Shown here piece by piece: positions 1 through 64,000 of a stretch of DNA of 64,000 nucleotides (positions within the stretch are counted from its first letter, which is position 1; every line of letters begins with the position of its first letter). Source of the stretch: Ignavibacteriales bacterium. GTDB lineage: Bacteria; Bacteroidota; Ignavibacteria; Ignavibacteriales; Melioribacteraceae. Where the stretch lies: assembly GCA_016177735.1 (NCBI GenBank), contig JACOUS010000023.1, positions 62,001-126,000 of the forward strand, read 5' to 3'. The notes under the pieces were generated by a model, which did not search any database, had not been told where the DNA came from, and saw only the letters and a list, made by a program, of their open reading frames with translations. Position numbers and translations under genes: made by a program.

Positions 1-1696
1 AAGATACGAACTTACTCCGCAATTTAGGAAACAAGTCAAAGGTTACGAGCAGACTTTAAAAGCGGAATTTTTATACACGCTGATAGCCGAAAAACTTTGG
101 GCACTTGAAGCAGTTGAAAATCTCAGCGATACAAGTTCATCATTTCAGATTGCTTACAGTGCGATTGAAAAAATGTTTGTCCGCGATGCATTGTATAGAA
201 AAAATATTCTCGACTCAATTGCAATCTCGCAAGATGAAATAAAGTTCGGACTGCAGAGACAATCGCAAGTTTTACATATCAAATATCTCGTAGCAAATTA
301 CAAAACGGAAGCGGAAAATTTGCACGGACTTCTTTTAAGGGGATTACCGTTTGATTCTCTTTGGGCAGGCAGAGTAAAAAATACGGAAGAAACAAAACCG
401 GTTGAAATAACTTACGGCGATATGGTTCCTTCAATAGAAGATTCCGTTTACAGACTGCAAGTAGGCGGATTTACAAAACCGATTTACACTCCGGAAGGAT
501 GGCACATCTTTTATCTCGCAAATAAATCTCAAAATATTTTTGATGATCAAACAAAACAGGAAGAAGCGGCGAAGAACGTAATCAAAAAAAGGAAAGAGAA
601 AATATTTTATAACCGGTTTTTGCAAAATACTCTTAAGGGCGCAAAAATTAATTTCAGCAAAGGACTTTTTGATTTGCTGGCAGAAAAGATTTACATGTTC
701 ATTCAGGGAAAATGTGTTGATGAAAAAGAACCGCGGAAACTTCCATTCTTTTTTTATCAAGCTGATGTTGTTGAATTTTATAACCGTATCGGCAATTTAC
801 AACCGCAAGCTAATTTTATTTTATTTGATACGAAGCCGGTTACCATAAAACAATTTTTAAGCGAATTATTTTTTGAGGGATTGACAATCAACTCAACTCA
901 AAAAGAAGAAATTAGAAAGGAGATCAATAAAAAAGTTATTGAATATATTAAAAGAGAACTGCTTGCGCGCGAAGGCTACCGTCTCGAATTAAATTTACTC
1001 CCCGATGTTCAAAACGAAATGAGAATGTGGAAAGATTATTATTTTCAACAGACTTTTGTGAGCGAAAAAATTTACAACAACACAGTTAGTGATTCAGTTC
1101 TTCATCAATACTTTGCGAATAATTATCAAAACAAAATTACTTCGGAAGTGGTGCGCGTTTCTTATGTATTTAACAATGATGTGAAAATTATCCGGGATGT
1201 AATTGAGAAATTGAAAACCGGTGGAAACATTGAAGAACTGCACAGTCAATATTCTTTGGATTTTCAAGAACTCACTTCGAACGAGTGGATTTCTTACACT
1301 CAATTAAAAAACTTACTGAACATGAGTGGAGAGATTCCGGCGAATGAAATTTACGGACCGTTAAAAATAGACGGCGGCTATTTGATTTTGAAGATCAACG
1401 AAAGGAAAGAAATAAAAAATGAGACGCAGAGTTTTAATTCCGTCAAAAATAGATTAAAGAATGAACTGCTGGTTAAACAAAACGAACAGAGTCTTTTGGA
1501 AAAAACAGCGGCGTTGACAAACAAGTACGATATAAAAATTGATATTGGTGTTCTGAACTCAGCACAAGTTACCAATATTAATTTGATGACAATTAGGAAT
1601 ATTGGTTTTGGCGGAAGTATCACGGCAGTGCCTATTTCACCGCCCAATTTTAAATGGATTGAACTGCCCTCGGTCCGGCTTAAGCAATTGCCTTAA
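1..1696 (+). CDS. Peptidyl-prolyl cis-trans isomerase, parvulin/SurA-like (5' end outside window)
   Basis: The frame is open from base 2 with no start, so the gene begins upstream of the window. Two parvulin (rotamase) modules can be seen. One lies around 250-530 (motifs LHIKYLVANYK, then GGFTKPIYTPEGWHIFYL). A more divergent one lies around 1150-1400 (VRVSYVFNND, then YGPLKIDGGYLILKINE). Such enzymes catalyse proline isomerisation and chaperone outer-membrane or secreted proteins in the periplasm. The C-terminal tail (about the last 60 residues) resembles that of the isomerase at 36655-38175, so the two look paralogous. The second copy follows a receptor and surface-protein cassette, so this one may serve a similar cassette outside the window; that is inference. 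The missing N-terminus hides any signal peptide. A terminator-like hairpin follows at 1724. Confidence 0.85.
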   Translation, partial: RYELTPQFRKQVKGYEQTLKAEFLYTLIAEKLWALEAVENLSDTSSSFQIAYSAIEKMFVRDALYRKNILDSIAISQDEIKFGLQRQSQVLHIKYLVANYKTEAENLHGLLLRGLPFDSLWAGRVKNTEETKPVEITYGDMVPSIEDSVYRLQVGGFTKPIYTPEGWHIFYLANKSQNIFDDQTKQEEAAKNVIKKRKEKIFYNRFLQNTLKGAKINFSKGLFDLLAEKIYMFIQGKCVDEKEPRKLPFFFYQADVVEFYNRIGNLQPQANFILFDTKPVTIKQFLSELFFEGLTINSTQKEEIRKEINKKVIEYIKRELLAREGYRLELNLLPDVQNEMRMWKDYYFQQTFVSEKIYNNTVSDSVLHQYFANNYQNKITSEVVRVSYVFNNDVKIIRDVIEKLKTGGNIEELHSQYSLDFQELTSNEWISYTQLKNLLNMSGEIPANEIYGPLKIDGGYLILKINERKEIKNETQSFNSVKNRLKNELLVKQNEQSLLEKTAALTNKYDIKIDIGVLNSAQVTNINLMTIRNIGFGGSITAVPISPPNFKWIELPSVRLKQLP

Positions 1697-1723
1697 TATT
1701 CTTTGGTGCCTCCCAAAGCAAAG

Positions 1724-1774
1724 CCCGGAAAATTTTTTTGAACTATTCAGAATGTTTCCGGGTTTTGTTTTTAT
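1724..1774 (+). terminator. Rho-independent terminator of the isomerase gene
   Basis: CCCGGAAA at 1724-1731 pairs with TTTCCGGG at 1755-1762 and is followed directly by a T-rich run (TTTTGTTTTTAT). It lies 28 bp after the stop codon. A second small hairpin (TTTGG/CCAAA) lies just upstream at 1702-1717. Confidence 0.7.
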
Positions 1775-1895
1775 CAGTTCAAAAAAAAATTTGATAAACT
1801 GTTAAACCATCCCGATTGTTTTTAAACTATTATTTCACTTAATTAACATCAAATCATAATATTTTATTAATAAATAAAACTGCAAGGAGTTAGCT

Positions 1896-4208
1896 ATGGC
1901 TCCAAGTAGACCAGCCGAAGCCAAAGAGGATCATCAACAAATTACCCGTGAATTAAAAAAAATCATCAGTCTAAACAAAAACGATTCAGCACTAATCTTA
2001 AACAGCTGGAATAAAATAATTTATTGTTCTAATTCTGCCGCCGGTATCTGCAAGAAAAAAAATCGTGAACTTATCAATTCGGTTTTTCCATATAAAATTT
2101 CGAACGGAAAAATTTCCGTGCCTGACGGCAAGAAAAAGGAAATTTATAATGTGAATACAATTGCCGTTAAACTGCAGAAGGAAAAATTCAAGCTCATCAT
2201 TTTGAACAAAATCGTAACGGCGGCAAAAAATGGCGGAAGTAAAAAATCCGTAATAAGTAACGAGAAGCATATAAACGAAGTTGATAAGCTTGCCAGCTCA
2301 TTGCCGGATATTTTTTTCAGAATGAATAAAGACGGAACTATACTGGATTATAAAGCCGGCAGTGTGACGGATCTTTATATGCCGCCGGAAAAATTCCTCG
2401 GTAAACAAATGCATTTGGTACTGCCGGAATCAGTCGGTACTAAATTCAAAACCGCCTTGAAAGAAATTTCAAAAGGGAAAGAACTTGTAATTATTGAATA
2501 TGAACTGCTCGTAGCCGGCAAAGTAAAATCTTTTGAAGCAAGAATTCTTCCTTCGGGAAACAACGAAATAATTTCTTTTGTAAGGGATATTACACGCAGA
2601 AAGCTGATCGAAAAATCTTTGCAGCATGAACGGATTCTTTTACGGACGGTAATCAATAATATTCCCGATGCTATCTATGCGAAAGATCTTAACTACTGTA
2701 AAACGCTGGCAAACCGTACTGACCTTGAAAACATGGGCTGCACCGGCGAAGAAGATGCGATAGGCAAAAGTGATTTTGATTTTTTCCCGAAAGAAGTTGC
2801 GGAAACTTTTTTTGCGGATGACCAAAGAGTTATTAAATATGGCAAAGCAGTAATAAACCGGGAAGAGTTTTTTTACGATAAAAACGGGAATAAGAAATGG
2901 CTCTTAACTTCCAAGGTGCCGCTTCGTTCTAATGAAGGAAAAATAATCGGGTTGGTTGGAATCGGGCACGATATTACAAACAGAAAAAAAGCAGAGAGAA
3001 CACGCGAAATTCTTTACAATGTTTCCGAAGCCGCTTACGCCGCATCGGATATGAGTGCTCTCTATAAAAGAATACACGAAACCATTGCGCGCACGATGCC
3101 GGTAAAAAATATTTACATTGCTCTATATGATGAGAAAAAAGAATTAATCTCGTTCCCGTATTTTGTTGATGAGTTTGATCCTCCGATTCCAACTAAAAAA
3201 CCCGGAAGAGGTTTAACAGAGTATGTTTTAAGAAACGGGAATGCTCTTTTAGCTGACCAAAAAAAAATTAATGAGCTAATCGACGGCGGCGAAGTCGTAT
3301 TAATCGGTACAATGTGCGCGGTGTGGCTCGGCATTCCTCTTAAACTGAGCGGCAAAACAATCGGCGTTATTGTTGTTCAGGATTATGAAAATGAAAAAGC
3401 TTACGGCGAGGAAGAGAAACAGCTTTTGATTTTCGTTTCCGAACAAATTGCACAGGTTATTGAAAGGCAGAGAAACTCCGATGCAATAAAAAAATATGCT
3501 GATGAACTAAAACAGCTCAACCAAACCAAAGACAAATTTTTCTCGATCATCGCGCACGACCTTAAAAATCCGTTCATCACTATTTTAGGATTTTCCGATT
3601 TGCTTATTTCGGATTATGCCGAACTTTCCGACGACGAAAAATTATACTACGTGAGCGAGATGAAAAAAAGTGCGGAGGTGTCGCACAATCTTTTGCAGAA
3701 TTTACTCCAGTGGTCGCGTTCACAAACCGGAAGGATCGATTTCAATCCTCAAAAACTTGATCTGCACGAATTGATAAATGCAAATTTCCTTCTGCTTGAG
3801 ATGACTGCCCAAAAAAAACAGATTCAGCTTCAACATCAGATAAAGGGGCAGCAGTTCATTTTTGCCGACAAAGATATGATCGATACCGTTCTACGCAATC
3901 TTCTTACCAATGCAATTAAATTCAGCGACAGAAATTCAGCTATAAGCGTGAACGCTGCTGCAAAAGAAGATTTTATGGAAATTGAAGTTGCAGATTCCGG
4001 AATCGGGATGGACAAAAAAACTATTGAGAACCTTTTTAAATTGGATGCCACCCATTCTTCAAGTGGAACGGAAAATGAATCCGGCACGGGACTCGGATTA
4101 ATTTTGTGCAAGGAGTTTGTGGAAAAAAATTGCGGCACTATCCGCGTTGAAAGCGAACAAGGCAAAGGAAGCAGATTTATTTTCTCTTTGCCCGTTCACA
4201 AAGAATGA
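1896..4208 (+). CDS. Multi-domain PAS/GAF sensor histidine kinase
   Basis: A 770-residue protein with no clear membrane segment, so probably a cytoplasmic sensor kinase that autophosphorylates on histidine. Visible in order are a degenerate N-terminal PAS-like region (about 15-110), a PAS domain (127-240, ending DITRRK), a second PAS (241-365, ending DITNRKK), a GAF domain (368-512) and a short coiled linker. These are followed by a HisKA dimerisation domain with the phospho-accepting His in FFSIIAHDLKNPF (about 552) and an HATPase_c domain with N-box LLTNAIKFSD (about 668), DSGIGM (about 695) and GTGLGL (about 731). AAGGAG lies about 7 bases before the ATG. No response regulator is adjacent; the nearest is at 7571. 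The ligand cannot be told from the sequence. Confidence 0.92.
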   Translation: MAPSRPAEAKEDHQQITRELKKIISLNKNDSALILNSWNKIIYCSNSAAGICKKKNRELINSVFPYKISNGKISVPDGKKKEIYNVNTIAVKLQKEKFKLIILNKIVTAAKNGGSKKSVISNEKHINEVDKLASSLPDIFFRMNKDGTILDYKAGSVTDLYMPPEKFLGKQMHLVLPESVGTKFKTALKEISKGKELVIIEYELLVAGKVKSFEARILPSGNNEIISFVRDITRRKLIEKSLQHERILLRTVINNIPDAIYAKDLNYCKTLANRTDLENMGCTGEEDAIGKSDFDFFPKEVAETFFADDQRVIKYGKAVINREEFFYDKNGNKKWLLTSKVPLRSNEGKIIGLVGIGHDITNRKKAERTREILYNVSEAAYAASDMSALYKRIHETIARTMPVKNIYIALYDEKKELISFPYFVDEFDPPIPTKKPGRGLTEYVLRNGNALLADQKKINELIDGGEVVLIGTMCAVWLGIPLKLSGKTIGVIVVQDYENEKAYGEEEKQLLIFVSEQIAQVIERQRNSDAIKKYADELKQLNQTKDKFFSIIAHDLKNPFITILGFSDLLISDYAELSDDEKLYYVSEMKKSAEVSHNLLQNLLQWSRSQTGRIDFNPQKLDLHELINANFLLLEMTAQKKQIQLQHQIKGQQFIFADKDMIDTVLRNLLTNAIKFSDRNSAISVNAAAKEDFMEIEVADSGIGMDKKTIENLFKLDATHSSSGTENESGTGLGLILCKEFVEKNCGTIRVESEQGKGSRFIFSLPVHKE

Positions 4209-4218
4209 AAACTTGCCA

Positions 4219-4548
4219 TTAATAATTCGGCATCACTTGATCGGGGATGAAGAAATAATCAGCAATGTAAATGTATTGCCGGAAAAATATTTTAACTGCT
4301 TCGAGTGATTCGATATCCAAACTGCTGGATATTAAATTTGTTATAAAAAATCTTGGCAAGACTTTTTTCTTGCCGTTCTCTCTATAATCGAAAGATTTCC
4401 CCCCGAAATGAAAAACGAAAGATGAATGTCCGTCCGGTATGTATTTATCATAAAGTGTTTCGTTTGCTTCATCATATTTTAAGAAAACGTAAAGGGCAGC
4501 AAGCGGCGAGCATTTTTTTGAAGGAGAATAGAAAACCGGTTTCATCAT
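4219..4548 (-). pseudogene. Truncated AraC-family regulator (N-terminal sensor domain only)
   Basis: A 109-residue minus-strand frame whose pattern fits the N-terminal domain of a subgroup of AraC regulators (I believe DUF6597): LAALYVFLKYDEAN, then YIPDGHSSFVFHFGG, then KKKVLPRFFITNL. The frame stops at 4219, eleven bases from the end of the convergent kinase gene. No AraC helix-turn-helix domain follows, so the DNA-binding half is missing and the gene is probably a remnant. There is no good ribosome-binding site before the ATG at 4548. It could instead be a genuine small sensor protein. Confidence 0.45.
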
Positions 4549-4841
4549 AAGTTTTTATTTGCAATTACTGAGCCGAATTACAATTTACTGTAAAAGAAAA
4601 AAATTTCTTATGGCTTTCACAAAAGCATTAAGTAAATCAGGCAAATGTAACTTCCGGCTTTTTTTCTAAAAACAATGATAAAATTTTTGACCTGGTTTTA
4701 ACCTGAACCGGCTAAATGTCTAAAATATTTTTATTCATAAAATTATGAGAGTCGAATCCTTGCTAAGAATTAATTAATTTACGATTTAAAATATCAGATG
4801 AAATTTAGAATAGCTTAAATAAAAAATTTGAGGGTAACGCT
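4549..4841. other. Intergenic region between divergent frames
   Basis: About 290 A/T-rich bases between the AraC remnant and the second PAS kinase. I see no convincing hairpin, operator or small gene. Any promoter for the kinase operon should lie here. Confidence 0.4.
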
Positions 4842-4922
4842 ATCAAATCGAAATATCAGAATCGAGGATTACAAACTTTTGAGATTCTTAATTCAGCAAT
4901 TAATCTAACCGATAGTGCATTC

Positions 4923-7574
4923 GTGTCTGTAAACGAGGATCTTGGCTTTATTTTTGTGAACAATGCCGCTTGCCGTATGCTAAATTATCGTAGGGATGAA
5001 CTGCTGAAATTACGGCTACCCGATTTAAGGAATGATGTTCTGTACAAAACAGTAACCGAAATGTTTAAAAATTTTTCTTCAGATAATTTACCGCGATATG
5101 TTGATACAAACTTTTATGGAAATGACGGAACATCCTACCCGGTCGAAATAAGCTTCTCTCTTTTTCAAATCAGCCATGCCAGACTCTGTATGATAATTGT
5201 TCAAGACATTTCACGCTTTAAGAGTTTAAAAAATTTCGAAAAAGAAAAAAAAGAATTGGGACAACTTTTAGAAAACTTTCCCGATTTCATTTCAAGATAT
5301 GACAGAAACTGCCGTAGAATTTATGTTAATACAGCGATGGAAAAATTATTTAATAAACCGCGCAATGAAATAATTAACACAACCCCCGAATTATTTTCTC
5401 CGGCGGATGACCATGAATTACTAATAAGAAAAATAAGAAATACAATAAGCGAAGGTATCGAACAAACTTTTGAAATGCCGTACCATACGGTGCAAGGTGA
5501 AAGCCGGGTCGGTCACATTCTTATAGTGCCGGAATATAATGAAGAAAAAAATATAACCGGTGCAACGGCTATCGGAAGGGATATTACGGAACTTAAACGT
5601 GTTGAAGCGGCACTGCGTGAAAGCGAAGCTAAATTTTTCACTGTGTTCCGTTTAAGTCCGATTGCTCTGGCAATTATCAGATTAAAGGATGAAAATTTTC
5701 TTGATGTTAACGAGAGCTTTCTTCAACAAACAGGTTTACAAAGAACGGATGTAGTAGGCGGCGGAGTTGAAAAAAATCCTTTTTGGATAGATAACAAATG
5801 GAAATATGAATGCTTCAGAATTATTCAAGAGAGAGGAGGCGTTCAAGATTGTGAATTTGAATTTAGAAATGTGAACGGTTCAGTGGGTGCCGGTTTACTA
5901 TCGGCTAAATTAATTTCAATAAAAAATGAGCCGTGTATTTTACTGCAGATGGTAGGAATTACCGAGCGTAAACTTGCCGAAAATGCACTTCGTGAAAGCG
6001 AAAACCGCTACCATGAAATTTTTAACAATGCTTCCGACAGCCTTTATCTTTTGGAAGTTACTGAAGACGGACATTATGTAAACATCGATGTAAATCCGGC
6101 ATTTGAAAAATCCACCGGCATCAGCCGCAAAGTACTTATCGGTAAAACTATTGAAGAAACGTTTCCCGAAGAAACTGCAAAAAAAATAATTGCAAAATGC
6201 AATGCTTGTGTTGCAGCCGGTGTAAAAAGTGATTATGAAGTTGAGCTTGAATTACCAGCCGGTAAACGAATATTCCATTCAACACTGATGCCGGTACAAA
6301 ATGATAAAGGAAGAATTGACCGCATTGTTGGTATCTCAAGAGATATTACCGAAAGTAAAAGAGTCGAAGAAAATGTAAGGGTTTTGAAACGAAGCATTGA
6401 ACAAAGTCCGGTTGTTGTTGTAATAACAAACAAATTTGGAATAGTTGAATATGTTAATCCGAAATTCACTGAAGTTACCGGCTATACGCTTGCTGAAGTT
6501 ATCGGAAAAAATCCAACGATACTAAAAGCCGATAATCACCAAAAAGAAATTCACACTGAATTTTGGGATACGATATCAGGCGGCAGAGAGTGGAGTGGAA
6601 AGTTTTTAAATAAAAAGAAAACCGGCGAACTATACTGGCTTTCGGGTTTTATCTCGCGGGTAAAAGATGAAAAAGGTGAAACCACACATTATGTCGGGAT
6701 AATGGAAGACATAACTGAAAAAATAAAATCGGAAGAAGAACTTGTGCAGTACCGTCACAATCTGGAAGAACTGGTAGAAGAAAGAACGGACGAACTGAAT
6801 AAGGTGAATAAATTATTACAAAAAATAATCGCAGAACAAAAGGAAAACGAGAAAAAAATTAAGCATGCATTAGAAAGAGAACAGGAAATGAATGAATTGA
6901 GAGCGAGGTTTATTTCAACAGCATCTCACGAATTCAGAACTCCGTTAACTACTGTTTTATCTTCGACTCAGCTTTTGGAAAAATACGGAAGAAGATGGGA
7001 TGAAGAAATGTACAAAAATCAGTTGAACAGAATTAAAGAATATGTGCAGTATCTCGTAGAAATTCTGGATGATGTGCTGCTGCTTAGCAAAGCCGAAACT
7101 CAGAAATTGAAATTCAATCCGCGCGAAATAGATTTGGCAGAACTTGCCAGCCGATTTATTGAAGATGTTAAAACTCTCCTTCTGCCGCATCATAACCTGA
7201 AGCACACAGTTAAACTCAAAAAGAAAAAATATTTTTTGGATGAAAAACTGTTGAAATACATTGTCTCTAATCTTCTCTCGAATTCCGTCAAGTATTCACC
7301 GGAAGGCGGTGAGATTGAGTTTAAAATTATTGAAGATGATAATAGATTACATTTCATGATTAAGGATAATGGAATCGGCATACCGGAAGAAGACCAACGT
7401 CATCTATTTGAACCATTCTTTCGAGGAAAAAATGTCGGCGAGATTAAAGGAACCGGTCTTGGAATGTCAATTATCAAAAGAGCCGTTGAACTGCATAAAG
7501 GAAATATAGAATTTAAGAGCGAACCCGGCAGAGGAGCCGTATTTACCGTATCAATACAATTGAGGGAAATATGA
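4923..7574 (+). CDS. Multi-PAS sensor histidine kinase
   Basis: The nearest standard start is GTG at 4923 (883 residues), but the same frame is open back to a stop at 4806 and those codons read ILNSAINLTDSAFV, a typical PAS beginning. The true start is therefore upstream, perhaps a rare ATC at 4842 behind GAGGG (4830-4834). There are about five PAS modules (1-100, 115-230, 235-350, 360-480, 485-610), three ending in GRDITELKR, SRDITESKR and MEDITEK. Then come a coiled coil, HisKA with His in FISTASHEFRTPL (about 667), and HATPase_c with N-box NLLSNSVKYSP, DNGIGIP and GTGLGMS. No membrane segments are seen. It overlaps the response regulator by 4 bases (ATGA), so the two are probably a cognate pair. 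Confidence 0.92.
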   Translation: MSVNEDLGFIFVNNAACRMLNYRRDELLKLRLPDLRNDVLYKTVTEMFKNFSSDNLPRYVDTNFYGNDGTSYPVEISFSLFQISHARLCMIIVQDISRFKSLKNFEKEKKELGQLLENFPDFISRYDRNCRRIYVNTAMEKLFNKPRNEIINTTPELFSPADDHELLIRKIRNTISEGIEQTFEMPYHTVQGESRVGHILIVPEYNEEKNITGATAIGRDITELKRVEAALRESEAKFFTVFRLSPIALAIIRLKDENFLDVNESFLQQTGLQRTDVVGGGVEKNPFWIDNKWKYECFRIIQERGGVQDCEFEFRNVNGSVGAGLLSAKLISIKNEPCILLQMVGITERKLAENALRESENRYHEIFNNASDSLYLLEVTEDGHYVNIDVNPAFEKSTGISRKVLIGKTIEETFPEETAKKIIAKCNACVAAGVKSDYEVELELPAGKRIFHSTLMPVQNDKGRIDRIVGISRDITESKRVEENVRVLKRSIEQSPVVVVITNKFGIVEYVNPKFTEVTGYTLAEVIGKNPTILKADNHQKEIHTEFWDTISGGREWSGKFLNKKKTGELYWLSGFISRVKDEKGETTHYVGIMEDITEKIKSEEELVQYRHNLEELVEERTDELNKVNKLLQKIIAEQKENEKKIKHALEREQEMNELRARFISTASHEFRTPLTTVLSSTQLLEKYGRRWDEEMYKNQLNRIKEYVQYLVEILDDVLLLSKAETQKLKFNPREIDLAELASRFIEDVKTLLLPHHNLKHTVKLKKKKYFLDEKLLKYIVSNLLSNSVKYSPEGGEIEFKIIEDDNRLHFMIKDNGIGIPEEDQRHLFEPFFRGKNVGEIKGTGLGMSIIKRAVELHKGNIEFKSEPGRGAVFTVSIQLREI

Positions 7575-8329
7575 ACAACAAAGTACTTGTAATTGAAGAT
7601 GAAAAAGGAATTCGCGATAATATAAAATTGCTTCTCGAAGCTGAAAAATATGAAGTGACATTAGTTTCAGGGGGCGAAGAAGGGATAAAGAAAGCCCGTG
7701 AAATTAAACCTGATCTAATAATATGTGATATACTAATGCCGGGAATAGACGGTTACGAAGTGATTAAAACTATTAACGGCTCAGCTAACAATAAATTGAT
7801 CCCCTTCATCTTTTTGACTGCTAAAGTTGAACGTGCAGATTTAAGAAAAGGAATGGAACTCGGTGCAGATGATTATATTTTTAAACCGTACGATGCAGAC
7901 GAATTGACACGTGCGGTTAAATGCCGCCTTGATAAGTACAATGTATTAAGAGGAATAATTGACGGGGATATTGGAAAAAATAAGTATAAGGCTAACGATA
8001 AAATACTTTTCCGCACCGGCAATAATATTGAGAAGGTTGTTGTTGAAAATATTTTGTTTATCTCTGCGGCAAGACAATACACAAATATTTTTATAGATGA
8101 AAAGAAAAAACATGTAGTCAAAAAATCACTTAGTAAATGGGAAGAAATGCTGCCGGCAGATTTATTTATACGGATACATCGCGCTTTGTTAGTTAATTTG
8201 AATCATGTTCATAAAGTAGAAAAAACGATTGACAGTACTTACAAAGTATATCTTCATAAAACAGATCATGCACTCGAAGTCAGCAGAAGATATTTCAAAA
8301 ATCTTAAGAGGCTGATGAAGATGAACTGA
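7571..8329 (+). CDS. Response regulator, receiver plus LytTR DNA-binding domain
   Basis: A 252-residue protein. Residues 4-118 form a receiver domain with acidic pocket VIEDE, phospho-acceptor Asp in LIICDILMPG (about 53), FLTAK (Thr/Lys switch) and KPYD. Residues about 145-250 form a LytTR DNA-binding domain (ILFISAARQYTNIFI, then FIRIHRALLVNLNHV). LytTR regulators usually bind direct repeats upstream of their targets. The start overlaps the stop of the multi-PAS kinase (ATGA), so the genes are translationally coupled and the kinase is its likely partner. Target genes cannot be named from this window. Confidence 0.93.
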   Translation: MNNKVLVIEDEKGIRDNIKLLLEAEKYEVTLVSGGEEGIKKAREIKPDLIICDILMPGIDGYEVIKTINGSANNKLIPFIFLTAKVERADLRKGMELGADDYIFKPYDADELTRAVKCRLDKYNVLRGIIDGDIGKNKYKANDKILFRTGNNIEKVVVENILFISAARQYTNIFIDEKKKHVVKKSLSKWEEMLPADLFIRIHRALLVNLNHVHKVEKTIDSTYKVYLHKTDHALEVSRRYFKNLKRLMKMN

Positions 8330-8443
8330 TACTTTTTACTTTCATTCCCTTTCGTTACCTAAAAATGACCTTTCGAAACCATTTCGTTTATTTTAATTTG
8401 TCTTTTGCCGATTATATTAATGTATTGCAGTCAATAAGGGGCA

Positions 8444-9529
8444 ATGGACACTGTGAAAAAAATTCTTATAGTAGAAAACGAAATTGGGGTTCGTGATAAT
8501 CTTAGAATTATTCTTGAATCTAACGGTTATAATGTCGTGTTGTCTTCAGACGGCAGGCAAGCACTTGCAGAACTGGAACAATCTATCCCTGATATAATTG
8601 TTGCAGATATTATGATGCCGAATTTAAACGGAATAGAATTGTATAAGATTATAAAAGAAAAATATACGCACACAGAAATACCTTTTATTTTCTTAACGGC
8701 GAAGAATGATATCAAATCAATAAGAGAGGGAATGAGTCTCGGCGTAGAAGATTACATAACAAAACCTTTTGATATGGATGATCTTTTGAAATCCATAGGG
8801 ATACGCCTTGCAAAAAAAGAAAAGCTTGATGAACCTAACAAATTGCTAAGGAATGATATTATGAAATATGTGCCCCATGAATTAAGAACACCGCTCGTGC
8901 CGATTCTTAATCTTTCGGAATATCTCCTCTCCGAAATAGATTCTTTAGAAAAAAATGAAATTAAGGAGGTAATAAACCAGATAAATCTTGCCGGGCATCG
9001 TCTGCTCAACCGAGTGGAAAAATTTTTACTCTTCACAGAACTCGAAACGCTTGAGAAAGAATCTGGCGTCTTTTCGGTAACTGCATACATAGACGAAGAT
9101 TTTATTGCCGGAATTATTTACAAAAGCCAAATTTTAAGAACATTTCTACCGCTGGTAGATTTTTCTGTCTCTCCGGCTTCATTAAAAATTCATGAATATT
9201 ATTTGTCGATTCTTTTTAAAGAGTTAATTGAAAATGCCGCAAAATTTTCAGACCGGAAAAACAAAATAAAAGTTCATGGCGGGAAAAATAATAGTGGATA
9301 TTGTTTGGAGATTACTAATTACGGTACCGGCATGACCAATGAAGAGATTGCATCAATTAATGCTTTTAAGCAGTTCAACCGGGAAATTGTTAATCAGGAA
9401 GGAAATGGTTTGGGGCTCGCTATTGTTCGAAAAATAGTTGATCTGTTTAACGGCGAAATATTTTTTGAAAGTGGGAAAGACAACCACACCACAGTAAAAA
9501 TTTTTCTGCCGCTTGTTACCCAAAAATAA
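8444..9529 (+). CDS. Receiver-histidine kinase fusion protein
   Basis: A 361-residue cytoplasmic protein with receiver domain first and kinase second. The receiver is at 5-122, with phospho-acceptor Asp in IIVADIMMPN (about 55), FLTAK and KPFD. HisKA follows with its His in KYVPHELRTPLVP (about 144), then HATPase_c with N-box ELIENAAKFSD and GNGLGLAI near 325. This order differs from classical hybrid kinases, where the receiver is C-terminal, and suggests phosphorylation by an upstream kinase modulates its own kinase activity. It lies 114 bases after the LytTR regulator and just before the chemoreceptor genes; the preceding kinase is a candidate partner (inference). AAGGGG lies 6 bases before the ATG. 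Confidence 0.9.
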   Translation: MDTVKKILIVENEIGVRDNLRIILESNGYNVVLSSDGRQALAELEQSIPDIIVADIMMPNLNGIELYKIIKEKYTHTEIPFIFLTAKNDIKSIREGMSLGVEDYITKPFDMDDLLKSIGIRLAKKEKLDEPNKLLRNDIMKYVPHELRTPLVPILNLSEYLLSEIDSLEKNEIKEVINQINLAGHRLLNRVEKFLLFTELETLEKESGVFSVTAYIDEDFIAGIIYKSQILRTFLPLVDFSVSPASLKIHEYYLSILFKELIENAAKFSDRKNKIKVHGGKNNSGYCLEITNYGTGMTNEEIASINAFKQFNREIVNQEGNGLGLAIVRKIVDLFNGEIFFESGKDNHTTVKIFLPLVTQK

Positions 9530-9530
9530 C

Positions 9531-9547
9531 CGGTTGAAACTATTCTT
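9531..9547 (+). promoter_or_regulatory. Upstream element shared by the chemoreceptor genes, copy 1
   Basis: CGGTTGAAACTATTCTT directly follows the kinase stop codon and lies 130 bases before the chemoreceptor start. A near-identical stretch precedes the second chemoreceptor (12610-12626), and the flanking CAAAAA-N-AACCG is also shared. Its function (promoter element or operator) is not known. Confidence 0.35.
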
Positions 9548-9677
9548 GTAAAATCATACCAAAGAAATTCGATAGTAAACCACAAGCAAAGATTTTCGAG
9601 CGCACGGAAAAGTTATCTTGCAAAACTCAAGTTAGTACAGTTAAACACTAACAAAAAAAGAAAAAAGGGGATAGTGT

Positions 9678-11780
9678 ATGAGGTGGTTTAAAAACATAAA
9701 AATCAGCAGAAAACTCATCTTAAGTTTTATTGTTATGTCAATTATTACCGCATCAGTCGGGCTAACTGGTATAATGGAAATGAGTTCAATCAATGATATG
9801 CTCAATTCATTATATGAAAATGAAACACTCGGCATTTCATATATGAAAGAGGCTAACATAAATCTCGTATATTTTTCACGGGCGGAAAAGCTTTTTCTTC
9901 TCGCAGCCTCGAGCGAAGAAAGAGAGAAACACCTCGAAAGGATGAAAAAATATGAAGAGACAATGCATAATTATATGGACAAAGCCAAACCGCTTATTCG
10001 CACAGATAAAGGAAAAGAATTGCTTGCTCAATTTGAATCGGCATGGCGTGACTATAAAGAAGTAAATCAGGAAATTATAAATCTTGCTATACAAGATTCA
10101 CTTCAGAGCAATCGAGCCTCGGTAGATTTAGCAAATAAAGTCGGAAGAAAAAAATTAGATGCTGTTGATACAATACTTACCGAAAGTGTACGTGTTAAAG
10201 AAGCAAACGGAAAAGAATTTTATGTAGAAAGCGATAGAGTATACGCAGAAGCAAGGTTTTACATGGTATTACTAATAATCGGTTCCGTTGGTTTGGGGAT
10301 TGTTATTGGACTTTTTGTATCAAAAACAATTAAGAAACCGATTGATGAGGTACTTGCCATGACGCAAGAGTTAGCTAAGGGGCATGTTACTGCAAGAGCT
10401 AAAGTAGAAAGCAAAGATGAACTTGGCGAAATGGCAAATGCATGTAATAAGGTTGCAGAGCAGTTAAATGAGTATGCAGACGTGATGAAAAAAATTGCTG
10501 TAGGACAAATTGATGTTTCCGTTCGAGCAGCAGATAAAGATGATGCGGTAGCGCCGGCTCTAAATTCTATTGTCTCTTCCTTAAACGGTTTGGTAGGAGA
10601 AACAAATTACTTATCAAAAGAAGCGGTTGAAGGTAAACTATCCGTACGAGGTAACGCAAATAAATTTGAAGGCGCTTATAAAGAACTTCTTGGCGGGTTT
10701 AACGAAGTACTCGATGCGGTTGTGTTGCCAGTAAAAGAAAGTGTAGATGTATTGGCTGTAATGTCTCAAGGAGATTTCACGGCAAGAGTAGCGGGAGATT
10801 ATAAAGGCGATCACCAATTGATGAAGAACAGCGTAAATAAACTCGGTGAATCAATAAGCATGGTACTTGGCGAAGTAACAGAAGCAGTTTCAGCCACAGC
10901 GAGCGCAAGCAGTCAAATCAGCTCAAGCAGTGAAGAGATGGCTGCCGGTGCACAAGAACAGAGCAGTCAAACAAGCGAGATAGCCAGTGCAGTCGAGCAG
11001 ATGACCAAAACAATAGTAGATACAACAAAGAATGCGAACGCTGCGGCAGAAACATCCAAGAAAGCCGGTCACATAGCCAAAGAAGGCGGTGATGTAATAA
11101 AGGATACGGTAGAAGGAATGAAACGGATTGCAGAGGTGGTGAAGAATGCTGCACATACTGTTCAGGAACTCGGCTCAAGCAGTGAACAGATAGGAGAAAT
11201 AGTACAGGTGATAGACGAGATTGCAGCTCAAACAAACTTGCTTGCACTCAATGCTGCAATAGAGGCGGCGCGCGCCGGCGAACAAGGAAGAGGTTTTGCA
11301 GTAGTAGCAGATGAAGTTAGAAAACTTGCCGAGCGTACAACCAAAGCAACCAAAGAGATAGGTGAAATGATAAAGAAGATACAGAAAGATACCGATGAAG
11401 CAGTAAAATCAATGAGCCTTGGTACAGAAGAAGTAGAGACGGGCTTAAAACTCGCTGACAAATCCGGCAAATCGTTAAATGAAATAATAGCAGGAGTAGG
11501 AAAGGTAGATGATGTAATCGGCAAAGTTGCTTCGGCAAGTGAAGAACAATCTACAGCCGCAGAACAGATAAGCAAGAATGTGGAGAGCATGAACAGCGTC
11601 ACACAGCAGTCTGCTTCGGGTATTCAGCAGATAGCACGAGCAGCGGAAGACTTAAACAAATTGACAAATAATCTTCAGGATATTGTCTCGCAGTTTAAGA
11701 TAGACGAGAATGAGAGAAACCGTAAAGGTGAAAAGAGCAAATATTCTGTTCGTACAAACGGTAAGATAATTCAAGTATAA
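9678..11780 (+). CDS. Methyl-accepting chemotaxis protein
   Basis: A 700-residue transmembrane chemoreceptor. TM1 is at about 12-34, followed by a periplasmic four-helix-type region (35-190) and TM2 at about 194-213. A HAMP domain (about 214-265) and a second HAMP-like stretch ([18 protein letters not shown]) follow, then the long helical signalling domain (about 390-680). The conserved hairpin tip is [19 protein letters not shown] (about 513), which contacts CheA and CheW. There is no CheR-binding pentapeptide at the C-terminus. cheW follows 20 bases downstream, so the two are co-transcribed. GGGG lies 8 bases before the ATG. The periplasmic region gives no clue to ligand. Confidence 0.95.
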
Positions 11781-11800
11781 AAAAATGTAGAGGTTGAAAA

Positions 11801-12301
11801 ATGGAAAAAGGGATCAACAAAAAAGTAAATGAACAACAAGAAGAATTACTTCAGCTGGTAAGTTTCCGTTTGGGCAATGAAGAATTCGGTGTAAACATAT
11901 TGAACGTTCAGGAAATAAACCGGATGATACAAATAACGAAAGTTCCCAACTCGCCGGATTTTGTTGAAGGTGTAATAAATCTAAGAGGCAGAATAATCCC
12001 GGTAATAAGTTTGCGCAAGCGAATCGGAATACCCGATAAAGAACAAGATAAAGACACACGCATAGTAGTTGTTGAAATAAGCGGTCAGACAATAGGTTTC
12101 ATTGTTGATTCTGTAAACGAAGTGCTAAGAATTCCCAAGAGTATAACCGAACCGCCGCCGGAAATTGTAGTATCCGGAATCAGCTCGGAATTTATTAGTG
12201 CCGTAGGAAAATTGGAAGACAGACTTTTGATATTAATTGATCTGGAAAAAATAATAACATTAGAGGAGAAAAAAGTTCTTGCAGAAGAAACAGTTTCCTA
12301 A
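11801..12301 (+). CDS. cheW: Chemotaxis coupling protein CheW
   Basis: A 166-residue single-domain CheW-like protein. The core reads LVSFRLGNEEFGVNILNVQE, EINRMIQITKVPNSP, VEGVINLRGRIIPVISL and a final LLILIDLEKI, the normal CheW pattern of two SH3-like beta barrels. It couples chemoreceptors to the kinase CheA at the inner face of the membrane. It lies between two chemoreceptor genes. No cheA, cheY, cheR or cheB is present in the window, so the rest of the pathway must be elsewhere. A terminator-like hairpin follows at 12339. Confidence 0.95.
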   Translation: MEKGINKKVNEQQEELLQLVSFRLGNEEFGVNILNVQEINRMIQITKVPNSPDFVEGVINLRGRIIPVISLRKRIGIPDKEQDKDTRIVVVEISGQTIGFIVDSVNEVLRIPKSITEPPPEIVVSGISSEFISAVGKLEDRLLILIDLEKIITLEEKKVLAEETVS

Positions 12302-12338
12302 ATAATCCTACCAAATAAAGAGCCCTCACCCTCTCAGA

Positions 12339-12394
12339 GAGCATTCGATAACCGACCCCTCGAAGAAAAAAAAGGTTACGAATGCTCCTTTTTT
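12339..12394 (+). terminator. Terminator of the chemoreceptor-cheW operon
   Basis: GAGCATTCG (12339-12347) plus ATAACC pairs with GGTTACGAATGCTC (12374-12387), followed by CTTTTTT. The stem ends and the loop (CACCC/GACCCCTC then an A-run) closely match the hairpin after the second chemoreceptor at 15140. Confidence 0.75.
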
Positions 12395-12699
12395 ATAAGC
12401 CGCAACGAACCTTCGAAAAAAAAGTAAAGTAAAAAAAATACTTGGTTTGCATATGGTAATATGAACATGCGCATACTTTAGTCAAAAAATTATGTTGGGA
12501 CTAAACTGACACTTCATCCTACGGCAAGTTATTGCTATCACAAAATTTGCGGGGACTTCTTATTTGTTATAAAAAATACCGATCAGAATGTTCGTTCACC
12601 AAAAACAACCGCTTGAAACTATCTTCATAATATCTTCAGCAGTCTGCACGATAATTGAGTGAGAATTAAATTATTAAAAATATAGGAGGGTATAAAACA
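12395..12699. other. Intergenic leader of the second chemoreceptor
   Basis: About 305 bases without a gene between the cheW terminator and the second chemoreceptor. The notable content is the shared element at 12610-12626; the rest shows nothing I can name. Confidence 0.5.
12610..12626 (+). promoter_or_regulatory. Upstream element shared by the chemoreceptor genes, copy 2
   Basis: CGCTTGAAACTATCTTC, preceded by CAAAAACAAC, matches the stretch at 9531-9547 with few changes. It lies 73 bases before the chemoreceptor ATG. A weaker third relative (GGTTGAAACCGTTATTG) is at 15260-15276. Confidence 0.35.
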
Positions 12700-15054
12700 A
12701 TGAGCTGGTTTAAGAACATTAGTATTAGTAAAAAGCTTTTAATAAGCTTTGCCGTTCTTGCGGCACTTACGGCAGTAGTTGGTTTTTTCGGACAAAAGTA
12801 TATTTCTGAAATGAACGAACGCTCCGCTTATATGTATGAAAACAGTGTTGCTTCATTAAAGGTCTTCTGTGAAATCAGGGCAGACTTTGAAGAAATAGGC
12901 GGTATGATGAAAACCGTAGCATTAGATCCTAACCTGGAAACAAAAAAATCTGCATTGCAAAGAATTAGAGAAATTGTTGCTGTCAGAGAAAAGAATATTG
13001 AAAAATATGGAACGCTGATCAGCAACGATGAAGGCATGCGGCTATTTAACGAAGTGAAAAATATTTCTGAAAATCTTTCCGGACAAGTTTCTTTATTCAT
13101 ACAAAGTGCAGAAGCACGCAATTATAAAATTTGCGCAAAAATATTTACGGAACAGATTAATCCTCTTAGGCAAAAACTTAGAAAAGCAATTATAGATAAT
13201 TACGATTTTAATGTAAGATATGCCGAGTTGATGTACCAAAATAATGAAGAGACATACTCGAATGCAACGATGTGGATGATAACAATCTCTATGTTTGCTG
13301 TTATCTCAGCATTAATATTGGGTGTATTTATCGCCCGAATAATAAACCGTCCAATCAACTTAGTAAAAGAGCGGGTTGCACAATTACAAGGTCTCTGCAT
13401 TACAAATCTCGGCAACGGTCTACAAGCAATGTCGAAAGGTGATCTAACGGCAAAGGTAGAAAAAGCAACCCAGCCTTTGAACATGAATCAAAAAGATGAG
13501 GTAGGAATACTGGCAAATATTGTTGACCAAATGATTTTGAAATCGCAAGCTGGAATAGATGCATACGAACTGGTAAGAGACAGAATTGAACAGTTAGTAC
13601 ACGAGACGGATGCTTTAACAAAAGCCGGCAAAGAAGGGAAGTTAGATACACGCGGCGAAGCAGCAAAATTTGAAGGCGTGTATAAAGGATTGATCAAAGG
13701 AATAAATGAAACATTAGATGCGGTGATACTGCCGGTAAAAGAAGGTTCGGATGTACTGGAAAAAATATCTAAAGGTGATTTAACAGTTAATGTAATCGGC
13801 GATTACAGCGGGGATCATCAAATAATAAAGAAGAGCATAAATACATTAATTGGAAAAATAAAACAGTTAATTCACGAAACCGATACTTTATCTAAAGCCG
13901 GTAAGGAAGGAAAGTTGGATACAAGAGGCGATGTATCAAAGTTTGAGGGTGCTTACAAAGAATTGATACAAGGTGTTAATGATATTCTGGATGCGGTAGT
14001 ACTACCCGTGAAAGAAGGTTCCGATGTTCTTGAAATGATGGCAAAAGGAGATTTAACAATAAGAGTTAATGGAGATTACAGAGGCGATCACCAATTAATC
14101 AAGAAGAGTATAAACGGTTTGGCGGATTCTTTTTACCGTGCATTAACTGATGTTACAACAGCAGTACAAGCTACGGCAAGTGCAAGCAGTCAAATCAGTT
14201 CCAGCAGTGAAGAAATGGCAGCAGGTGCTCAAGAACAAAGCAGACAAACATCTGATATTGTAAGCGCAATTGAACAAATGACCGGCACAATTCTTAAAAC
14301 AACTAAAGATTCAGGTATGGCTGCAGAAAAAGCGCGCCAAGCCGGTGAAATTGCCGAAGAAGGAGGAAGAATTGTAGAGGAAACAATTATTGGCATGAAC
14401 AGAATTGCAGAAGTTGTAAAACGTTCTGCATTAACCGTTAAAGAACTTGGCAAGAGTAGTGATCAAATTGGAGAGATAGTACAGGTAATAAATGATATTG
14501 CTGATCAAACAAACTTGCTTGCTTTGAATGCGGCAATAGAAGCGGCGCGTGCCGGCGAACAAGGAAGAGGTTTTGCTGTAGTTGCAGATGAAGTTAGAAA
14601 ATTAGCAGAAAGAACCGCGAAGGCAACTAAAGAAATAGCAGGTATGATAAAACAAATACAAAACGATACCGGTGATGCCGTAGAATCAATGGAAGTAGGT
14701 GCATTAGAAGTTGAAAAAGGGAAAGAATTATCCGAGCAAGCCGGGAAATCATTAAATGCAATAATATCAGGTGCGCGCGATACAGTTGAAATGATTTCAT
14801 TGGTAGCTGCCGCAAGTGAAGAACAATCTGCTGCCTCGGAACAGATTAGTAAGAATATTGAAGTGATAAGCACAATTACTAATCAAAGCGCAACCGGAAT
14901 TCAACAAGTAGCTCGTGCCGCCGAGGACCTGAACAGACAGACCGAAAGTTTGAAAGAGCTTGTCTCGCAGTTCAGCTTAGATGAAACCGATAAAAAAGTA
15001 TCAATACGTTCTGAAAGTTATATAAGAAGCAACGGCAAATTTGTTGCGGCATAA
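12700..15054 (+). CDS. Methyl-accepting chemotaxis protein with duplicated HAMP-type linker
   Basis: A 784-residue chemoreceptor related to the one at 9678. TM1 is at about 12-30, with a periplasmic helical region to about 188, TM2 at about 190-212 and a HAMP domain after it. Two tandem copies of a 91-residue module follow (about 297-388 and 388-479). Each carries [31 protein letters not shown] and GDLT...GDY.GDHQ.IKKSIN. The signalling helix ends at about 760, with hairpin tip [19 protein letters not shown] (about 600). There is no C-terminal CheR pentapeptide. AGGAGGG lies 9 bases before the ATG. The gene has its own leader and terminator, so it is a separate transcription unit. Confidence 0.95.
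13591..14136 (+). repeat. Tandem 273-bp coding duplication (HAMP-type module)
   Basis: The stretch beginning CAGTTAGTACACGAGAC at 13591 recurs, diverged but in frame, beginning CAGTTAATTCACGAAAC at 13864. The unit is 273 bp (91 residues). Poly-HAMP arrays of this sort are known in chemoreceptors and sensor kinases. Confidence 0.8.
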
Positions 15055-15139
15055 TTAAAGCGCACACAAAACGTTATCGAAAAATATAACTTGAAAAAAT
15101 ATTGTAAAATACATTTCTAAAAAAACAATCCTCAGAATT

Positions 15140-15192
15140 GAGCATTCCCGGCACCCCTCAAAAAAAATGGGAAGGAATGCTCTTTTCTTTTT
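15140..15192 (+). terminator. Terminator after the second chemoreceptor
   Basis: GAGCATTCC (15140-15148) pairs with GGAATGCTC (15174-15182), followed by TTTTCTTTTT. The loop carries CACCCCTC and an A-run, as in the hairpin at 12339. Confidence 0.75.
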
Positions 15193-15270
15193 AACGAAAC
15201 TAATTTGCGAATTTTTTTTTTTGTTAAATAATATTTTTTTCATCACAAACTTAACTAATGGTTGAAACCG

Positions 15271-15292
15271 TTATTGTATATCATACACTATG
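15271..15292 (+). promoter_or_regulatory. Predicted Nudix-regulator operator, site 1
   Basis: TTATTGT-ATATCAT-ACACTATG. This is one of five matches to an interrupted palindrome (TTATTGT-N7-ACACTAAG) found only before the first genes of the three glycan operons. It ends 48 bases before the start chosen for the phosphoesterase at 15341, and it would overlap the alternative start at 15290. Confidence 0.55.
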
Positions 15293-15340
15293 TTTGTAAT
15301 TTATTCAACAAAAATCAATTTTAAATTGGAATACCGTGGA

Positions 15341-16363
15341 ATGAGAAAGGGAATAAATCATTATATAGTTATAAAATTGGTTTTAATTTTTTCTTTGCTG
15401 GCTCACGATACAGCAGAAAGCCAAAACGGTAATAAAGAAAAATTAGATGTTACATTTTTTGTTGCCGCCGATTTGCATTTTGATCCTCCGCCGGAAACAG
15501 ATCAGTATTATCATGTAGCCGCTATGAATTCGATTAGCGGAATTTTCGATACCAACAAAGTATTAACATTTCTGGAAGAAATCGGGGGAAGCAAAACTGG
15601 TTTTGGAAGCTGCGGGCAAAAAATAAATATTCCTAAAGGTGTTGTACTGGTTGGCGATATAACGGATCGAGCCGAACCTTCGTCATTAAAACTTCTCAAA
15701 GAGAGATATGAAATAGGAATGGGTATTAACCAGATCCACTTTCAGGTTTATGTAGGATTAGGAAACCACGATCTCGATCCCCAGCATGTTGAACCTCGCC
15801 AAGAGGAATACCGAAAACAAATGCTGAACTACGTTACCGCCCGGCATCAAGGTAATAATGCGCCGGTAAGTGTTGATAATTTTGACAGCACATCTCACAA
15901 CTATTCATGGAATTGGGGTAATCTGCATTTGGTGCAAACTCATAGATTTGCCGGTAACATAGAAAACGGACATGTTAACAGTCTTGAATGGTTAAAAGCT
16001 GATTTGAAAAAATATGCTTCGAACGGAGAGCCGGTTATTATTTTTCAACATTACGGGTTTGATAAATTCTCACTTGGTTGGTGGAGCGATGCCGAACGAA
16101 ACGCACTAAAAGAAGTTTTGAAAGATTACAATGTGGTTGGAATTTTTACCGGGCACAATCACTTTGCAGAAAATTTGAAGTGGGGAGAAATTCCGGTTTT
16201 TCAAGTTAACAATGCATGGAAAGATGAAGACGGAAACGGTTCGTTCGCTGTTTGTCATGTAACCGATGAATATATTGATATTGTTACATGCAGATGGAAA
16301 GACGGTGAGGGGAATGCAGAATTTGTATTCCCTTTTTATACAAAAAAGTTTAATCAAAAATAA
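15341..16363 (+). CDS. Secreted calcineurin-like metallophosphoesterase
   Basis: A 340-residue exported metallophosphatase. After a signal peptide (hydrophobic VIKLVLIFSLLA) come the metal-binding blocks of the calcineurin-like fold: AADLHFD, VLVGDITDR, VGLGNHDLD, IIFQHYG and IFTGHNHF. The family hydrolyses phosphomonoesters or diesters with a two-metal centre. I chose the ATG at 15341. An ATG at 15290 is in frame but lies inside the predicted operator, and the signal peptide fits the later start better. The GH92 mannosidase follows 15 bases downstream, so the two are co-transcribed. The substrate cannot be read from the sequence; a phosphorylated glycan is suggested by the neighbours. Confidence 0.85.
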   Translation: MRKGINHYIVIKLVLIFSLLAHDTAESQNGNKEKLDVTFFVAADLHFDPPPETDQYYHVAAMNSISGIFDTNKVLTFLEEIGGSKTGFGSCGQKINIPKGVVLVGDITDRAEPSSLKLLKERYEIGMGINQIHFQVYVGLGNHDLDPQHVEPRQEEYRKQMLNYVTARHQGNNAPVSVDNFDSTSHNYSWNWGNLHLVQTHRFAGNIENGHVNSLEWLKADLKKYASNGEPVIIFQHYGFDKFSLGWWSDAERNALKEVLKDYNVVGIFTGHNHFAENLKWGEIPVFQVNNAWKDEDGNGSFAVCHVTDEYIDIVTCRWKDGEGNAEFVFPFYTKKFNQK

Positions 16364-16378
16364 TTTCGGGAAAATATC

Positions 16379-19321
16379 ATGAAAAAAAATTGCTTCGGAA
16401 TTTACATTTTACTTTTGGCTGGATGTTTCAATCTTTATGCACAAAATGTAACTAAGTATGTTAATCCTTTCATAGGTACCGGCGGACACGGACACACATT
16501 TCCCGGTGCATCTGTTCCTTTTGGAATGGTGCAATTAAGTCCCGATACTGATATTGAAGGATGGGACTGGTGTTCGGGTTATCACACTTCGGATAATTCG
16601 ATAATGGGTTTTAGTCATACACATCTCAGCGGAACGGGTGGTGCAGATTACGGCGATGTTTTATTGATGCCAACTATCGGCGAGTTAAAAATTATTCCCG
16701 GAAGTAAAACGAACCCAGATGAAGGTTACCGCTCACGGTTCACTCATAAAAATGAAAAAGCAGAAGCGGGTTACTACAGTGTAATTCTGGATGATTACAA
16801 AATCAAAGCAGAACTTACCGCAACAACACGAGCCGGATTTCATAAATACACTTTCCCGGAATCAAAAAATTCTAACATCATCATTGATTTAAAACACGGA
16901 ATATCCGACCGGACAGTTGAATCATATATAGATTTTGTGAGTACTACACAAGTAGAAGGATATCGAAGATCAAAAGGATGGGCAAATGATCAAATTCTCT
17001 ACTTCGTTATAAAGTTTTCGAAACCGTTCGAATCATTCGGCACTGCTATAGATGAGAAAATTTCTGCAAGTGTGAAAGATGCAAAAGGTGAAAACGTAAA
17101 AGGATATGTTCGATATAAAACAAGCGAAGGCGAACAAGTGTTGGTGAAAGTAGGAATTTCAGCAGTAAGTATTGAAGGAGCGAGAAAAAATCTTGATGCT
17201 GAAATTGCCAATTGGAATTTTGACAAAACACGTAACGAAGCAGAACAAATGTGGGAAAAAGAACTTGGCAAAATAAAAGTTGAAGGCGGCACTACAGAAC
17301 AAAAAACTGTTTTCTACACCGCACTGTTTCATACAATGATTCATCCGAATATTTTTATGGATGTTGACGGACAATTCAGAGATATGGATAACAAAATTTA
17401 TCAAGCAAAAAATTTCAATTACTACACTGTTTATTCTTTGTGGGATACATACCGCGCATTGCATCCGCTTTTCACTTTGATAGAACCGGAACGTGATGTT
17501 GATATGATAAAAACATTGCTTGCGAAATATGAAACGGGCGGATTGCTTCCCGTGTGGGAATTATCTTCGAACGAAACCGGTACAATGATCGGCTACCATT
17601 CTATTCCGGTAATTGTAGATGCATTCATGAAAGGCTTAAGAAATTTTGATGTTGAAAAAGCATTCACAGCGATGAAGAGAAGTGCGGATATGAATCATCT
17701 CGGATTAAAAACATACAAAGAACTTAATTACGTTGCATCGGACAGCGAGCACGAGTCAGTATCAAAAACTTTGGAATATTCTTACGATGACTGGTGCATA
17801 GCAATGATGGCAAAAGAACTCGGCAAAGAAGATGATTACGAACGATTCTACAAAAGAGCGATGAACTATAAAAATTTGTTTGACGGGTACAACGGATTTA
17901 TGCGCGGAAAAAAATCCGACGGCACATGGGTCCCGCTTTTTAATCCGTATGCTGTAACCCGCGATTTTACGGAAGCAAATTCGTGGCAGTATTCTCTTTA
18001 TGTTCCGCATGATGTTAACGGTTTGAAAAGTCTTTACGGCGGCGGCGATAAACTTGCAAAAAAACTTGATGAAACTTTTGAAGCCGATTCCAAACTTGAA
18101 GGAAAACAACAATCGGATATTTCCGGATTGATCGGGCAATACGCGCACGGCAATGAGCCGAGTCATCATATGGCATACCTCTACAACTTTACGCCGGAAC
18201 CGTGGAAAACCCAAAAGTGGGTGCACAATATTATGGATAATATGTACACAGCTTTGCCCGACGGCTTAAGCGGCAACGAAGACTGCGGACAAATGTCGGC
18301 GTGGCTGGTATTAAGTGCGATGGGCTTCTATCAAGTGTGCCCGGGCACAGACGAGTATGTTATCGGAACGCCTCTCTTCGAAAAGGTAACAATTGATAAC
18401 GGTAATGGAAAGAAATTTGTAGTTGAAGCACACGGCGTTTCATCGAAAAATATTTATATCCAATCGGTTAAGTTGAACGATGTATCGTACAACAAAAATT
18501 TTATCAAGTATGATAATATTATGAACGGTGCAAAGATTATTTTTGAAATGGGCGACGAGCCGAATAAAAATTGGGGAACCGGAAAAGAAAATCAGCCGTA
18601 TTCTTTTTCACAAATTGATTTTGTTTCTACTCCGTATCAAAAAAGTGATATAACTTATTTTGAAAATTCTGCCGTTGTTGATTTAACAACACGAACAGTT
18701 GGCGCTGAAATTCGCTATACGCTGGATGGAAGCGAGCCGGATGGACATTCAAAATTATTTTCCGGACCGTTTCAGTTAACAGAATCTGCAATAATCAAAG
18801 CAAAGGCGTTTAAGGGGGGAATGGATCCAAGTCCTCTTTCGTTAATCGAAGCGAACAAGCTTATTTATTTCGAACCGGAAAGTCTTCAGAAGCCGGTCAA
18901 CGGAATTAATTATGAATATTACGAAGGAACATTTTCAAGTGTGTTCGATTTTGCATCGAGTAAAGCATTGAAATCAGGAAGTCTGAAAAATTTTGATTTA
19001 AGTCCGGCAGAAAAAGAAGATCATTACGGATTTAAATTTACCGGTTATGTAAAAATTCCTAAAAAAGGTTTTTATCAATTTTATACTTTGTCCGATGACG
19101 GCTCGGTATTATTTATTGATGACAAACAAATTGTTGGTAACGACGGCTCGCACGGAGCCTTGGAAGCATCCGGTCTGATTGCGCTTAAAGAAGGTTTCCA
19201 CCGTTTGACATTATTATACTTCGAAGATTATGAAGGGAACAGTATCGAAGTTAAATTTGAAGGTCCGGAAATTGAAAAACAAGCAATCCCGGATTCAATG
19301 TTATTTTGCGAAGGTGAGTAA
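16379..19321 (+). CDS. GH92 family alpha-mannosidase with C-terminal PA14 domain
   Basis: A 980-residue exported enzyme. The N-terminus is hydrophobic and has a possible lipobox (LLAGC, residues 13-17), so it may be a lipoprotein, although LYAQN also looks like an ordinary cleavage site. The catalytic part (about 25-745) has GH92 hallmarks: NPFIGTGGHGHTFPGA, SDSEHESVSKTLEYSYDDW (about 460) and GNEDCGQMSAWLVLSAMG (about 635). GH92 enzymes are calcium-dependent exo-acting alpha-mannosidases. A chitobiase-C-like domain (SEPDG, about 785) and a PA14 domain (FYTLSDDGSVLFIDD, about 905) follow. The same two-domain tail ends the phosphatase at 21091. The preceding gene is a phosphoesterase, which fits removal of phosphate and mannose from one glycan. 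Confidence 0.93.
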   Translation: MKKNCFGIYILLLAGCFNLYAQNVTKYVNPFIGTGGHGHTFPGASVPFGMVQLSPDTDIEGWDWCSGYHTSDNSIMGFSHTHLSGTGGADYGDVLLMPTIGELKIIPGSKTNPDEGYRSRFTHKNEKAEAGYYSVILDDYKIKAELTATTRAGFHKYTFPESKNSNIIIDLKHGISDRTVESYIDFVSTTQVEGYRRSKGWANDQILYFVIKFSKPFESFGTAIDEKISASVKDAKGENVKGYVRYKTSEGEQVLVKVGISAVSIEGARKNLDAEIANWNFDKTRNEAEQMWEKELGKIKVEGGTTEQKTVFYTALFHTMIHPNIFMDVDGQFRDMDNKIYQAKNFNYYTVYSLWDTYRALHPLFTLIEPERDVDMIKTLLAKYETGGLLPVWELSSNETGTMIGYHSIPVIVDAFMKGLRNFDVEKAFTAMKRSADMNHLGLKTYKELNYVASDSEHESVSKTLEYSYDDWCIAMMAKELGKEDDYERFYKRAMNYKNLFDGYNGFMRGKKSDGTWVPLFNPYAVTRDFTEANSWQYSLYVPHDVNGLKSLYGGGDKLAKKLDETFEADSKLEGKQQSDISGLIGQYAHGNEPSHHMAYLYNFTPEPWKTQKWVHNIMDNMYTALPDGLSGNEDCGQMSAWLVLSAMGFYQVCPGTDEYVIGTPLFEKVTIDNGNGKKFVVEAHGVSSKNIYIQSVKLNDVSYNKNFIKYDNIMNGAKIIFEMGDEPNKNWGTGKENQPYSFSQIDFVSTPYQKSDITYFENSAVVDLTTRTVGAEIRYTLDGSEPDGHSKLFSGPFQLTESAIIKAKAFKGGMDPSPLSLIEANKLIYFEPESLQKPVNGINYEYYEGTFSSVFDFASSKALKSGSLKNFDLSPAEKEDHYGFKFTGYVKIPKKGFYQFYTLSDDGSVLFIDDKQIVGNDGSHGALEASGLIALKEGFHRLTLLYFEDYEGNSIEVKFEGPEIEKQAIPDSMLFCEGE

Positions 19322-19489
19322 CAATAGTAATTTTATTTTTTTGTATTGATGGTCTTCCAGTTAAAAAGCATCGGGTAAAAACATCATCATAATCTTGATC
19401 AAAAAAGAACAAGAGTTTATCCGCTGTTTTTTGGCGGGCATGGGTATGACCAAGAAATTTGTTGAAAAAATTTTTGAGAGTGAAAATCA

Positions 19490-20995
19490 ATGAACAAATC
19501 AATCGTTAATTTTGCGGTATTAATTTTTTTTATCATTCCTTCTTTAATCCATAGCCAGCACGATGACCATATCGGTTACAAGTGTGATGTTTTTTGGTCG
19601 GCAGGTAATAAACACGCACACTTACTTTATAACAGAGCAATTTCAAGTCAGTCGCACATAACATGGGGGACGGGCAATCACACATCTTCTCCGGTTCCGC
19701 TCGGTGCAGTTGGACCGGGAAAATATGTTAATCAACTGAAAGGAATTATCGATAACACAGAGATCGGGAAAGTAACACAGCAAGCAATACGCGACGGTGT
19801 GAACGTAATTTTGATGATCGGCGACGGAATGGGATTCAATCACATGAGTCTGCCAATCTATATGAGAATTGCTGAACAGAGCAGTGAAAAAACATACTTC
19901 GAAAAAATTATGGATGAAGGTGCTTCGGGAGTTGTGCTAACAAATACAATTAATGGAATTGTTACTTGTTCAGCGACCGCCGCCTCATCAATGGCGGCTG
20001 GCTACAAAAACATGATGGAAATTATAAGCGTTGATACAAACGGCTACCCGGTTGAAACATCTTTGGAACTTGCGGAAAAACTTGGTTATGTAACCGGACT
20101 CGTAACCGATGCCGGAATTACTGACGGAACGCCGGCGGCATTTTACGCGCATACATATAATAGAAATCTCGAAAATGAAATCGCAGAACAATTGATCGGT
20201 CACAATGTTGAAGTAATCTTTGGAGGCGGAGCCGCGAAGTTCATTCCAAAAGGAACCCGGCTGAAAGATTTTGCTTACTATAAAAACTCGCCATTCATAA
20301 ATGAAATGTCTTCCGAAAGAGAAGATGAAAAGAATTTGTTGACGGGTTTCGAAAATGAAGGATATAAAATAATTTCCGACAAGAATGATTTGATTAATCT
20401 TAATAGTAACACAGAAAAAGTTTTCGGATTGTTTAACGGCGGCGGTGTCTCTGCCACAATCGATAGAGACACAGAAAAAACGGATGAACCTTCATTGATT
20501 GATATGACAACAAAAGCGCTTGAACTTCTTGACCGCAAAGACAAAAACTTTTTTGTTATGATCGAAGCCGGCAGAATTGACTGGGAAGCACACGATAACG
20601 ATGCCGGTGCTGTTTACAAAGCTGTTGAAGAAATGAACGGTATGCTCGGCGTTTGCTACGATTTTCAGAAATCACATCCGAATACTTTATTGATTTTTAC
20701 TGCCGATCACGAAACCGGCGGACTCGGAATTGCATACACAAAAGCTTCCCCGGAAAACATTTTCAAAAAGAAACTGCAAAGCGGAGATATCTGGCACAGC
20801 GACACCGACCCTTTGTTTTTCCAACAATTCAAGAAATTGAAAAGCCAGAAAAGATCGCTCTACAAAATTTTCGGCGAAGCCAAATCAGACGAGCAGTTAT
20901 TTGAGATGTTGAACAATAATTCCGATTACAAAATTACACACGAAGACGCACAGATTATTTTTGATGTGATTCACGGATACAAAAAAGCAAAATAG
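19490..20995 (+). CDS. Secreted alkaline phosphatase
   Basis: A 501-residue alkaline phosphatase with a signal peptide (FAVLIFFIIPSLIHSQ). Metal and active-site blocks are ILMIGDGMGFNHM (about 110), VTCSATAASSMAAGY (about 160), TDAGITDGTPAAFYAH (about 205), EAGRIDWEAHDNDAG (about 360) and TADHETGG (about 405). It hydrolyses phosphomonoesters in the periplasm or outside the cell. In the nucleophile loop the residue before the presumed catalytic Ser is Cys, where the E. coli enzyme has Asp (Asp-Ser-Ala); activity may still be normal. About 80 residues before the first metal motif (with SSPVPLGAVGPGKY) are longer than in the E. coli enzyme. A 168-base gap separates it from the mannosidase; it probably belongs to the same group. 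Confidence 0.92.
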   Translation: MNKSIVNFAVLIFFIIPSLIHSQHDDHIGYKCDVFWSAGNKHAHLLYNRAISSQSHITWGTGNHTSSPVPLGAVGPGKYVNQLKGIIDNTEIGKVTQQAIRDGVNVILMIGDGMGFNHMSLPIYMRIAEQSSEKTYFEKIMDEGASGVVLTNTINGIVTCSATAASSMAAGYKNMMEIISVDTNGYPVETSLELAEKLGYVTGLVTDAGITDGTPAAFYAHTYNRNLENEIAEQLIGHNVEVIFGGGAAKFIPKGTRLKDFAYYKNSPFINEMSSEREDEKNLLTGFENEGYKIISDKNDLINLNSNTEKVFGLFNGGGVSATIDRDTEKTDEPSLIDMTTKALELLDRKDKNFFVMIEAGRIDWEAHDNDAGAVYKAVEEMNGMLGVCYDFQKSHPNTLLIFTADHETGGLGIAYTKASPENIFKKKLQSGDIWHSDTDPLFFQQFKKLKSQKRSLYKIFGEAKSDEQLFEMLNNNSDYKITHEDAQIIFDVIHGYKKAK

Positions 20996-21090
20996 AATTT
21001 ATTCGAAATGTTAAGGTCCCTTTGCGTTCTCTGCTTGAACTTTATTTCTCGCCAGGGAACAATCGCTTCATTTTATGGAGATTACTCACA

Positions 21091-22962
21091 ATGAAAAATT
21101 TTTTTATTGTTCTATTCATTTTCTCTACAACTGCCTTCTCTCAAAAAGAAAAATTAAATTTTCTCGTTAAACCTTATGTGCAAAACACATCCGCGACTTC
21201 GATTACAATATTGTGGGAAACAAACCCCGCATCAAAAGGTGAAGTGCAATTCGGCAAAGCAGAGCTTGATAAAAATTCTCCAACGCTTGACCAAAAAATA
21301 ATTCAAGATTCTTTTTCAACGATGCACGTTATCGAATTGAAAAATCTTGAGCCTGGCAAGCAATATTTTTACAAAGCTCTTTCATGTACAGAGAATGGCG
21401 ATACACTTATTTATAATATTCTGCCGATAGCAACATTTCCGTATGTTGAACAGCCGTTTACGTTTGCTGTCTTTAGCGATTCGCAGCAACAGGAAGATAC
21501 ACTCGCGTGGAATAAAATTTCCAACATGGCATTGATGGAAAGGCCAAACTTCGGATTGATCGTAGGCGATCTCGTTGAAAGAGGTGAAGATATCAACATG
21601 TGGCGGAATCAATTCCTTTCCAAAGCACACGAGTTTATGAAAAGCATTCCGCTCTTTCCTGTGATGGGTAATCATGATAACAACGATCCGAATTATTTTA
21701 AATACATGAAATCTCGCAGCGAAAAAAGTTATTACACTTTCACTTATTGTAATGCACAATTTTTTATAATCGACAGCAATCTTGAACTTGAACCGGGCAG
21801 CGAACAATATAATTGGCTCGAAGAAGAACTAGCAAAATCGAAAACTGATTGGAAAATTGCAGCGCATCATCATCCCGCGTATTCATCCGATTACGATGAT
21901 TACGGAAATTCCGAAACATCACTTCGCTTAAAAGGCGATCCGGTAATTCTTCCTCTCATTCCACTTTATGAAAAATATAATGTTGATGTTGTTTTCTCCG
22001 GGCACATTCACAGTTACGAAAGAACATGGCAAATCGCAAATGATAAAGTTGATGACGATGGAGTTGTTTATATACAAACCGGCGGTGCCGGCGGCAACCT
22101 GGAAAAAAGTGCGGTGATGAGATCGTGGTTCACTGCCAAAGTTAAAAGTGCACACAACTTCTGCCTCGTTTCAGTTAACGGCAATCAACTTTATTTCTGT
22201 GCGATTGATTACAGTGGGAATTTGTTTGATCAAATCAAATTGAAAAAGGAAGCTGATAAATTATTAACATTATCTACGCCGGTTATTCGCGCACATAACA
22301 ACAAATTCATTGATGAAATAAATGTAACTATTGAAGATTATAATAAAAACGCAGAGGCAAGATTTACATTCGACGGCGGTGAACCCTCGATCAATTCCCA
22401 ATTATACAAAGGACAAATAAGAATTAATGAATCATGCATACTAAAAGTTTCTTCTTTTGTAGGCAATCTAAAAAGCAAAACGAGCAAAATGTTTTTTGAA
22501 AAAATTGAAGGACAGAATGGATACGCTGTTAATCCTACAAACAACGGATTGAATTACAAATATTATGAAGGAACAAATTGGCTGAATCTGCCGGACTTTG
22601 AAAAGACAAAAGAAATCAAAAGCGGAGCCGTTGGCAATATTTCTATTACTGAAATCAAAGAGCGTGAGGATCAATTCGCAATAACCTACGGCGGATTTAT
22701 TCGTGTTGACGACAACGATGTTTATACTTTTTATGTTCGTTCCGATGACGGCACAAAGTTATACATCGATGATCAACTTGTTGTGGATAACAACGGCTCT
22801 CACAGCGCAAGAACAAAATACGGCAGTATAGCTTTGCTTGCTGGCTATCATAAATTTTATCTCGAATATTTTGACAACGTTGAAGGAGAGGAATTAAAAG
22901 TAATGTTCAAATCGAGCAAGTACGAAAGAAGGGAAATAAAAAACAACGAGTTGTTTCGTTAA
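21091..22962 (+). CDS. Purple-acid-phosphatase-like metallophosphoesterase with PA14 domain
   Basis: A 623-residue exported phosphatase. I use the ATG at 21091 because a signal peptide (FFIVLFIFSTTAFSQ) starts there and GGAG lies 11 bases upstream; an earlier TTG at 21022 would bury it. An N-terminal fibronectin-like domain (about 25-120, TSITILWETNP, LEPGKQYFYKA) is followed by the metal-binding blocks FSDSQ, IVGDLVERGED, VMGNHDNND, AAHHHPAYSSD and FSGHIHSYERT (about 125-390). This arrangement is typical of purple acid phosphatases. The tail is a chitobiase-C-like domain and a PA14 domain (FYVRSDDGTKLYIDDQL), the same architecture as in the GH92 protein. It is the last gene before the convergent Nudix regulator. 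Confidence 0.9.
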   Translation: MKNFFIVLFIFSTTAFSQKEKLNFLVKPYVQNTSATSITILWETNPASKGEVQFGKAELDKNSPTLDQKIIQDSFSTMHVIELKNLEPGKQYFYKALSCTENGDTLIYNILPIATFPYVEQPFTFAVFSDSQQQEDTLAWNKISNMALMERPNFGLIVGDLVERGEDINMWRNQFLSKAHEFMKSIPLFPVMGNHDNNDPNYFKYMKSRSEKSYYTFTYCNAQFFIIDSNLELEPGSEQYNWLEEELAKSKTDWKIAAHHHPAYSSDYDDYGNSETSLRLKGDPVILPLIPLYEKYNVDVVFSGHIHSYERTWQIANDKVDDDGVVYIQTGGAGGNLEKSAVMRSWFTAKVKSAHNFCLVSVNGNQLYFCAIDYSGNLFDQIKLKKEADKLLTLSTPVIRAHNNKFIDEINVTIEDYNKNAEARFTFDGGEPSINSQLYKGQIRINESCILKVSSFVGNLKSKTSKMFFEKIEGQNGYAVNPTNNGLNYKYYEGTNWLNLPDFEKTKEIKSGAVGNISITEIKEREDQFAITYGGFIRVDDNDVYTFYVRSDDGTKLYIDDQLVVDNNGSHSARTKYGSIALLAGYHKFYLEYFDNVEGEELKVMFKSSKYERREIKNNELFR

Positions 22963-23021
22963 TAAAAAATGTTCGCATATATTTTTTTGTCTGAATCACT
23001 TGGTACTACACAAAAGTAGAA

Positions 23022-23708
23022 TCATATTTCAAAGTTGTAGCCCTTCTCTTTCAGGCTGTCGTATTTACGTTTATCGAATCTATATAATTTTGCAGCGCGG
23101 TGCGGGACACCTTTTTGTTTTTCTAGCGGAACAAGAACATTCATCCCAAGAATTTTTTTGCGGAAATTTCTTTTGTCCATGTCAAAATCCATAATGGTTT
23201 CGTAGAGATTTTGTAACTGTGAGAGAGTAAATTTTAGAGGCAGCAATTCAAAACCAATCGGACGAATTCTAACACGCTGTTTCAATCTTTTCAGTGCATA
23301 ATTAATAATTTCATTATGATCGAACGGAAGCTTGGGAAGTTTTTTGATAGAAAACCACTGTGCATCGCTTACTTTGGGACCGGGTTCAGGTTTGTAATCT
23401 TCAATTTTCACGAGAGCAAAATAAGCAACGGTTACAACCCTAAACAAAGGGAAACGATAAACATCACCAAAAGTATAAAGTTGTTCCATGTAAACATTAT
23501 CAAGACCTGTTAATTCTTTCAGCACTCTTTTTGCGGCAATATCAAGATTCTCCTCTTGCAAAATATTGCTTCCGGGCAGCGCCCATTCGCCTTTGCCCGG
23601 TTCTACCGCAAGTTTTATCACGAGCACTTTCAACTCGGAATTGTCAAATCCGAATATGACGCAGTCGGTTGATAAATTTTTGATAATCTGGTTTGAATTT
23701 TTTGCCAA
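23022..23708 (-). CDS. Nudix-type transcriptional regulator (NrtR/AraR-like)
   Basis: A 228-residue protein with an N-terminal Nudix domain (about 8-140) and a C-terminal winged-helix region (about 150-225; LKFTLSQLQNLYETIM, ending HRAAKLYRFDKRKY). That is the layout of NrtR-family regulators, which include the Bacteroides arabinose regulator AraR. The Nudix box is degenerate: where hydrolases have REUxEExGU this has RVLKELTGL, so two of the three glutamates are gone. It probably senses a sugar-type or nucleotide ligand rather than hydrolysing one. It lies alone on the minus strand. Two copies of the shared palindrome lie 70 and 110 bases upstream, and further copies precede the other two glycan operons. 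I infer that it controls this whole region. The ligand is unknown. Confidence 0.88.
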   Translation of the reverse strand: MAKNSNQIIKNLSTDCVIFGFDNSELKVLVIKLAVEPGKGEWALPGSNILQEENLDIAAKRVLKELTGLDNVYMEQLYTFGDVYRFPLFRVVTVAYFALVKIEDYKPEPGPKVSDAQWFSIKKLPKLPFDHNEIINYALKRLKQRVRIRPIGFELLPLKFTLSQLQNLYETIMDFDMDKRNFRKKILGMNVLVPLEKQKGVPHRAAKLYRFDKRKYDSLKEKGYNFEI

Positions 23709-23778
23709 CTCTACCGAACCTTGTTTGTTAACAATTTATTAATAGTAAATATAAATTATTTTTCGAAAATTAAAAAAG

Positions 23779-23800
23779 TTATTGTGTTTTTGACACTAAG
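23779..23800 (+). promoter_or_regulatory. Predicted Nudix-regulator operator, site 2
   Basis: TTATTGT-GTTTTTG-ACACTAAG in the divergent space between the Nudix regulator and the GNAT-GH89 operon. The half sites TTATTGTG and GACACTAA form an interrupted palindrome (6 of 8 positions pair). The next copy starts exactly 40 bases downstream. Confidence 0.6.
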
Positions 23801-23818
23801 AAATTATATTGAAGATAA

Positions 23819-23840
23819 ATATTGTAAAAAATACACTAAG
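23819..23840 (+). promoter_or_regulatory. Predicted Nudix-regulator operator, site 3
   Basis: ATATTGT-AAAAAAT-ACACTAAG, in the same orientation as site 2 and 40 bases from it. It ends 54 bases before the acetyltransferase start. Confidence 0.6.
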
Positions 23841-23894
23841 AAATTTGTTCCCTGAAAAGACTTACTTTTTAGTGCGAAAAAAAGAGAAGCACAA

Positions 23895-24425
23895 ATGGAT
23901 AAGTATAGAATAAAATTTATCGAAGATACTGAAGTAGATGCCGGACTAAACAGAAAACTTATAAAAATATTATCTGTTTGTTTTGATGATCAGCCGGTTT
24001 TCAAACAGAGGCGGTACTACAAAGAAATGCCCGGCTGCAGATGGTACATTGAAGAGAACGAACAAATAATTGCTCACACGGCTCTGCACGAGAAAAATAT
24101 TCTTCTTGATAGCAGGCTGCTGAAAATCTGCGGTATTGCCGAGGTATGTGTGCTTCCTGAATATAGAGGGAAAGGTTTGGTGAAGCTGATACTAAAAAAA
24201 ATAGATCAGTGGCTTATTGATAATAACTATAAATATGCTATGCTCTTCGGTGATGAAAATGTTTACAGCTCGAGCGGTTACTTTAATATTGATAACGAAA
24301 TCAAGTACGTTGATTATGAAACGAAAGAAACGAAAACCGAGATAATTAAATGTGCTATGGTCAAAAAACTTTCGGAAGAACCATGGCCCACCGGACTTGT
24401 TGATTTAATGGGACCAACTTTCTGA
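23895..24425 (+). CDS. GNAT-family N-acetyltransferase
   Basis: A 176-residue protein of the GNAT fold. The acetyl-CoA motif A is visible as AEVCVLPEYRGKGLVKLIL (about 92-110), followed by a GDENVYSSSGYF loop near 128-139. It transfers an acetyl group from acetyl-CoA to an amine. It is the first gene of the operon that continues with the GH89 enzyme (17 bases downstream) and a sodium-solute symporter, so an amino-sugar substrate is plausible but unproven. There is no signal peptide, so it is cytoplasmic. Two predicted operators lie just upstream. Confidence 0.85.
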   Translation: MDKYRIKFIEDTEVDAGLNRKLIKILSVCFDDQPVFKQRRYYKEMPGCRWYIEENEQIIAHTALHEKNILLDSRLLKICGIAEVCVLPEYRGKGLVKLILKKIDQWLIDNNYKYAMLFGDENVYSSSGYFNIDNEIKYVDYETKETKTEIIKCAMVKKLSEEPWPTGLVDLMGPTF

Positions 24426-24442
24426 CAAACTTTACGGAGCGA

Positions 24443-26599
24443 ATGATTTTGGAAAATACCGATACCAATACAGTAAATTTAGAAAAAGTGCTTATATCAA
24501 ATAACGTAGATGCCGGTAATCTTATTAAAAGATTATTGCCTCACCATTACGATAAATTTGTTGTTTATGTTAATGAAAAATCGGAAAAAGAATTCTTCGG
24601 CATAAGAAGCGATAACGGCAAAATTATTTTGGAAGGTTCAAATCAAATAACAATTGCATCGGCATTGAATTGGTATTTAAAATATTATAACAATTCTCAC
24701 ATAGGCTGGAACGGCGACCGGATAAATTTATTTAAAAATTTACAAGATGTTAACGCTGAAGTAATATTTGAATCGCAATTTCAGTATCGTTTTTTTCTTA
24801 ATTATTGTACATATAGTTATTCAATGCCGTGGTGGAATTGGGAAAGATGGGAGCGCGAAATTGATTTCATGGCGATGAATGGAATTAATCTCGTGCTTGC
24901 ACTTGTTGGCCAGGAAGCGGTGTGGCAGAATGTTATGCAAAAACTCGGTTGCAGCGAAAAAGATATTTTTGATTTTCTCCCCGGTCCGGCATATTTGGCG
25001 TGGGGATGGCTAAACAATTTGGATGGATGGGGCGGACCAACTACACAAAATTGGATTGATGATCAGAAAGAACTGCAGTTAAAAATATTGGAACGAATGC
25101 GGTCGCTTCAAATGAAGCCTGTTCTTCAGGCTTTTACCGGAAGAGTTCCGAAATGTTTGACTGACGTTTTTCCCGATGCGAACATAATCAAACTGCCCGG
25201 CTGGTATAAATATGATGGTGTTTATTTTCTGGATCCTCTTGACCCGCTCTTTAAAAAGATAAGCAAATTGTTTTTCGAAGCACAAAGTTCTCTTTATGGG
25301 AATGATCATTATTTCGCCGGCGATATATTTCATGAAATAGATTCGTCCGACAAGACGAAAGATTATATGAGTCTTGTTTATAGAAACATAGAGGAAAGTT
25401 TACTCGAATCCGACAGTGATGCAAAATGGATTTTGCAAAGCTGGACTATCCGCGACGACAGCATCGCCATTCTCGATACTCAACATACAATTATACTTGA
25501 TATGTTCTGCGAGTCGGAACCGAAATGGAAGAAGACCGAGCAATTTCATGGACAGCCGTGGGTGTGGAGTATCATTAATAATTTCGGAGGAAGAACCGGG
25601 CTTGGCGGTCCAATCAAAAAAATTATTGAAGGTTTGCAAACGGCGAAAGTTGAAGCCGCTGAAGATAGATTAATTGGGATCGGAGTTGTACCGGAAGGAA
25701 TTGAAAACAATATGCCGGTTTATGAATTGCTTTTGGAAATGAATTGGCGTGCTAAAATTGATGATGTAGAAAACTGGATTTTAAAATATGCCGAAAGAAG
25801 ATACGGCTTGATTTCCTCCAACATAGAAAAAGCGTGGTCCCTTTTGCTCGATACTGTTTATACCGGTCCGAAAGGTTATGCACCGGTTGAATCTGTTATT
25901 TGTGCCGTTCCTTCATTTAATATAAAGAAAGCGAGTTCCAACGGCACAACAGAATTGTATTACAGCAATTCAAAACTTCTTGAAGCAGTTGAATTTTTAC
26001 TCGCTGATTCCGGCAAACTTTGTGATGTGAATACTTACAAATACGATATTATTGATGTAACACGCCAGTTTGGTGCTAATCTTGCCAGCCAACTTTATGG
26101 TGTGTTGATCAAAAAATATTTTGATAAAGATGCCGAAGGTTTTAAAACTTACTCGGAAATTTTTGTACAGCTTTGTATCGATCTCGATGAATTGCTTTCG
26201 TGCAGTAAATATTTTTCCTTGGGTAATTGGCTGGAATCGGCAAAACAGAAAGCGAAAGACGAAAATGATTTGAAGATGCTCGAATGGAACGCACGCAGAC
26301 AAATTACTTTGTGGAGTTCCCCCGAAATAACTGAGTTCCATGATTATGCCAACAAGCAGTGGGGCGGGTTAATAAAAGATTATTATCTGCCGAGATGGAA
26401 AGAATTTTTCAAAACTTGTCTCGAAAATTTATCCGGTGAAAAAGAATTTGATGAAAAAATATTCACACAAAAAATGATGGCATTTGCAGTAGAATGGTCT
26501 GAGAGAAACGATTCGTATAAAATTGAGAGCGGCAAAGATGCTATTAATACGGCGAAAGGGTTTGTTGATAGTTACAAAGAGTATGTAGAAGAAATTTAG
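24443..26599 (+). CDS. GH89 family alpha-N-acetylglucosaminidase
   Basis: A 718-residue enzyme homologous along most of its length to NAGLU/GH89 proteins. Landmarks are FLNYCTYSYSMPWWNWERWE (about 114-133), EIDFMAMNGINLVLALVGQE, PGPAYLAWGWLNNLDGWGGP, FAGDIFHEIDS (about 292) and WSIINNFGGRTGLGGP (about 375). The family removes terminal alpha-linked GlcNAc. The N-terminus has no signal peptide, which is unusual for a family whose members are mostly exported or lysosomal, and implies action inside the cell on imported oligosaccharide. GGAG lies only 3 bases before the ATG at 24443; a TTG two codons later (24449) has better spacing and may be the true start. The symporter 43 bases downstream could supply the substrate. 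Confidence 0.92.
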   Translation: MILENTDTNTVNLEKVLISNNVDAGNLIKRLLPHHYDKFVVYVNEKSEKEFFGIRSDNGKIILEGSNQITIASALNWYLKYYNNSHIGWNGDRINLFKNLQDVNAEVIFESQFQYRFFLNYCTYSYSMPWWNWERWEREIDFMAMNGINLVLALVGQEAVWQNVMQKLGCSEKDIFDFLPGPAYLAWGWLNNLDGWGGPTTQNWIDDQKELQLKILERMRSLQMKPVLQAFTGRVPKCLTDVFPDANIIKLPGWYKYDGVYFLDPLDPLFKKISKLFFEAQSSLYGNDHYFAGDIFHEIDSSDKTKDYMSLVYRNIEESLLESDSDAKWILQSWTIRDDSIAILDTQHTIILDMFCESEPKWKKTEQFHGQPWVWSIINNFGGRTGLGGPIKKIIEGLQTAKVEAAEDRLIGIGVVPEGIENNMPVYELLLEMNWRAKIDDVENWILKYAERRYGLISSNIEKAWSLLLDTVYTGPKGYAPVESVICAVPSFNIKKASSNGTTELYYSNSKLLEAVEFLLADSGKLCDVNTYKYDIIDVTRQFGANLASQLYGVLIKKYFDKDAEGFKTYSEIFVQLCIDLDELLSCSKYFSLGNWLESAKQKAKDENDLKMLEWNARRQITLWSSPEITEFHDYANKQWGGLIKDYYLPRWKEFFKTCLENLSGEKEFDEKIFTQKMMAFAVEWSERNDSYKIESGKDAINTAKGFVDSYKEYVEEI

Positions 26600-26642
26600 A
26601 ATCACAAAATATTTTCAACGTTCTCGTTAACGGAGATTAATA

Positions 26643-28184
26643 ATGTCACTTATCGGCATAGATTATTTCATAATATTTCTCTATCTGGTCGGCACAGTTG
26701 TAATCGGTCTTTATTACGAGAAACGCGTTTCATCATCCTCGGATTTTTTTCTTGCCGGAAAAATGCTGCCGTTCTGGGCAATCGCTTTTTCGATTGTTGG
26801 AACCGATATCGGCGCAGTCGATTTCGTCGGCTTAACCGGGCAAGCATACAGATTCGGAATTGTTGTCGCAAACTTTGATTGGATCGGTTCGGTGCCGGCG
26901 ATGATCTTTGCCGGTTTGATTTTCATTCCTTATTACTGGAAAGCCGGCGTTTACACAATTCCCGAATACCTCGGCAGAAGATATAATATTTACTTGCGTG
27001 TAATCAGCGCTGCTTTATGGCTTATCTTTATTACGTTCACACTCGGTGTGATGTTGTGGGCAACCGGAGTTCTTCTTCAAGAAATGCTCGGCTGGCCTAT
27101 CATGCTTTCGATAATTCTTACGGTTGTTGTTGTTGGTTTATATACAATCACCGGCGGTTTGTATGCTGTTGTAATGACCGATGTAATTCAGGTTGTTATA
27201 ATGATAATCGGAAGTCTCGCAATTCTCGTTCTCGGTCTTTGGCAGATTGGCGGGTTGAACGAGCTTGTGAATCAAGTTACGGCACTCGGACCGCAATATC
27301 AAAATCATTTCAAATTAATTCTCTCTCCCGAAACAAATACGCCGTATCCGTGGACGGGAATTTTGTTCGGACTTGCATTTGTACTTGCGCCGGCATACTT
27401 CATCGGTAATCAAGTTATCATACAAAGATCGCTCGGCGCTAAAGATGAATGGAACGCAAAAGCAAGTATGGTTTTTGGAGCGTTCCTAAAAATTTTAATT
27501 CCGATACTTATTGTTACGCCGGGCTTGATTGCAGTTGCACTTTTCCCAAATATGAAGGACGGCGATGCAGTTTATGCAAGACTTATTAAAGAATTATTGC
27601 CGCCGGGATTAACCGGGCTTGTCTTCTCGGCATTCCTCGCTGCGTTGATGTCAACGGTAAGTGCGATTGTTAATTCGGTTGCTACTGTTTGGACAAAAGA
27701 TATTTACGAATTATTCGTTAAGAAAAATGCTTCCGATAAACATTACTTAATTGTTGGAAGATATGTTACCGGAATCATACTCATATTAGCTGTTATAACT
27801 TCTCCGCTCAGTAAAGAATTTCCCGGAATTTATGTTTACGTGCAAACAATAAATTCATTTCTGCAAGGACCTATCTTTGCCGTACTCATACTCGGAATAT
27901 TTTCAAAAAGAATAACACAATGGGGCGGGCTGATCGGTCTGCTTGCCGGAATTTTCTTTTCCGCAATGATGTACATTTTCAAAGATTCTCTTTTCACAAT
28001 TGACGAGCCGTTTCTTTACATCTCGTGGTGGAGTTTTATCGGCGCGGCGCTCGTTACAATAATTGTCAGCATTTTTACAAAACCACATGCTGTAGAAAAG
28101 TTAAGAGGCTTGGTTTACGGATTGGTAGTAAAAGATCCTGAACTTCAAGAAGTATTGAAAAAGAAAATTACTCAAGAGGTTTGA
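26643..28184 (+). CDS. Sodium:solute symporter (SSS family)
   Basis: A 513-residue inner-membrane protein with about 13 hydrophobic helices in the SSS pattern. Markers are SDFFLAGKMLPFWAIAFSIV near the N-terminus, GADIG-like GTDIGAVDFVGLTG, YTIPEYLGRRYN, TITGGLYAVVMTDVIQVVIM, and LPPGLTGLVFSAFLAALMST with the helix-8-type serines. Members import sugars, sialic acids, amino acids or similar solutes with sodium. It follows the GH89 gene closely, so a GlcNAc-containing sugar or glycoside is the likely cargo (inference). Two small membrane proteins follow. It is related to the symporter at 47646. Confidence 0.93.
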   Translation: MSLIGIDYFIIFLYLVGTVVIGLYYEKRVSSSSDFFLAGKMLPFWAIAFSIVGTDIGAVDFVGLTGQAYRFGIVVANFDWIGSVPAMIFAGLIFIPYYWKAGVYTIPEYLGRRYNIYLRVISAALWLIFITFTLGVMLWATGVLLQEMLGWPIMLSIILTVVVVGLYTITGGLYAVVMTDVIQVVIMIIGSLAILVLGLWQIGGLNELVNQVTALGPQYQNHFKLILSPETNTPYPWTGILFGLAFVLAPAYFIGNQVIIQRSLGAKDEWNAKASMVFGAFLKILIPILIVTPGLIAVALFPNMKDGDAVYARLIKELLPPGLTGLVFSAFLAALMSTVSAIVNSVATVWTKDIYELFVKKNASDKHYLIVGRYVTGIILILAVITSPLSKEFPGIYVYVQTINSFLQGPIFAVLILGIFSKRITQWGGLIGLLAGIFFSAMMYIFKDSLFTIDEPFLYISWWSFIGAALVTIIVSIFTKPHAVEKLRGLVYGLVVKDPELQEVLKKKITQEV

Positions 28185-28185
28185 G

Positions 28186-28395
28186 ATGTTAAACTTCGAT
28201 TGGATAAGTAGTATTGATGCCGGAAGTGCAAAATTAATTGTGCTGATAACCTTTTTGCTTCCGTTGATTTTTGCACTCACGTTAAAGAAGAATTACATCT
28301 TTGCCGGCGCCGAAAACAATAAGCCGTGGCGGAACTTAAAAATCTGGGTAACAATCTTAACGGGAATTATGCTGATTATTTATTCATCTTTTTAA
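28186..28395 (+). CDS. Small membrane protein downstream of symporter
   Basis: A 69-residue protein I do not recognise. It has two hydrophobic segments (LIVLITFLLPLIFAL, about 18-32, and WVTILTGIMLIIYS, about 54-67) with a polar stretch between. Its ATG lies one base after the symporter stop, so it is translated from the same message. The close coupling suggests an accessory subunit of the symporter. The frame has no homologue I can name and could be unstructured in function. Confidence 0.55.
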   Translation: MLNFDWISSIDAGSAKLIVLITFLLPLIFALTLKKNYIFAGAENNKPWRNLKIWVTILTGIMLIIYSSF

Positions 28396-28413
28396 AACAA
28401 GACGAAAGAAATT

Positions 28414-28608
28414 ATGACAAACAATAATAAACCCGGTATTTCAATTATGACGCTGATCGGAATTTTCTTTGCGGTGTTTGCTCTCAGTTTGTTTGCCGCA
28501 ATTTTATTTACCGGAACCGACCGCGGAAAAATTGTTAATCTGCTGTGCGGTTTGTTGTTTCTAATAATGTCCGGCGGCTCGTTTATAATTTCAAAAAAAT
28601 CAAAATAG
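28414..28608 (+). CDS. Small two-helix membrane protein
   Basis: A 64-residue protein, unrecognised, with two membrane helices (LIGIFFAVFALSLFAAILF, about 14-32, and LLCGLLFLIMSGGSFII, about 43-59). It sits 18 bases after the preceding small gene and 6 bases before the next. A comparable small membrane protein follows the other SSS symporter, at 49413. Confidence 0.55.
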   Translation: MTNNNKPGISIMTLIGIFFAVFALSLFAAILFTGTDRGKIVNLLCGLLFLIMSGGSFIISKKSK

Positions 28609-28614
28609 TTTATC

Positions 28615-29124
28615 ATGAAATGCATTCCGCAAATAAAAGAAAGTAATGCTGTAGAAGTATTGAAGAAAAGAGAAAATATTTTTCAGAGGGAAAAAAATGT
28701 CCGGCGTTCCGAACTTATCTATTTGCCGTATTATCTCTTCTCGTTCAATATTTATCTCGCGGACGGTAAAGTAGAAAGCTCATTTGTATGCGTTGATTTG
28801 ATCGGCGGTGAGTGCGCGCATCTGAGAGATAAAACAAACATTGTTCAGGGAAATAAAACCGCGGAATTCAACAACGTAATTACTGAAAACGAAGCGGCTG
28901 AAAGAGCACGCAAGTTTATAATCAATGAAATTCTTCACAAGAAAAAAAAGTATCTGAATTTTTTAACGATGGAGATAAAACTTGAAACCGTTCTCGAATA
29001 CCCGTACTGGATCGGTTACTTCCAAAAGAAAAACGGAATCGATTTCAATGTGATAGACGGAATTACGGGGCAGAAGCAAGGTCCTAAAATGAAAACAATC
29101 TTCATAAAATTTTTGATGCAGTGA
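28615..29124 (+). CDS. Conserved-looking hypothetical protein
   Basis: A 169-residue, charge-rich, soluble-looking protein with no signal peptide and no family I recognise. It contains SELIYLPYYLFSFNIYLADG (about 32-51), an Asn/Glu-rich middle and LEYPYWIGYFQKKNGIDFNV near the end. The tandem aromatic-rich beta strands could belong to a small sensing domain, but I cannot name one. It lies 6 bases after the small membrane gene and runs into the TonB receptor region, so it belongs to the same operon. Confidence 0.6.
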   Translation: MKCIPQIKESNAVEVLKKRENIFQREKNVRRSELIYLPYYLFSFNIYLADGKVESSFVCVDLIGGECAHLRDKTNIVQGNKTAEFNNVITENEAAERARKFIINEILHKKKKYLNFLTMEIKLETVLEYPYWIGYFQKKNGIDFNVIDGITGQKQGPKMKTIFIKFLMQ

Positions 29125-29153
29125 ACAAAATGAAAATACAAAAAGGTAAACTG

Positions 29154-31919
29154 ATGAACACAAAAATGCGAAGCCTATTATTCATTCTGACGGCACTACT
29201 ATTTAGTTCGGGTTACATGTTCAGTCAAACCACCGGAAAAATTGCCGGTAAAATTGTTGAAAAGAATACGAGCGAGGCATTACTTGGCGCAAATGTTTCT
29301 ATTGTTGGAACCACGATGGGTTCTGCCGCCAATTTAGACGGCGAATATTTTATTATAAATGTTCCGCCCGGTCAATATGATCTCAAAGTTTCGATGATCG
29401 GTTATGCACCGTTGATTTTTAAGAATGTTAACGTATCGGTTAATAGAACAACAACAATTAATGCCGAACTCGAAGCTGAAGACGTGGCGCTGTCCGAAGT
29501 AGTTGTCACTGTTAAAGCAATCAGCGATAAGAAAGATCAAACAAGCTCAATCAAAAACGTTTCCGGCGAAGATATAAAAACTCTTCCGGTTGAAAGTGTC
29601 GGCGATGTTATCGGATTGCAAGCCGGAGTTGTACAAGGACACTTTAGAGGAGGCAGAAGTACCGAAGTTTCTTATCTCGTGGACGGCGTTTCGGTAACAG
29701 ACGGTTATTCGAGAGAGAATTACAAAGTAGAAATTGAAACCGAAGCTGTTCAGGATATGGAAGTAATCACCGGTACATTTAATGCAGAGTACGGACGTGC
29801 GATGAGTGGTATCGTAAATATTGTTACAAAAGAAGGAAGCGAAAAATTCCGCGGTAGTGCTTCGGGAAGTTTGTCCAATTATTTTACTACTCACAATGAT
29901 ATTTTTCTTGGACTCGAAGCCGGCGATGCCGCAAGAAATCAGGATTACAAATTCCAGCTCGAAGGACCTCTCTACAAAAATTATATTACCTTTTTTACAA
30001 ATTTTAGATATCAGGATAACGATGGACATCTAAACGGTATCAGAAGATTCAATGTAAACGATTATACCGATTTCTCTCACGCAGATATAAATGATGGAGT
30101 TAAAACTCAGTGGGATGCAGTAATTAACGGAGACACTTATTATTCCGAACATACCGGAGATAACTCTTACGTTCCGATGAACTGGTCGAAAGATTATTCT
30201 GTATTGGGCAAACTCACGTTCCGCCCACTTGCCGTTTTTAAATTTTCGTTAATGTACACGAAAAATTACAACGAGATGCAGAACTATGAACATTACTATA
30301 AATACAAACCCGACGGCAGAAGAGTTTATTACGATAAAAGTGATTTCTACTTGTTCCAGTTGAACAATGTTTTATCCGACAATATGTTTCATGATATAAA
30401 AGTTTCGTATAAGCATTCACTGACCGATAATTATCTTTACAAAGATCCGTTCGATCAAAGATACGCTGCAGACAACTACGGTAAATCCGGCGGAGGATTC
30501 AGTACCGGCGGGCATGACAAAGGTTACAATGCAGTTGAGTTGAACGATCTGAATATTAAATACGATATCACATGGCAGTTGAATACACATCATTCTCTTA
30601 AAACCGGTTTTGATTACACGAGACACGATTTAACAAAAACAACCGTAATAGTCCGCGATATCAAATACGGCACTGCGGCACAAGAAGATTTTTATTACGA
30701 TCCCACAACCGGTAAAATTGTTTTCAATCCGTACGAACCTGAAATTCTTAGCGAAGCCGTTTCATCGGATAACTATAATAAAAAACCGTACGAGCTTTCG
30801 GCATATTTTCAGGATAAAATGGAATACGAAGACCTTGTGATTAATTTCGGTGCGAGATACGATTACTTCAATTCGAATACGGTTTACCCGACACAATTAA
30901 GAAATCCCGGCAATCAATTAAGTTATCCTGAAAATCCCGAAAGAATGTCGGAGTACCCGAAAGCAAAAGCACGCGCGCAATTTAGCCCGCGATTTGGTTT
31001 ATCGTACACGCTTGGCAGTGCGGCAGTACTTCATTTTAGTTACGGGCATTTTTTCCAGATGCCGCCGCTTTATGCTTTGTATCAGAACAGCAGATTTTTA
31101 GTTCCTTCGGGAAATTTTGAGACGATCATCGGCAACCCGAATCTGAAACCTGAAAAAACCGTTCAGTATGAAATGGGTTTCTGGCAAGAACTTCAGGAAG
31201 GTCTCGGATTTGAAGTCTCCGTTTTCTACAGAGATATTTATGATCTTCTCACGGCAGCAGTAATTACAACTTACAATCAGGTTAAATACGGATACTATGG
31301 GAATAAAGATTACGGCAACTCGAAGGGAATGGAAATGAAACTTGATTATGCATTCGATCCGTTCACCGTATTTGTAAATTATACTTTGCAGTACACGAGA
31401 GGTATTGCCGATAATCCGAGTTCAACATACACACGAGCCGGGCAGAATATGGATGAGATTTCAAAATTGATTCCGCTTGCATGGGATCAAAGACATACGT
31501 TGAATGTAAGTATGAATTACGAAAAAGAAAATTACGGATTGAATCTTACCGGCACTTTCAACTCCGGCATTGCGTACACATATAAACCGGTTTCCGAAAG
31601 CCCGCTTTCGAAGCAGACTTTGTTCCCGAATAATCAGCACCGCCCGGCAGCGTTTGATATTTCTTTTAAAGGTCATTACGATGTTGGTTTGGTTGATAAT
31701 GTAAAGATGAGATTCTTCTTGTCTGTTTATAATCTTCTCGATAGGCTGAATGAAGTAAGTGTTAACGAAACAACCGGACGTGCATACACTGCTATTCTTA
31801 CTCAAAGTCAGATTTCAACTTTCAAGAGCAACTTTAATGATGTGTACGATGCATCGCATGATCCGTCAATGTATTCGGCGCCGCGTTCGATAAAACTTGG
31901 TGTCGGAATTGTTTTCTAA
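29154..31919 (+). CDS. TonB-dependent outer-membrane receptor with N-terminal carboxypeptidase-like domain
   Basis: A 921-residue outer-membrane transporter. I use the ATG at 29154, which has AAGGT upstream and starts the signal peptide (LLFILTALLFSSGYMFSQ). An earlier GTG at 29121 would only add an unlikely leader. A CarboxypepD_reg-like domain (about 25-105: GKIVEKNTSEALLGANVSI, IGYAPLIFKNVNV) is followed by the plug (IKTLPVESVGDVIGLQAGVV, YLVDGVSVTD, GTFNAEYGRAMSGIVNIVTK). The rest is a 22-strand-type barrel ending in Phe. The family imports large solutes with TonB energy. It is SusC-like in domain order, but no SusD follows; instead a PorV-like barrel and a 1173-residue surface protein come next. 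Confidence 0.93.
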   Translation: MNTKMRSLLFILTALLFSSGYMFSQTTGKIAGKIVEKNTSEALLGANVSIVGTTMGSAANLDGEYFIINVPPGQYDLKVSMIGYAPLIFKNVNVSVNRTTTINAELEAEDVALSEVVVTVKAISDKKDQTSSIKNVSGEDIKTLPVESVGDVIGLQAGVVQGHFRGGRSTEVSYLVDGVSVTDGYSRENYKVEIETEAVQDMEVITGTFNAEYGRAMSGIVNIVTKEGSEKFRGSASGSLSNYFTTHNDIFLGLEAGDAARNQDYKFQLEGPLYKNYITFFTNFRYQDNDGHLNGIRRFNVNDYTDFSHADINDGVKTQWDAVINGDTYYSEHTGDNSYVPMNWSKDYSVLGKLTFRPLAVFKFSLMYTKNYNEMQNYEHYYKYKPDGRRVYYDKSDFYLFQLNNVLSDNMFHDIKVSYKHSLTDNYLYKDPFDQRYAADNYGKSGGGFSTGGHDKGYNAVELNDLNIKYDITWQLNTHHSLKTGFDYTRHDLTKTTVIVRDIKYGTAAQEDFYYDPTTGKIVFNPYEPEILSEAVSSDNYNKKPYELSAYFQDKMEYEDLVINFGARYDYFNSNTVYPTQLRNPGNQLSYPENPERMSEYPKAKARAQFSPRFGLSYTLGSAAVLHFSYGHFFQMPPLYALYQNSRFLVPSGNFETIIGNPNLKPEKTVQYEMGFWQELQEGLGFEVSVFYRDIYDLLTAAVITTYNQVKYGYYGNKDYGNSKGMEMKLDYAFDPFTVFVNYTLQYTRGIADNPSSTYTRAGQNMDEISKLIPLAWDQRHTLNVSMNYEKENYGLNLTGTFNSGIAYTYKPVSESPLSKQTLFPNNQHRPAAFDISFKGHYDVGLVDNVKMRFFLSVYNLLDRLNEVSVNETTGRAYTAILTQSQISTFKSNFNDVYDASHDPSMYSAPRSIKLGVGIVF

Positions 31920-31954
31920 ATAAATGTGAATGAGAATTTTTAAAAAGGTTTATT

Positions 31955-33013
31955 ATGAAGAAGATTTCAATTTTGATAACACTGTTTGTACTGCTGATTT
32001 CCGGCGGAGTTTTTGCGCAGCAGCCGTACAGAGTTGGAACAACAGCGGCAAACTTTTTGGAAATTGGTTACGGCAGTATTGCAAATGCAATGGGTGATGC
32101 TCACGCAGCGGTTGATAACGGCGATTTAACATCATTGTATTGGAACCCGGCAAGTTTGGGTTACCGCACACGCAACGAAGCTTTTGTTACAGTTCAACCG
32201 TGGGTTGCGGATATTAATGTATCGAGTGCCGGATTCGGATATGCAGAATCTTCGCTTGGTACTTTTGCCGGAAGCGTTATAATTATGAATTACGGCTCCG
32301 AAGAAGTTACAACAGTTACAAATCCAAACGGTACCGGCGAAAAATTTGACGGAATGGATTTCAGTCTGAATTTTTCTTACGGCAAAAAAATTGTTGATTG
32401 GTTCTCTTTCGGGTTATCGGCAAAATATATCAGCACACAAATTTGGCACGAGAGTGCAAGCGCAGTAGCACTCGATCTCGGTGCTATCGTTAATACAAAA
32501 TTCTTTGCATGGTCGGATGTTCCCGGCGACGGACTTAATATCGGTATGTCTATTTCTAATTACGGAACACGTCTCACTTACGATGGAATTGATTTGAAAC
32601 AATCCGTAGATATCGAACCCGATGAGAACGGAAATTTTGCAAACGTTCCGGCGAGATACGAATTGGATGAATGGGAACTTCCTCTTCTTTTCAGACTGGG
32701 CGTTTCGTTCTATCCGTACAAATCAGAAATGCATTCGGTACAAATTGCAATTGATGCTTTGCACCCGAACAATAACAGCGAATCAATAAACATCGGTGCG
32801 CAATATTCACTGAGAATTCCGGCATACGGTGATATTTATATCCGCGGAGGTTACAAAGGTTTGTTGATGGATGAATCGCAATACGGACTTTCGTTCGGTT
32901 TGGGTGTTGCACTGAAAATGTTCGGCAATCAATCTGTTAAGTTCGATTATGCCTACAGAAGTCACGAAGTTCTCGGTAATATTAATTCCTTTTCGGTAGG
33001 CTTTTTATTTTAG
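31955..33013 (+). CDS. PorV/PorQ-like outer-membrane protein
   Basis: A 352-residue protein with signal peptide (ILITLFVLLISGGVFAQ) and the PorV/PorQ (FadL-like beta barrel) pattern: FLEIGYGSIANAMGDAHAAV, SLYWNPASLGY and a C-terminal aromatic strand ending SFSVGFLF. In T9SS bacteria PorV-type proteins shuttle secreted cargo to the outer-membrane translocon and the attachment complex. Its position between a TonB receptor and a large surface protein suggests it serves that protein. AAGG lies 8 bases before the ATG. Confidence 0.85.
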   Translation: MKKISILITLFVLLISGGVFAQQPYRVGTTAANFLEIGYGSIANAMGDAHAAVDNGDLTSLYWNPASLGYRTRNEAFVTVQPWVADINVSSAGFGYAESSLGTFAGSVIIMNYGSEEVTTVTNPNGTGEKFDGMDFSLNFSYGKKIVDWFSFGLSAKYISTQIWHESASAVALDLGAIVNTKFFAWSDVPGDGLNIGMSISNYGTRLTYDGIDLKQSVDIEPDENGNFANVPARYELDEWELPLLFRLGVSFYPYKSEMHSVQIAIDALHPNNNSESINIGAQYSLRIPAYGDIYIRGGYKGLLMDESQYGLSFGLGVALKMFGNQSVKFDYAYRSHEVLGNINSFSVGFLF

Positions 33014-33046
33014 TTAATAAGAAATGTGTAGTTAGGAGATAAAAAA

Positions 33047-36000
33047 ATGAAAAATTTTGTGAGAGTTCTTCTTCTATTGACGGCTGTAAACATTTCATTA
33101 TATGCGCAAGGAAGAATGTATGATGGTCCCGATGATCCCGCCGGTGATAAAGCCGCAGAAAGAGTCGGCTACATGACGGGCAACAGAGTGTTGATACAAT
33201 TTAGAAATACAACTGAACTTAGTGATTGCTGCGGCTTGGGCTACGAAGTTTCCAAGTGGCCGAATAATTATGAAGGCACGAAAATGACAGACGGCATCGC
33301 AACATTAATTGGCGCCAGAGTTTTTCTGCAGAACGATACGATCCCGGTTACAAGCGGTTATCAAGGCAGAACCGATCTCGATACTCTTTATTATATTCAA
33401 AGCAGTTACAGAGAACACATGGATAAAGATGCGACGCTAACCGTTGAATACGGTTTGTACCCGGTGTTCGGTTATTTCAACGAGTTGAGCGAAACACCGG
33501 CGGTAAGCAGTTCGCCTGAATCATGGCCCACCGACGGCTGGCCCTCCAACAACGGGAAAAAATGGCTCGGCGAATGGAACGGAAGATTCGGACGCGGAGT
33601 TGTTAAATCCGATCTCGAATGTTTCTTCGTTACAAATGACGCGCAAGATCAGGAATATTTGGAAAGCGGCAATAGAGTTCGTTATTATCCGCGACCCGGA
33701 ATTCAGATCGGTTACAAAGATCCGAACGTTACAATACAAAAAGGAAAACCGTGGGGCGGCATCGGGGTTAGAATTGAAACACGCGGCTTCCAGTGGAGTA
33801 ATCCTTCTGCTAACGATGCAATCTTTTGGGAAGATAATATTTCCAATATATCAAACTATGATTTGCCCGAAATGGTTTTCGGCTTCTGGATGGATAATGC
33901 AGTCGGCGGCGAAGAAGGTGTTGGAGACGATCTCGCTTTCTACACAACAGATTTGAACATGGCTTATACGTGGGATGTAGATTATGTTCCGGTCGGCGGA
34001 GGCAAAGCTCCCGGACTTCTCGGCTTTGCTTTTCTCGAAAGCCCCGGCTTACCTTTCGACGGAGTTGATAACGATAACGATGGTATCGTTGATGAAAAAA
34101 GAGACAACAGTGCAGCAGCAAAAGTTGGTGCAACTTCCGGCATAACTGATGTTGATAAATTTCTTTCGTACTACAAATTAACTTCTGCCGATCTTAAAGA
34201 ACACTGGGATGCAGATGAAGATCAGGACTGGGAAGACGGAATTGATGCAAACGGCAACGGTGTTTATGATAAAGATGAAAATGCAGGCGATGATGTCGGG
34301 CTGGATGGTGTTGGTCCCGGCGATATTAATTATACCGGTCCCGATGCGGACGGAACAGAATGTAATCACAAACCGGATTTTGCAGAAGGAATTGGAAGCG
34401 AACCGAATTTTGCTTCAACGGATATTAACGAATCCGATATGCTTGGCCTGACTTCGTTCCATTACACAACTGATATTGACAGACTTGCCATCATTCGAAC
34501 AGATGAAAGTTTATTCAAATATATGGCTGAAGGAACGTTCAATGATTTTCAGGATCAACCGCTCAACTTTATGGAATTTTTTGCATCGGGAATTTTTCCG
34601 CTTTACAGAGGAAGAACCGAGCGCGTTTCATTCGCCGAACTTCATTCTTACGATCCGCTTTCCGGATTAATGGGAGATTCACACGCCGCACCGGCTCTCT
34701 TCCGTTTGAAAGAAGTCGTTCAGGTTATTTATGAAACCGATTACCGCTTTGCACAAGCTCCTTTGATGCCGACACTGAAAGCAACTCCGGCTAACGGAAA
34801 AATAATTTTAACATGGGATGATGTTTCCGATAAACTTACGCGCGATGAATTCGTTAATAACAAAAATGATTTTGAAGGTTACAAACTTTACAGAGCAACG
34901 GATAAAAAAATGTCCGATGCAGAACAAATTACAGACGGTTACGGCAACCCCACTTTGAAGAAGCCGATTTTCCAATGCGATAAAATTGATAACATCACCG
35001 GCTTTGCAGATTTTGGCGCTGTCAATGGCGTTCAGTATTATCTCGGCGACGACAGCGGTATTCAGCATTACTTTGTTGATGAAGATGTTGAAAACGGAAG
35101 AACATATTATTACGTACTTGTTGCTTACGATTACGGTCTGCCGGATGTTGGAGACGGAATCAGTCCTTCCGAAAATAGTTTTGTGATACGACTTGACGAA
35201 GCAGAAGAAGTCGTTGAAATAAGCAAGAACGTTGCAATTGTTAAACCTCATCAGTTTGCCGCCGGCTACGTTGAACCGAGCATCACAATGAACGAAGATG
35301 TTGAAAGACTCGGCTACGGTGCACTCTCTACAAAAATTATTGTGCCGGATGAAATTAAAGCTCAGCATACTTACAGAGTTTATTTCGATGTTGATACAGT
35401 TACATATTTGAGATTAACCGAGCAATTGAGAAGCAGTGCCGACATGCTTTACGTTAACAATGGTTTCAAAGTTTACGATGTAACCGACAACAACAAATTG
35501 GTTTACTCGGAAAACACAACTGATTTTTCCGGCGAGAATATTGAAGGCGATAAATATCAATCTACCGGCGGAACGAAATATGAGTACAAAAGATTGAACG
35601 ACAAACTTGTTATTTCGGGAATGTTTGACGGGATTCAACTCTCGATAGAAAACCCGATCAATCTTGCGGAACAAAATTCGCAAACCACCGGATGGATTGA
35701 CGGTACTTCACCGATGAATGTCGATGTCAGCGAAAGCGAAGGAATATTCTTTCCGTGGAAGTACAATATTGTTTTCACTTCCGATAATAATGCATACACA
35801 TCGAAAACAACTTCAACAAGCAGAATAAAAGATGCCGATAACAATACACTTGGTCCTTCGCAAATTTTATTAAATCAGAATTTCAATTTCTACGTTGTTA
35901 ATAAATCACTCACGAATGAAAACGGCGAGCCTGAAAAACTTGATTTGATCGTTTACGATAAAAACCAGAACGGAAGTTTTGATTATGATACCGATGAAGT

Positions 36001-36568
36001 GCTTGCCGGTTATTCCGTTCAATCCGGTTCAAAAATTTATTGGGCGGGCACAGTATTCGGAATTGATTTCAGCACAGCATTCACGGAAAGCAAAATGCCG
36101 GCATCGGGCAATATTTATCAAGTTGATTTCAAGCGTCCGTTTGTTGCGTCGGATTATTTTGAATTCACCATTAACCCGCAAGTTGATCTCAGTGCAGAAA
36201 AATTAAAAGGCGATATGAACAGCATTAAAGTTGTTCCGAATCCGTATGTAGTAACAAACTCGCTTGAAGGCGCGGTTGCAAATTATCAATTGAATCAAAG
36301 AAGACAATTGATGTTCACAAACATTCCGGCGCAGTGTGTAATTAAAATATTCACTGTCAGCGGCGTTCTTGTAGATGAAATTGTAGTTGATAACGCTGCT
36401 GCTTCGCGTACAAAAGAATGGGACCTGAATTCAACTGCAAACGGCACTGCATTTTGGGATCTTAAAACACGGGAAGGTTTGGATATTGCTTCCGGTTATT
36501 ACATCTATCAAGTAAAATCGTCTTTAACCGGCGAAGAAAAAATAGGAAAGTTTGCAGTTGTTAAATAA
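33047..36568 (+). CDS. Large secreted surface protein with calcium-loop motifs and T9SS-like tail
   Basis: A 1173-residue exported protein (signal peptide VLLLLTAVNISLYAQ). I do not recognise the N-terminal 560 residues; they are rich in Trp, Gly and aromatic beta-type sequence. Acidic calcium-binding-like loops appear at about 337 (DNDNDGIVDEK), 398 (DANGNGVYDKDENAGDD) and 975 (DKNQNGSFDYDTDE). Residues about 568-1040 are clearly homologous to residues about 289-745 of the endonuclease-family protein at 40680. The C-terminus (VVPNPYVV, then SGYYIYQVKSS..GKFAVVK) resembles a T9SS sorting domain. GGAG precedes the ATG. It sits directly after the TonB receptor and PorV-like genes, where SusD-type binding proteins stand in other Bacteroidota; a ligand-capture role is inference. 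Confidence 0.75.
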   Translation: MKNFVRVLLLLTAVNISLYAQGRMYDGPDDPAGDKAAERVGYMTGNRVLIQFRNTTELSDCCGLGYEVSKWPNNYEGTKMTDGIATLIGARVFLQNDTIPVTSGYQGRTDLDTLYYIQSSYREHMDKDATLTVEYGLYPVFGYFNELSETPAVSSSPESWPTDGWPSNNGKKWLGEWNGRFGRGVVKSDLECFFVTNDAQDQEYLESGNRVRYYPRPGIQIGYKDPNVTIQKGKPWGGIGVRIETRGFQWSNPSANDAIFWEDNISNISNYDLPEMVFGFWMDNAVGGEEGVGDDLAFYTTDLNMAYTWDVDYVPVGGGKAPGLLGFAFLESPGLPFDGVDNDNDGIVDEKRDNSAAAKVGATSGITDVDKFLSYYKLTSADLKEHWDADEDQDWEDGIDANGNGVYDKDENAGDDVGLDGVGPGDINYTGPDADGTECNHKPDFAEGIGSEPNFASTDINESDMLGLTSFHYTTDIDRLAIIRTDESLFKYMAEGTFNDFQDQPLNFMEFFASGIFPLYRGRTERVSFAELHSYDPLSGLMGDSHAAPALFRLKEVVQVIYETDYRFAQAPLMPTLKATPANGKIILTWDDVSDKLTRDEFVNNKNDFEGYKLYRATDKKMSDAEQITDGYGNPTLKKPIFQCDKIDNITGFADFGAVNGVQYYLGDDSGIQHYFVDEDVENGRTYYYVLVAYDYGLPDVGDGISPSENSFVIRLDEAEEVVEISKNVAIVKPHQFAAGYVEPSITMNEDVERLGYGALSTKIIVPDEIKAQHTYRVYFDVDTVTYLRLTEQLRSSADMLYVNNGFKVYDVTDNNKLVYSENTTDFSGENIEGDKYQSTGGTKYEYKRLNDKLVISGMFDGIQLSIENPINLAEQNSQTTGWIDGTSPMNVDVSESEGIFFPWKYNIVFTSDNNAYTSKTTSTSRIKDADNNTLGPSQILLNQNFNFYVVNKSLTNENGEPEKLDLIVYDKNQNGSFDYDTDEVLAGYSVQSGSKIYWAGTVFGIDFSTAFTESKMPASGNIYQVDFKRPFVASDYFEFTINPQVDLSAEKLKGDMNSIKVVPNPYVVTNSLEGAVANYQLNQRRQLMFTNIPAQCVIKIFTVSGVLVDEIVVDNAAASRTKEWDLNSTANGTAFWDLKTREGLDIASGYYIYQVKSSLTGEEKIGKFAVVK

Positions 36569-36654
36569 AAATAATTAGCAGTTCTTTGTGTCCCGGTGCC
36601 TCTGTAATTGCCACAAAGTCACAAAGACACAACGAACTCGATTGACTTATTAGA

Positions 36655-38175
36655 ATGGAAAAAAACTATCAACATATCGGGAAATTTTTCTTACTCAACT
36701 TTGTACTAATTTCTTTTCTGCTGGCGGCAAACACAAATGCGCAAGAAGAAAAAATTTTAGCGCGGGTGGGAGATAAAACAATTTCGCTGGATGAGTTTAT
36801 TAGAAGAGCGGAATACACAGTGCGTCCGGCTTATTGTAAAAACAATTTCAATATCGATAAAAAGATAATTCTAAATTCATTGATCGCCGAAAAATTGCTT
36901 GCGATTGAAGCCGGCGGGAATAATACGTTCATCAGCAAAGCGGAAGTGCAGGCATATCTGCAAGGAAGAAAAGAACAGTTGATGCGGCTCTATCTTTATA
37001 ATGATGAAGTACGAAGCAAAATAAAACTCGATACAAATAAAATTAATACTGCATTTAAGTATGCCGGACGCGAATACCAAATTTCTTACGTCAGTCTGCA
37101 AGATTCTTTGATTGCAAAACAGCTCGAAGAAGAAATAATCGAAAAGAAAATTCCTTTCGAAAAAACGCTTCATGAAAATTACAATCTGCAAGAGATACCC
37201 GAAAAGAAAGTTGAGTGGAGTAAACTTGAACATCCGCTCGTGCTCGACAGTCTTTTTTCAAAGGACCATAAAAAAGGCGACGTTATTGGTCCATTGAAGA
37301 TCGAAGATAATCATTACATGTTTATAAAAATAAATAGCTGGAAAAACACACCGGCTATAACTGCAAAACAAATAGAGAACAGATACAATTCTGTTCACAA
37401 CACGTACGAAGAGAGTGAAGCTTTCAGAGGATATGTTGAATATGTAAAGGAAATAATGAATGGCAAAAGTTTGGACTTCAATAAGGAAGTCTTTTTTGAA
37501 CTTGCAGATATTTTTGGTCCGGAATACATGAACAGCAGAAAAACTCAAGAAGAAGCTTTTGAAGAAGGTGTTTGGGATTATAAAAAAGAAGAAATGGAAT
37601 TCCGGAATACTAAACCGCGTCTCGATGAAATCAGAAATGAAAAATTGTTCACGTTCGATAATCATGATTGGACAGTAGAAGAATTTCTTCGTGAAATAAA
37701 AAAGCACCCTCTCGTTTTCAGAGAGAAAAAATTTCCGCAGAATAAATTTGGAGATCAGTTGCAATTAGCAATATTAGATATGATCAGAGATGAATGCCTG
37801 ACTAAAGAAGCTTATGCCAAAGGCTATGATGACGTGCCCGGGGTTGTGCGTGATAATCAAATGTGGAAAGATAATCTCAACTCACTTTATGAAAAGTATA
37901 GAATACTAAAAGAAGCCGGTAAAGATTCTTTGTTTGCTTCCAACTATCAGGAAGTTATTAAAAGTACATTGAACCCATACGTTGATTCTCTTCAGTACAA
38001 ATATTCCGATAAGATTTTTATAAACACGGATTTATTTAACAATATCAAACTTACCAAAATCGATCTGTCTGTGACGTATGCAAATTCTCCTTTTTCTCAG
38101 GTTGTTCCGAATTTTCCGCTGGTAACAACCGATAACAAACTTGACTACGGCAGTGCAGTAAAAAGTGTTCCTTAA
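36655..38175 (+). CDS. Peptidyl-prolyl cis-trans isomerase, parvulin/SurA-like
   Basis: A 506-residue exported protein with signal peptide (FLLNFVLISFLLAANTNAQ). The SurA-type N-terminal helical region starts at ARVGDKTISLDEFIRRAEY (about 38), and a parvulin-type segment lies at about 145-230 (YQISYVSLQDS, then GDVIGPLKIEDNHYMFIKIN). The C-terminal tail ends in a hydrophobic, proline-rich stretch similar to that of the partial isomerase at the start of the window. It probably helps fold or escort outer-membrane barrels. It is the last gene after the receptor, PorV-like and surface-protein genes, 86 bases downstream, which suggests a dedicated chaperone. There is no strong ribosome-binding site before the ATG. 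Confidence 0.8.
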   Translation: MEKNYQHIGKFFLLNFVLISFLLAANTNAQEEKILARVGDKTISLDEFIRRAEYTVRPAYCKNNFNIDKKIILNSLIAEKLLAIEAGGNNTFISKAEVQAYLQGRKEQLMRLYLYNDEVRSKIKLDTNKINTAFKYAGREYQISYVSLQDSLIAKQLEEEIIEKKIPFEKTLHENYNLQEIPEKKVEWSKLEHPLVLDSLFSKDHKKGDVIGPLKIEDNHYMFIKINSWKNTPAITAKQIENRYNSVHNTYEESEAFRGYVEYVKEIMNGKSLDFNKEVFFELADIFGPEYMNSRKTQEEAFEEGVWDYKKEEMEFRNTKPRLDEIRNEKLFTFDNHDWTVEEFLREIKKHPLVFREKKFPQNKFGDQLQLAILDMIRDECLTKEAYAKGYDDVPGVVRDNQMWKDNLNSLYEKYRILKEAGKDSLFASNYQEVIKSTLNPYVDSLQYKYSDKIFINTDLFNNIKLTKIDLSVTYANSPFSQVVPNFPLVTTDNKLDYGSAVKSVP

Positions 38176-38210
38176 AGTTTACAATTAATTCACACACAAA
38201 ATGAAGTTCG

Positions 38211-38232
38211 TTATTGTGTATTGTACACTATG
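38211..38232 (+). promoter_or_regulatory. Predicted Nudix-regulator operator, site 4
   Basis: TTATTGT-GTATTGT-ACACTATG, 22 bp, upstream of the beta-helix protein gene. It matches sites 1-3, and a further copy begins 32 bases downstream. Confidence 0.55.
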
Positions 38233-38242
38233 TATTTATATT

Positions 38243-38264
38243 ATATTGTAAAAATCACACTAAG
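38243..38264 (+). promoter_or_regulatory. Predicted Nudix-regulator operator, site 5
   Basis: ATATTGT-AAAAATC-ACACTAAG, ending 66 bases before the ATG of the beta-helix protein. It has the same orientation as the other four sites. Confidence 0.55.
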
Positions 38265-38330
38265 TCTGCAATTGAAATTGAATTTGCGGTTAATAATAAA
38301 TTAACTCGTTAAACAAAAAAAGGAGGCAGT

Positions 38331-40514
38331 ATGAAAAAAATCACCCTACAATTTGTAGCACTGATTTGTTTGCCGTTGATAGTGAGCGCGCAGACTTTTA
38401 TCGATCCAAATCTTAACGTGGAAGCAAAAGTTTTTGCCTATCAATTGGCTTCGGCTCCAACCATAGACGGTTCGGGCACCGAATGGAATAATATTCCATG
38501 GCAAAAATTGTACTTCTTAGATAAGGATTATAATAATGACGGTCTCGCAGACCCGATACCCGGCAGAAATGATTATGAAGCTGAATTTAAAGCTGCTTGG
38601 GTCAATGGAAGCAATATTCTTTATTTGTTGATTAATATAAAAGATGACCGGTTTCATAATCCCGATAGCGTGAACTGGTATAATAAAGACGGAATGGAAA
38701 TCCGTATCGATCCTTTTGATGCAGAAGATGCCGGAGAACCATCAAGCACCGGTACAGCTTTCAATCTCGGTTTTACTATTGGAAATAACAATGCTTCCGG
38801 ACTTGAAGGACCATCAACAAATTACACAGCAGCATGGACAGTTAAAGAAAACTCATTCCCAAAAGAAGCAACTTTAGAAACCGGCATCGTATTGCCTTCA
38901 ACAGTTCTTCTTCAAAAGAATTATGTAATGGGCTTTATGCTCTACTGCAGTGATAATGATAACGAACAAGACGGCTCACCTAAAGATAAAGATGCCGTAC
39001 TTGCGCCGTGGCCTCAGCGTTATTACGGTGCAACAAAATCCAAAATCGGAATTGACGGCACATGGGAAAATATTTATTACTGGGGCAACATCGAATGTAT
39101 CGCATTAAATATTCATGAAGTACCATCGGGCGGTTCAATTCAATCAGCAATTACTTCTGCTGAAGAAGGCGATATTATTAAAATTGCTGCCGGCACATTC
39201 ACTGAAAATATTACAATCGATAAACCGTATTTGCAGTTAATCGGAACAATTACATCATCAGATACAACCAAGTTGATGCCCGCAGATGCAAACCAGCCGG
39301 TTATTAAAGTTGCCGATGATGACGCAGCTTACGGAACAGTTGTAAGTAACATCGGTTTTAACGGATGGAGTGTTGGTCAGGATGGTTCTGTAGTTATCGG
39401 CAATAAAGGTGTTGAAATTGGTTCTGCATTAACACAAGTAACCGGCAGTTACTTTACCGGTTTTGAACGCCCGATAATTAAGAGCGGCGTTGACAGTTCG
39501 AAAGCACATGCCGGCGTGTTTGAAGACAATCATCTTTATAAATGCAAAGGCGGAATCAACTTCAATACTCCTAACACAATCATGAGATATAACACTGTTG
39601 AAGAAGCTTCGGGCGGTTACGGATTGGAATCGAAAGGCGTGCTTGCCGGAAGTGCCATTGATATTAGTTACAATACTGTATTTAATCATCATGGAGAATG
39701 TGCAGTTGGTTACGGCGGAGCCGGTGTATTTACAGTTCACAATAATTTCTTTGTAAGAAGCGAACAGTTGTACGGATCGGGTGATACAACCGGTGACGAC
39801 GGAATCGAAAATCAAGATGACGGCGGTTCGACAGATTATATTTACAATAACACAATCGTTGGCTGGAAGAGCGATGGAATGCAGCTGGGCGGTTCATCGA
39901 GAGGAACAAGCAATTATCATATTGCAAATAATTTAATAGCTAACTGCGCCGGTAAAGATTTCGATATCAGAAAAACCGGTTCGTATGAAATTGATTACAG
40001 CTTATCATACAAAAACAAAGGTGGAAACCTTGCAACTACACTCGGTACACATTCTGTGGAAGTAGATCCGCAATTCACAAATGAATTCGAAGATGATTTT
40101 ACAATAACCACATCATCACCCGCTGTTGATGCCGGTTTAACAGAACCTTTCGGATTTAAGTTGATGTACTATGGTAATAATGTAGATATCGGTGCATTCG
40201 AAACCGGAAGCCCGGTTGTTTCTGTTGAGGAATTAAAAACAGAGCTGCCGGCAAACTATACACTCGAACAAAATTATCCCAATCCGTTCAATCCGGTAAC
40301 AACAATAAATTTCAGCATACCGGCAAATGAAAAAGTGACAATGAAAGTTTATAACGTGCTTGGACAATTAGTATCTACATTAGCGGACGGTGAATATAAT
40401 GCCGGTACATACAAAGTAACATTTGATGCATCGAGATTATCGAGCGGAATTTATTTCTACACATTGCAAACGAATAGTTTTTCAGTTACCAAGAAAATGA
40501 TTCTGATGAAATAA
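38331..40514 (+). CDS. Secreted beta-helix protein with sugar-binding-like N-domain and T9SS tail
   Basis: A 727-residue exported protein with a signal peptide (LQFVALICLPLIVSAQ) and AGGAGG before the ATG. Residues about 30-250 resemble a CBM9-like carbohydrate-binding domain (APTIDGSGTEWNNIPWQ, WVNGSNILYLLINIKDDRF). Residues about 260-620 form a right-handed parallel beta helix of the pectate-lyase/NosD type (GGSIQSAITSAEEGDIIKIA, repeating NNT/NNF turns). The T9SS type A sorting domain starts at LEQNYPNPFNPVTT (about 643). A glycan-binding or lyase role is possible; no catalytic residues can be assigned. Two predicted operators sit directly upstream. Confidence 0.8.
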   Translation: MKKITLQFVALICLPLIVSAQTFIDPNLNVEAKVFAYQLASAPTIDGSGTEWNNIPWQKLYFLDKDYNNDGLADPIPGRNDYEAEFKAAWVNGSNILYLLINIKDDRFHNPDSVNWYNKDGMEIRIDPFDAEDAGEPSSTGTAFNLGFTIGNNNASGLEGPSTNYTAAWTVKENSFPKEATLETGIVLPSTVLLQKNYVMGFMLYCSDNDNEQDGSPKDKDAVLAPWPQRYYGATKSKIGIDGTWENIYYWGNIECIALNIHEVPSGGSIQSAITSAEEGDIIKIAAGTFTENITIDKPYLQLIGTITSSDTTKLMPADANQPVIKVADDDAAYGTVVSNIGFNGWSVGQDGSVVIGNKGVEIGSALTQVTGSYFTGFERPIIKSGVDSSKAHAGVFEDNHLYKCKGGINFNTPNTIMRYNTVEEASGGYGLESKGVLAGSAIDISYNTVFNHHGECAVGYGGAGVFTVHNNFFVRSEQLYGSGDTTGDDGIENQDDGGSTDYIYNNTIVGWKSDGMQLGGSSRGTSNYHIANNLIANCAGKDFDIRKTGSYEIDYSLSYKNKGGNLATTLGTHSVEVDPQFTNEFEDDFTITTSSPAVDAGLTEPFGFKLMYYGNNVDIGAFETGSPVVSVEELKTELPANYTLEQNYPNPFNPVTTINFSIPANEKVTMKVYNVLGQLVSTLADGEYNAGTYKVTFDASRLSSGIYFYTLQTNSFSVTKKMILMK

Positions 40515-40523
40515 TTAGTGTGA

Positions 40524-40555
40524 TAGAGACGCGCCGCACGCGTCTCTAATTTTTA
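40524..40555 (+). terminator. Palindromic repeat acting as terminator
   Basis: TAGAGACGCG (40524-40533) pairs perfectly with CGCGTCTCTA (40539-40548), then ATTTTTAT. The palindrome belongs to the same family as the one embedded in the GH53 gene at 57035, so it looks like a mobile palindrome that also serves as a terminator. Confidence 0.65.
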
Positions 40556-40679
40556 TATTGAAAGCACAGTTGATCAATGATGTTAGAAAAATTTTCTGCA
40601 AGTAATCTATGGTGCCTCTCTGTTTGGGGGATATGTATCGCGCATGTCTCCCGAATATTTTTAAATAACGAAAATAACC

Positions 40680-43265
40680 ATGAGTAAACTATCTAATATT
40701 TTCAGTACACTCTTCTTAATTCTTTTTGTCGCCTCATCATTATCTGCTCAGGAAAAAGATATTACAATTAATGTAATGACTTACAATATCCAGCAAGGCA
40801 CTCATTACAATCCGCAGTCAACACCGAAAGCAGTTTCCGAAATTGTTTTGAAAAACAAAATTGATTTGCTTGGTTCGCAAGAGTTGCACATTGACGGCGT
40901 TAAAAGTTTGAGCGCACTGCTGTCCGGTTACGGCTGGTTCGGGGTCGGAAGAGAAAACGGGAAAGAACTCGGCGAAACCGGCGTAATCTTTTATAATAAA
41001 GAAATGTTCGAACTTCTCGAACAATCGACATTTTGGTTATCCGAAACTCCGAATGTTATCGGAAGCAAAAGCTGGAATTCTGCCGATATCAGAATTGTAA
41101 CGTGGGGAAAATTTCTTCTGCTCTCCGATTCAAGCATCGTTTATTTATTCAACACACATTTTGATCACATCAGCAGTTTGGCGCGGCAAGAAAGCTCCAA
41201 ACTTCTTCTAAAAAAAATTGATGAGATTGCCGGAAAGAATCCCGTTATTGTTACCGGCGATTTTAATATGACGAGCGCCGATCAAGAATACAAAATTCTT
41301 GTTGACTACTACTATTATTATCTGCAAATGTACGATACGAAATATAAATCTATAAACGGCAGCACCGGTCCAGCCGGCACATTCAATGATTTTCTTTACG
41401 ACAATCCATCAACTAAAATAGATTTCATCTTTGCAAACCCTTTCTTCGATGTTCTTACGAACGAAGTAATTCCCGATAAGTATGAAGGAAATTTTATCTC
41501 GGATCATTTCCCGGTGAAAGTGCAAGTGAAGTTGAAACATCCTTTGCCGCCGGTTACGCCGGTATTAAAAGCAGTTGCCGGTAATAACAAAGTTTCTCTC
41601 TATTGGGATGATGTTTCGGAAAAAGAAACCATCGAAACATTCGCCGATTCAACAAAGGATTTTCAGGGATACAAATTATATAAATCAAAAACTCCCGATA
41701 TGAAAGATGCGCTTCTCGTAGAAGGCAAATGGAACGTTCCGCTGTTGAGGAAGCCGTTGTTCGAGTGCGATTTAATTGATGATAAATATGGTTACACAAA
41801 TTATGGAATTGTTGGCGGCTTTGGTTATTATCTCGGCAGCAACAGCGGCTTGCAGCATTATTATGTTGATGAAGATGTCCGCAACGAAGAAACATATTAT
41901 TACGTGTTGATCGCATTCGATCACGGGATTCCAAATATGGCAGATGGTTTTCCGCCGATGGAAACACCTTTTGTTCTCGAAGTTGATGCGAGCGGAAATA
42001 TTATTTCGAAATCATCGAATGTTGATTCTGCAAAACCGGAAGCGCCTCAGCAAGGTTCGGATGATAAGTCTATAATTTTTGAGAATGATAACATTAAAGG
42101 GACCGGAAATTATAGTGTGAGAATAATTGATCCGTCAAGACTTGTAAACGGCAGATACAAAATTAAATTTGATGTTGATACGCTAAACTATAATGCAGTT
42201 CCCAACCCGAAGTACCGTAGTAACAGAGATTTGTATTTGATCAATTCTGGAATAAATATTGTCTCGCTGGAAAATGATTCTGTGATCTACAAAGAAAATT
42301 CTGCAAGCTATTCCGCGCGCAACATAGATTTCAATCCCTACTTGAATTACTATTTCCTCAACACGAGTACGCCGGTTGTTACCGAAGAGACAAACGGCTT
42401 CCAAATTATTTTAAGCAACCTTGTTGAAAAAGCTGTGTATGATTCCGTCAAATCCGGCTGGAAGATTGGAAATGCAAATATTAATGTAACGCCTTCTTCA
42501 AAAGAAGCATTTTATTTCCCGTGGAATTGTGAAATTAGATTTGGTGAACTATATACCGGTCGCACTTCAACTCTGAAATCAATCTACGATACCGACGGAA
42601 GTATTATTGCCTTCACGCAATTACTGCTCAAACAAAATTTTGATTTCAGCGTTGTGAGTAAAGATTTCCCGGACGAAAAACTTGACTTGATTGTTTTTGA
42701 TGCTGATGCGGATGGTGTCTTCAATTATGAAAAAGATAAAGTGCTTGCCGGTTATTGTGTCGAACTTGCAAATAAAGTTTACTGGGCTGGAACGGTTTTT
42801 TCAATCTCGTTCGAAAATGCCAGCGGTAATTTACCGTCGCCGGGCGATCTGTACGAAATATTTTTTAAGCGACCGTTTCTCGATTCGGACGAAATCATAT
42901 TTAAAATAGATACGAATGTTACTTCCGCTGATGCCGCAAATGATAAAGGTTTGAGCACGGATTTTTCACTCAGTCAAAATTATCCGAATCCATTCAACCC
43001 ATCCACAACAATTAGTTACACGTTACAAGTTTCAGGTTATACGACTTTGAAAGTCTATGATATTCTTGGAAGAGAAATTGCAACACTTGTAAATGAATTT
43101 AAGCAAGCCGGGAAGTATAACGTAGAGTTCAGAACGCAGCTTGCCCGCCAAGGCGGGAGTGCAGAATTACCAAGCGGAATCTATTTTTATACTTTACAAA
43201 TTAGCCCTTCGACACTCTCAGCGTCTTCTTTCAGACAAACAAAAAAAATGTTGTTGATTAAATAA
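40680..43265 (+). CDS. Endonuclease/exonuclease/phosphatase-family protein with T9SS tail
   Basis: An 861-residue exported protein (signal peptide LFLILFVASSLSAQ). Residues about 25-285 are an EEP-type metal phosphodiesterase/phosphatase: NVMTYNIQQGTHYN, LLGSQELH, LFNTHFDHIS, VIVTGDFNMTSAD, KIDFIFANP and ISDHFPV. Such enzymes cleave phosphodiesters in nucleic acids, phospholipids or inositol phosphates. A region of about 450 residues (289-745) follows, homologous to the surface protein at 33047, with a calcium-type loop (DADADGVFNYEKDK). The C-terminus is a T9SS domain (LSQNYPNPFNPSTT) that carries an in-frame palindrome at about 820-826. Start context is weak. With three other secreted phosphatases nearby, a phosphorylated glycan or lipid is a plausible substrate. 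Confidence 0.85.
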   Translation: MSKLSNIFSTLFLILFVASSLSAQEKDITINVMTYNIQQGTHYNPQSTPKAVSEIVLKNKIDLLGSQELHIDGVKSLSALLSGYGWFGVGRENGKELGETGVIFYNKEMFELLEQSTFWLSETPNVIGSKSWNSADIRIVTWGKFLLLSDSSIVYLFNTHFDHISSLARQESSKLLLKKIDEIAGKNPVIVTGDFNMTSADQEYKILVDYYYYYLQMYDTKYKSINGSTGPAGTFNDFLYDNPSTKIDFIFANPFFDVLTNEVIPDKYEGNFISDHFPVKVQVKLKHPLPPVTPVLKAVAGNNKVSLYWDDVSEKETIETFADSTKDFQGYKLYKSKTPDMKDALLVEGKWNVPLLRKPLFECDLIDDKYGYTNYGIVGGFGYYLGSNSGLQHYYVDEDVRNEETYYYVLIAFDHGIPNMADGFPPMETPFVLEVDASGNIISKSSNVDSAKPEAPQQGSDDKSIIFENDNIKGTGNYSVRIIDPSRLVNGRYKIKFDVDTLNYNAVPNPKYRSNRDLYLINSGINIVSLENDSVIYKENSASYSARNIDFNPYLNYYFLNTSTPVVTEETNGFQIILSNLVEKAVYDSVKSGWKIGNANINVTPSSKEAFYFPWNCEIRFGELYTGRTSTLKSIYDTDGSIIAFTQLLLKQNFDFSVVSKDFPDEKLDLIVFDADADGVFNYEKDKVLAGYCVELANKVYWAGTVFSISFENASGNLPSPGDLYEIFFKRPFLDSDEIIFKIDTNVTSADAANDKGLSTDFSLSQNYPNPFNPSTTISYTLQVSGYTTLKVYDILGREIATLVNEFKQAGKYNVEFRTQLARQGGSAELPSGIYFYTLQISPSTLSASSFRQTKKMLLIK
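43137..43159 (+). repeat. Palindrome inserted in frame in T9SS tail
   Basis: The stretch contains CCCGCC-AA-GGCGGG (43144-43157). The flanks (GTAGAGTTCAGAACG before, TGCAGAATTACC after) are identical in the GH53 gene at about 57150-57178, which has only 5 bases (CTGAA) in place of these 23. The insertion adds six residues without breaking the frame. Confidence 0.7.
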
Positions 43266-43323
43266 TGCCGGACGGATTATCAACCACAACTTTTGTCGGA
43301 GGAATAAAATTTTAAATCACTTA

Positions 43324-43552
43324 CTGAAGTTGTGCAAACCCGTTTTTAAAAAAATTGCCACAACATTTTCCGTGTAAACGGAATCCAGCTTTGCGGTGAT
43401 ATGTCGGGGTAGAATTAAACTCTCAAAATCGGGCTTAGCCCGAATTGTACTTAAAATGCGGCTAAAGCCGTTCGTTTTGGGGAGTTGTTCCCCACGACCT
43501 GAAGGTCGTGTCAATTAGACAATACTCAAATATGAATTTGGTGTAAATTCAA
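43324..43552. mobile_element. MITE-like palindromic element, copy 1 (diverged)
   Basis: This stretch holds CGGGCTTAGCCCG (43430-43442), CGGCTAAAGCCG (43459-43470), GGGGA/TCCCC and CACGACCTGAAGGTCGTG (43493-43510). The same series appears in the intact copy at 63148-63348. Its left end CTGAAGTTGTGCAA matches 11 of 14 bases of that copy's terminal repeat; the right end is more decayed. The segment CGTGTAAACGGAATCCAGC to GCGGTGATATG is shared in inverted orientation with copy 2. It fills most of the 322-base gap between the endonuclease-family and permease-remnant genes. Confidence 0.6.
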
Positions 43553-43587
43553 ACAATAATTACAGATAAAAAATAGCGGGAGAGGTC

Positions 43588-43806
43588 ATGAAAACAAAAA
43601 CGTTCCCGATATTTTTGGTGTTCCTTTGCATGGGTTTCGGCGATGTAGTTGGTCCCCTTGTAGGATCGGCAAAAGATACTTTCGTTCCGCTTATAATGGG
43701 GCAAGTGAGTGATGTTACAAATGTTCTTACCGGCTTCATCGTTCCGTTATTCTGTTTGTTATATATTGCGGTTGTATCTTTTATATCGATTAGAAGAACT
43801 GCATAG
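43588..43806 (+). pseudogene. Internally deleted MFS sugar permease remnant
   Basis: A 72-residue frame with a good ribosome-binding site (GGGAGAGG). Its first half (FPIFLVFLCMGFGDVVGP) reads like helix 1 of an MFS sugar permease. Its second half (FVPLIMGQVSDVTNVLTGFI, then VPLFCLLYIAVVSF) aligns with the last two helices of the intact permease at 45095 (LIPLTQGFFADN, then IPVVCYLYIAFYG). About 350 residues between them are absent, yet the frame is kept. It is most likely a decayed permease; a functional mini-protein cannot be excluded. Confidence 0.6.
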
Positions 43807-43844
43807 AGCCAGCAAACAAATCTTAATTAAAGGAGATCTTAAAA

Positions 43845-44957
43845 ATGAAATACGGCAGTGATAAAAGAATTGTGATGACTCTCGATGCCGGAGGAACAAA
43901 TTTTGTTTTTTCTGCAATTCAAGGAAATGAACAGATTGTTGATGAAATACGTCTCGATGCGAATGCGGATAATCTTGAAAAATCTTTATCCAATATTGTT
44001 GAAGGATTTATACAGGTAAAAAACAAATTAAGCGGCGAGCCTTCTGCAATAAGTTTTGCTTTCCCCGGTCCGGCAGATTACCCGAATGGAATTATCGGCG
44101 ATCTCGGAAATCTTCCGGCATATAAAGGCGGCGTTGCGCTCGGTCCGATGTTGAAAGAAAAATTCGGCTTGCCGGTCTTCATCAACAACGATGGCGATTT
44201 GTATGCATACGGCGAAGCGATTGCCGGGTTTCTTCCGCTCGTAAATAATAAACTTGAAAAAGCCGGTAACCCGAAACGTTACAATAATCTTTTCGGGTTA
44301 ACACTCGGTACCGGTTTCGGCGGCGGGATCGTTCGTAACGGCGGATTGTACTTGGGTGATAATTCAATGGCGGGAGAAATTTGGCTTTTGAGAAACAAAC
44401 TTTCGCCGGACGAAAATGTTGAAGAGCATGCAAGCATCCGCGGCGTTCAAAAAGTTTATGCGGAAAAAAACGGAATCAAAAAAGAAGATGCACCTTCGCC
44501 GAAAGAAATTTTTGAAATTGCATCGGGAAAATTAAACGGCAATAAATTAGCCGCTGTTGAAGCTTACAAACAAATGGCTCAAGCTGTGGGCGATGCAATC
44601 TCAAACGCAATCACTCTGCTCGATGGAATTGTTGTAATCGGCGGCGGACTTTCGGGTGCAAGCTCTCTCTTTATGCCGTTTTTAGTTGATGAGATGAACA
44701 GCGATTTTGTTAAAGCTGACGGTACAAAATTTAGAAGACTGAGCGCAGAAGTATATAACCTTGAAGATGAAACTGAAACAGAAAAGTTTCTCGAAAGCAA
44801 AGCCAAAGAGATTAATGTTTACGGTACGAATAAAAAAATTACGTACGATCCTTCACAAAAAATTGGTGTTGGGATTTCAAAGATCGGTACGAGCAAAGCA
44901 ATCTCAATCGGTGCGTATGCTTTCGCACTTAATAAGCTGGACAGTTTAAGTAAGTAA
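43845..44957 (+). CDS. ROK-family sugar kinase
   Basis: A 370-residue cytoplasmic kinase of the ROK family. The ATP-binding motif is MTLDAGGTNFVFSAIQ (about 9-24). The substrate block includes FAFPGPADYPNGI and FINNDGDLYAYGEA (catalytic Asp in NNDGD, about 112), then LTLGTGFGGGIV and VVIGGGLSGAS (about 263). The zinc motif typical of many ROK glucokinases (CxCGxxGCxE) is not visible; the protein has AGEIWLLRNK there instead. It phosphorylates a hexose such as glucose, fructose or a relative; which one is unknown. AAGGAG precedes the ATG. Confidence 0.88.
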   Translation: MKYGSDKRIVMTLDAGGTNFVFSAIQGNEQIVDEIRLDANADNLEKSLSNIVEGFIQVKNKLSGEPSAISFAFPGPADYPNGIIGDLGNLPAYKGGVALGPMLKEKFGLPVFINNDGDLYAYGEAIAGFLPLVNNKLEKAGNPKRYNNLFGLTLGTGFGGGIVRNGGLYLGDNSMAGEIWLLRNKLSPDENVEEHASIRGVQKVYAEKNGIKKEDAPSPKEIFEIASGKLNGNKLAAVEAYKQMAQAVGDAISNAITLLDGIVVIGGGLSGASSLFMPFLVDEMNSDFVKADGTKFRRLSAEVYNLEDETETEKFLESKAKEINVYGTNKKITYDPSQKIGVGISKIGTSKAISIGAYAFALNKLDSLSK

Positions 44958-44979
44958 AAAATGAAAAGAAATAGAACGC

Positions 44980-45032
44980 TGATTACGCAGATAACGCGGA
45001 TTCTATCCGCGGAAATCAGTTGAATCCGTGCT
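44980..45032. repeat. Short palindromic intergenic repeat
   Basis: Starting ACGCTGATTACGCAGAT, with a perfect stem CGCGGAT-TCT-ATCCGCG inside. Sequences of this style are common dispersed intergenic repeats in environmental bacteria. I see no transcriptional role. Confidence 0.4.
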
Positions 45033-45094
45033 CGCCCGCATTAGTTTGACGGGTCATCAGTGTCCTATTGAATTGGTAAGCTGACGATTAACTA

Positions 45095-46408
45095 ATGAAT
45101 AAAACTACTCCAGAATACACAACAGAAATAAATAGCGAAAAAACAAATTATACTTTTGCTCTTTCTGTTTTAACATCTCTCTTTTTTATGTGGGGATTTA
45201 TAACGTGCTTGAACGGCATTTTAATCCCGCATTTGAAAGCTCTTTTTTCTCTGAGCTATAAAGAAGTGATGTTAATACAATTTAGTTTTTACACTGCGTA
45301 TGCTTTGCTTTCAATTCCAATCGGAAAGTTTGTCGGCAGATTCGGTTCGCAAAAAATAATTGTTGCCGGTTTAATTACCGGAGGCATTGGTTGTCTCGGT
45401 TTTTATCCAGCCGCCGGTTATCAACTCTATCCGATGTTTTTGATTTCGCTATTTGTGCTTGCTTCGGGCATTACGATGCTCGAAGTTTCGGCAAATCCCT
45501 TTGTTGCGATACTTGGTAAGCAAGAAACAGCAGCGAGCAGATTAACATTTACGCAAGCATTCAATTCTTTGGGAACAACAATTGCACCGTACCTCGGTTC
45601 GTTTTTCATTCTTTCAATCGCTGTTAAAGCACCGGTCGAATTGCAAATGATGTCTGCCGCAGAAATATCGGCATATAAATTTGAGCAATCGAATACTGTT
45701 CAAGCTCCGTATCTTGTTTTGGCATCCGTTCTTTTTTTTCTCGCAATTATTTTTTCTGTTATAAAACTTCCTAAGCATGAAAATGGAAAAGTTGCCGGCG
45801 CGGTAGTTGAAAACAAAAATTACGATCATATTCACGGGCGAGTTTGGAATTACAAACATCTCGTACTCGGCGCAATCGGAATATTTTTTTACGTTGGCGC
45901 CGAAGTTTCAATCGGAAGTTTTTTGGTGAATTATATCGGTCAACCGGATATTGCCGGGTTCAATCCAGCAGAAGCCGGTAAGTACATTTCGTTTTATTGG
46001 GGCGGCGCAATGATCGGAAGATTCATCGGCTCTTTTGTTCAGAGAAAAATTAAACCTGCAAAGGTTTTGGCATTTAATTCTATTGCCGCATCATTATTAG
46101 TAACCGCTTCAATGTTTAGTTTTGGTTTAACGGCGATGTGGTTAATTCTTGCTGTCGGATTGTTCAACTCAATTATGTATCCCACAATTTTTACACTTGC
46201 GATTGATGGTTTAGGAAAACACACGGGCAGTGCTTCCGGTATTCTTTGCACGGCAATAGTCGGCGGCGCTCTAATTCCTTTAACGCAAGGTTTCTTCGCC
46301 GATAATATCGGTATTCATCATGCATTTTTTATTCCGGTAGTTTGCTATTTGTACATTGCATTCTACGGAATAAAAGGGCATAAACACTTCTACCAAAATA
46401 TTCTTTAA
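45095..46408 (+). CDS. FHS-family MFS sugar permease (glucose/galactose/fucose type)
   Basis: A 437-residue inner-membrane protein with about 12 helices. The FHS-family pattern is clear: LFFMWGFITCLNGILIPHLK (helix 1), LMLIQ-type VMLIQFSFYTAYALLSIP, then EVSANPFVAILGKQETAASR and FTQAFNSLGTTIAPYLG. Such permeases import hexoses with protons. It lies between a ROK kinase and a LacI regulator, near galK and galT, so glucose or galactose is the likely substrate. The ribosome-binding site is weak. Confidence 0.9.
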   Translation: MNKTTPEYTTEINSEKTNYTFALSVLTSLFFMWGFITCLNGILIPHLKALFSLSYKEVMLIQFSFYTAYALLSIPIGKFVGRFGSQKIIVAGLITGGIGCLGFYPAAGYQLYPMFLISLFVLASGITMLEVSANPFVAILGKQETAASRLTFTQAFNSLGTTIAPYLGSFFILSIAVKAPVELQMMSAAEISAYKFEQSNTVQAPYLVLASVLFFLAIIFSVIKLPKHENGKVAGAVVENKNYDHIHGRVWNYKHLVLGAIGIFFYVGAEVSIGSFLVNYIGQPDIAGFNPAEAGKYISFYWGGAMIGRFIGSFVQRKIKPAKVLAFNSIAASLLVTASMFSFGLTAMWLILAVGLFNSIMYPTIFTLAIDGLGKHTGSASGILCTAIVGGALIPLTQGFFADNIGIHHAFFIPVVCYLYIAFYGIKGHKHFYQNIL

Positions 46409-46456
46409 GATTTTTGGCAGCACTACATTGACAAAAAATTAAATAAATGCCATATT

Positions 46457-46480
46457 GCAAACGATTGCGGGAGCGTTTGC
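46457..46480 (+). promoter_or_regulatory. Palindromic operator at the LacI-family gene
   Basis: GCAAACG (46457-46463) and CGTTTGC (46474-46480) are exact inverted repeats, and the left part alone (GCAAACGATTGC) is a near palindrome of the LacI-family operator type. It ends five bases before the ATG at 46485. Autoregulation is likely. Confidence 0.55.
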
Positions 46481-46484
46481 GTTA

Positions 46485-47492
46485 ATGAAACATAATACCT
46501 TACATGACATTGCAAAGAAATTAAAAGTCTCTACTTCTACCGTCTCACGTGCTTTGAGCAACCATCCCGATATTAGCAAAGAAACTAAAGAGAAAGTAAA
46601 AGCACTTGCCGAAAAGTTGAACTACACTCCGAACCCGATAGCACAGAGTTTGAAAAAGAATAAAACCTCCACGATTGGCGTGCTCGTTCCGGAAATCAAA
46701 CATGATTTTTTTTCTTCGGCAATCAGCGGCATCGAGGAAGCTGCTTATCATTCCGGTTACACAATTATTGTATGTCAATCCAACGAGAGTTACGAACGCG
46801 AAGTTATCAACACAAATGCTTTGATGAATCACAGAGTTGCCGGTATGATTGTATCAATTTCTCAGCAGACAACAACCGGCGAACATTTCAAGAAACTGAT
46901 CGATAGAAATATTCCGCTCGTTTTTTTCGACCGCGTGTGTGAAGACGTTGATGCAAACAAAGTTATTATTGATGATGAAAAAAGTGCGTACATCGCGGTT
47001 CAACATTTGATTGAAAAAGGATATAAAAAGATTGCACACTTTGCCGGTCCGAAAGACCTTTCTATTTGTAAGAAAAGATTGAGAGGTTACAAAGAAGCAC
47101 TGCTTGAAAATAATTTGCCCTTTCGTGAAGAATATGTTCTTCACGGCGGAATGCACGAAACAGACGGCTACAATTCGATGGATACTTTATTGAAAAAAAA
47201 TATTGTGCCCGATGCAGTATTCTGCGTAAACGACCCGGTTGCAATCGGCGCGTATCAAAGAATCAAAGAAGCCGGGTTAAAAATTCCGGATGATATCGGC
47301 ATCGTTGGTTTTTCGAACAACAAAATTACAACACTTGTAGAGCCGCAAATTACTACTGTGAACCAGCCATCATTTGAAATGGGAAAAAAGTCAGCCGAGA
47401 TTTTGATTGAAATGATCGATAACCCGGATAAAATTAAAGAGCCGCAAACAATAATTGTTGAAACAAATTTGATCGTAAGAAATTCTACATAA
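46485..47492 (+). CDS. LacI-family transcriptional regulator
   Basis: A 335-residue repressor-type protein. I use the ATG at 46485, since TTG at 46455 would place the start inside a palindromic operator. The helix-turn-helix is LHDIAKKLKVSTSTVSRALS (about 5-24) with hinge helix NPIAQSLKKNKT. The periplasmic-binding-protein-like sensor follows (TIGVLVPEIKHDFFSSAISG, then GYKKIAHFAGP and PDAVFCVNDPVAIGAY). It binds a sugar effector and controls neighbouring transport and galactose genes by inference. The ROK kinase and permease precede it; a sodium symporter and galKT follow. Confidence 0.92.
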   Translation: MKHNTLHDIAKKLKVSTSTVSRALSNHPDISKETKEKVKALAEKLNYTPNPIAQSLKKNKTSTIGVLVPEIKHDFFSSAISGIEEAAYHSGYTIIVCQSNESYEREVINTNALMNHRVAGMIVSISQQTTTGEHFKKLIDRNIPLVFFDRVCEDVDANKVIIDDEKSAYIAVQHLIEKGYKKIAHFAGPKDLSICKKRLRGYKEALLENNLPFREEYVLHGGMHETDGYNSMDTLLKKNIVPDAVFCVNDPVAIGAYQRIKEAGLKIPDDIGIVGFSNNKITTLVEPQITTVNQPSFEMGKKSAEILIEMIDNPDKIKEPQTIIVETNLIVRNST

Positions 47493-47645
47493 TATTCTTG
47501 TATTGTCGTTAACATCGACTGCTGTTTTTAGCAAATGATTTTCTACAACAACAAAAGTCTATTGAGTTTGAGAGAAAGTGTCGGTGTTAGTTCCAACACT
47601 TGGCGTAATAAAGGCAACTATATAAATACATAAAAGGAACAATCA

Positions 47646-49307
47646 ATGGAATCAATCGGCTTAACATTTATTGACTGGATCATCATACTGATCTACTTCG
47701 CGTTTGTTTTGGGAATCGGAGTTTATCTCAGAAAATTCACAACAAGCGAAGAAGATTTTTTTCTTGCCGGTCGCAAAAATTCTTCATGGGTTGCCGGACT
47801 CGCATTTCTGTCTGCAAATCTCGGCGCGCTCGAACTTCTCGGAATGACGGGCAATACTTTCAAGTACGGAATGTACGTTGCACATTTTTATTGGATCGGC
47901 GCTATTCCGGCGATGATCTTTCTCGGCATTTACATGATGCCGTTCTATTACAGCAGTAAAATCAAATCGATCCCCGGTTATCTCAAACTCCGTTTTGATG
48001 AAAAGACACGCGTGCTAAACGGTATTGCTTTTGCAATCATGACTCTTCTTGTTTCGGGAATAAATCTTTATGCGATGGCTCTTGTGCTGCACACTTTTAT
48101 CGGATGGGATTGGAATATCAGCATGTGGGCTTCTGCGATTACTGTTGCGGCGTACGTTACGTTAAGCGGATTGATGTCAGCAATCTTCACGGAGATCATC
48201 CAATTCTTTTTAATATGGTTTGGATTATTTCTCGTTTCGATTCTCGGAATAATCGAGATCGGAAGTATCGATCAAATCATGAACCGTTTGCCGGAATCAA
48301 TGAACACACTTTGGTCAACTTCTTCAAATCCGATGTCGAACGGAATGTTTATTCATTGGGCTGGAATTGTTTTGGGACTCGGTTTTGTTTTATCGTTCGG
48401 ATATTGGACAACTGATTTTCTTGTTGTGCAGCGTGCATTCTCTGCAAAAGATCTTCGCTCTGCAAGATTGACTCCGCTGCTTGCATCTTTTTTCAAAATG
48501 GCATTGCCTTTCATTGTTATTCTTGCCGGATTGATTGCGATTGCTCTCTCGAACGATCCAAACAGCGGGTTTAAACTTTTGCAAGATAACGGGCAAGTAA
48601 ATTATGATTCCGCACTTCCGCTATTGATTGCCCGCTACTATCCATCCGGATTAATTGGATTAGGAATAACTGCATTGCTTGCCGGTTTCATGGCTGGGCA
48701 AGCCGGAAACATTAGCGCATTCAATACCGTATGGACTTACGATATTTATAAATCTGTTTTAAATAGGAATGCATCGGATAATCACTTGTTGTGGATGGGG
48801 CGCGCATCAACAATTGTTGGTGTTATAATTTCTCTCGGCACAGCGTACTGGGCAAAAAGTTTTCCGAGTATTATGGATTATATGCAGGCAATTTTTTCGT
48901 GGGTGAATGCGCCGCTTTTTGCAACAATGCTGCTCGGAATGTTTGTTTGGTGGATTACACCGAACGGTGCTTTCTGGGGATTGATTGCGGGAATGCTTTC
49001 ATCTTTCTTAATGTGGATGGGAGTGAAGTTTCATTGGTTCAGCGAAAGTGTAATCACAATGTCCGGTGTGCAAAGCGATATGGCGGCAAACTTTTGGCGT
49101 GCATGGTGGGCTTGGCTGATCTGTTTCGGCGTTACAATTCTTGTCAGCCTTTTCACAAAGAAAAAACCGAAAGAAGAATTGGTTGGACTCGTGAAAGGAT
49201 TAACCCAGGAAAAACACGATCAGCATTTACCGTTTATCAAGCGACCGGAATTTGTTGCAATTATTTCGCTCGCAGTTTTTATAATTCTTAATCTGTTGTT
49301 CTGGTAA
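47646..49307 (+). CDS. Sodium:sugar symporter (SSS family, SGLT-like)
   Basis: A 553-residue inner-membrane protein with about 14 helices. SSS signatures include DFFLAGRKNSSWVAGLAF, GALELLGMTGNTFKYGMYVA, YVTLSGLMSAIFTEIIQFFL and LIGLGITALLAGFMAGQAGN. The aromatic-rich middle resembles sodium/glucose and sodium/galactose cotransporters. Galactokinase and galactose-1-phosphate uridylyltransferase lie just downstream, so galactose is the likely cargo. It is related to the symporter at 26643. AAAAGGAAC precedes the ATG, and a strong hairpin (49358-49391) follows the stop. Confidence 0.93.
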   Translation: MESIGLTFIDWIIILIYFAFVLGIGVYLRKFTTSEEDFFLAGRKNSSWVAGLAFLSANLGALELLGMTGNTFKYGMYVAHFYWIGAIPAMIFLGIYMMPFYYSSKIKSIPGYLKLRFDEKTRVLNGIAFAIMTLLVSGINLYAMALVLHTFIGWDWNISMWASAITVAAYVTLSGLMSAIFTEIIQFFLIWFGLFLVSILGIIEIGSIDQIMNRLPESMNTLWSTSSNPMSNGMFIHWAGIVLGLGFVLSFGYWTTDFLVVQRAFSAKDLRSARLTPLLASFFKMALPFIVILAGLIAIALSNDPNSGFKLLQDNGQVNYDSALPLLIARYYPSGLIGLGITALLAGFMAGQAGNISAFNTVWTYDIYKSVLNRNASDNHLLWMGRASTIVGVIISLGTAYWAKSFPSIMDYMQAIFSWVNAPLFATMLLGMFVWWITPNGAFWGLIAGMLSSFLMWMGVKFHWFSESVITMSGVQSDMAANFWRAWWAWLICFGVTILVSLFTKKKPKEELVGLVKGLTQEKHDQHLPFIKRPEFVAIISLAVFIILNLLFW

Positions 49308-49357
49308 TTTGTTTTGTAAAAGGTAGTCTAAAATTTTTTGAGAGTATAACATTGAGA

Positions 49358-49391
49358 TTCTGAGTCCCCGACTGAAGCCGGGGACTCAGAA
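49358..49391 (+). repeat. Perfect 13-bp hairpin before a small gene
   Basis: TTCTGAGTCCCCG (49358-49370), loop ACTGAAGC, then CGGGGACTCAGAA (49379-49391). It lies 51 bases after the symporter stop and ends 21 bases before the next ATG. There is no T-run, so it is more likely a REP-type palindrome or an RNA-processing hairpin than a terminator. Confidence 0.6.
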
Positions 49392-49412
49392 TTTAAAAAA
49401 TGGAGAAGGCAA

Positions 49413-49616
49413 ATGAAACCAATCTGGTATTTTGTTGGATTAATACTTTTGACAATCGGCGGAATAATTTTTTTGAACGGTATTTATCTGCTCATCAATC
49501 CGCCGGAAATAAAAACAGTACTTGCAGAAACTCATCCAAGTATTTGGTGGGGAATAATAATGGTTGTATCGGGATTGCTGTTGTATCTAAATAATAGAAA
49601 CAAAATTATTTCGTAG
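49413..49616 (+). CDS. Small membrane protein downstream of symporter
   Basis: A 67-residue protein with two hydrophobic segments (WYFVGLILLTIGGIIFLNG, about 5-23, and WWGIIMVVSGLLLYL, about 45-60) and a conserved-looking loop LINPPEIKTVL between them. A good ribosome-binding site (GGAGAAGG) precedes it. I do not recognise the family. It stands between a sodium symporter and galK, as small membrane genes also stand after the other symporter at 26643. An accessory role in transport is inference. Confidence 0.6.
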   Translation: MKPIWYFVGLILLTIGGIIFLNGIYLLINPPEIKTVLAETHPSIWWGIIMVVSGLLLYLNNRNKIIS

Positions 49617-49624
49617 ATGGGATT

Positions 49625-50800
49625 ATGGAAATCATAGAAACGATAGAAAAGAAATTCAAAGAAATATTTAATGAAGAACCGTTAATTGTAAACTCGCCGG
49701 GCAGAGTCAATTTGATTGGTGAGCATACAGATTACAACAACGGTTTTGTGCTGCCAGCGGCAATTGATAAATCGATTTGCTTTGCAATTACGCCGAGAAG
49801 CGACGAAACATGCAAACTTTTTTCATACGATATGTACGATAGTTACGAGTTCGGAATTCCGGGTTTCGAGTTTTCGACAAAAGGCTGGCCCAACTATTTA
49901 ATGGGCGTTGTCGATCAATTAAAAAAAGCCGGACACAAAATAAAAGGATTCAATTGTGTATTCGGCGGAAACATTCCAATCGGTGCCGGACTTTCATCAT
50001 CAGCCGCACTTGAAGCCGGATTGATTTTCTCGTTGAATCATATTTTTAATTTGGGAATCGACAAACTTTCGCTTGTAAAACTTGCACAGAAAGCCGAGAA
50101 CGAATTTGTCGGCGTGAAATGCGGAATTATGGATCAGTACATAAATATTTTTGGAAAGAGCGGAAACGTTCTCCGCATCGATTGCCGTTCACTAGAGTAT
50201 CAATACTTTCCATTCGATTACAAAAACATTTCAATTGTACTGTTCGATACACGGGTGTCGCATTCGCTGGCTTCATCGGAATATAACCAGAGAAGAAAAG
50301 AATGCAATGCCGGTGTCGAGTTAATCAAAAAATATTCTCCGCAAGCCACGAGTCTCCGCGATGTAAATGTAGAAATGATGAAAGAGTACGAATCGAAAAT
50401 GGACCCGGTTACTTACCGCAGATGCAAATATGTTGTCGAAGAAAATGAAAGACTCAATAAAGCATGTAACGCACTTGAGGTTCACGATTTGAAATCTTTC
50501 GGCTCGCTGATGTATCAAACGCACGAAGGACTCAGCAAAGATTACGAAGTAAGCTGCACCGAACTTGATTATCTCGTCGAACTCACAAAAGATAATCCGA
50601 AAGTTTACGGCTCGCGTATGATGGGAGGCGGTTTCGGCGGATGCACAATCAATCTTATTGAAAATGATGCGATCAATGAAATTAAATCGTTCGTAAAAGA
50701 AAAATATAAAAGCATGTTTAGTATCGATCCGAAAATTTATGTAACAAAAATTAACGACGGCACGCAAATAATTAGAGAGAATACAATTGCTGAAAGATGA
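49625..50800 (+). CDS. galK: Galactokinase
   Basis: A 391-residue cytoplasmic GHMP-family kinase that phosphorylates galactose at C1. The galactokinase signature is at the N-terminus (SPGRVNLIGEHTDYNNGFVL, about 24-43), the ATP-binding loop is GNIPIGAGLSSSAALEAG (about 118), and the C-terminal motif is GSRMMGGGFGGCTINLI (about 330). The length is normal for the family. It overlaps galT by 14 bases, so the two are translated together. Galactose is probably delivered by the upstream symporter and released by the GH2 and GH53 enzymes downstream. Confidence 0.97.
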   Translation: MEIIETIEKKFKEIFNEEPLIVNSPGRVNLIGEHTDYNNGFVLPAAIDKSICFAITPRSDETCKLFSYDMYDSYEFGIPGFEFSTKGWPNYLMGVVDQLKKAGHKIKGFNCVFGGNIPIGAGLSSSAALEAGLIFSLNHIFNLGIDKLSLVKLAQKAENEFVGVKCGIMDQYINIFGKSGNVLRIDCRSLEYQYFPFDYKNISIVLFDTRVSHSLASSEYNQRRKECNAGVELIKKYSPQATSLRDVNVEMMKEYESKMDPVTYRRCKYVVEENERLNKACNALEVHDLKSFGSLMYQTHEGLSKDYEVSCTELDYLVELTKDNPKVYGSRMMGGGFGGCTINLIENDAINEIKSFVKEKYKSMFSIDPKIYVTKINDGTQIIRENTIAER

Positions 50801-51839
50801 ATTGAACGGCATCCCGCACAGAAGAAAAAATATTTTGACCGGTGAATGGATTTTGGTTTCGCCGCACAGAACGCAGCGCCCGTGGCAAGGTGAAGTGCAC
50901 AAAACTTCGGGTGATATCCGCCCCGTGTACGACCCGGCTTGCTATTTGTGCCCGGGAAACAAACGTGCAAACGGCGAGATCAATCCAGATTATAAAAGCA
51001 CATTTGTTTTTACGAATGATTTTTCGGCGCTGTTGGAAAGTACACAATCAAAAAAAAATGATGAAAGAAAACTGCTCGTCGCAAAAAGTGAAAAAGGAAT
51101 TTGCAGAGTAGTAAATTTCTCGCCGAGACATGATTTAACACTTGCAGAGATGAATGAAAAAGATATTGAACATGTAATAACAACCTGGCAGAATGAATTC
51201 AAAAATCTCGGCTCCAATCCAAACATAAATTATGTTCAGATATTTGAGAACAAAGGTGCGATGATGGGAAATAGTAATCCGCATCCTCATTGCCAGATTT
51301 GGGCGCAAGAAAGTATTCCGATGGAACCGAAAAAGGAGTTGAAGAATTTCAAACAGTACTACAAAAAAAATAATCGCAGTCTGCTTGCCGACTATTTAAA
51401 ACTGGAATTGAAACTGAACGAAAGAATCGTTTACGAAAATTCTTCTTTTGTGATAGTGGTTCCTTTCTGGGCAGTGTGGCCCTTCGAAACGATGATTATC
51501 TCGAAAAGAAAAATTGCGGACATTCTTCACTTCAACGAGAAAGAGAAAAAAGATTTTGCCAACGCATTAAAAACAATCACAACGAAATACGATAACTTGT
51601 TCAAAACTTCTTTTCCGTATTCATCGGGATTGCATCAAGCGCCGGCTGACGGCAATAAACATAATGAGTGGCATTTTCACATGCACTTTTATCCGCCGCT
51701 GCTGCGATCTGCAAGCATAAAAAAATTTATGGTCGGCTACGAGATGCTTGCAGAACCACAGAGAGATATTACTCCCGAACAAAGTGCAAAAGTTTTAATG
51801 GAATTGTCATCCGTTCATTACAAAACGAATTTGAAGTAG
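50787..51839 (+). CDS. galT: Galactose-1-phosphate uridylyltransferase
   Basis: A 350-residue Leloir-pathway enzyme that swaps galactose-1-phosphate with UDP-glucose. The N-terminus HRRKNILTGEWILVSPHRT is nearly universal in GalT. The zinc site is CYLCPG (about 52-57), and the catalytic motif is HPHCQIWAQ (about 168), in which the second His is the nucleophile. There is no ATG start; a TTG at 50787 lies inside galK, and another TTG at 50802 is possible. A galE gene (UDP-glucose 4-epimerase) is not in the window. A terminator follows at once. Confidence 0.95.
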   Translation: MLKDELNGIPHRRKNILTGEWILVSPHRTQRPWQGEVHKTSGDIRPVYDPACYLCPGNKRANGEINPDYKSTFVFTNDFSALLESTQSKKNDERKLLVAKSEKGICRVVNFSPRHDLTLAEMNEKDIEHVITTWQNEFKNLGSNPNINYVQIFENKGAMMGNSNPHPHCQIWAQESIPMEPKKELKNFKQYYKKNNRSLLADYLKLELKLNERIVYENSSFVIVVPFWAVWPFETMIISKRKIADILHFNEKEKKDFANALKTITTKYDNLFKTSFPYSSGLHQAPADGNKHNEWHFHMHFYPPLLRSASIKKFMVGYEMLAEPQRDITPEQSAKVLMELSSVHYKTNLK

Positions 51840-51869
51840 GCAAGGGTTTCTTAAACCCTTGCAATTTTT
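51840..51869 (+). terminator. Terminator of the galKT operon
   Basis: GCAAGGGTTT (51840-51849) pairs exactly with AAACCCTTGC (51853-51862), followed by AATTTTTAT. It begins one base after the galT stop codon. Confidence 0.8.
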
Positions 51870-51893
51870 ATGACACAAAAGAATTTTAAGTAT

Positions 51894-52123
51894 GTACAGT
51901 TACGTAAAATATATGTGTGGATATTTTTTAATAGCCACGATCGTCAGGTCGTGGGAGGATGTTTCTCTTGCCAATAGGTTTTAACCATAATTTAAAACCA
52001 ATTTTGGCTAAAGCAGGAATTACAGAGCTCGTTATCTTCTCCGGCATATCACCGCAAAGCGGGATCCAGTTTACACGGGAAATGCCGGAGCTATTTAAAA
52101 AACAAATCTTACGTAACTTCAAA
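51894..52123. mobile_element. MITE-like palindromic element, copy 2 (inverted orientation)
   Basis: Bounded by AGTTACGTAA (51898-51907) and its exact complement TTACGTAACT (52110-52119), diverged from the ends of the intact copy at 63148. The inside holds CCACGATCGTCAGGTCGTGG (51935-51954) and, on the minus strand, the GTGTAAACTGGATCCCGC to GCGGTGATATG segment also found in copy 1. An 81-codon frame runs across it and into the GH2 start, but I regard that as spurious. It occupies most of the gap between galT and the GH2 gene. Confidence 0.65.
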
Positions 52124-52157
52124 CAGTTACCAAGTTCTAAAAATGTAAAGGCATACC

Positions 52158-55100
52158 ATGAAGAAAAAATATTTACCCCTGATAATTCTGCTTGGATTTT
52201 TTAGCAGCGTCTGTTTCCCACAAGTCAACTTCGATATAAATAAGTATATCGAAAATCCGCAAGTAGTTGGCGAGAACAAAGAAAAACCAACAACAATTTT
52301 AGTTCCGTATCATAATGTTGAATTAGCATTATCGAGAAAGAAAGAAGAATCAAAATTTTATTTCTCATTGAACGGGCAATGGAAATTTAAATGGCAGATT
52401 AACCCGTCGTTGGTTCCAAAAGATTTTTACACAAAGGATCTCGACGATAAAAAGTGGGATAACATTACCGTTCCATCAGTTTGGCAGATGCAAGGATACG
52501 ATCACAACATTTACAGAAACGTGCCGATGGAATTTTATCCGTACGATCCTCCGAAAGTGCCCGATGATATTAATCCGACCGGGCTTTATAGAAAGACTAT
52601 CAATATTCCCGAAGAATGGAACGGCAGAAAAATATTTCTTCATTTTGACGGAATACAATCTGCCGGATTTGTTTGGCTGAATGGTGAGTATGTTGGGTAT
52701 CACGAAGACGGAATGACGCCGGCTGAATTTGATATCACCGATAAAGCTGCTGAAGGCGAGAATGTAATTTCCGTTATGGTTATCCGCTGGAGCGACGGTT
52801 CGTATCTCGAAGATCAGGACATGTTCAGATTTTCCGGCATCTACCGCAATGCGTACATTTATTCGAAACCGAATGTGACTCTGCGCGATCTCTTCATCAA
52901 AACCGATCTCGATGAAAATTATACCAACGCAGATTTAATTCTCGATCTCACTTTATTGAATTATGCTAAAAGTTCTTCGACCGTAAAAGTGAAATATTCT
53001 TTGTATGATAATTCAAAAAAGTTAGTCTTTACCGAAAGCAGTGATAAGATTGATGTTAGCGGCGAAACAAAAAATACATTAACGAAAAAAGTTACGGCAC
53101 CGCAGAAATGGTCTGATGAAAAACCAAATCTATACACGCTTGTTATCGAACTGCTTGATGAAAAAGGAAACACGGTAGAAATTTTGAGTCAGCGAGTCGG
53201 CTTCAGAGAATTGGAAATTAAAAACGGAATTGCGATGCTGAACGGAGTGCCGGTTTATTTCAGGGGAACGAACCGTCACGAGCACAATCCGAAAAACGGA
53301 AGAACACTCACGAAAGAATTGATGATCGAAGATATCAAGTTGTTGAAACAGTTTAATTTGAACGCTGTGAGAACATGCCACTATCCGAACGATCCTTTGT
53401 GGTACGACTTGTGCGATGAGTACGGAATTTATTTGCAAGACGAAGTTAACGCAGAATGCCATTACACGGAAAATACTTTTCCCGAAAGAGAAGAATATTT
53501 TGATTCGTTCATGGATCGTTTTGTGAGAATGGTTCAACGCGATAAAAATCATCCGTCTGTTGTAATGTGGAGTACCGGCAATGAATGCGGGCTTGCGAAG
53601 CCGCATTATACAATGGCGGACTTCATTAAAAAATTTGACCCGACAAGATTTTTGATGCACCAATCAAACTGGCCCGATGGCGAAGCTCCGTATGTTGATA
53701 TTATTGGTCCGCGCTACCCGACTCCTTCGCGTTTGCGTGAGATCGGGCTCGGTACTTCGAAGCCGGTTGTAATGGGCGAGTATGCCCATGCGATGGGAAA
53801 TAGTCTCGGCAACTTCGATGAATTTTGGGAAACGATTTACTCAATTCCGAAATTACAAGGCGGGTTTGTTTGGGATTGGGTCGATCAAGGTTTGGAAGTG
53901 AAAGCACGTTTCGTAAAAGATTTTTCATCGAATGATTTCCAATGCGGAGTGATGGGAAGCCCCGAAATTGTGAAAGGTGTTGAAGGCAATGCATTTAAAC
54001 TGAGCGGCGTTGATGATTGGGTTGAAGTGTATGACGATCCGCATCTCGATATTACCGGGAAAAATCTTGTGATTGAAGCGGTTGTATTTCCGCAAAAATT
54101 TTATCAGGAAAATTCGATCGCTGCAAAAGCTTTTCAATTTGGAATCGAGCAGCACACGAGCGACACGTTGAGTTTTCATATTAACTCTTACGACAATTCG
54201 CTCAAAATAAAAGTGCCGGATGATTGGTACACCGGCTTCCACAAAATTAAAGCTGTGTACGACGGCATGAACATGACTTTGTTTATCGACGGCAAAGAGT
54301 TCGGCACGAAAAAATATCACGAGAAAATTTACACAACACATTACCCGGTTTATATCGGCAAAGATGCTTACAAAAATACAGATGCACATCTCGGATGGAT
54401 TTCCGATTTTATTTTCGATGAAGTGAAAATTTTTAACGACACAAAAACTGAAAATGCTCAGCCGGTTTTGTGGTTGAAGTTCGATGAAGTAATTGAAAGC
54501 AACGAAACATATTTTACTTACGGAATTTTCCCGTTCTGCCACAATGGAATGATTACGCCGGATAGAAAAGCTCAGCCGGAACTTTGGCAGGCAAAACACA
54601 GCATGTCGCCGGTTCGTTTTTATTCGGAAGATCCGGCAAGCGGAATTTTCAAAGCAGTTAATAAATTTTCTTTCACGAATTTGAACGAACTAAACACAGA
54701 ATGGTTTCTGTATAAAAACGGCAGACTCGAAAAATCAGGCAAAGTGGAACTTGATGCTGCACCGCAATCGCAAAAAGAATTTCAGATTCCAGTTCCGCAA
54801 AATTTAGACGATAACGATTACGTAATTGAATTGAGCTGTAAACTCAAAAAAGATGAGCCGTTCAGAAGCAAGGGATTTGAAGTTGATTTCACACAGTTCG
54901 TTCTGAAAGAGAAAAAGAATTCTTTGGCACAGAATAATTCGTCGAAGAAAAATTTGAAAGTGAAAGTTGGTGAGAATGAGAAAGAATATTCTATTTCGTC
55001 CGGTGACGTAAAATATTTGATAGATAAAACGAGCGGTGCGCTAAGCATGTTTGAAAAAGGAAATAATATTTTTACTTTGATGAATGCAAATGTTTGGCAT

Positions 55101-55820
55101 GCGCCCACTTCAAATGAAAAAATGAATTGGGGAAAAGCCGAAGCGGAAGATTGGTACAGAATGGGTTTGAACGAGTACGTTAACAAAACGGAAAGTGTAG
55201 AATTCAAAACCGCCGCAGATTCATCAAACGTTATTGTGAAATTGAAATCGTACATGACTTTTCCACGCACAAGCGATTACATACTCAACGAATTTGAGTA
55301 CATATTCACAAACAACGGTGAAGTTACGATAAAGCATAAAATGACTCCGCTCGGATACTTTGATGTTGAGTGGCTGCCGTGCATCGGCTTGGCAATGAAA
55401 GTTCCCGATTCATATCAAACAATTAAATGGTACGGGCGCGGTCCGTATGAAAATTACAACGACCGCAGAACGGGAAGCAAAATTGGAATTCACACTACGC
55501 AAATCGATCAAGTTCAAAATCCGTACACAGAGCCGCAAGAATACGGAAATTATTCAGGCGTGAAATGGGTCGAAATAAAAAATCAAAAAGGAAGCGGAAT
55601 AAAAATTAGTGTGGAAAAAGAAATTGATTTTTCCGCTGTGCCGTTTTATAATCTTGATAGATCGCGCTACACTTATCAATTATTGCAAGATGATTTTTCG
55701 AGAGTGAAAATAAATTATGCCGCAAGCGGAGTAGGCGATACACCGAATCCGACGATGCCGCAGTATCGCGTTTATCCGCAAGTGCATTCAAACACAATTA
55801 CTATTAGTCCGTTGGATTAA
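52158..55820 (+). CDS. GH2 LacZ-type beta-galactosidase with inserted lectin-like domain
   Basis: A 1220-residue exported enzyme (signal peptide LPLIILLGFFSSVCFPQ). It has the LacZ order: sugar-binding domain (about 45-215), Ig-like domain (about 225-330) and TIM barrel from about 335. The acid/base Glu is in STGNECG (about 472) and the nucleophile in GEYAHAMGNSLGNF (about 539). Between GGFVWDWVDQG (about 571) and CHNGMITPDRKAQPELWQAKH (about 790) a concanavalin-like (LamG) domain of about 200 residues is inserted (DDWVEVYDDPHLDITGKN, FDEVKIFND). The rest is the usual LacZ C-terminal region (WYGRGPYENYNDR). It hydrolyses terminal beta-galactosides, probably from galactan cut by the GH53 enzyme next to it. 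Confidence 0.93.
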   Translation: MKKKYLPLIILLGFFSSVCFPQVNFDINKYIENPQVVGENKEKPTTILVPYHNVELALSRKKEESKFYFSLNGQWKFKWQINPSLVPKDFYTKDLDDKKWDNITVPSVWQMQGYDHNIYRNVPMEFYPYDPPKVPDDINPTGLYRKTINIPEEWNGRKIFLHFDGIQSAGFVWLNGEYVGYHEDGMTPAEFDITDKAAEGENVISVMVIRWSDGSYLEDQDMFRFSGIYRNAYIYSKPNVTLRDLFIKTDLDENYTNADLILDLTLLNYAKSSSTVKVKYSLYDNSKKLVFTESSDKIDVSGETKNTLTKKVTAPQKWSDEKPNLYTLVIELLDEKGNTVEILSQRVGFRELEIKNGIAMLNGVPVYFRGTNRHEHNPKNGRTLTKELMIEDIKLLKQFNLNAVRTCHYPNDPLWYDLCDEYGIYLQDEVNAECHYTENTFPEREEYFDSFMDRFVRMVQRDKNHPSVVMWSTGNECGLAKPHYTMADFIKKFDPTRFLMHQSNWPDGEAPYVDIIGPRYPTPSRLREIGLGTSKPVVMGEYAHAMGNSLGNFDEFWETIYSIPKLQGGFVWDWVDQGLEVKARFVKDFSSNDFQCGVMGSPEIVKGVEGNAFKLSGVDDWVEVYDDPHLDITGKNLVIEAVVFPQKFYQENSIAAKAFQFGIEQHTSDTLSFHINSYDNSLKIKVPDDWYTGFHKIKAVYDGMNMTLFIDGKEFGTKKYHEKIYTTHYPVYIGKDAYKNTDAHLGWISDFIFDEVKIFNDTKTENAQPVLWLKFDEVIESNETYFTYGIFPFCHNGMITPDRKAQPELWQAKHSMSPVRFYSEDPASGIFKAVNKFSFTNLNELNTEWFLYKNGRLEKSGKVELDAAPQSQKEFQIPVPQNLDDNDYVIELSCKLKKDEPFRSKGFEVDFTQFVLKEKKNSLAQNNSSKKNLKVKVGENEKEYSISSGDVKYLIDKTSGALSMFEKGNNIFTLMNANVWHAPTSNEKMNWGKAEAEDWYRMGLNEYVNKTESVEFKTAADSSNVIVKLKSYMTFPRTSDYILNEFEYIFTNNGEVTIKHKMTPLGYFDVEWLPCIGLAMKVPDSYQTIKWYGRGPYENYNDRRTGSKIGIHTTQIDQVQNPYTEPQEYGNYSGVKWVEIKNQKGSGIKISVEKEIDFSAVPFYNLDRSRYTYQLLQDDFSRVKINYAASGVGDTPNPTMPQYRVYPQVHSNTITISPLD
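53897..54510 (+). other. LamG-type domain inserted in the GH2 catalytic barrel
   Basis: A coding segment of about 205 codons with concanavalin-like beta-sandwich pattern (YIGKDAYKNTDAHLGWISDF, then FDEVKIFND). In E. coli LacZ the flanking motifs WDWVDQ and the downstream NGLV...RTPHPAL block are separated by only about 30 residues, so the insert breaks that loop. Confidence 0.65.
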
Positions 55821-55828
55821 TAAAAGAG

Positions 55829-57253
55829 ATGAGAAAATTTTTCCTCGCGGTAATATTTTTCTTTTCTTCATTATGCTTTTCACAAAGCGGCAGCGAGCCG
55901 TTCATCAGCGGAGTGGATATTTCATTCACTCCGCAAATTGAAAGCCTCGGTGGAAAATATTTAAGCGGCGGCGTGCAAAAAGATCCGCTCGATATTTTCA
56001 AAGAGAACGGTGTTAATTATGTCCGTCTCCGAATCTGGCACACACCGGCAAACGGATGGTGCGGTCTAAACGAAACATTAAAGTTTGCTCAGCGGATAAA
56101 ATCGAGAGGATTAAAATTTCTTCTCGACTTTCATTACTCGGATACGTGGGCAGATCCTCAGCATCAAAACAAACCGGCGGCGTGGGCAAATCTTCCTTTC
56201 GAAAATTTGAAGGACAGTGTTTACGCTTACACGAAAAATATTATTGCTGCTTTAAAGAATCAGAATACTCTTCCCGGTATGGTTCAGATTGGCAATGAAG
56301 TTACCGGCGGAATGCTATGGCACGATGGAAAACTTTACGGTGCCGGTGATGAAAACACACAATGGAAAAAATTTGCCCAATTGATTAATGAAGGAATAAG
56401 AGGAGTGAGGGAAGCCGCCGATACTTCACAAATAAAAATTATGATTCACATTGACCGCGGCGGTGATAACGGCGGTGCAATTTATTTTTATGATAAGTTG
56501 AAAACGCAAAATGTTCTGTTTGATGTTATCGGTCTTTCGTTTTATCCGTGGTGGCACGGAACGTTGACGCAATTGAAAAATAATCTCAACTCGCTTGCAG
56601 TTCGTTATCAAAAAGAAATTGTTGTTGTTGAAACTGCTTATCCTTGGACTCTTCAATACAAAAACGACGGCGTGAATAATATTGTCGGTTTGAATTCGCA
56701 GTTACATCAAGGTTATCCGGCATCTGTCGATGGACAGAAAAATTTTTTGAATGATTTGAAATCGATAATAAAGCAAACAAGCGGTGGAAAAGGAACCGGA
56801 TTTTTTTATTGGGAACCGGCGTACATTTCCGTAAGCGGACTTGGTTCATCGTGGGAAAATTTAACTGTGTTTAATTTCAATAATGAAGTTCTGCAATCGA
56901 TCACTGCGTTTAACGATAGTGTGAGTACGGAAGCCGGTGAAGATGTTTCAAACATGCCGGAAGAATTTTCATTATCACAGAATTATCCGAATCCGTTCAA
57001 CCCATCAACAACAATTGAATACACAATACCCAGCGTAGAGACGAGATATATCCCGTCACTACAACATGTTACGTTAAAAGTGTATGATGTTCTCGGAAGG
57101 GAGATTGCAGCACTTGTGAATGAATATCAAATACCCGGGAAATATAGCGTAGAGTTCAGAACGCTGAATGCAGAATTACCGACCGGAATATATTTCTACA
57201 AACTTACGTCCGGTTCACTCTCTCGATCAAAAAAAATGTTGTTAATCAAATGA
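55829..57253 (+). CDS. GH53 endo-beta-1,4-galactanase with T9SS tail
   Basis: A 474-residue exported enzyme (signal peptide FFLAVIFFFSSLCFSQ). The GH53 catalytic domain (about 20-365) shows GVDISFTPQIESLGGKY, VNYVRLRIWHTPANGWCGL, FLLDFHYSDTWADPQHQ, GNEVTGGMLWHDG with the acid/base Glu (about 157), and the nucleophile Glu in IVVVETAYPW (about 267). It cleaves the beta-1,4-galactan backbone of type I arabinogalactan. A T9SS sorting domain starts at LSQNYPNPFNPSTT (about 386) and carries an in-frame palindrome. The gene starts 8 bases after the GH2 stop, so they are co-transcribed. Confidence 0.95.
   Translation: MRKFFLAVIFFFSSLCFSQSGSEPFISGVDISFTPQIESLGGKYLSGGVQKDPLDIFKENGVNYVRLRIWHTPANGWCGLNETLKFAQRIKSRGLKFLLDFHYSDTWADPQHQNKPAAWANLPFENLKDSVYAYTKNIIAALKNQNTLPGMVQIGNEVTGGMLWHDGKLYGAGDENTQWKKFAQLINEGIRGVREAADTSQIKIMIHIDRGGDNGGAIYFYDKLKTQNVLFDVIGLSFYPWWHGTLTQLKNNLNSLAVRYQKEIVVVETAYPWTLQYKNDGVNNIVGLNSQLHQGYPASVDGQKNFLNDLKSIIKQTSGGKGTGFFYWEPAYISVSGLGSSWENLTVFNFNNEVLQSITAFNDSVSTEAGEDVSNMPEEFSLSQNYPNPFNPSTTIEYTIPSVETRYIPSLQHVTLKVYDVLGREIAALVNEYQIPGKYSVEFRTLNAELPTGIYFYKLTSGSLSRSKKMLLIK
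57035..57062 (+). repeat. 28-bp palindrome embedded in the GH53 T9SS tail
   Basis: GTAGAGACGAGATATATC followed by CCGTCACTAC is an imperfect palindrome. The intergenic hairpin at 40524 (TAGAGACGCG/CGCGTCTCTA) is of the same family. Compared with the tail of the protein at 40680, this tail is eight residues longer exactly here (SVETRYIPSLQ region). Confidence 0.65.
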
Positions 57254-57290
57254 TCCTCTGCACACATCAACAAAAATTTTTGACTGGCAA

Positions 57291-59882
57291 ATGAAAATCA
57301 TTAAAAACATTTCTTTGATACTGCTGATAATTTTCTCAAGCACATTCGCACAGAACATTTCTAAAAATCATTCGGATGTTTTTGTTGATTCCAGCGGCGT
57401 GATGCGATGGAAAGGTACAAATGAAGAAGTAAGTTTGTTCGGCGTTAATTACACAACACCGTTTGCATATTCCTACCGCGCACATAAAAAACTTGGTATC
57501 CCCCTCAAAGATGCTATTGATCTCGATGTAGCGCAAATGGTCCGCCTCGGATTTGATGGGTTCCGCGTGCATGTGTGGGACAAAGAAATTTCCGATGAGA
57601 ATGGAAACCTTCTGAGCAACGAGCATCTCGATCTTTTCGATTATCTGCTTTACAAACTTTCGGAGAATGGAATAAAAATTATTGTAACACCGATTGCCTG
57701 GTGGGGTAACGGCTGGCCCGAACCCGATACGGATGTTCCGGGCTTTGCAAAAAAATATTCCAAAGTAGAAATGGTTACAAATCCCGAAGCGCGCACAGCT
57801 CAAAAAAATTATCTCGCACAGTTCATTAATCATTTCAATCCGTACAGCAAAGTTGTCTATAAAAATGATGCTTCGATTATCGCTGTGGAAATTTTTAACG
57901 AGCCGAATCATCCCGATGATAATAATTTGGCAGAAGCGTACATCAATGAAATGCACGATGTTCTGCGCAGTGCCGGATTTACCAAACCGATTTTTTATAA
58001 CATCAGCGAAAATCCTCGCGGAACAAAAACGGAAGCCGTACTCAACTCGAAAGCTGAGGGAATTTCTTTCCAGTGGTATCCGACGAGTCTTGTGCACAAT
58101 AAAAAACTGGGCGGAAATTTTTTAATCAACGTGAATAAATATTCCGTTCCATTCGCAGATAAAAACGGCTACGGCAAAAAAGCAAAAATGATTTATGAAT
58201 TTGATGCTGCAGATATTGGAGGAAGTTACATCTACCCGGCAATGATTAGAAGTTTTCGTGAAGCCGGAATGCAGTTTGCAGCAATGTTTTGCTACGATCC
58301 AGCACAAATTGCATGGAGTAACACGGAGTATCCGACACACTTTCTTAATTTGTTCTACACTCCTTCAAAGGCAATTAGTTTAATGATTGCGGCTAAAGCA
58401 TTTCATAAAATTCCACGTTACAAAAATTACGGGAACTTTCCGGCGGGCAATTCTTTCGATCTATTTCGCGTGAGTTACGAAGAAGATTTGAGCGAGATGA
58501 ATTCCGAACGAGAATTTTATTACTCGAATAGCACGAACGCTGTTCCGGTGAATGCAGATAAACTTGAGCACATTGCCGGATGCGGCAGTTCACCGGTAAT
58601 TAAATACAACGGCGCCGGCGCGTACTTCCTCGATAAAATTGAAGACGGTTTGTGGATGCTTGAAGTTAATCCCGATGTAATTTGGAACTGCGACCCGTTT
58701 GAGAAAACAAGTTTATCGCGCGAAGCGGCAAGATTATTTTGGAACGAATCGACAATGCAAATTAATCTTCCTTCGATAAAAGAAAATTTCTTTTTCAGTG
58801 CAGTTGATAAAAACAACGAACGGACAATTCAAAATGCTGCCGGCAGTGAAATAAAAATAAAACCCGGAAAATATTTGGTAAGCAATAAAAAACTGCCGAA
58901 AGAATTAATTGAGAAGTATGCTGCAAAATTTAAGAATGATGTTTCGATCTTTGTTCCGCAAAAGGTGAATAACGAAATAGTTGTGAACAAAACAAAACCT
59001 GAAGTTAGCGAAGGGGAGAAAGTTAAATTCGCTTTCGCAATCGCTTCGGAAAATGATTTGAAATCTGCCGGATTGTTTATTCGAAGAATCGGTTGGAACG
59101 GGTTTGAAAAACACCAGCTTGTTAAAACCGGAAAATATTTTTATGAAGCCGGGGTTAATTCACCGGCAATGAAAAACGGAATTGTTGAATATTGTGTTGC
59201 GGTCGATAACGGCAAAGAAAAAATTTCTTTCCCTTCCGGACAAAAAGGAAGTCCGAATGATTGGGATTTTATTCCGAAAGAATTTTGGAAACTGAAAATC
59301 AATCCGCCGGAAATTTTGGTTTTGTACGAACCTCTGCGCGATCAAAAGGATTTGCTCTTTCCAAATTATTCGCCCGCGATGAGCTATTCCGTCGATTACA
59401 TTCATTCTTCTTCCGCAGAAGCAATGTTGAAGTGCGGAGTTAAATTTTCAGGAAATGAATCCGCTTGTTTTTCTTTTATGAATAATGTTTCAAAATATAT
59501 TTATGATGATACAGCATTAATAAGGAATTACAAAACGCTTGTGATACGCAGTTGTTCTGTTGAACAAGAAGATTTAGAGGTGCGGATTAATCTTCTTTTT
59601 ACGGACGGAAGTTGTATTGGCAAGAAAATTACACTCGACAAACAATCTAATGAGATAGAAATTTCCCTCAATTCATTTGTAAACTCGGAAAGAGAAATAC
59701 TTCCTCATTCTTATCCTTCCTTCATGCCGAAGATTTGGAAAGACGCCGGCTCTGCAAAACAACAACAGCCGGATTTGAGCAAACTCGATTTTATTCAATT
59801 CACAATTGATAAACCCGCCAATGCAAATATTGAAAACGATGCTGTCGGTTTTGAACTGGGAACGGTGTATCTAAAAAAGTGA
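57291..59882 (+). CDS. GH5-like (clan A) glycosidase, secreted
   Basis: An 863-residue exported protein (signal peptide ISLILLIIFSSTFAQ). Residues about 30-400 form a TIM-barrel of the cellulase/GH5 clan: GFDGFRVHVWDKEISDENGN, VTPIAWWGNGW, IAVEIFNEPNHPDDN with acid/base Glu (about 203), and KMIYEFDAADI with the nucleophile Glu (about 303). The C-terminal half has beta-rich regions I cannot assign, one looking like a sugar-binding domain (SCIGKKITLDKQSNEIEIS). Substrate is not evident. It follows the GH53 gene by 37 bases, so an operon with the galactan enzymes is likely. No T9SS tail is present. Confidence 0.82.
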   Translation: MKIIKNISLILLIIFSSTFAQNISKNHSDVFVDSSGVMRWKGTNEEVSLFGVNYTTPFAYSYRAHKKLGIPLKDAIDLDVAQMVRLGFDGFRVHVWDKEISDENGNLLSNEHLDLFDYLLYKLSENGIKIIVTPIAWWGNGWPEPDTDVPGFAKKYSKVEMVTNPEARTAQKNYLAQFINHFNPYSKVVYKNDASIIAVEIFNEPNHPDDNNLAEAYINEMHDVLRSAGFTKPIFYNISENPRGTKTEAVLNSKAEGISFQWYPTSLVHNKKLGGNFLINVNKYSVPFADKNGYGKKAKMIYEFDAADIGGSYIYPAMIRSFREAGMQFAAMFCYDPAQIAWSNTEYPTHFLNLFYTPSKAISLMIAAKAFHKIPRYKNYGNFPAGNSFDLFRVSYEEDLSEMNSEREFYYSNSTNAVPVNADKLEHIAGCGSSPVIKYNGAGAYFLDKIEDGLWMLEVNPDVIWNCDPFEKTSLSREAARLFWNESTMQINLPSIKENFFFSAVDKNNERTIQNAAGSEIKIKPGKYLVSNKKLPKELIEKYAAKFKNDVSIFVPQKVNNEIVVNKTKPEVSEGEKVKFAFAIASENDLKSAGLFIRRIGWNGFEKHQLVKTGKYFYEAGVNSPAMKNGIVEYCVAVDNGKEKISFPSGQKGSPNDWDFIPKEFWKLKINPPEILVLYEPLRDQKDLLFPNYSPAMSYSVDYIHSSSAEAMLKCGVKFSGNESACFSFMNNVSKYIYDDTALIRNYKTLVIRSCSVEQEDLEVRINLLFTDGSCIGKKITLDKQSNEIEISLNSFVNSEREILPHSYPSFMPKIWKDAGSAKQQQPDLSKLDFIQFTIDKPANANIENDAVGFELGTVYLKK

Positions 59883-60310
59883 GATTAATTTTTCACCAGA
59901 GAACACAAAGACACAGAGAAGCAAAGTGAATTTTTATCAAAATTATAAATTTTTATTATGATCAGAAACCGCCTCAATAATTTTCTTCTGGAAAACTATC
60001 ATACCGGCTATTAAAAGAACTCTCCGAAATAAAATACGTGGCATACTTTCTGAAAAAGAAATTAGTTACTCACAAATTTCGAAAGAAGGATGCACGTAAA
60101 AACCAAACTAATACAGCTCGTTTTATTTTTTATCTCTTTTAATGTAGTAGTTTATGTTTTATTAACAAATTATATAGATTTTTGTTGTTCACTAAATAAT
60201 GACCTCACCCTAATTCGCCGCGGCGGATAAATTTAAGAGAAGGGGACGGGAAATGAGTTATAATGGATGAGTATTATCGAAAGATTTTCCCGACGCTTGC
60301 GTCGGGGAGC
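59883..60310. other. Degenerate intergenic region with repeats
   Basis: About 430 bases without an intact gene. It contains a short AGAACACAAAGACACAGAGAA type repeat (59899-59919) and a CCTCACCCTAATTCGCCGCGG-type repeat (60202-60222). At 60290-60307, CCCGACGC-TT-GCGTCGGG is a perfect palindrome that marks the start of the decayed gene next to it. Short broken frames in the middle have no recognisable identity. Confidence 0.5.
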
Positions 60311-60911
60311 TTCATTGACGGGACACCGGCAGAAAAAATTTACGTGCTCGATCCGCCAACTTTGCTCGATACAAAAAATGTTTCGGAGATTTCATGGCAA
60401 GGTTCTACCTTGGCAAAAGATATTTTTACAGAATGAAGGCGAAGAACGAATCGGGCGAATCGGATTATTCAAATATTGCTGGACAGGTTGAAGTGGCAGC
60501 AAAAAAAATGATCGACGAAATGGAAAATTTTGATAAAGTATTTTTGAAAAGCGGTGAATTGCAGTTGTTCACTTTTCATGATTTGCGAAAAGCAAAAGAA
60601 GACAGAAGCAGATTAATGGGCAACGACGGCAGTTATATTGTTTACAAACTTCCAGCCAATGTTTACGCCGTTAAAGTTGATCTCTTTTTTACGAAAGAAG
60701 GAAGTGAAATAGAAATATCTGCCGGAGAAGATATTGAAAATTTTGCTCACTTGAATATAACCGAACAACGTTATTCATTTGCCAAAAACGATTACGGATT
60801 TTTTTATGCGTGAGCTATTCGTCTGAAAATATTTTGCCGAACGCAAGATTTGTAAAAATTAATTTGAACGGCGGCGTGCAAATAAGCAGAATAGAAATTT
60901 CATATAAATGA
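60311..60911 (+). pseudogene. Frameshifted C-terminal remnant of a glycosidase-type protein
   Basis: Three consecutive frames read as one protein tail. The first (about 60314-60405) gives GTPAEKIYVLDPPTLLDTKN. The second (60394-60813) gives a fibronectin-like end (GKRYFYRMKAKNESGESDYS) and a beta-sandwich domain (DEMENFDKVFLKSGELQLFT, NDGSYIVYKLPANVYAVKVD). The third (about 60810-60911) gives SSENILPNARFVKINLNGG and ISRIEISYK. At least two frameshifts separate them, and the catalytic part is missing, replaced by a palindrome and repeats. It lies between two glycan enzymes in the same direction. The parent family cannot be named. Confidence 0.65.
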
Positions 60912-61007
60912 AATTACTGTGTCCAGAGGAACTCCATGAGTTATCTGTATTTCAATAAAATAAAAAATTATACAGAGTGACGTGGAGAAAAAATAAAAAG
61001 GTACAAC

Positions 61008-63020
61008 ATGAAAAAAGTATTTTTCTTTTTGATGGCAATTGTGTTGATGGTAAACGCACAAAACAAAATTGAAATGCCGGCAATTTTTTCCGATAACATG
61101 GTGCTTCAACAAAAATCATTAGCGCCGTTTTGGGGAAAAGCAAAACCCGGCGAAAAAGTTTTTATAAAAACCGGATGGGGTGCATCGGCAAATACAAAAG
61201 CCGGCGATGATTCACTCTGGCAGACAAAAATTAGAACACCGAAAGCCGGCGGACCGTACGAAATAAAGATTCAAATCGGTGATTCGGCAATTGTTTATAA
61301 AAATGTAATGACCGGCGAAGTTTGGATTTGTTCGGGTCAATCAAATATGGAAATGCCGCTTGAAGGCTGGCCCCCGAACGATACAATAAGCGGTGCATCG
61401 CAAGAAATTCCGAATGCAAATTATCCGGCAATCAGATTATTCACTGTCACACGTGCATATTCTACCGAACAGCAATTTAACTGCACTGGTTCATGGACGG
61501 AATGCTCGCAGCAGACCGCAGCACATTTCAGTGCAACGGCTTTTTTCTTCGGTAAAAAACTTTATGAAGAATTGAAAGTGCCGATCGGATTAATTCATAC
61601 AAGCTGGGGCGGAACTCCGGTTGAAGCTTGGACAAGCGGAAAATATTTATCGCAAATAGAAAAGTATAAAACGATTTTGAGTTTGCTGGATGAAAGCAAA
61701 ACCGAATTTGTGAAATTAAAAAACTGGCTTGCCGAAAAACCGGTTATCGATATGAACGGGAAAAACGGAGAGAGCCAGTGGATGAATCTTGATTTCGAGG
61801 ATAGTGTGTGTTCATCTGCGAATTACAACGACAGCTTGTGGAAAGAAATGAATCTTCCGCGAAATTGGGAAAACACCGAAGTAGGAAATTTCGACGGCGT
61901 GATTTGGTTCAGAAAGAAAATTGAAATTCCCGAAAACTGGATTAACAAAGAATTGGTACTCGAACTCGGGGCGATTGACGATATGGACGCAACATATGCT
62001 AATGGAATGAAAGTCGGCGGCTACGAAAAAGACGGCTTTTGGCAGACGGATAGAGTGTACGCGGTTCCGGCAGAAGTTGTGAAAGAAAAATTTGTAACTA
62101 TCGCTGTACGCGTTATGGATAATCAGGGCGGCGGAGGTATTTGGGGCGCTGCTGAAAAACTTTTGATACATCCGAAAGATACAGATGAAAAAATTTCACT
62201 TGCCGGAAATTGGAAATATCTCCCTATTGCCGAATATGCGAGCGGAAAATTTTTTGTGTTCGGTGCGGCACACGAGGAATTTAATCATCGCCCAAAATTG
62301 CCGGTTGATCTTTCTCCATACACACCAAGCGTACTTTACAATGCGATGATAGCTCCGATTGTTCCGTATTCAATAAAAGGTGCAATCTGGTATCAAGGCG
62401 AATCGAACACGGACGACTCCGAAGGTTACAAAAAATTATTTCCGTTGATGATAAACAATTGGCGCGATGACTGGAAACAAGATGACTTTCCGTTTTACTT
62501 CACGCAGATCGCTCCATTCAAATACAGTACCGGTACGAATTCTCAAAAACTTCGCGAAGCTCAATTTGTTTCTCTCTCCGTTCCAAAAACCGGAATGGCT
62601 GTAACGCTCGATATCGGAAATCCCGATAACATTCATCCCGCCAACAAAAAAGATGTGGGCGGACGGCTTGCTTTGTGGGCGCTTAAAAAAGATTACAATA
62701 AAAAAAATGTCTGCTCGGGACCGCTGTACAAGTCAATGAAAATAGAAAAGGGAAAAATTATTCTTTCGTTTGAATATGCCGATGGCGGATTGATTTTAAA
62801 AGAGAGAGACGGAGAAAACAATTTTACAATTGCCGGTGCCGATAAAATTTTTAAAAAGGCAGAAATAAAAATTGAAGGGAAGAAACTTATCCTTTCGAAC
62901 TCTGAAATTTCAGATCCAACTGCTGTACGTTATTGTTGGGATGATATTTCCGAAGGAACGTTATTCAACAACGCCGGTTTGCCGGCTTCATCTTTTCGAA
63001 CCGGCAACTGGAACGAATAA
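61008..63020 (+). CDS. Sialate O-acetylesterase-like protein
   Basis: A 670-residue exported esterase (signal peptide VFFFLMAIVLMVNAQ). An N-terminal beta domain (FSDNMVLQQKSLAPFWGKA) precedes the SGNH-type catalytic domain with nucleophile Ser in WICSGQSNMEMPL (about 110), block LIHTSWGGTPVEAWTS, and the Asp-His pair in DNIHPANKKDVGGRLA (about 540). A jelly-roll-like insert (GQWxxL-type FDGVIWFRKKIEIPENW, about 300-395) is inside the catalytic region, as usual in this family. It removes acetyl groups from sugars, in related enzymes from sialic acid or xylan. The preceding genes degrade galactan, so deacetylation of pectic side chains is possible (inference). Confidence 0.9.
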   Translation: MKKVFFFLMAIVLMVNAQNKIEMPAIFSDNMVLQQKSLAPFWGKAKPGEKVFIKTGWGASANTKAGDDSLWQTKIRTPKAGGPYEIKIQIGDSAIVYKNVMTGEVWICSGQSNMEMPLEGWPPNDTISGASQEIPNANYPAIRLFTVTRAYSTEQQFNCTGSWTECSQQTAAHFSATAFFFGKKLYEELKVPIGLIHTSWGGTPVEAWTSGKYLSQIEKYKTILSLLDESKTEFVKLKNWLAEKPVIDMNGKNGESQWMNLDFEDSVCSSANYNDSLWKEMNLPRNWENTEVGNFDGVIWFRKKIEIPENWINKELVLELGAIDDMDATYANGMKVGGYEKDGFWQTDRVYAVPAEVVKEKFVTIAVRVMDNQGGGGIWGAAEKLLIHPKDTDEKISLAGNWKYLPIAEYASGKFFVFGAAHEEFNHRPKLPVDLSPYTPSVLYNAMIAPIVPYSIKGAIWYQGESNTDDSEGYKKLFPLMINNWRDDWKQDDFPFYFTQIAPFKYSTGTNSQKLREAQFVSLSVPKTGMAVTLDIGNPDNIHPANKKDVGGRLALWALKKDYNKKNVCSGPLYKSMKIEKGKIILSFEYADGGLILKERDGENNFTIAGADKIFKKAEIKIEGKKLILSNSEISDPTAVRYCWDDISEGTLFNNAGLPASSFRTGNWNE

Positions 63021-63147
63021 TTTTTGGTTTTCATAATTACAGCGGAAAAGATTTTAACTTTTTTAAAGGATGAAATTTTTATTTCATCCTTTATCCGCCT
63101 AAAATCTACAATCTATTTCTCACGTCATATTCCTTTTATCTAATTGA

Positions 63148-63348
63148 CTGGAGTTACGCAAGTTATATTTTTTAATTGCCCCGACATTTATGTCGGGGAG
63201 AAGAATATCCTCCAATATATTGGGCTTTAGCCCAAATTGTCTTAAATGGTGGCTAAAGCCACTTTTTCTTTGTGATTATACTTCCACTCCACGACCTGAA
63301 GGTCGTGGCAATGGAAAGTATCCAAATATGAATTTTGCGTAACTCCAG
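63148..63348. mobile_element. Intact MITE-like element, copy 3
   Basis: A 201-bp element bounded by CTGGAGTTACGCAA (63148-63161) and TTGCGTAACTCCAG (63335-63348), perfect 14-bp terminal inverted repeats. Both sides carry TAATTGA (63141-63147 and 63349-63355), a 7-bp target duplication. Inside are CCCCGACATTTATGTCGGGG, TTGGGCTTTAGCCCAA, GTGGCTAAAGCCAC and CCACGACCTGAAGGTCGTGG, a series of palindromes. It has no coding capacity, so it is non-autonomous; an enzyme moving it must be elsewhere. Confidence 0.85.
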
Positions 63349-63355
63349 TAATTGA

Positions 63356-63591
63356 TAAGATTTATCAAATTAATAAAAGGATATGATGTTTTTTGTTTAT
63401 CAAAAAGAAGCGATGGCGCAAGCAATTTTAATAACGATATAGAATGATTTGTTAGCATTATATATGAAACCTTCTTAAGGCTGCTGGGGATTAAGTAATT
63501 TTTTATTCTTGAGCCTTTGCACCTTCATTGCGTCCTTGCGTAAAAAAAAATCTCGCAGAGCCGCAGAGAATTAAATCTTTATTATTACCGG
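63356..63591. other. Intergenic region between the MITE and the glycosyltransferase
   Basis: About 235 bases with no gene. It has a short run CCTTTGCACCTTCATTGCGT followed by an A-run and CTCGCAGAGCCGCAGAGAATT, of the common dispersed type. I see no clear terminator for the minus-strand gene. Confidence 0.4.
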
Positions 63592-64000
63592 CTAATTCTT
63601 TGAAAAGACATAAAATAATTTTTTGTTCATCATCTCAGTAATCATCAAAACAATTACCGGAACGTATTCAAGTAGAAGTACAACCCAATATTCCTTCCAC
63701 ATGCCGTGCAGTTGATAATTTAGAATAGTAAAGATTGTCAACGAACTAAAAGCCGCATAAAATAATCCGCTCCATTTTTGTGTTAGCGGTAATAAAACAA
63801 CCAACCACGCAATGTACCATGGATGAACCACCGGCGAGAAAATCATCAATAATAGAACAGCGTAATAGATTTTATCCGTAAAATTCTTTTTGCTGAAATA
63901 GAGCGGCAGTAAGCTTAACGAGAGCAAGATTGTGCAGATTATTCTTGTAGTTTGATTGTTGTGAATAAATGAATTGAACAGATTGAAAACGAAGCCGTTG
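63592..64000 (-). CDS. Membrane glycosyltransferase, C-terminal part (start outside window)
   Basis: The minus-strand frame is open from the window edge to 63592, so the N-terminal part lies beyond. The 136 visible residues are hydrophobic with four or five membrane helices (YYAVLLLMIFSPVVHPWYIA, WLVVLLPL, GLFYAAFSSLTIFTIL, YWVVLLLEYVPVIVLMI). The HPWY motif and helix layout fit the C-terminal region of polyprenyl-phosphate-mannose type membrane glycosyltransferases (DUF2029/GT87-like). They transfer a sugar from a lipid carrier on the outer face of the inner membrane. It is opposite in direction to all genes before it. Family assignment is tentative. Confidence 0.55.
   Translation of the reverse strand, partial: NGFVFNLFNSFIHNNQTTRIICTILLSLSLLPLYFSKKNFTDKIYYAVLLLMIFSPVVHPWYIAWLVVLLPLTQKWSGLFYAAFSSLTIFTILNYQLHGMWKEYWVVLLLEYVPVIVLMITEMMNKKLFYVFSKN

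Follow-up and report, generated by a model that had tools for sequence, protein, structure and literature searches.

The window, which is the whole 64,000-nucleotide stretch of DNA analyzed here, from a bacterium of the Ignavibacteria, carries a 28-kb set of genes in three operons that, judging from its sequence, is very probably controlled, together with the regulator's own gene, by a single Nudix repressor. The initial annotation had proposed one Nudix-controlled glycan regulon in this region, and that proposal is supported by the rarity of the sites, by their conservation, by the presence of a single regulator, and by an operator geometry like that of AraR. Such a regulon would take the Nudix-type sugar repressors beyond pentose pathways, to a phosphorylated glycan of complex structure. 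And the regulator would be a clean example of a change in the effector pocket with the DNA site retained.

Five sites, their rarity and their conservation

The five sites reported in the initial annotation are where it had placed them, all on the forward strand. Operator 1, TTATTGTATATCATACACTATG (15271..15292), is located 48 bases 5′ of the MPE1 operon and runs at its 3′ end into a −7 element of the Bacteroidota type, TATGTTTG (15289-15296). Operators 2, TTATTGTGTTTTTGACACTAAG (23779..23800), and 3, ATATTGTAAAAAATACACTAAG (23819..23840), share the gap between the divergent regulator and GNAT genes, and the TATATT found between them is conserved, reading TATATTTG in a relative from another genus (G042). 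Operators 4, TTATTGTGTATTGTACACTATG (38211..38232), and 5, ATATTGTAAAAATCACACTAAG (38243..38264), precede the gene for the CBM9 protein. The spacings of 40 and 32 bases first given for the paired sites are correct. The proposed 22-bp pattern, TTATTGT-N7-ACACTAWG, is exact in three of the five, the sites at 23819 and 38243 having A for T as their first base, and its description as a palindrome holds roughly: each site is a semi-palindrome, in which a single pair of bases fails to match across the half-sites. The mechanical ORF start used for the first gene of the left operon, 15290, falls inside operator 1; the operator still precedes the gene, the start of which is most likely the ATG at 15341, with a signal peptide.

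To count the motif genome-wide, we used pattern searches of the 3.87-Mb genome, in which the window is part of contig C27. The 21-bp core TATTGT-N7-ACACTAWG has 5 exact matches, all of them in this 23-kb stretch, and allowing for 1 mismatch adds one place in the genome; the exact matches are confined to the glycan cluster, and the scatter of unrelated hits that the initial annotation had named as a refutation is not seen. The palindromic form WTAKTGT-N7-ACAMTAW occurs 6 times, 5 of them in the cluster, versus 3 for a reversed-pattern control. At the control rate, about 0.02 sites are expected per 23 kb, and the calculated chance of finding five is about 1e-11. The sixth site (C15:54325) precedes an unrelated gene and is within the chance rate, and a loose palindrome with two mismatches, having 144 matches versus 191 in its control, is uninformative. 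A weight matrix constructed using G042 only, another genus, places the window's five sites at ranks 1-5 (15.1-20.4 bits), with the next place at 12.0. In the 30 Markov-simulated windows that serve as its null, the best score has a mean of 11.9 and a maximum of 17.5, and the fifth-best score has a maximum of 9.5.

The gene order of the cluster on both sides of the divergent regulator is kept in two relatives, G042 and a genome of the same genus (G001), with MPE1 absent from the G001 cluster. Operators are found at matching places: one 5′ of MPE1 or GH92, two in the regulator-GNAT gap, and one or two 5′ of CBM9. A scan of related genomes, which had been suggested as a check, thus recovers these sites 5′ of the corresponding operons both in another species of the genus and in another genus. 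The counterpart of operator 1 lies 5′ of GH92 in G001 (L113:12895) and 5′ of MPE1 in G042 (L117:7708); the MAFFT alignment misplaces the latter, and its position is taken from the pattern scan. The contig with the G001 cluster ends short of CBM9. In that genome, the pattern scan reports a site on a different contig, between the SurA-like and CBM9 orthologs (C80:9011), which is the ortholog of operator 5; outside the cluster, the G001 genome has two zero-mismatch sites, of which this is one. In the regulator-GNAT gap, operators 2 and 3 are better conserved than most of the surrounding intergenic DNA. G042 has an extra one-mismatch site 5′ of the TonB receptor gene.

Could the sites be ordinary promoter elements, with no dedicated regulator? 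They do overlap or flank −7-like elements, as a promoter element would, but the motif hardly occurs elsewhere in the genome, the sites are palindromic and better conserved than the flanking intergenic DNA, and they adjoin NrtR-type genes in other loci. We regard this explanation as highly improbable.

The Nudix regulator and the predicted repression

The regulator is encoded at 23022..23708 on the reverse strand, divergently from the GNAT operon. It matches the Pfam families NrtR_WHD (5.2e-25, 87.8 bits, cut-off 27), AraR_C (6.4e-12, 46 bits, cut-off 23.8) and NUDIX (2.9e-10, 40.7 bits, cut-off 21.1), and its domain order, an N-terminal Nudix-like domain and a C-terminal winged helix, is the architecture of the NrtR family. 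The predicted model (pLDDT 88) is matched by Foldseek to BtAraR (5bs6) with an E-value of 3.4e-26 and 43% identity in the structure alignment. It is the sole NrtR-type protein found in the window genome. The description of the one regulator of the region, with two sites at its divergent start, as an NrtR/AraR-like Nudix protein is supported by Pfam and by fold.

The catalytic Nudix signature is degenerate, the REUXEE motif (PMC4666351) reading RVLKEL. In BtAraR, arabinose is contacted by Arg34, Arg86 and His131 (PMC4666351). The regulator keeps the last two, as R85 and H131, and has Leu33 at the Arg34 position (R33L), which sets it apart from the arabinose-residue pattern of Bacteroides AraR; the DNA-intercalating Arg180 is also kept. 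Among about 65 proteins compared, leucine at this position is found in the window, G001 and G042 proteins only. Most relatives keep the effector arginine; in a few others, this position is occupied by Y, A, Q or H. In a tree, the same three orthologs form a well supported group within the Bacteroidota branches.

Other NrtR-type subclades (L051, L054, L092, L101, L107, L108; L096, L097, L111) have Tyr, Ala or Gln for the arginine, and some of those with an altered effector position also have a changed His131. The variation in these sequences is a hint of several unstudied effector specificities.

The nearest relatives outside the group of three are 51-57% identical. In 10 of 12 loci, the paralogs have a neighboring gene for xylose isomerase (identified from GGREG in its sequence and not through a family search), and a site of the operator kind adjoins them in 8 of the 12 loci examined. 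The regulon has no xylose genes, and so departs from the XylR-type linkage. Because these paralogous XylR-like regulators use a near-identical motif, the sites alone cannot tell the binder in G001 and G042, which have both; a conserved site by itself is no proof of which protein binds. This similarity of motifs is what speaks for assigning the sites to a regulator encoded elsewhere, for instance another XylR-like protein, and not to the Nudix protein at 23022. We find that assignment quite unlikely, given that the window genome is without any other relative of the Nudix regulator, and that the regulator gene accompanies the cluster in three genomes.

Binding, the direction of control and the effector are predictions of the following model. 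The divergently transcribed repressor, from the AraR/XylR-like branch of the NrtR family, would bind the AGTGT/ATTGT-N7-ACACT operators as a dimer, and would shut its own gene and the three operons, MPE1-GH92-ALP-PAP, GNAT-GH89-SSF-TonB receptor-PorV-like-SurA-like, and CBM9-phosphatase. Since the operators overlap or enclose −7-like elements, binding should block transcription, and the layout, with operator 1 on TATGTTTG and operators 2 and 3 around TATATT, is as expected for repression. By analogy with the release of BtAraR by L-arabinose, a cytoplasmic sugar-like breakdown product would release the repressor.

The three operons and their candidate substrate

All genes of the three operons are on the forward strand. 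The first operon encodes MPE1, a secreted calcineurin-like phosphoesterase (15341..16363; Pfam Metallophos 2.4e-12, signal-peptide-like N-terminus) whose PDB relatives are all weak, with purple acid phosphatases ranking first; a secreted GH92 alpha-mannosidase with CHB_HEX_C and PA14 domains (16379..19321); a secreted alkaline phosphatase (19490..20995; Alk_phosphatase 1.2e-70); and a secreted purple-acid-phosphatase-like enzyme, again with CHB_HEX_C and PA14 (21022..22962), the gene for which probably starts inside the mechanical ORF. The GH92 and the purple acid phosphatase (16379-22962) have this CHB_HEX_C plus PA14 tail in common, suggesting that both enzymes bind the same glycan.

The second operon starts with a cytoplasmic GNAT acetyltransferase of AAC(2′)-like fold (23895..24425), a GH89 alpha-N-acetylglucosaminidase without signal peptide (24443..26599; NAGLU 1.5e-120), and an inner-membrane SSF sodium:sugar symporter of the SGLT branch (26643..28184). 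It continues with a conserved protein that has no Pfam match (28615..29124; orthologs 57% identical in G001 and 38% in G042), a TonB-dependent receptor with a SusC-like N-terminal part (29121..31919; 70.7 bits versus a cut-off of 368), a PorV-like outer membrane beta-barrel (31955..33013), a 1173-aa secreted protein with no Pfam match and a C-terminus that resembles a T9SS sorting tail (33047..36568; G042 ortholog 73% identical), and a SurA-like periplasmic protein below the Pfam cut-off (36655..38175). In the window, no operator was found 5′ of the segment that starts at 28615 and includes the TonB receptor, and its control thus depends on read-through from 23895. The third operon encodes a CBM9-domain protein with a T9SS sorting domain (38331..40514) and an endonuclease/exonuclease/phosphatase-family enzyme with a T9SS tail (40680..43265; PDB 4c1r, E 1.6e-37), the named relatives of which include a mannosyl-6-phosphatase. 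The initial gene list was correct, but it had missed the location of the GH89, the GNAT and the symporter, in the cytoplasm or the inner membrane.

The cluster has no SusD match, and so lacks the SusC/SusD pair of a Sus-type locus. Between 29121 and 38175, the TonB receptor, the PorV-like barrel, the very large secreted protein and the SurA-like protein follow in a row without a SusD, and a similar TonB receptor/PorV-like set is found on the same G001 contig (L114:7635-18719). This set is possibly an Ignavibacteria substitute for SusC/SusD. Downstream, at 43845-59882, a separate galactose/galactan block with none of these operators has its own LacI-type regulator and includes a ROK kinase, a sugar MFS transporter, a second SSF symporter, GalK, GalT, a GH2 beta-galactosidase and GH53.

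The location of the GH89, the neighboring GNAT and the symporter in the cytoplasm or inner membrane suggests a specific pathway, and the three together suggest a cytoplasmic acetylate-then-cleave module for alpha-glucosaminides. The GNAT and GH89 genes are adjacent, and both without signal peptide, in the three species. The top ten Foldseek matches of the GNAT, obtained with a modest-confidence model (pLDDT 73, three sequences), are all AAC(2′)-Ia; at the sequence level, the GNAT matches AAC(2′) weakly. AAC(2′) enzymes acetylate the 2′-amine of a glucosamine-like ring that is alpha-linked to an aminocyclitol. A survey of 391 genomes in the class finds the GNAT in 3, and relatives outside the three cluster genomes are marginal only. 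In G001, the GNAT and GH89 (L113:2637-5367) are 61-65% identical to those of the window, compared with 81-90% for most neighbors, which indicates either faster divergence of this pair or its exchange.

A further 27 GH89 genes were sampled across the phylum, and a simple measure of hydrophobicity assigns a signal peptide to nearly all of them. In 6 of the 27 sampled Bacteroidota loci (L164:219-1466, L166:3639-4796, L168:3684-4901, L170:3615-4712, L180:218-1390 and L184:3720-5012), the secreted GH89 adjoins an HGSNAT-type membrane acetyltransferase (profile versus human HGSNAT, E 1e-46), suggesting a bacterial acetylate-then-cleave unit for alpha-glucosaminides. HGSNAT acetylates alpha-glucosamine, and NAGLU then cuts it. 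Next to these secreted pairs, the GNAT-GH89 pair looks like a cytoplasmic equivalent.

Which glycan would such a regulon serve? Outside the cell, the secreted enzymes would strip a phosphorylated glycan of its phosphate and alpha-mannose. The symporter would then import an alpha-glucosaminide, the GNAT would acetylate its free amino group, and the cytoplasmic GH89 would cut the alpha-GlcNAc bond. The repressor would have been re-tuned from a pentose to glucosaminyl-inositol or an inositol-type effector. Phosphate, mannose, unacetylated alpha-glucosamine and inositol taken together describe the GPI core, EtNP-6Man-alpha2-Man-alpha6-(EtNP)Man-alpha4-GlcN-alpha6-Ino-P-lipid (PMC7125958). We tentatively propose, as a possible reading still short of probable, a dedicated Nudix-repressed pathway for the GPI-anchor glycan core (mannose-glucosamine-inositol) that would proceed via glucosaminyl-alpha-inositol.

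The pattern of the glucosaminide module leads one to expect a link to inositol, and the extra first gene of the G042 operon is then IolG: the GNAT operon of that genome is headed by a myo-inositol 2-dehydrogenase (L116:17920-18936, reverse strand; 468 bits versus a cut-off of 355), a gene type absent from the window's operon. This makes glucosaminyl-alpha-inositol the best candidate. In the window genome and in G001, IolG and IolE both score below their cut-offs; in the G042 genome, IolG is above and IolE below (212 versus 290 bits). With no confident inositol dehydrogenase or IolE in the first two genomes, the inositol link comes from one genome. G042 also has a separate iolE-iolG pair (L133, L188; G042:C36:31498-33406), and the stretch read there (L133) has no such operator. 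The relationship of the endonuclease/exonuclease/phosphatase-family enzyme to mannosyl-6-phosphatase speaks for the GPI core, and against it, the cluster has a single GH92, few for the three different mannose linkages of that core. In the literature searched, no bacterial pathway degrading the GPI glycan core is described. If the GPI reading is true, the regulon would describe bacterial recycling of the GPI anchors that occur throughout the eukaryotes, and acetylation of cyclitol-linked glucosamine would be suggested as a natural function of AAC(2′)-like acetyltransferases.

It is quite possible, if less than likely, that the same regulon acts instead on a fungal phosphomannan or an alpha-GlcNAc-capped N-glycan-type substrate, the GNAT then acetylating something else, such as free glucosamine. 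The GH92 and the phosphatase have relatives among the Bacteroides alpha-mannan enzymes, which are linked to yeast mannan, and GH89 enzymes take off terminal alpha-GlcNAc (PMC8225759). Such a substrate fits poorly with an intracellular GH89 beside an acetyltransferase, when nearly all the other sampled GH89s have signal peptides, or with the lack of an endo-mannanase among the regulon's family matches, and it leaves the G042 IolG gene unexplained. A prokaryotic substrate is an unlikely third choice. Glucosaminyl archaetidylinositol in methanogens and mycothiol-derived GlcN-inositol are natural compounds, and either would account for the GNAT, the cytoplasmic GH89, the G042 IolG and the phosphoesterases, but not for the GH92 mannosidase and the mannosyl-6-phosphatase-like enzyme.

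Comparison with known systems

The closest characterized system is the AraR of Bacteroides thetaiotaomicron (BT0354), for which EMSA has established AGTGT-N7-ACAC(T/C) operators that can be in tandem, with L-arabinose releasing the binding (PMC4666351). Both proteins combine Nudix and winged helix domains in the same fold, with a degenerate Nudix signature and the equivalents of Arg180, Arg86 and His131; both go with 21-bp semi-palindromic operators with N7 spacing and an ACAC half-site, often in tandem; and the predicted regulon, like that of AraR, comprises surface glycan enzymes and transporters. They differ in that leucine replaces Arg34 in the window protein, as in both of its orthologs, in that one half of the window operator is ATTGT and not AGTGT (the other half, ACACT, is the same), and in that the window regulon has no arabinose genes. 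For XylR (BT0791 in Bacteroides), the comparison is with the xylA-linked Melioribacteraceae paralogs. These are the closest relatives outside the group and have nearly the same operator, but they keep the arginine and their xylose isomerase neighbors, whereas the window protein has a GH92/GH89 cluster around it. The ADP-ribose-responsive NrtR of Shewanella oneidensis shares the domain architecture and the fold. Control by ADP-ribose or NAD was rejected, as the regulator scores 146 bits versus the 400 of the NCBIfam equivalog cut-off (NF050029), and there are no NAD genes at the sites or in the regulon.

In the lysosome, the HGSNAT to NAGLU step similarly acetylates an alpha-glucosaminide before the GH89 cut. 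The proposed bacterial step is cytoplasmic, with a soluble GNAT in place of the membrane acetyltransferase. The lysosomal step acts on heparan sulfate, a substrate that we rejected for the window regulon, in which no lyase (heparinase) or sulfatase was found. Finally, the yeast-mannan loci of Bacteroides carry a GH92 and a mannosyl-6-phosphatase relative, and so does the window cluster. Unlike those loci, it has no SusD, and it combines these enzymes with a cytoplasmic GNAT-GH89-symporter module and a Nudix regulator.

Follow-up and report, generated by a model that had tools for sequence, protein, structure and literature searches.

The window analysed here, a 64,000-nucleotide stretch of DNA from an Ignavibacteriales bacterium related to Melioribacter, encodes between positions 15341 and 43265 four exported phosphoesterases (calcineurin-like, alkaline phosphatase, purple-acid-like and EEP), a GH92 alpha-mannosidase and a GH89 alpha-N-acetylglucosaminidase, all over Pfam cut-offs. 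This agrees with the first-pass annotation, which had described four exported phosphoesterases of different folds beside GH92 and an alpha-GlcNAcase. The genes form three groups, each preceded by copies of a 19-bp operator with homologous sites in two related genomes, G017 and G002.

15272..15290, no strand: operator copy 1, exact match, upstream of the phosphatase/GH92 group; homologous sites in G017 (L024:12896) and G002 (L027:7709)
15341..16363, + strand: MPE1, exported calcineurin-like phosphoesterase (Metallophos; PF00149 2.8e-12); the reading frame opens at 15290, with a likely start at 15341
16379..19321, + strand: exported GH92 alpha-mannosidase (PF07971 8.9e-187, PF17678, PF07691) with C-terminal CHB_HEX_C_1 and PA14 domains
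19490..20995, + strand: exported alkaline phosphatase (PF00245 1.2e-70)
21022..22962, + strand: exported purple-acid-like phosphoesterase with a PA14 tail (PF00149 1e-21, PF16656, PF07691); real start probably 21091
23022..23708, - strand: NrtR/AraR-type Nudix-wHTH regulator (PF21906 5.2e-25, PF19368, PF00293)
23780..23798, no strand: operator copy 2, exact match, between regulator and GNAT
23820..23838, no strand: operator copy 3, exact match, between regulator and GNAT
23895..24425, + strand: GNAT N-acetyltransferase without a signal segment (PF13527 3.6e-11)
24443..26599, + strand: GH89 alpha-N-acetylglucosaminidase, probably cytosolic (NAGLU N, barrel and C domains over cut-off)
26643..28184, + strand: SGLT-type sodium:solute symporter (PF00474 2.7e-76; TIGR00813 over cut-off)
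28615..29124, + strand: conserved 169-aa protein of no known family (no Pfam match); orthologues in G017 and G002
29121..31919, + strand: TonB-dependent outer-membrane receptor (PF00593, PF07715, PF13715)
31955..33013, + strand: PorV-like outer-membrane protein (PF19572 27.7 bits, cut-off 27)
33047..36568, + strand: large exported protein of no family (no Pfam match)
36655..38175, + strand: SurA-N-like exported protein (PF13623 2.3e-5, 24.8 bits, below the cut-off of 28.5)
38212..38230, no strand: operator copy 4, exact match, upstream of the CBM9 gene; homologous sites in G017 (L025:9012) and G002 (L026:3438, 3465)
38244..38262, no strand: operator copy 5, exact match, upstream of the CBM9 gene
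38331..40514, + strand: CBM9-like protein (PF06452 44.1 bits) with a type IX sorting tail (PF18962, Por_Secre_tail, 51.7 bits)
40680..43265, + strand: EEP-fold phosphoesterase (PF03372 8.5e-13) with a type IX sorting tail (TIGR04183 25.4 bits, cut-off 23)

All four phosphoesterases and the GH92 enzyme carry signal-like hydrophobic N-terminal segments, with best 13-residue Kyte-Doolittle means of 2.35-2.89, a crude measure on which the export calls rest. The motifs GDITDR, GNHD and GHNH of MPE1 are retained in its G002 orthologue (59% identical), no match to it was found in G017, and an AlphaFold2 model built from two sequences (mean pLDDT 51) was too poor for a fold search. The alkaline phosphatase, with orthologues 89% identical in G017 and 70% in G002, has alkaline phosphatases as its best solved relatives. 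The purple-acid-like protein shares its tail with GH92 (34% identical), and has no GDxxY motif. For the EEP protein, the best solved match was 3g6s (1.6e-46), and 4c1r, deposited as a mannosyl-6-phosphatase, matched at 3e-39; its catalytic E, H, D/N and DH residues align with those of 4c1r. The protein resembles a mannosyl-6-phosphatase, at a level where specificity is not readable from the residues. Its sorting tail exceeds the TIGR04183 cut-off but at 25.7 bits falls under the Pfam cut-off of 27.

The alpha-mannosidase has both GH92 domains and a glutamate aligned with the catalytic acid Glu531 of BT3965, which is the best overall match (6f91) and, with BT3130 (6f8z), one of the nearest solved relatives. 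It departs from the BT3965-type alpha-1,4-mannosidase pattern at the residues that line the +1 subsite, having Trp at the place of Tyr45 and missing the Pro520/Trp526 loop, with Asp578 kept. The His584-Glu585 pair of the BT3990-type alpha-1,2 enzymes (+1 subsite) is replaced by Ser-Asp at the aligned places of 2wvx, in a loosely aligned loop; the spacing in 2wvx fits BT3990, yet the entry published for BT3990 is 2wvy. These subsite residues are not decisive for linkage specificity.

The operator consensus, TATTGTRN6ACACTA, is matched exactly at 15272, 23780, 23820, 38212 and 38244, five of the six exact matches in the whole 3.87-Mb genome (0.68 expected from base composition). With up to two mismatches there were 12 matches in the window (several being one site on both strands) against a mean of 2.5 and a largest count of 9 in shuffles, and only the exact sites can be considered specific because at up to one mismatch the control pattern read backwards gave 15 genomic matches against 11 for the true one. 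The operator occurs at three homologous places in the window genome, G017 and G002, which upholds the earlier proposal that a shared operator ties the groups together; the regulator-GNAT gap holds two sites in each relative, one of those in G002 being weak (13.5). A scan of loci L021-L023, L044-L047, L049-L053 and L065-L069 found zero sites scoring above 15. The regulator beside this gap combines a Nudix domain (PF00293) with an NrtR-type winged helix (PF21906, PF19368), all over cut-offs, forms its own clade beside pentose-gene-linked paralogues in the tree, and is presumed to bind the 19-bp operator.

The second group begins with the GNAT protein, whose likeness to aminoglycoside 2'-N-acetyltransferases is weak. 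Its best NCBIfam models are AAC(2'), with AAC(2')-Ie at 5.5e-6 and 26.3 bits against a cut-off of 400, and the top 12 Foldseek rows are all AAC(2')-Ia; in VIA-align, AAC(2') and other GNATs score alike (Z about 13), and a sequence search of the PDB ranked 4my0, a general GNAT, first (E 0.0097), with AAC(2')-Ic in fourth place (E 0.061). The enzyme matched GNAT families, with no match to HGSNAT_cat. When a GNAT profile was run against 391 class genomes, three scored above 340 bits, namely those whose sequences were used to build it (next best 72 bits); for a further relative in G141 (E 8.9e-20), no GH89 was found in the 3.5 kb examined around it. The GNAT gene lies 17 bases from the GH89 gene, a position that points to catabolism.

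In the GH89 protein, E298 and E418 align with the two catalytic glutamates seen in GH89 structures, and are present in 16 of the 17 aligned proteins. The enzyme is probably cytosolic because it has no hydrophobic signal-like segment (best 13-residue mean 0.89). Such a segment is missing from all three GH89 proteins of this clade; 14 other Bacteroidota GH89 proteins score higher, one of them (L010, 1.68) being uncertain. HGSNAT-like genes adjoin GH89 in 4 of 21 other GH89 loci. The neighbouring symporter has a sodium/glucose cotransporter, 2xq2, as its best solved relative.

Part of the large exported protein, one of the outer-membrane set, is matched at 39% by residues 287-775 of the EEP protein. 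SusD had no Pfam match among the 35 window proteins scanned, leaving the TonB receptor outside a SusC/SusD pair; the locus may nonetheless work like a SusC/SusD polysaccharide utilisation locus. Heparan sulfate was considered as a substrate and rejected, as no polysaccharide lyase was matched in the locus by Pfam and the single sulfatase match is a side match of the alkaline phosphatase.

A search for the gene set in other genomes, suggested as a check by the first-pass annotation, covered a family sample of 79 genomes including the source, with GH89 sought in the family genomes and by a pattern-based scan of genome contigs. For EEP, all 79 genomes match through common tail regions, and we used only matches that span its EEP portion or nearly the whole protein. 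The set occurs together in two of the 78 other genomes, G002 and G017 (the latter lacking the calcineurin-like gene), which are the two relatives with this GH89, and it was absent from the remainder. In these two relatives, then, the counter-evidence named beforehand, close relatives that never have the genes together, did not appear. Gene set and order in both are the same as in the window, with the G017 copy spread over two contigs and interrupted at a single point. We regard a co-regulated phosphoglycan-utilisation locus as a well-supported reading of these sequences because the operator is conserved, gene order is conserved in three genomes and the phosphatases are grouped with glycosidases.

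The relatives' loci also carry inositol catabolism genes. In G002, the operator-controlled GNAT-GH89-symporter group opens, ahead of GNAT, with IolG (inositol 2-dehydrogenase; 468 bits, cut-off 355), and this is the one genome of 79 in which IolG is over cut-off. In G017, IolM (484, cut-off 450), IolN (300, cut-off 245) and IolO (358, cut-off 300) lie directly 3' of the EEP gene, on a different contig from GH89, and IolG was not found at E<1e-60. Neither IolG (at E<1e-60) nor IolN was found in the source genome (99.99% complete), where the nearest relative of IolM is a 31% identical dehydrogenase; near its other GH92 and PA14 genes (L053, L065-L069), no iol gene matched save a 34% identical dehydrogenase. 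IolN matches 28 of 79 genomes at E<=0.001, mostly as weak creatininase-type hits with 4 over cut-off, and does not track the locus because it is over cut-off in 1 of 3 genomes with it and 3 of 76 without. At a second G002 locus, a signal-bearing GH89 adjoins a membrane protein of family DUF5009; some 12-21 kb further lie two GH92 genes with IolB, IolC, IolD, MMSDH/IolA and IolG over cut-offs and IolE at 213 bits, below its cut-off of 290. Inositol glycolipids other than GPI would yield the same inositol signal.

We propose, at roughly even chances, that the locus serves the sugar-regulated use of a glucosaminyl-inositol glycan bearing phosphate and mannose. The likeliest such glycan is a GPI-anchor core or that of a GPI-like glycolipid. 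The TonB receptor, PorV-like protein and large exported protein would form the outer-membrane set capturing the glycan; outside, MPE1, the alkaline phosphatase, the purple-acid-like protein and EEP would take off phosphate and phosphoester groups, and GH92 would remove alpha-mannose. The SGLT-type symporter is proposed to bring the remaining glucosaminyl-inositol core into the cytosol, and GNAT, as the proposed glucosaminyl-inositol N-acetyltransferase, would acetylate its free amine with acetyl-CoA. Only after acetylation would the cytosolic GH89 split GlcNAc-alpha-inositol into GlcNAc and inositol. The Nudix-wHTH regulator would govern all three groups through the 19-bp operator, presumably by repressing them until a sugar intermediate releases it.

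The first-pass annotation had offered phosphomannan, a GPI-like glycan or a phosphorylated glycolipid as the substrate, and the inositol genes in or beside the homologous locus of both relatives favour the latter two over the first. Degradation of phosphomannan, or of phosphorylated high-mannose glycans capped by alpha-GlcNAc, would make EEP a mannosyl-6-phosphatase and the other phosphatases phosphate scavengers, with GH92 trimming mannose and GH89 removing GlcNAc. It keeps some probability because EEP also resembles mannosyl-6-phosphatase through 4c1r, and BT3130, a near relative of the window GH92, is reported to be strongly active on yeast mannan (PMC5930347). It leaves the relatives' inositol genes (IolG, IolM/N/O), GNAT and the cytosolic GH89 unexplained, however; EEP matches 3g6s better than 4c1r, and no GH76, GH99 (endo-mannanase-type) or GH125 was matched among the 35 window proteins scanned. 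We consider this reading quite unlikely.

Another inositol glycolipid, either plant or fungal glycosyl inositol phosphoceramide or archaeal glucosaminyl archaetidylinositol, is a fairly unlikely substrate, one for which the intracellular steps would be those proposed for GPI and which the inositol linkage and GNAT/GH89 logic fit equally. Such lipids have GlcN or GlcNAc close to their inositol phosphate. In the plant form, however, glucuronic acid separates GlcN(Ac) from inositol, yet no alpha-glucuronidase family was matched in the locus by Pfam, and archaeal forms need not bear mannose. That the phosphatases are instead a phosphate-scavenging cassette lying by chance beside an N-glycan locus seems highly improbable, even with alkaline phosphatase relatives common (46 of 79 family genomes) and, in G045, one of them (45% identical) adjoining a purple-acid-like gene (22%) with neither GH92 nor GH89 found within the 20 kb examined. 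Against it stand a shared, conserved operator, a gene order kept in all three genomes, gaps of 15, 168 and 26 bases between MPE1, GH92, alkaline phosphatase and purple-acid-like genes in the window, and a regulator from a family known for sugar control (PMC4666351). Phosphatases responding only to phosphate starvation had been named beforehand as counter-evidence, and on this point one loose scan of the window for a Pho-box-like element gave no match.

Many eukaryotes carry GPI anchors or related inositol glycolipids, and among the open-licence PMC papers listed by our searches none dealt with a bacterial pathway for their use. The fuller form of the GPI proposal, put forward tentatively and at somewhat less than even chances, is a bacterial pathway dedicated to eating GPI anchors. 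Phosphate and mannose would be stripped outside the cell and glucosaminyl-inositol imported, after which an AAC(2')-like GNAT and a signal-less GH89 would acetylate and then cut it in the cytosol, much as HGSNAT and NAGLU act in lysosomes but with soluble enzymes. The proposal predicts that the GH89 of the locus requires prior N-acetylation of its substrate; the locus offers a testable enzyme for each bond, including possible tools cutting GPI cores, and the pathway, if true, would give AAC(2')-like acetyltransferases a natural, non-resistance metabolic role.

In lysosomal heparan sulfate breakdown, HGSNAT N-acetylates terminal alpha-glucosamine, which NAGLU (GH89) then removes. The step proposed for the locus is alike in this order, whereas its acetyltransferase is a soluble GNAT outside the HGSNAT membrane family, its locus has no polysaccharide lyase or separate sulfatase match, and the proposed aglycone is inositol. 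AAC(2')-I enzymes act on alpha-glucosaminyl aminocyclitols, which they acetylate at the 2'-amine; the window GNAT has AAC(2') as its best NCBIfam models and top Foldseek rows, but it is far under the family cut-off and AAC(2') is not first in the PDB sequence search. Compared with Bacteroides GH92 mannan and N-glycan utilisation loci, the locus is similar in its GH92, mannosyl-6-phosphatase relative, TonB receptor and co-regulation, and differs in its missing SusD match, signal-less GH89 beside GNAT, SGLT-type symporter, three further phosphoesterases and the inositol genes of relatives' loci. With respect to inositol catabolism, G017 has IolM/N/O and the G002 locus IolG of the Thermotoga type (IolG/M/N/O), and the second G002 locus has a near-complete Bacillus-type set; what sets the relatives' genes apart from both types is their linkage to GH92, GH89 and phosphatases, and they were not found in the source genome with the models used. 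Finally, the NrtR-family sugar regulators BtAraR and XylR have Nudix and winged-helix domains and a near-palindromic operator (PMC4666351), and the window regulator is alike in all of these while forming its own clade and adjoining phosphoglycan genes instead of pentose genes.

The window spans positions 62001-126000 of contig C27 in a genome of 3.87 Mb. Pfam scans of 35 window proteins recovered every gene that the first-pass annotation had named in the locus (window 15341-43265), and placed them in the following order.

15341-16363: MPE1, a calcineurin-like phosphoesterase, first gene of the first block
16379-19321: GH92
next: alkaline phosphatase
next: purple-acid-like phosphoesterase
23022-23708, opposite strand: Nudix-wHTH regulator
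23895-24425: GNAT, opening the block after the regulator
24443-26599: GH89, starting 17 bases after the GNAT gene ends
next: SGLT-type symporter
within 28185-29124: conserved 169-aa protein, without a Pfam family in the scan
next: TonB receptor, then PorV-like protein
33047-36568: exported 1173-aa protein, also without a Pfam family in the scan
next: SurA-N-like protein
last block: CBM9 protein with a type IX sorting tail
40680-43265: EEP-fold phosphoesterase, likewise with a type IX sorting tail

Two small membrane-protein-like ORFs were seen by eye at 28185-28614. The locus is preceded by a chemotaxis/two-component cluster (1896-15054; two MCPs with HAMP_2, CheW, histidine kinases and a LytTR regulator) and followed by a second carbohydrate locus (43845-63020) in which the exact operator is absent; its genes (ROK kinase, MFS, LacI regulator, SSF symporter, galactokinase, GalT, GH2, GH53, a weak GH5-like protein and a SASA esterase) look like galactan use. 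Upstream of the window on the same contig, where the stretches L021:5908-13221 and L023:7402-15641 lie, a further receptor/large-protein/PorV triplet was found 7-14 kb before the window start; at 31-40 kb before it, a GH92 is accompanied by a protein resembling mannoside phosphorylases (under model cut-offs).

The operator said at first pass to be shared by the gene groups was borne out, with exact copies of TATTGTRN6ACACTA at 15272, 23780, 23820, 38212 and 38244. The whole genome holds six exact matches against 0.68 expected by composition, and five of six randomly placed sites would fall inside a single 23-kb span with a probability of no more than about 4e-8. With up to one mismatch, a backward-pattern control outnumbers the operator (15 versus 11 genome matches), so specificity is drawn from the exact sites and their conservation. 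The sole exact site outside the locus (C15:54326, on another contig of the same genome) lies 44 bases ahead of a PA14-tailed gene of the alpha-L-fucosidase family (L020:6327-8444), which may encode another enzyme of this system. Three of the six PA14 matches in the genome are in proteins behind the operator (GH92, the purple-acid-like phosphoesterase and this fucosidase), with tails 34-38% identical in pairs.

Conservation was searched in 79 genomes of the family Melioribacteraceae, the window's own included. Two relatives, G017 (same genus) and G002, carry a homologous locus. Regulator matches at E<=0.001 occurred in 17 genomes; those in G017 (91%) and G002 (72%) are the locus orthologues, and the remainder are at or below 57%, save one 33-residue fragment at 64%. 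GH89 was found in six, the window clade (tree support 1.0) comprising G017 (65%) and G002 (57%); MPE1 matched in five, with a clear orthologue only in G002 (60%); and alkaline phosphatase relatives were present in 46 (G017 89%, G002 70%). The EEP protein is 70% identical over its full length in G017, and in G002 it is represented by two pieces that overlap in part, each at the end of a contig (53% and 46%), a single gene being only putative. The G002 map follows the window order, running EEP, CBM9, SurA-like, large protein, PorV, receptor, unknown, symporter, GH89, GNAT, an inserted IolG, regulator, purple-acid-like phosphoesterase, alkaline phosphatase, GH92 and MPE1. In G017 the order is kept across two contigs, whose ends separate the unknown gene from the receptor and which likely join into one locus. 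A weight-matrix scan placed the operator in all three genomes ahead of the GH92/MPE1 group, between the regulator and GNAT/IolG, and ahead of CBM9. The matrix was built from sites of the window and of G017 plus one G002 site, which score high by construction; sites outside that set were L027:7709 (24.3), L026:3438 (22.4), L026:3465 (19.3) and L026:19118 (13.5, weak) in G002, and L025:9012 (17.0) in G017. The region is thus very likely a conserved, co-regulated phosphoglycan locus.

For its core substrate, we give roughly even odds to a glucosaminyl-inositol of GPI type, with phosphate and mannose stripped outside and the imported remainder N-acetylated by GNAT and cut by GH89. This is the best single explanation because it accounts together for IolG, IolM/N/O, GNAT, a cytosolic GH89, the symporter and the phosphatases. 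In G002, IolG (inositol 2-dehydrogenase; TIGR04380, 468 bits against a cut-off of 355) is the first gene between the operator and GNAT, and in G017, IolM, IolN and IolO, each above its curated cut-off, begin 182 bases past the EEP gene, followed by an alcohol dehydrogenase, a fucosidase-family protein and an HGSNAT-like membrane protein. Only G002 among the 79 genomes has IolG above cut-off, in two copies, the second about 20.5 kb from a signal-bearing GH89 on contig C36. That contig (L034, L044, L049) holds a large locus with a near-complete Bacillus-type inositol pathway: IolB, IolC, IolD and MMSDH/IolA exceed their cut-offs and IolE (213 bits) falls under its 290, alongside two GH92 genes, fucosidase-family genes and a DUF5009 membrane protein immediately followed by the GH89. 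If the two G017 contigs are one locus, the two relatives together have three places where inositol genes accompany GH89 and GH92. Three results count against the inositol reading. In the window's own genome, neither IolG (at E<1e-60) nor IolN was found, and the best counterpart of IolM was a 31% match; G017 likewise gave no IolG at E<1e-60; and IolN also exceeded its cut-off in three genomes without the locus.

Another inositol glycolipid could be served by the same genes, and sequence alone cannot separate it from GPI proper; outside that group, phosphomannan is the main alternative. The EEP protein keeps the catalytic residues of its fold and has as best solved relatives 3g6s (1.6e-46), 3mpr and 4c1r, of which 4c1r was deposited as a mannosyl-6-phosphatase; metallophosphoesterase motifs are kept in MPE1. 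GPI contains a Man-alpha-1,4-GlcN bond, which needs alpha-1,4 activity to be cut. Compared with BT3965, the GH92 lacks the Pro520/Trp526 loop, has Trp in place of Tyr45 and keeps Asp578; the His-Glu pair of BT3990 corresponds in it to Ser-Asp, within a loop whose alignment is loose.

GPI cores bear free glucosamine and GH89 works on the N-acetylated sugar, so a GPI consumer would need an acetyltransferase. The window-clade GH89 lacks a signal-like segment, with hydropathy of 0.2-1.3 in the three orthologues against 1.7-3.1 in 14 other Bacteroidota GH89 proteins, of which the lowest (L010) is uncertain; one clostridial GH89 was equally low (0.33), and the comparison covered part of the GH89 loci. 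A predicted cytosolic GH89 fits the partner GNAT, since that enzyme needs acetyl-CoA. HGSNAT-like genes (phmmer) adjoin GH89 in four of 21 other GH89 loci (L006, L007, L017 and L034); of three scanned with Pfam, L006 exceeded the HGSNAT_cat cut-off, L034 exceeded that of DUF5009 and L017 had no match.

A profile of the three GNATs matched 11 of 391 class genomes at 1e-8, exceeding 340 bits only in the three that built it; the next best scored 72 bits, with no GH89 in the short stretch around the gene. AAC(2') enzymes act on the 2'-amine of alpha-glucosamine linked to an aminocyclitol, a substrate chemically close to GlcN-alpha-inositol. The GNAT matched NCBIfam AAC(2')-Ie at 5.5e-6, far below cut-off, and by sequence its first PDB match was the general GNAT 4my0 (E 0.0097), with AAC(2')-Ic (1m44) fourth (E 0.061). 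For its structural model (mean pLDDT 73), the top 12 Foldseek rows were AAC(2')-Ia chains (TM about 0.63), and VIA-align gave Z of about 13, the same for other GNATs as for AAC(2').

In the regulator tree, those of the locus group in a clade of their own (support 0.998), and their paralogues in eight mapped loci from other genomes of the family (L035-L039, L041-L043) adjoin, by eye, xylose/arabinose kinase and isomerase-like genes, with operator-like sites scoring above 13 next to the regulator in seven. Judged from these relationships, the locus regulator looks to have been recruited from a pentose regulator; for BtAraR, of the NrtR family, L-arabinose acts as a negative effector (PMC4666351).
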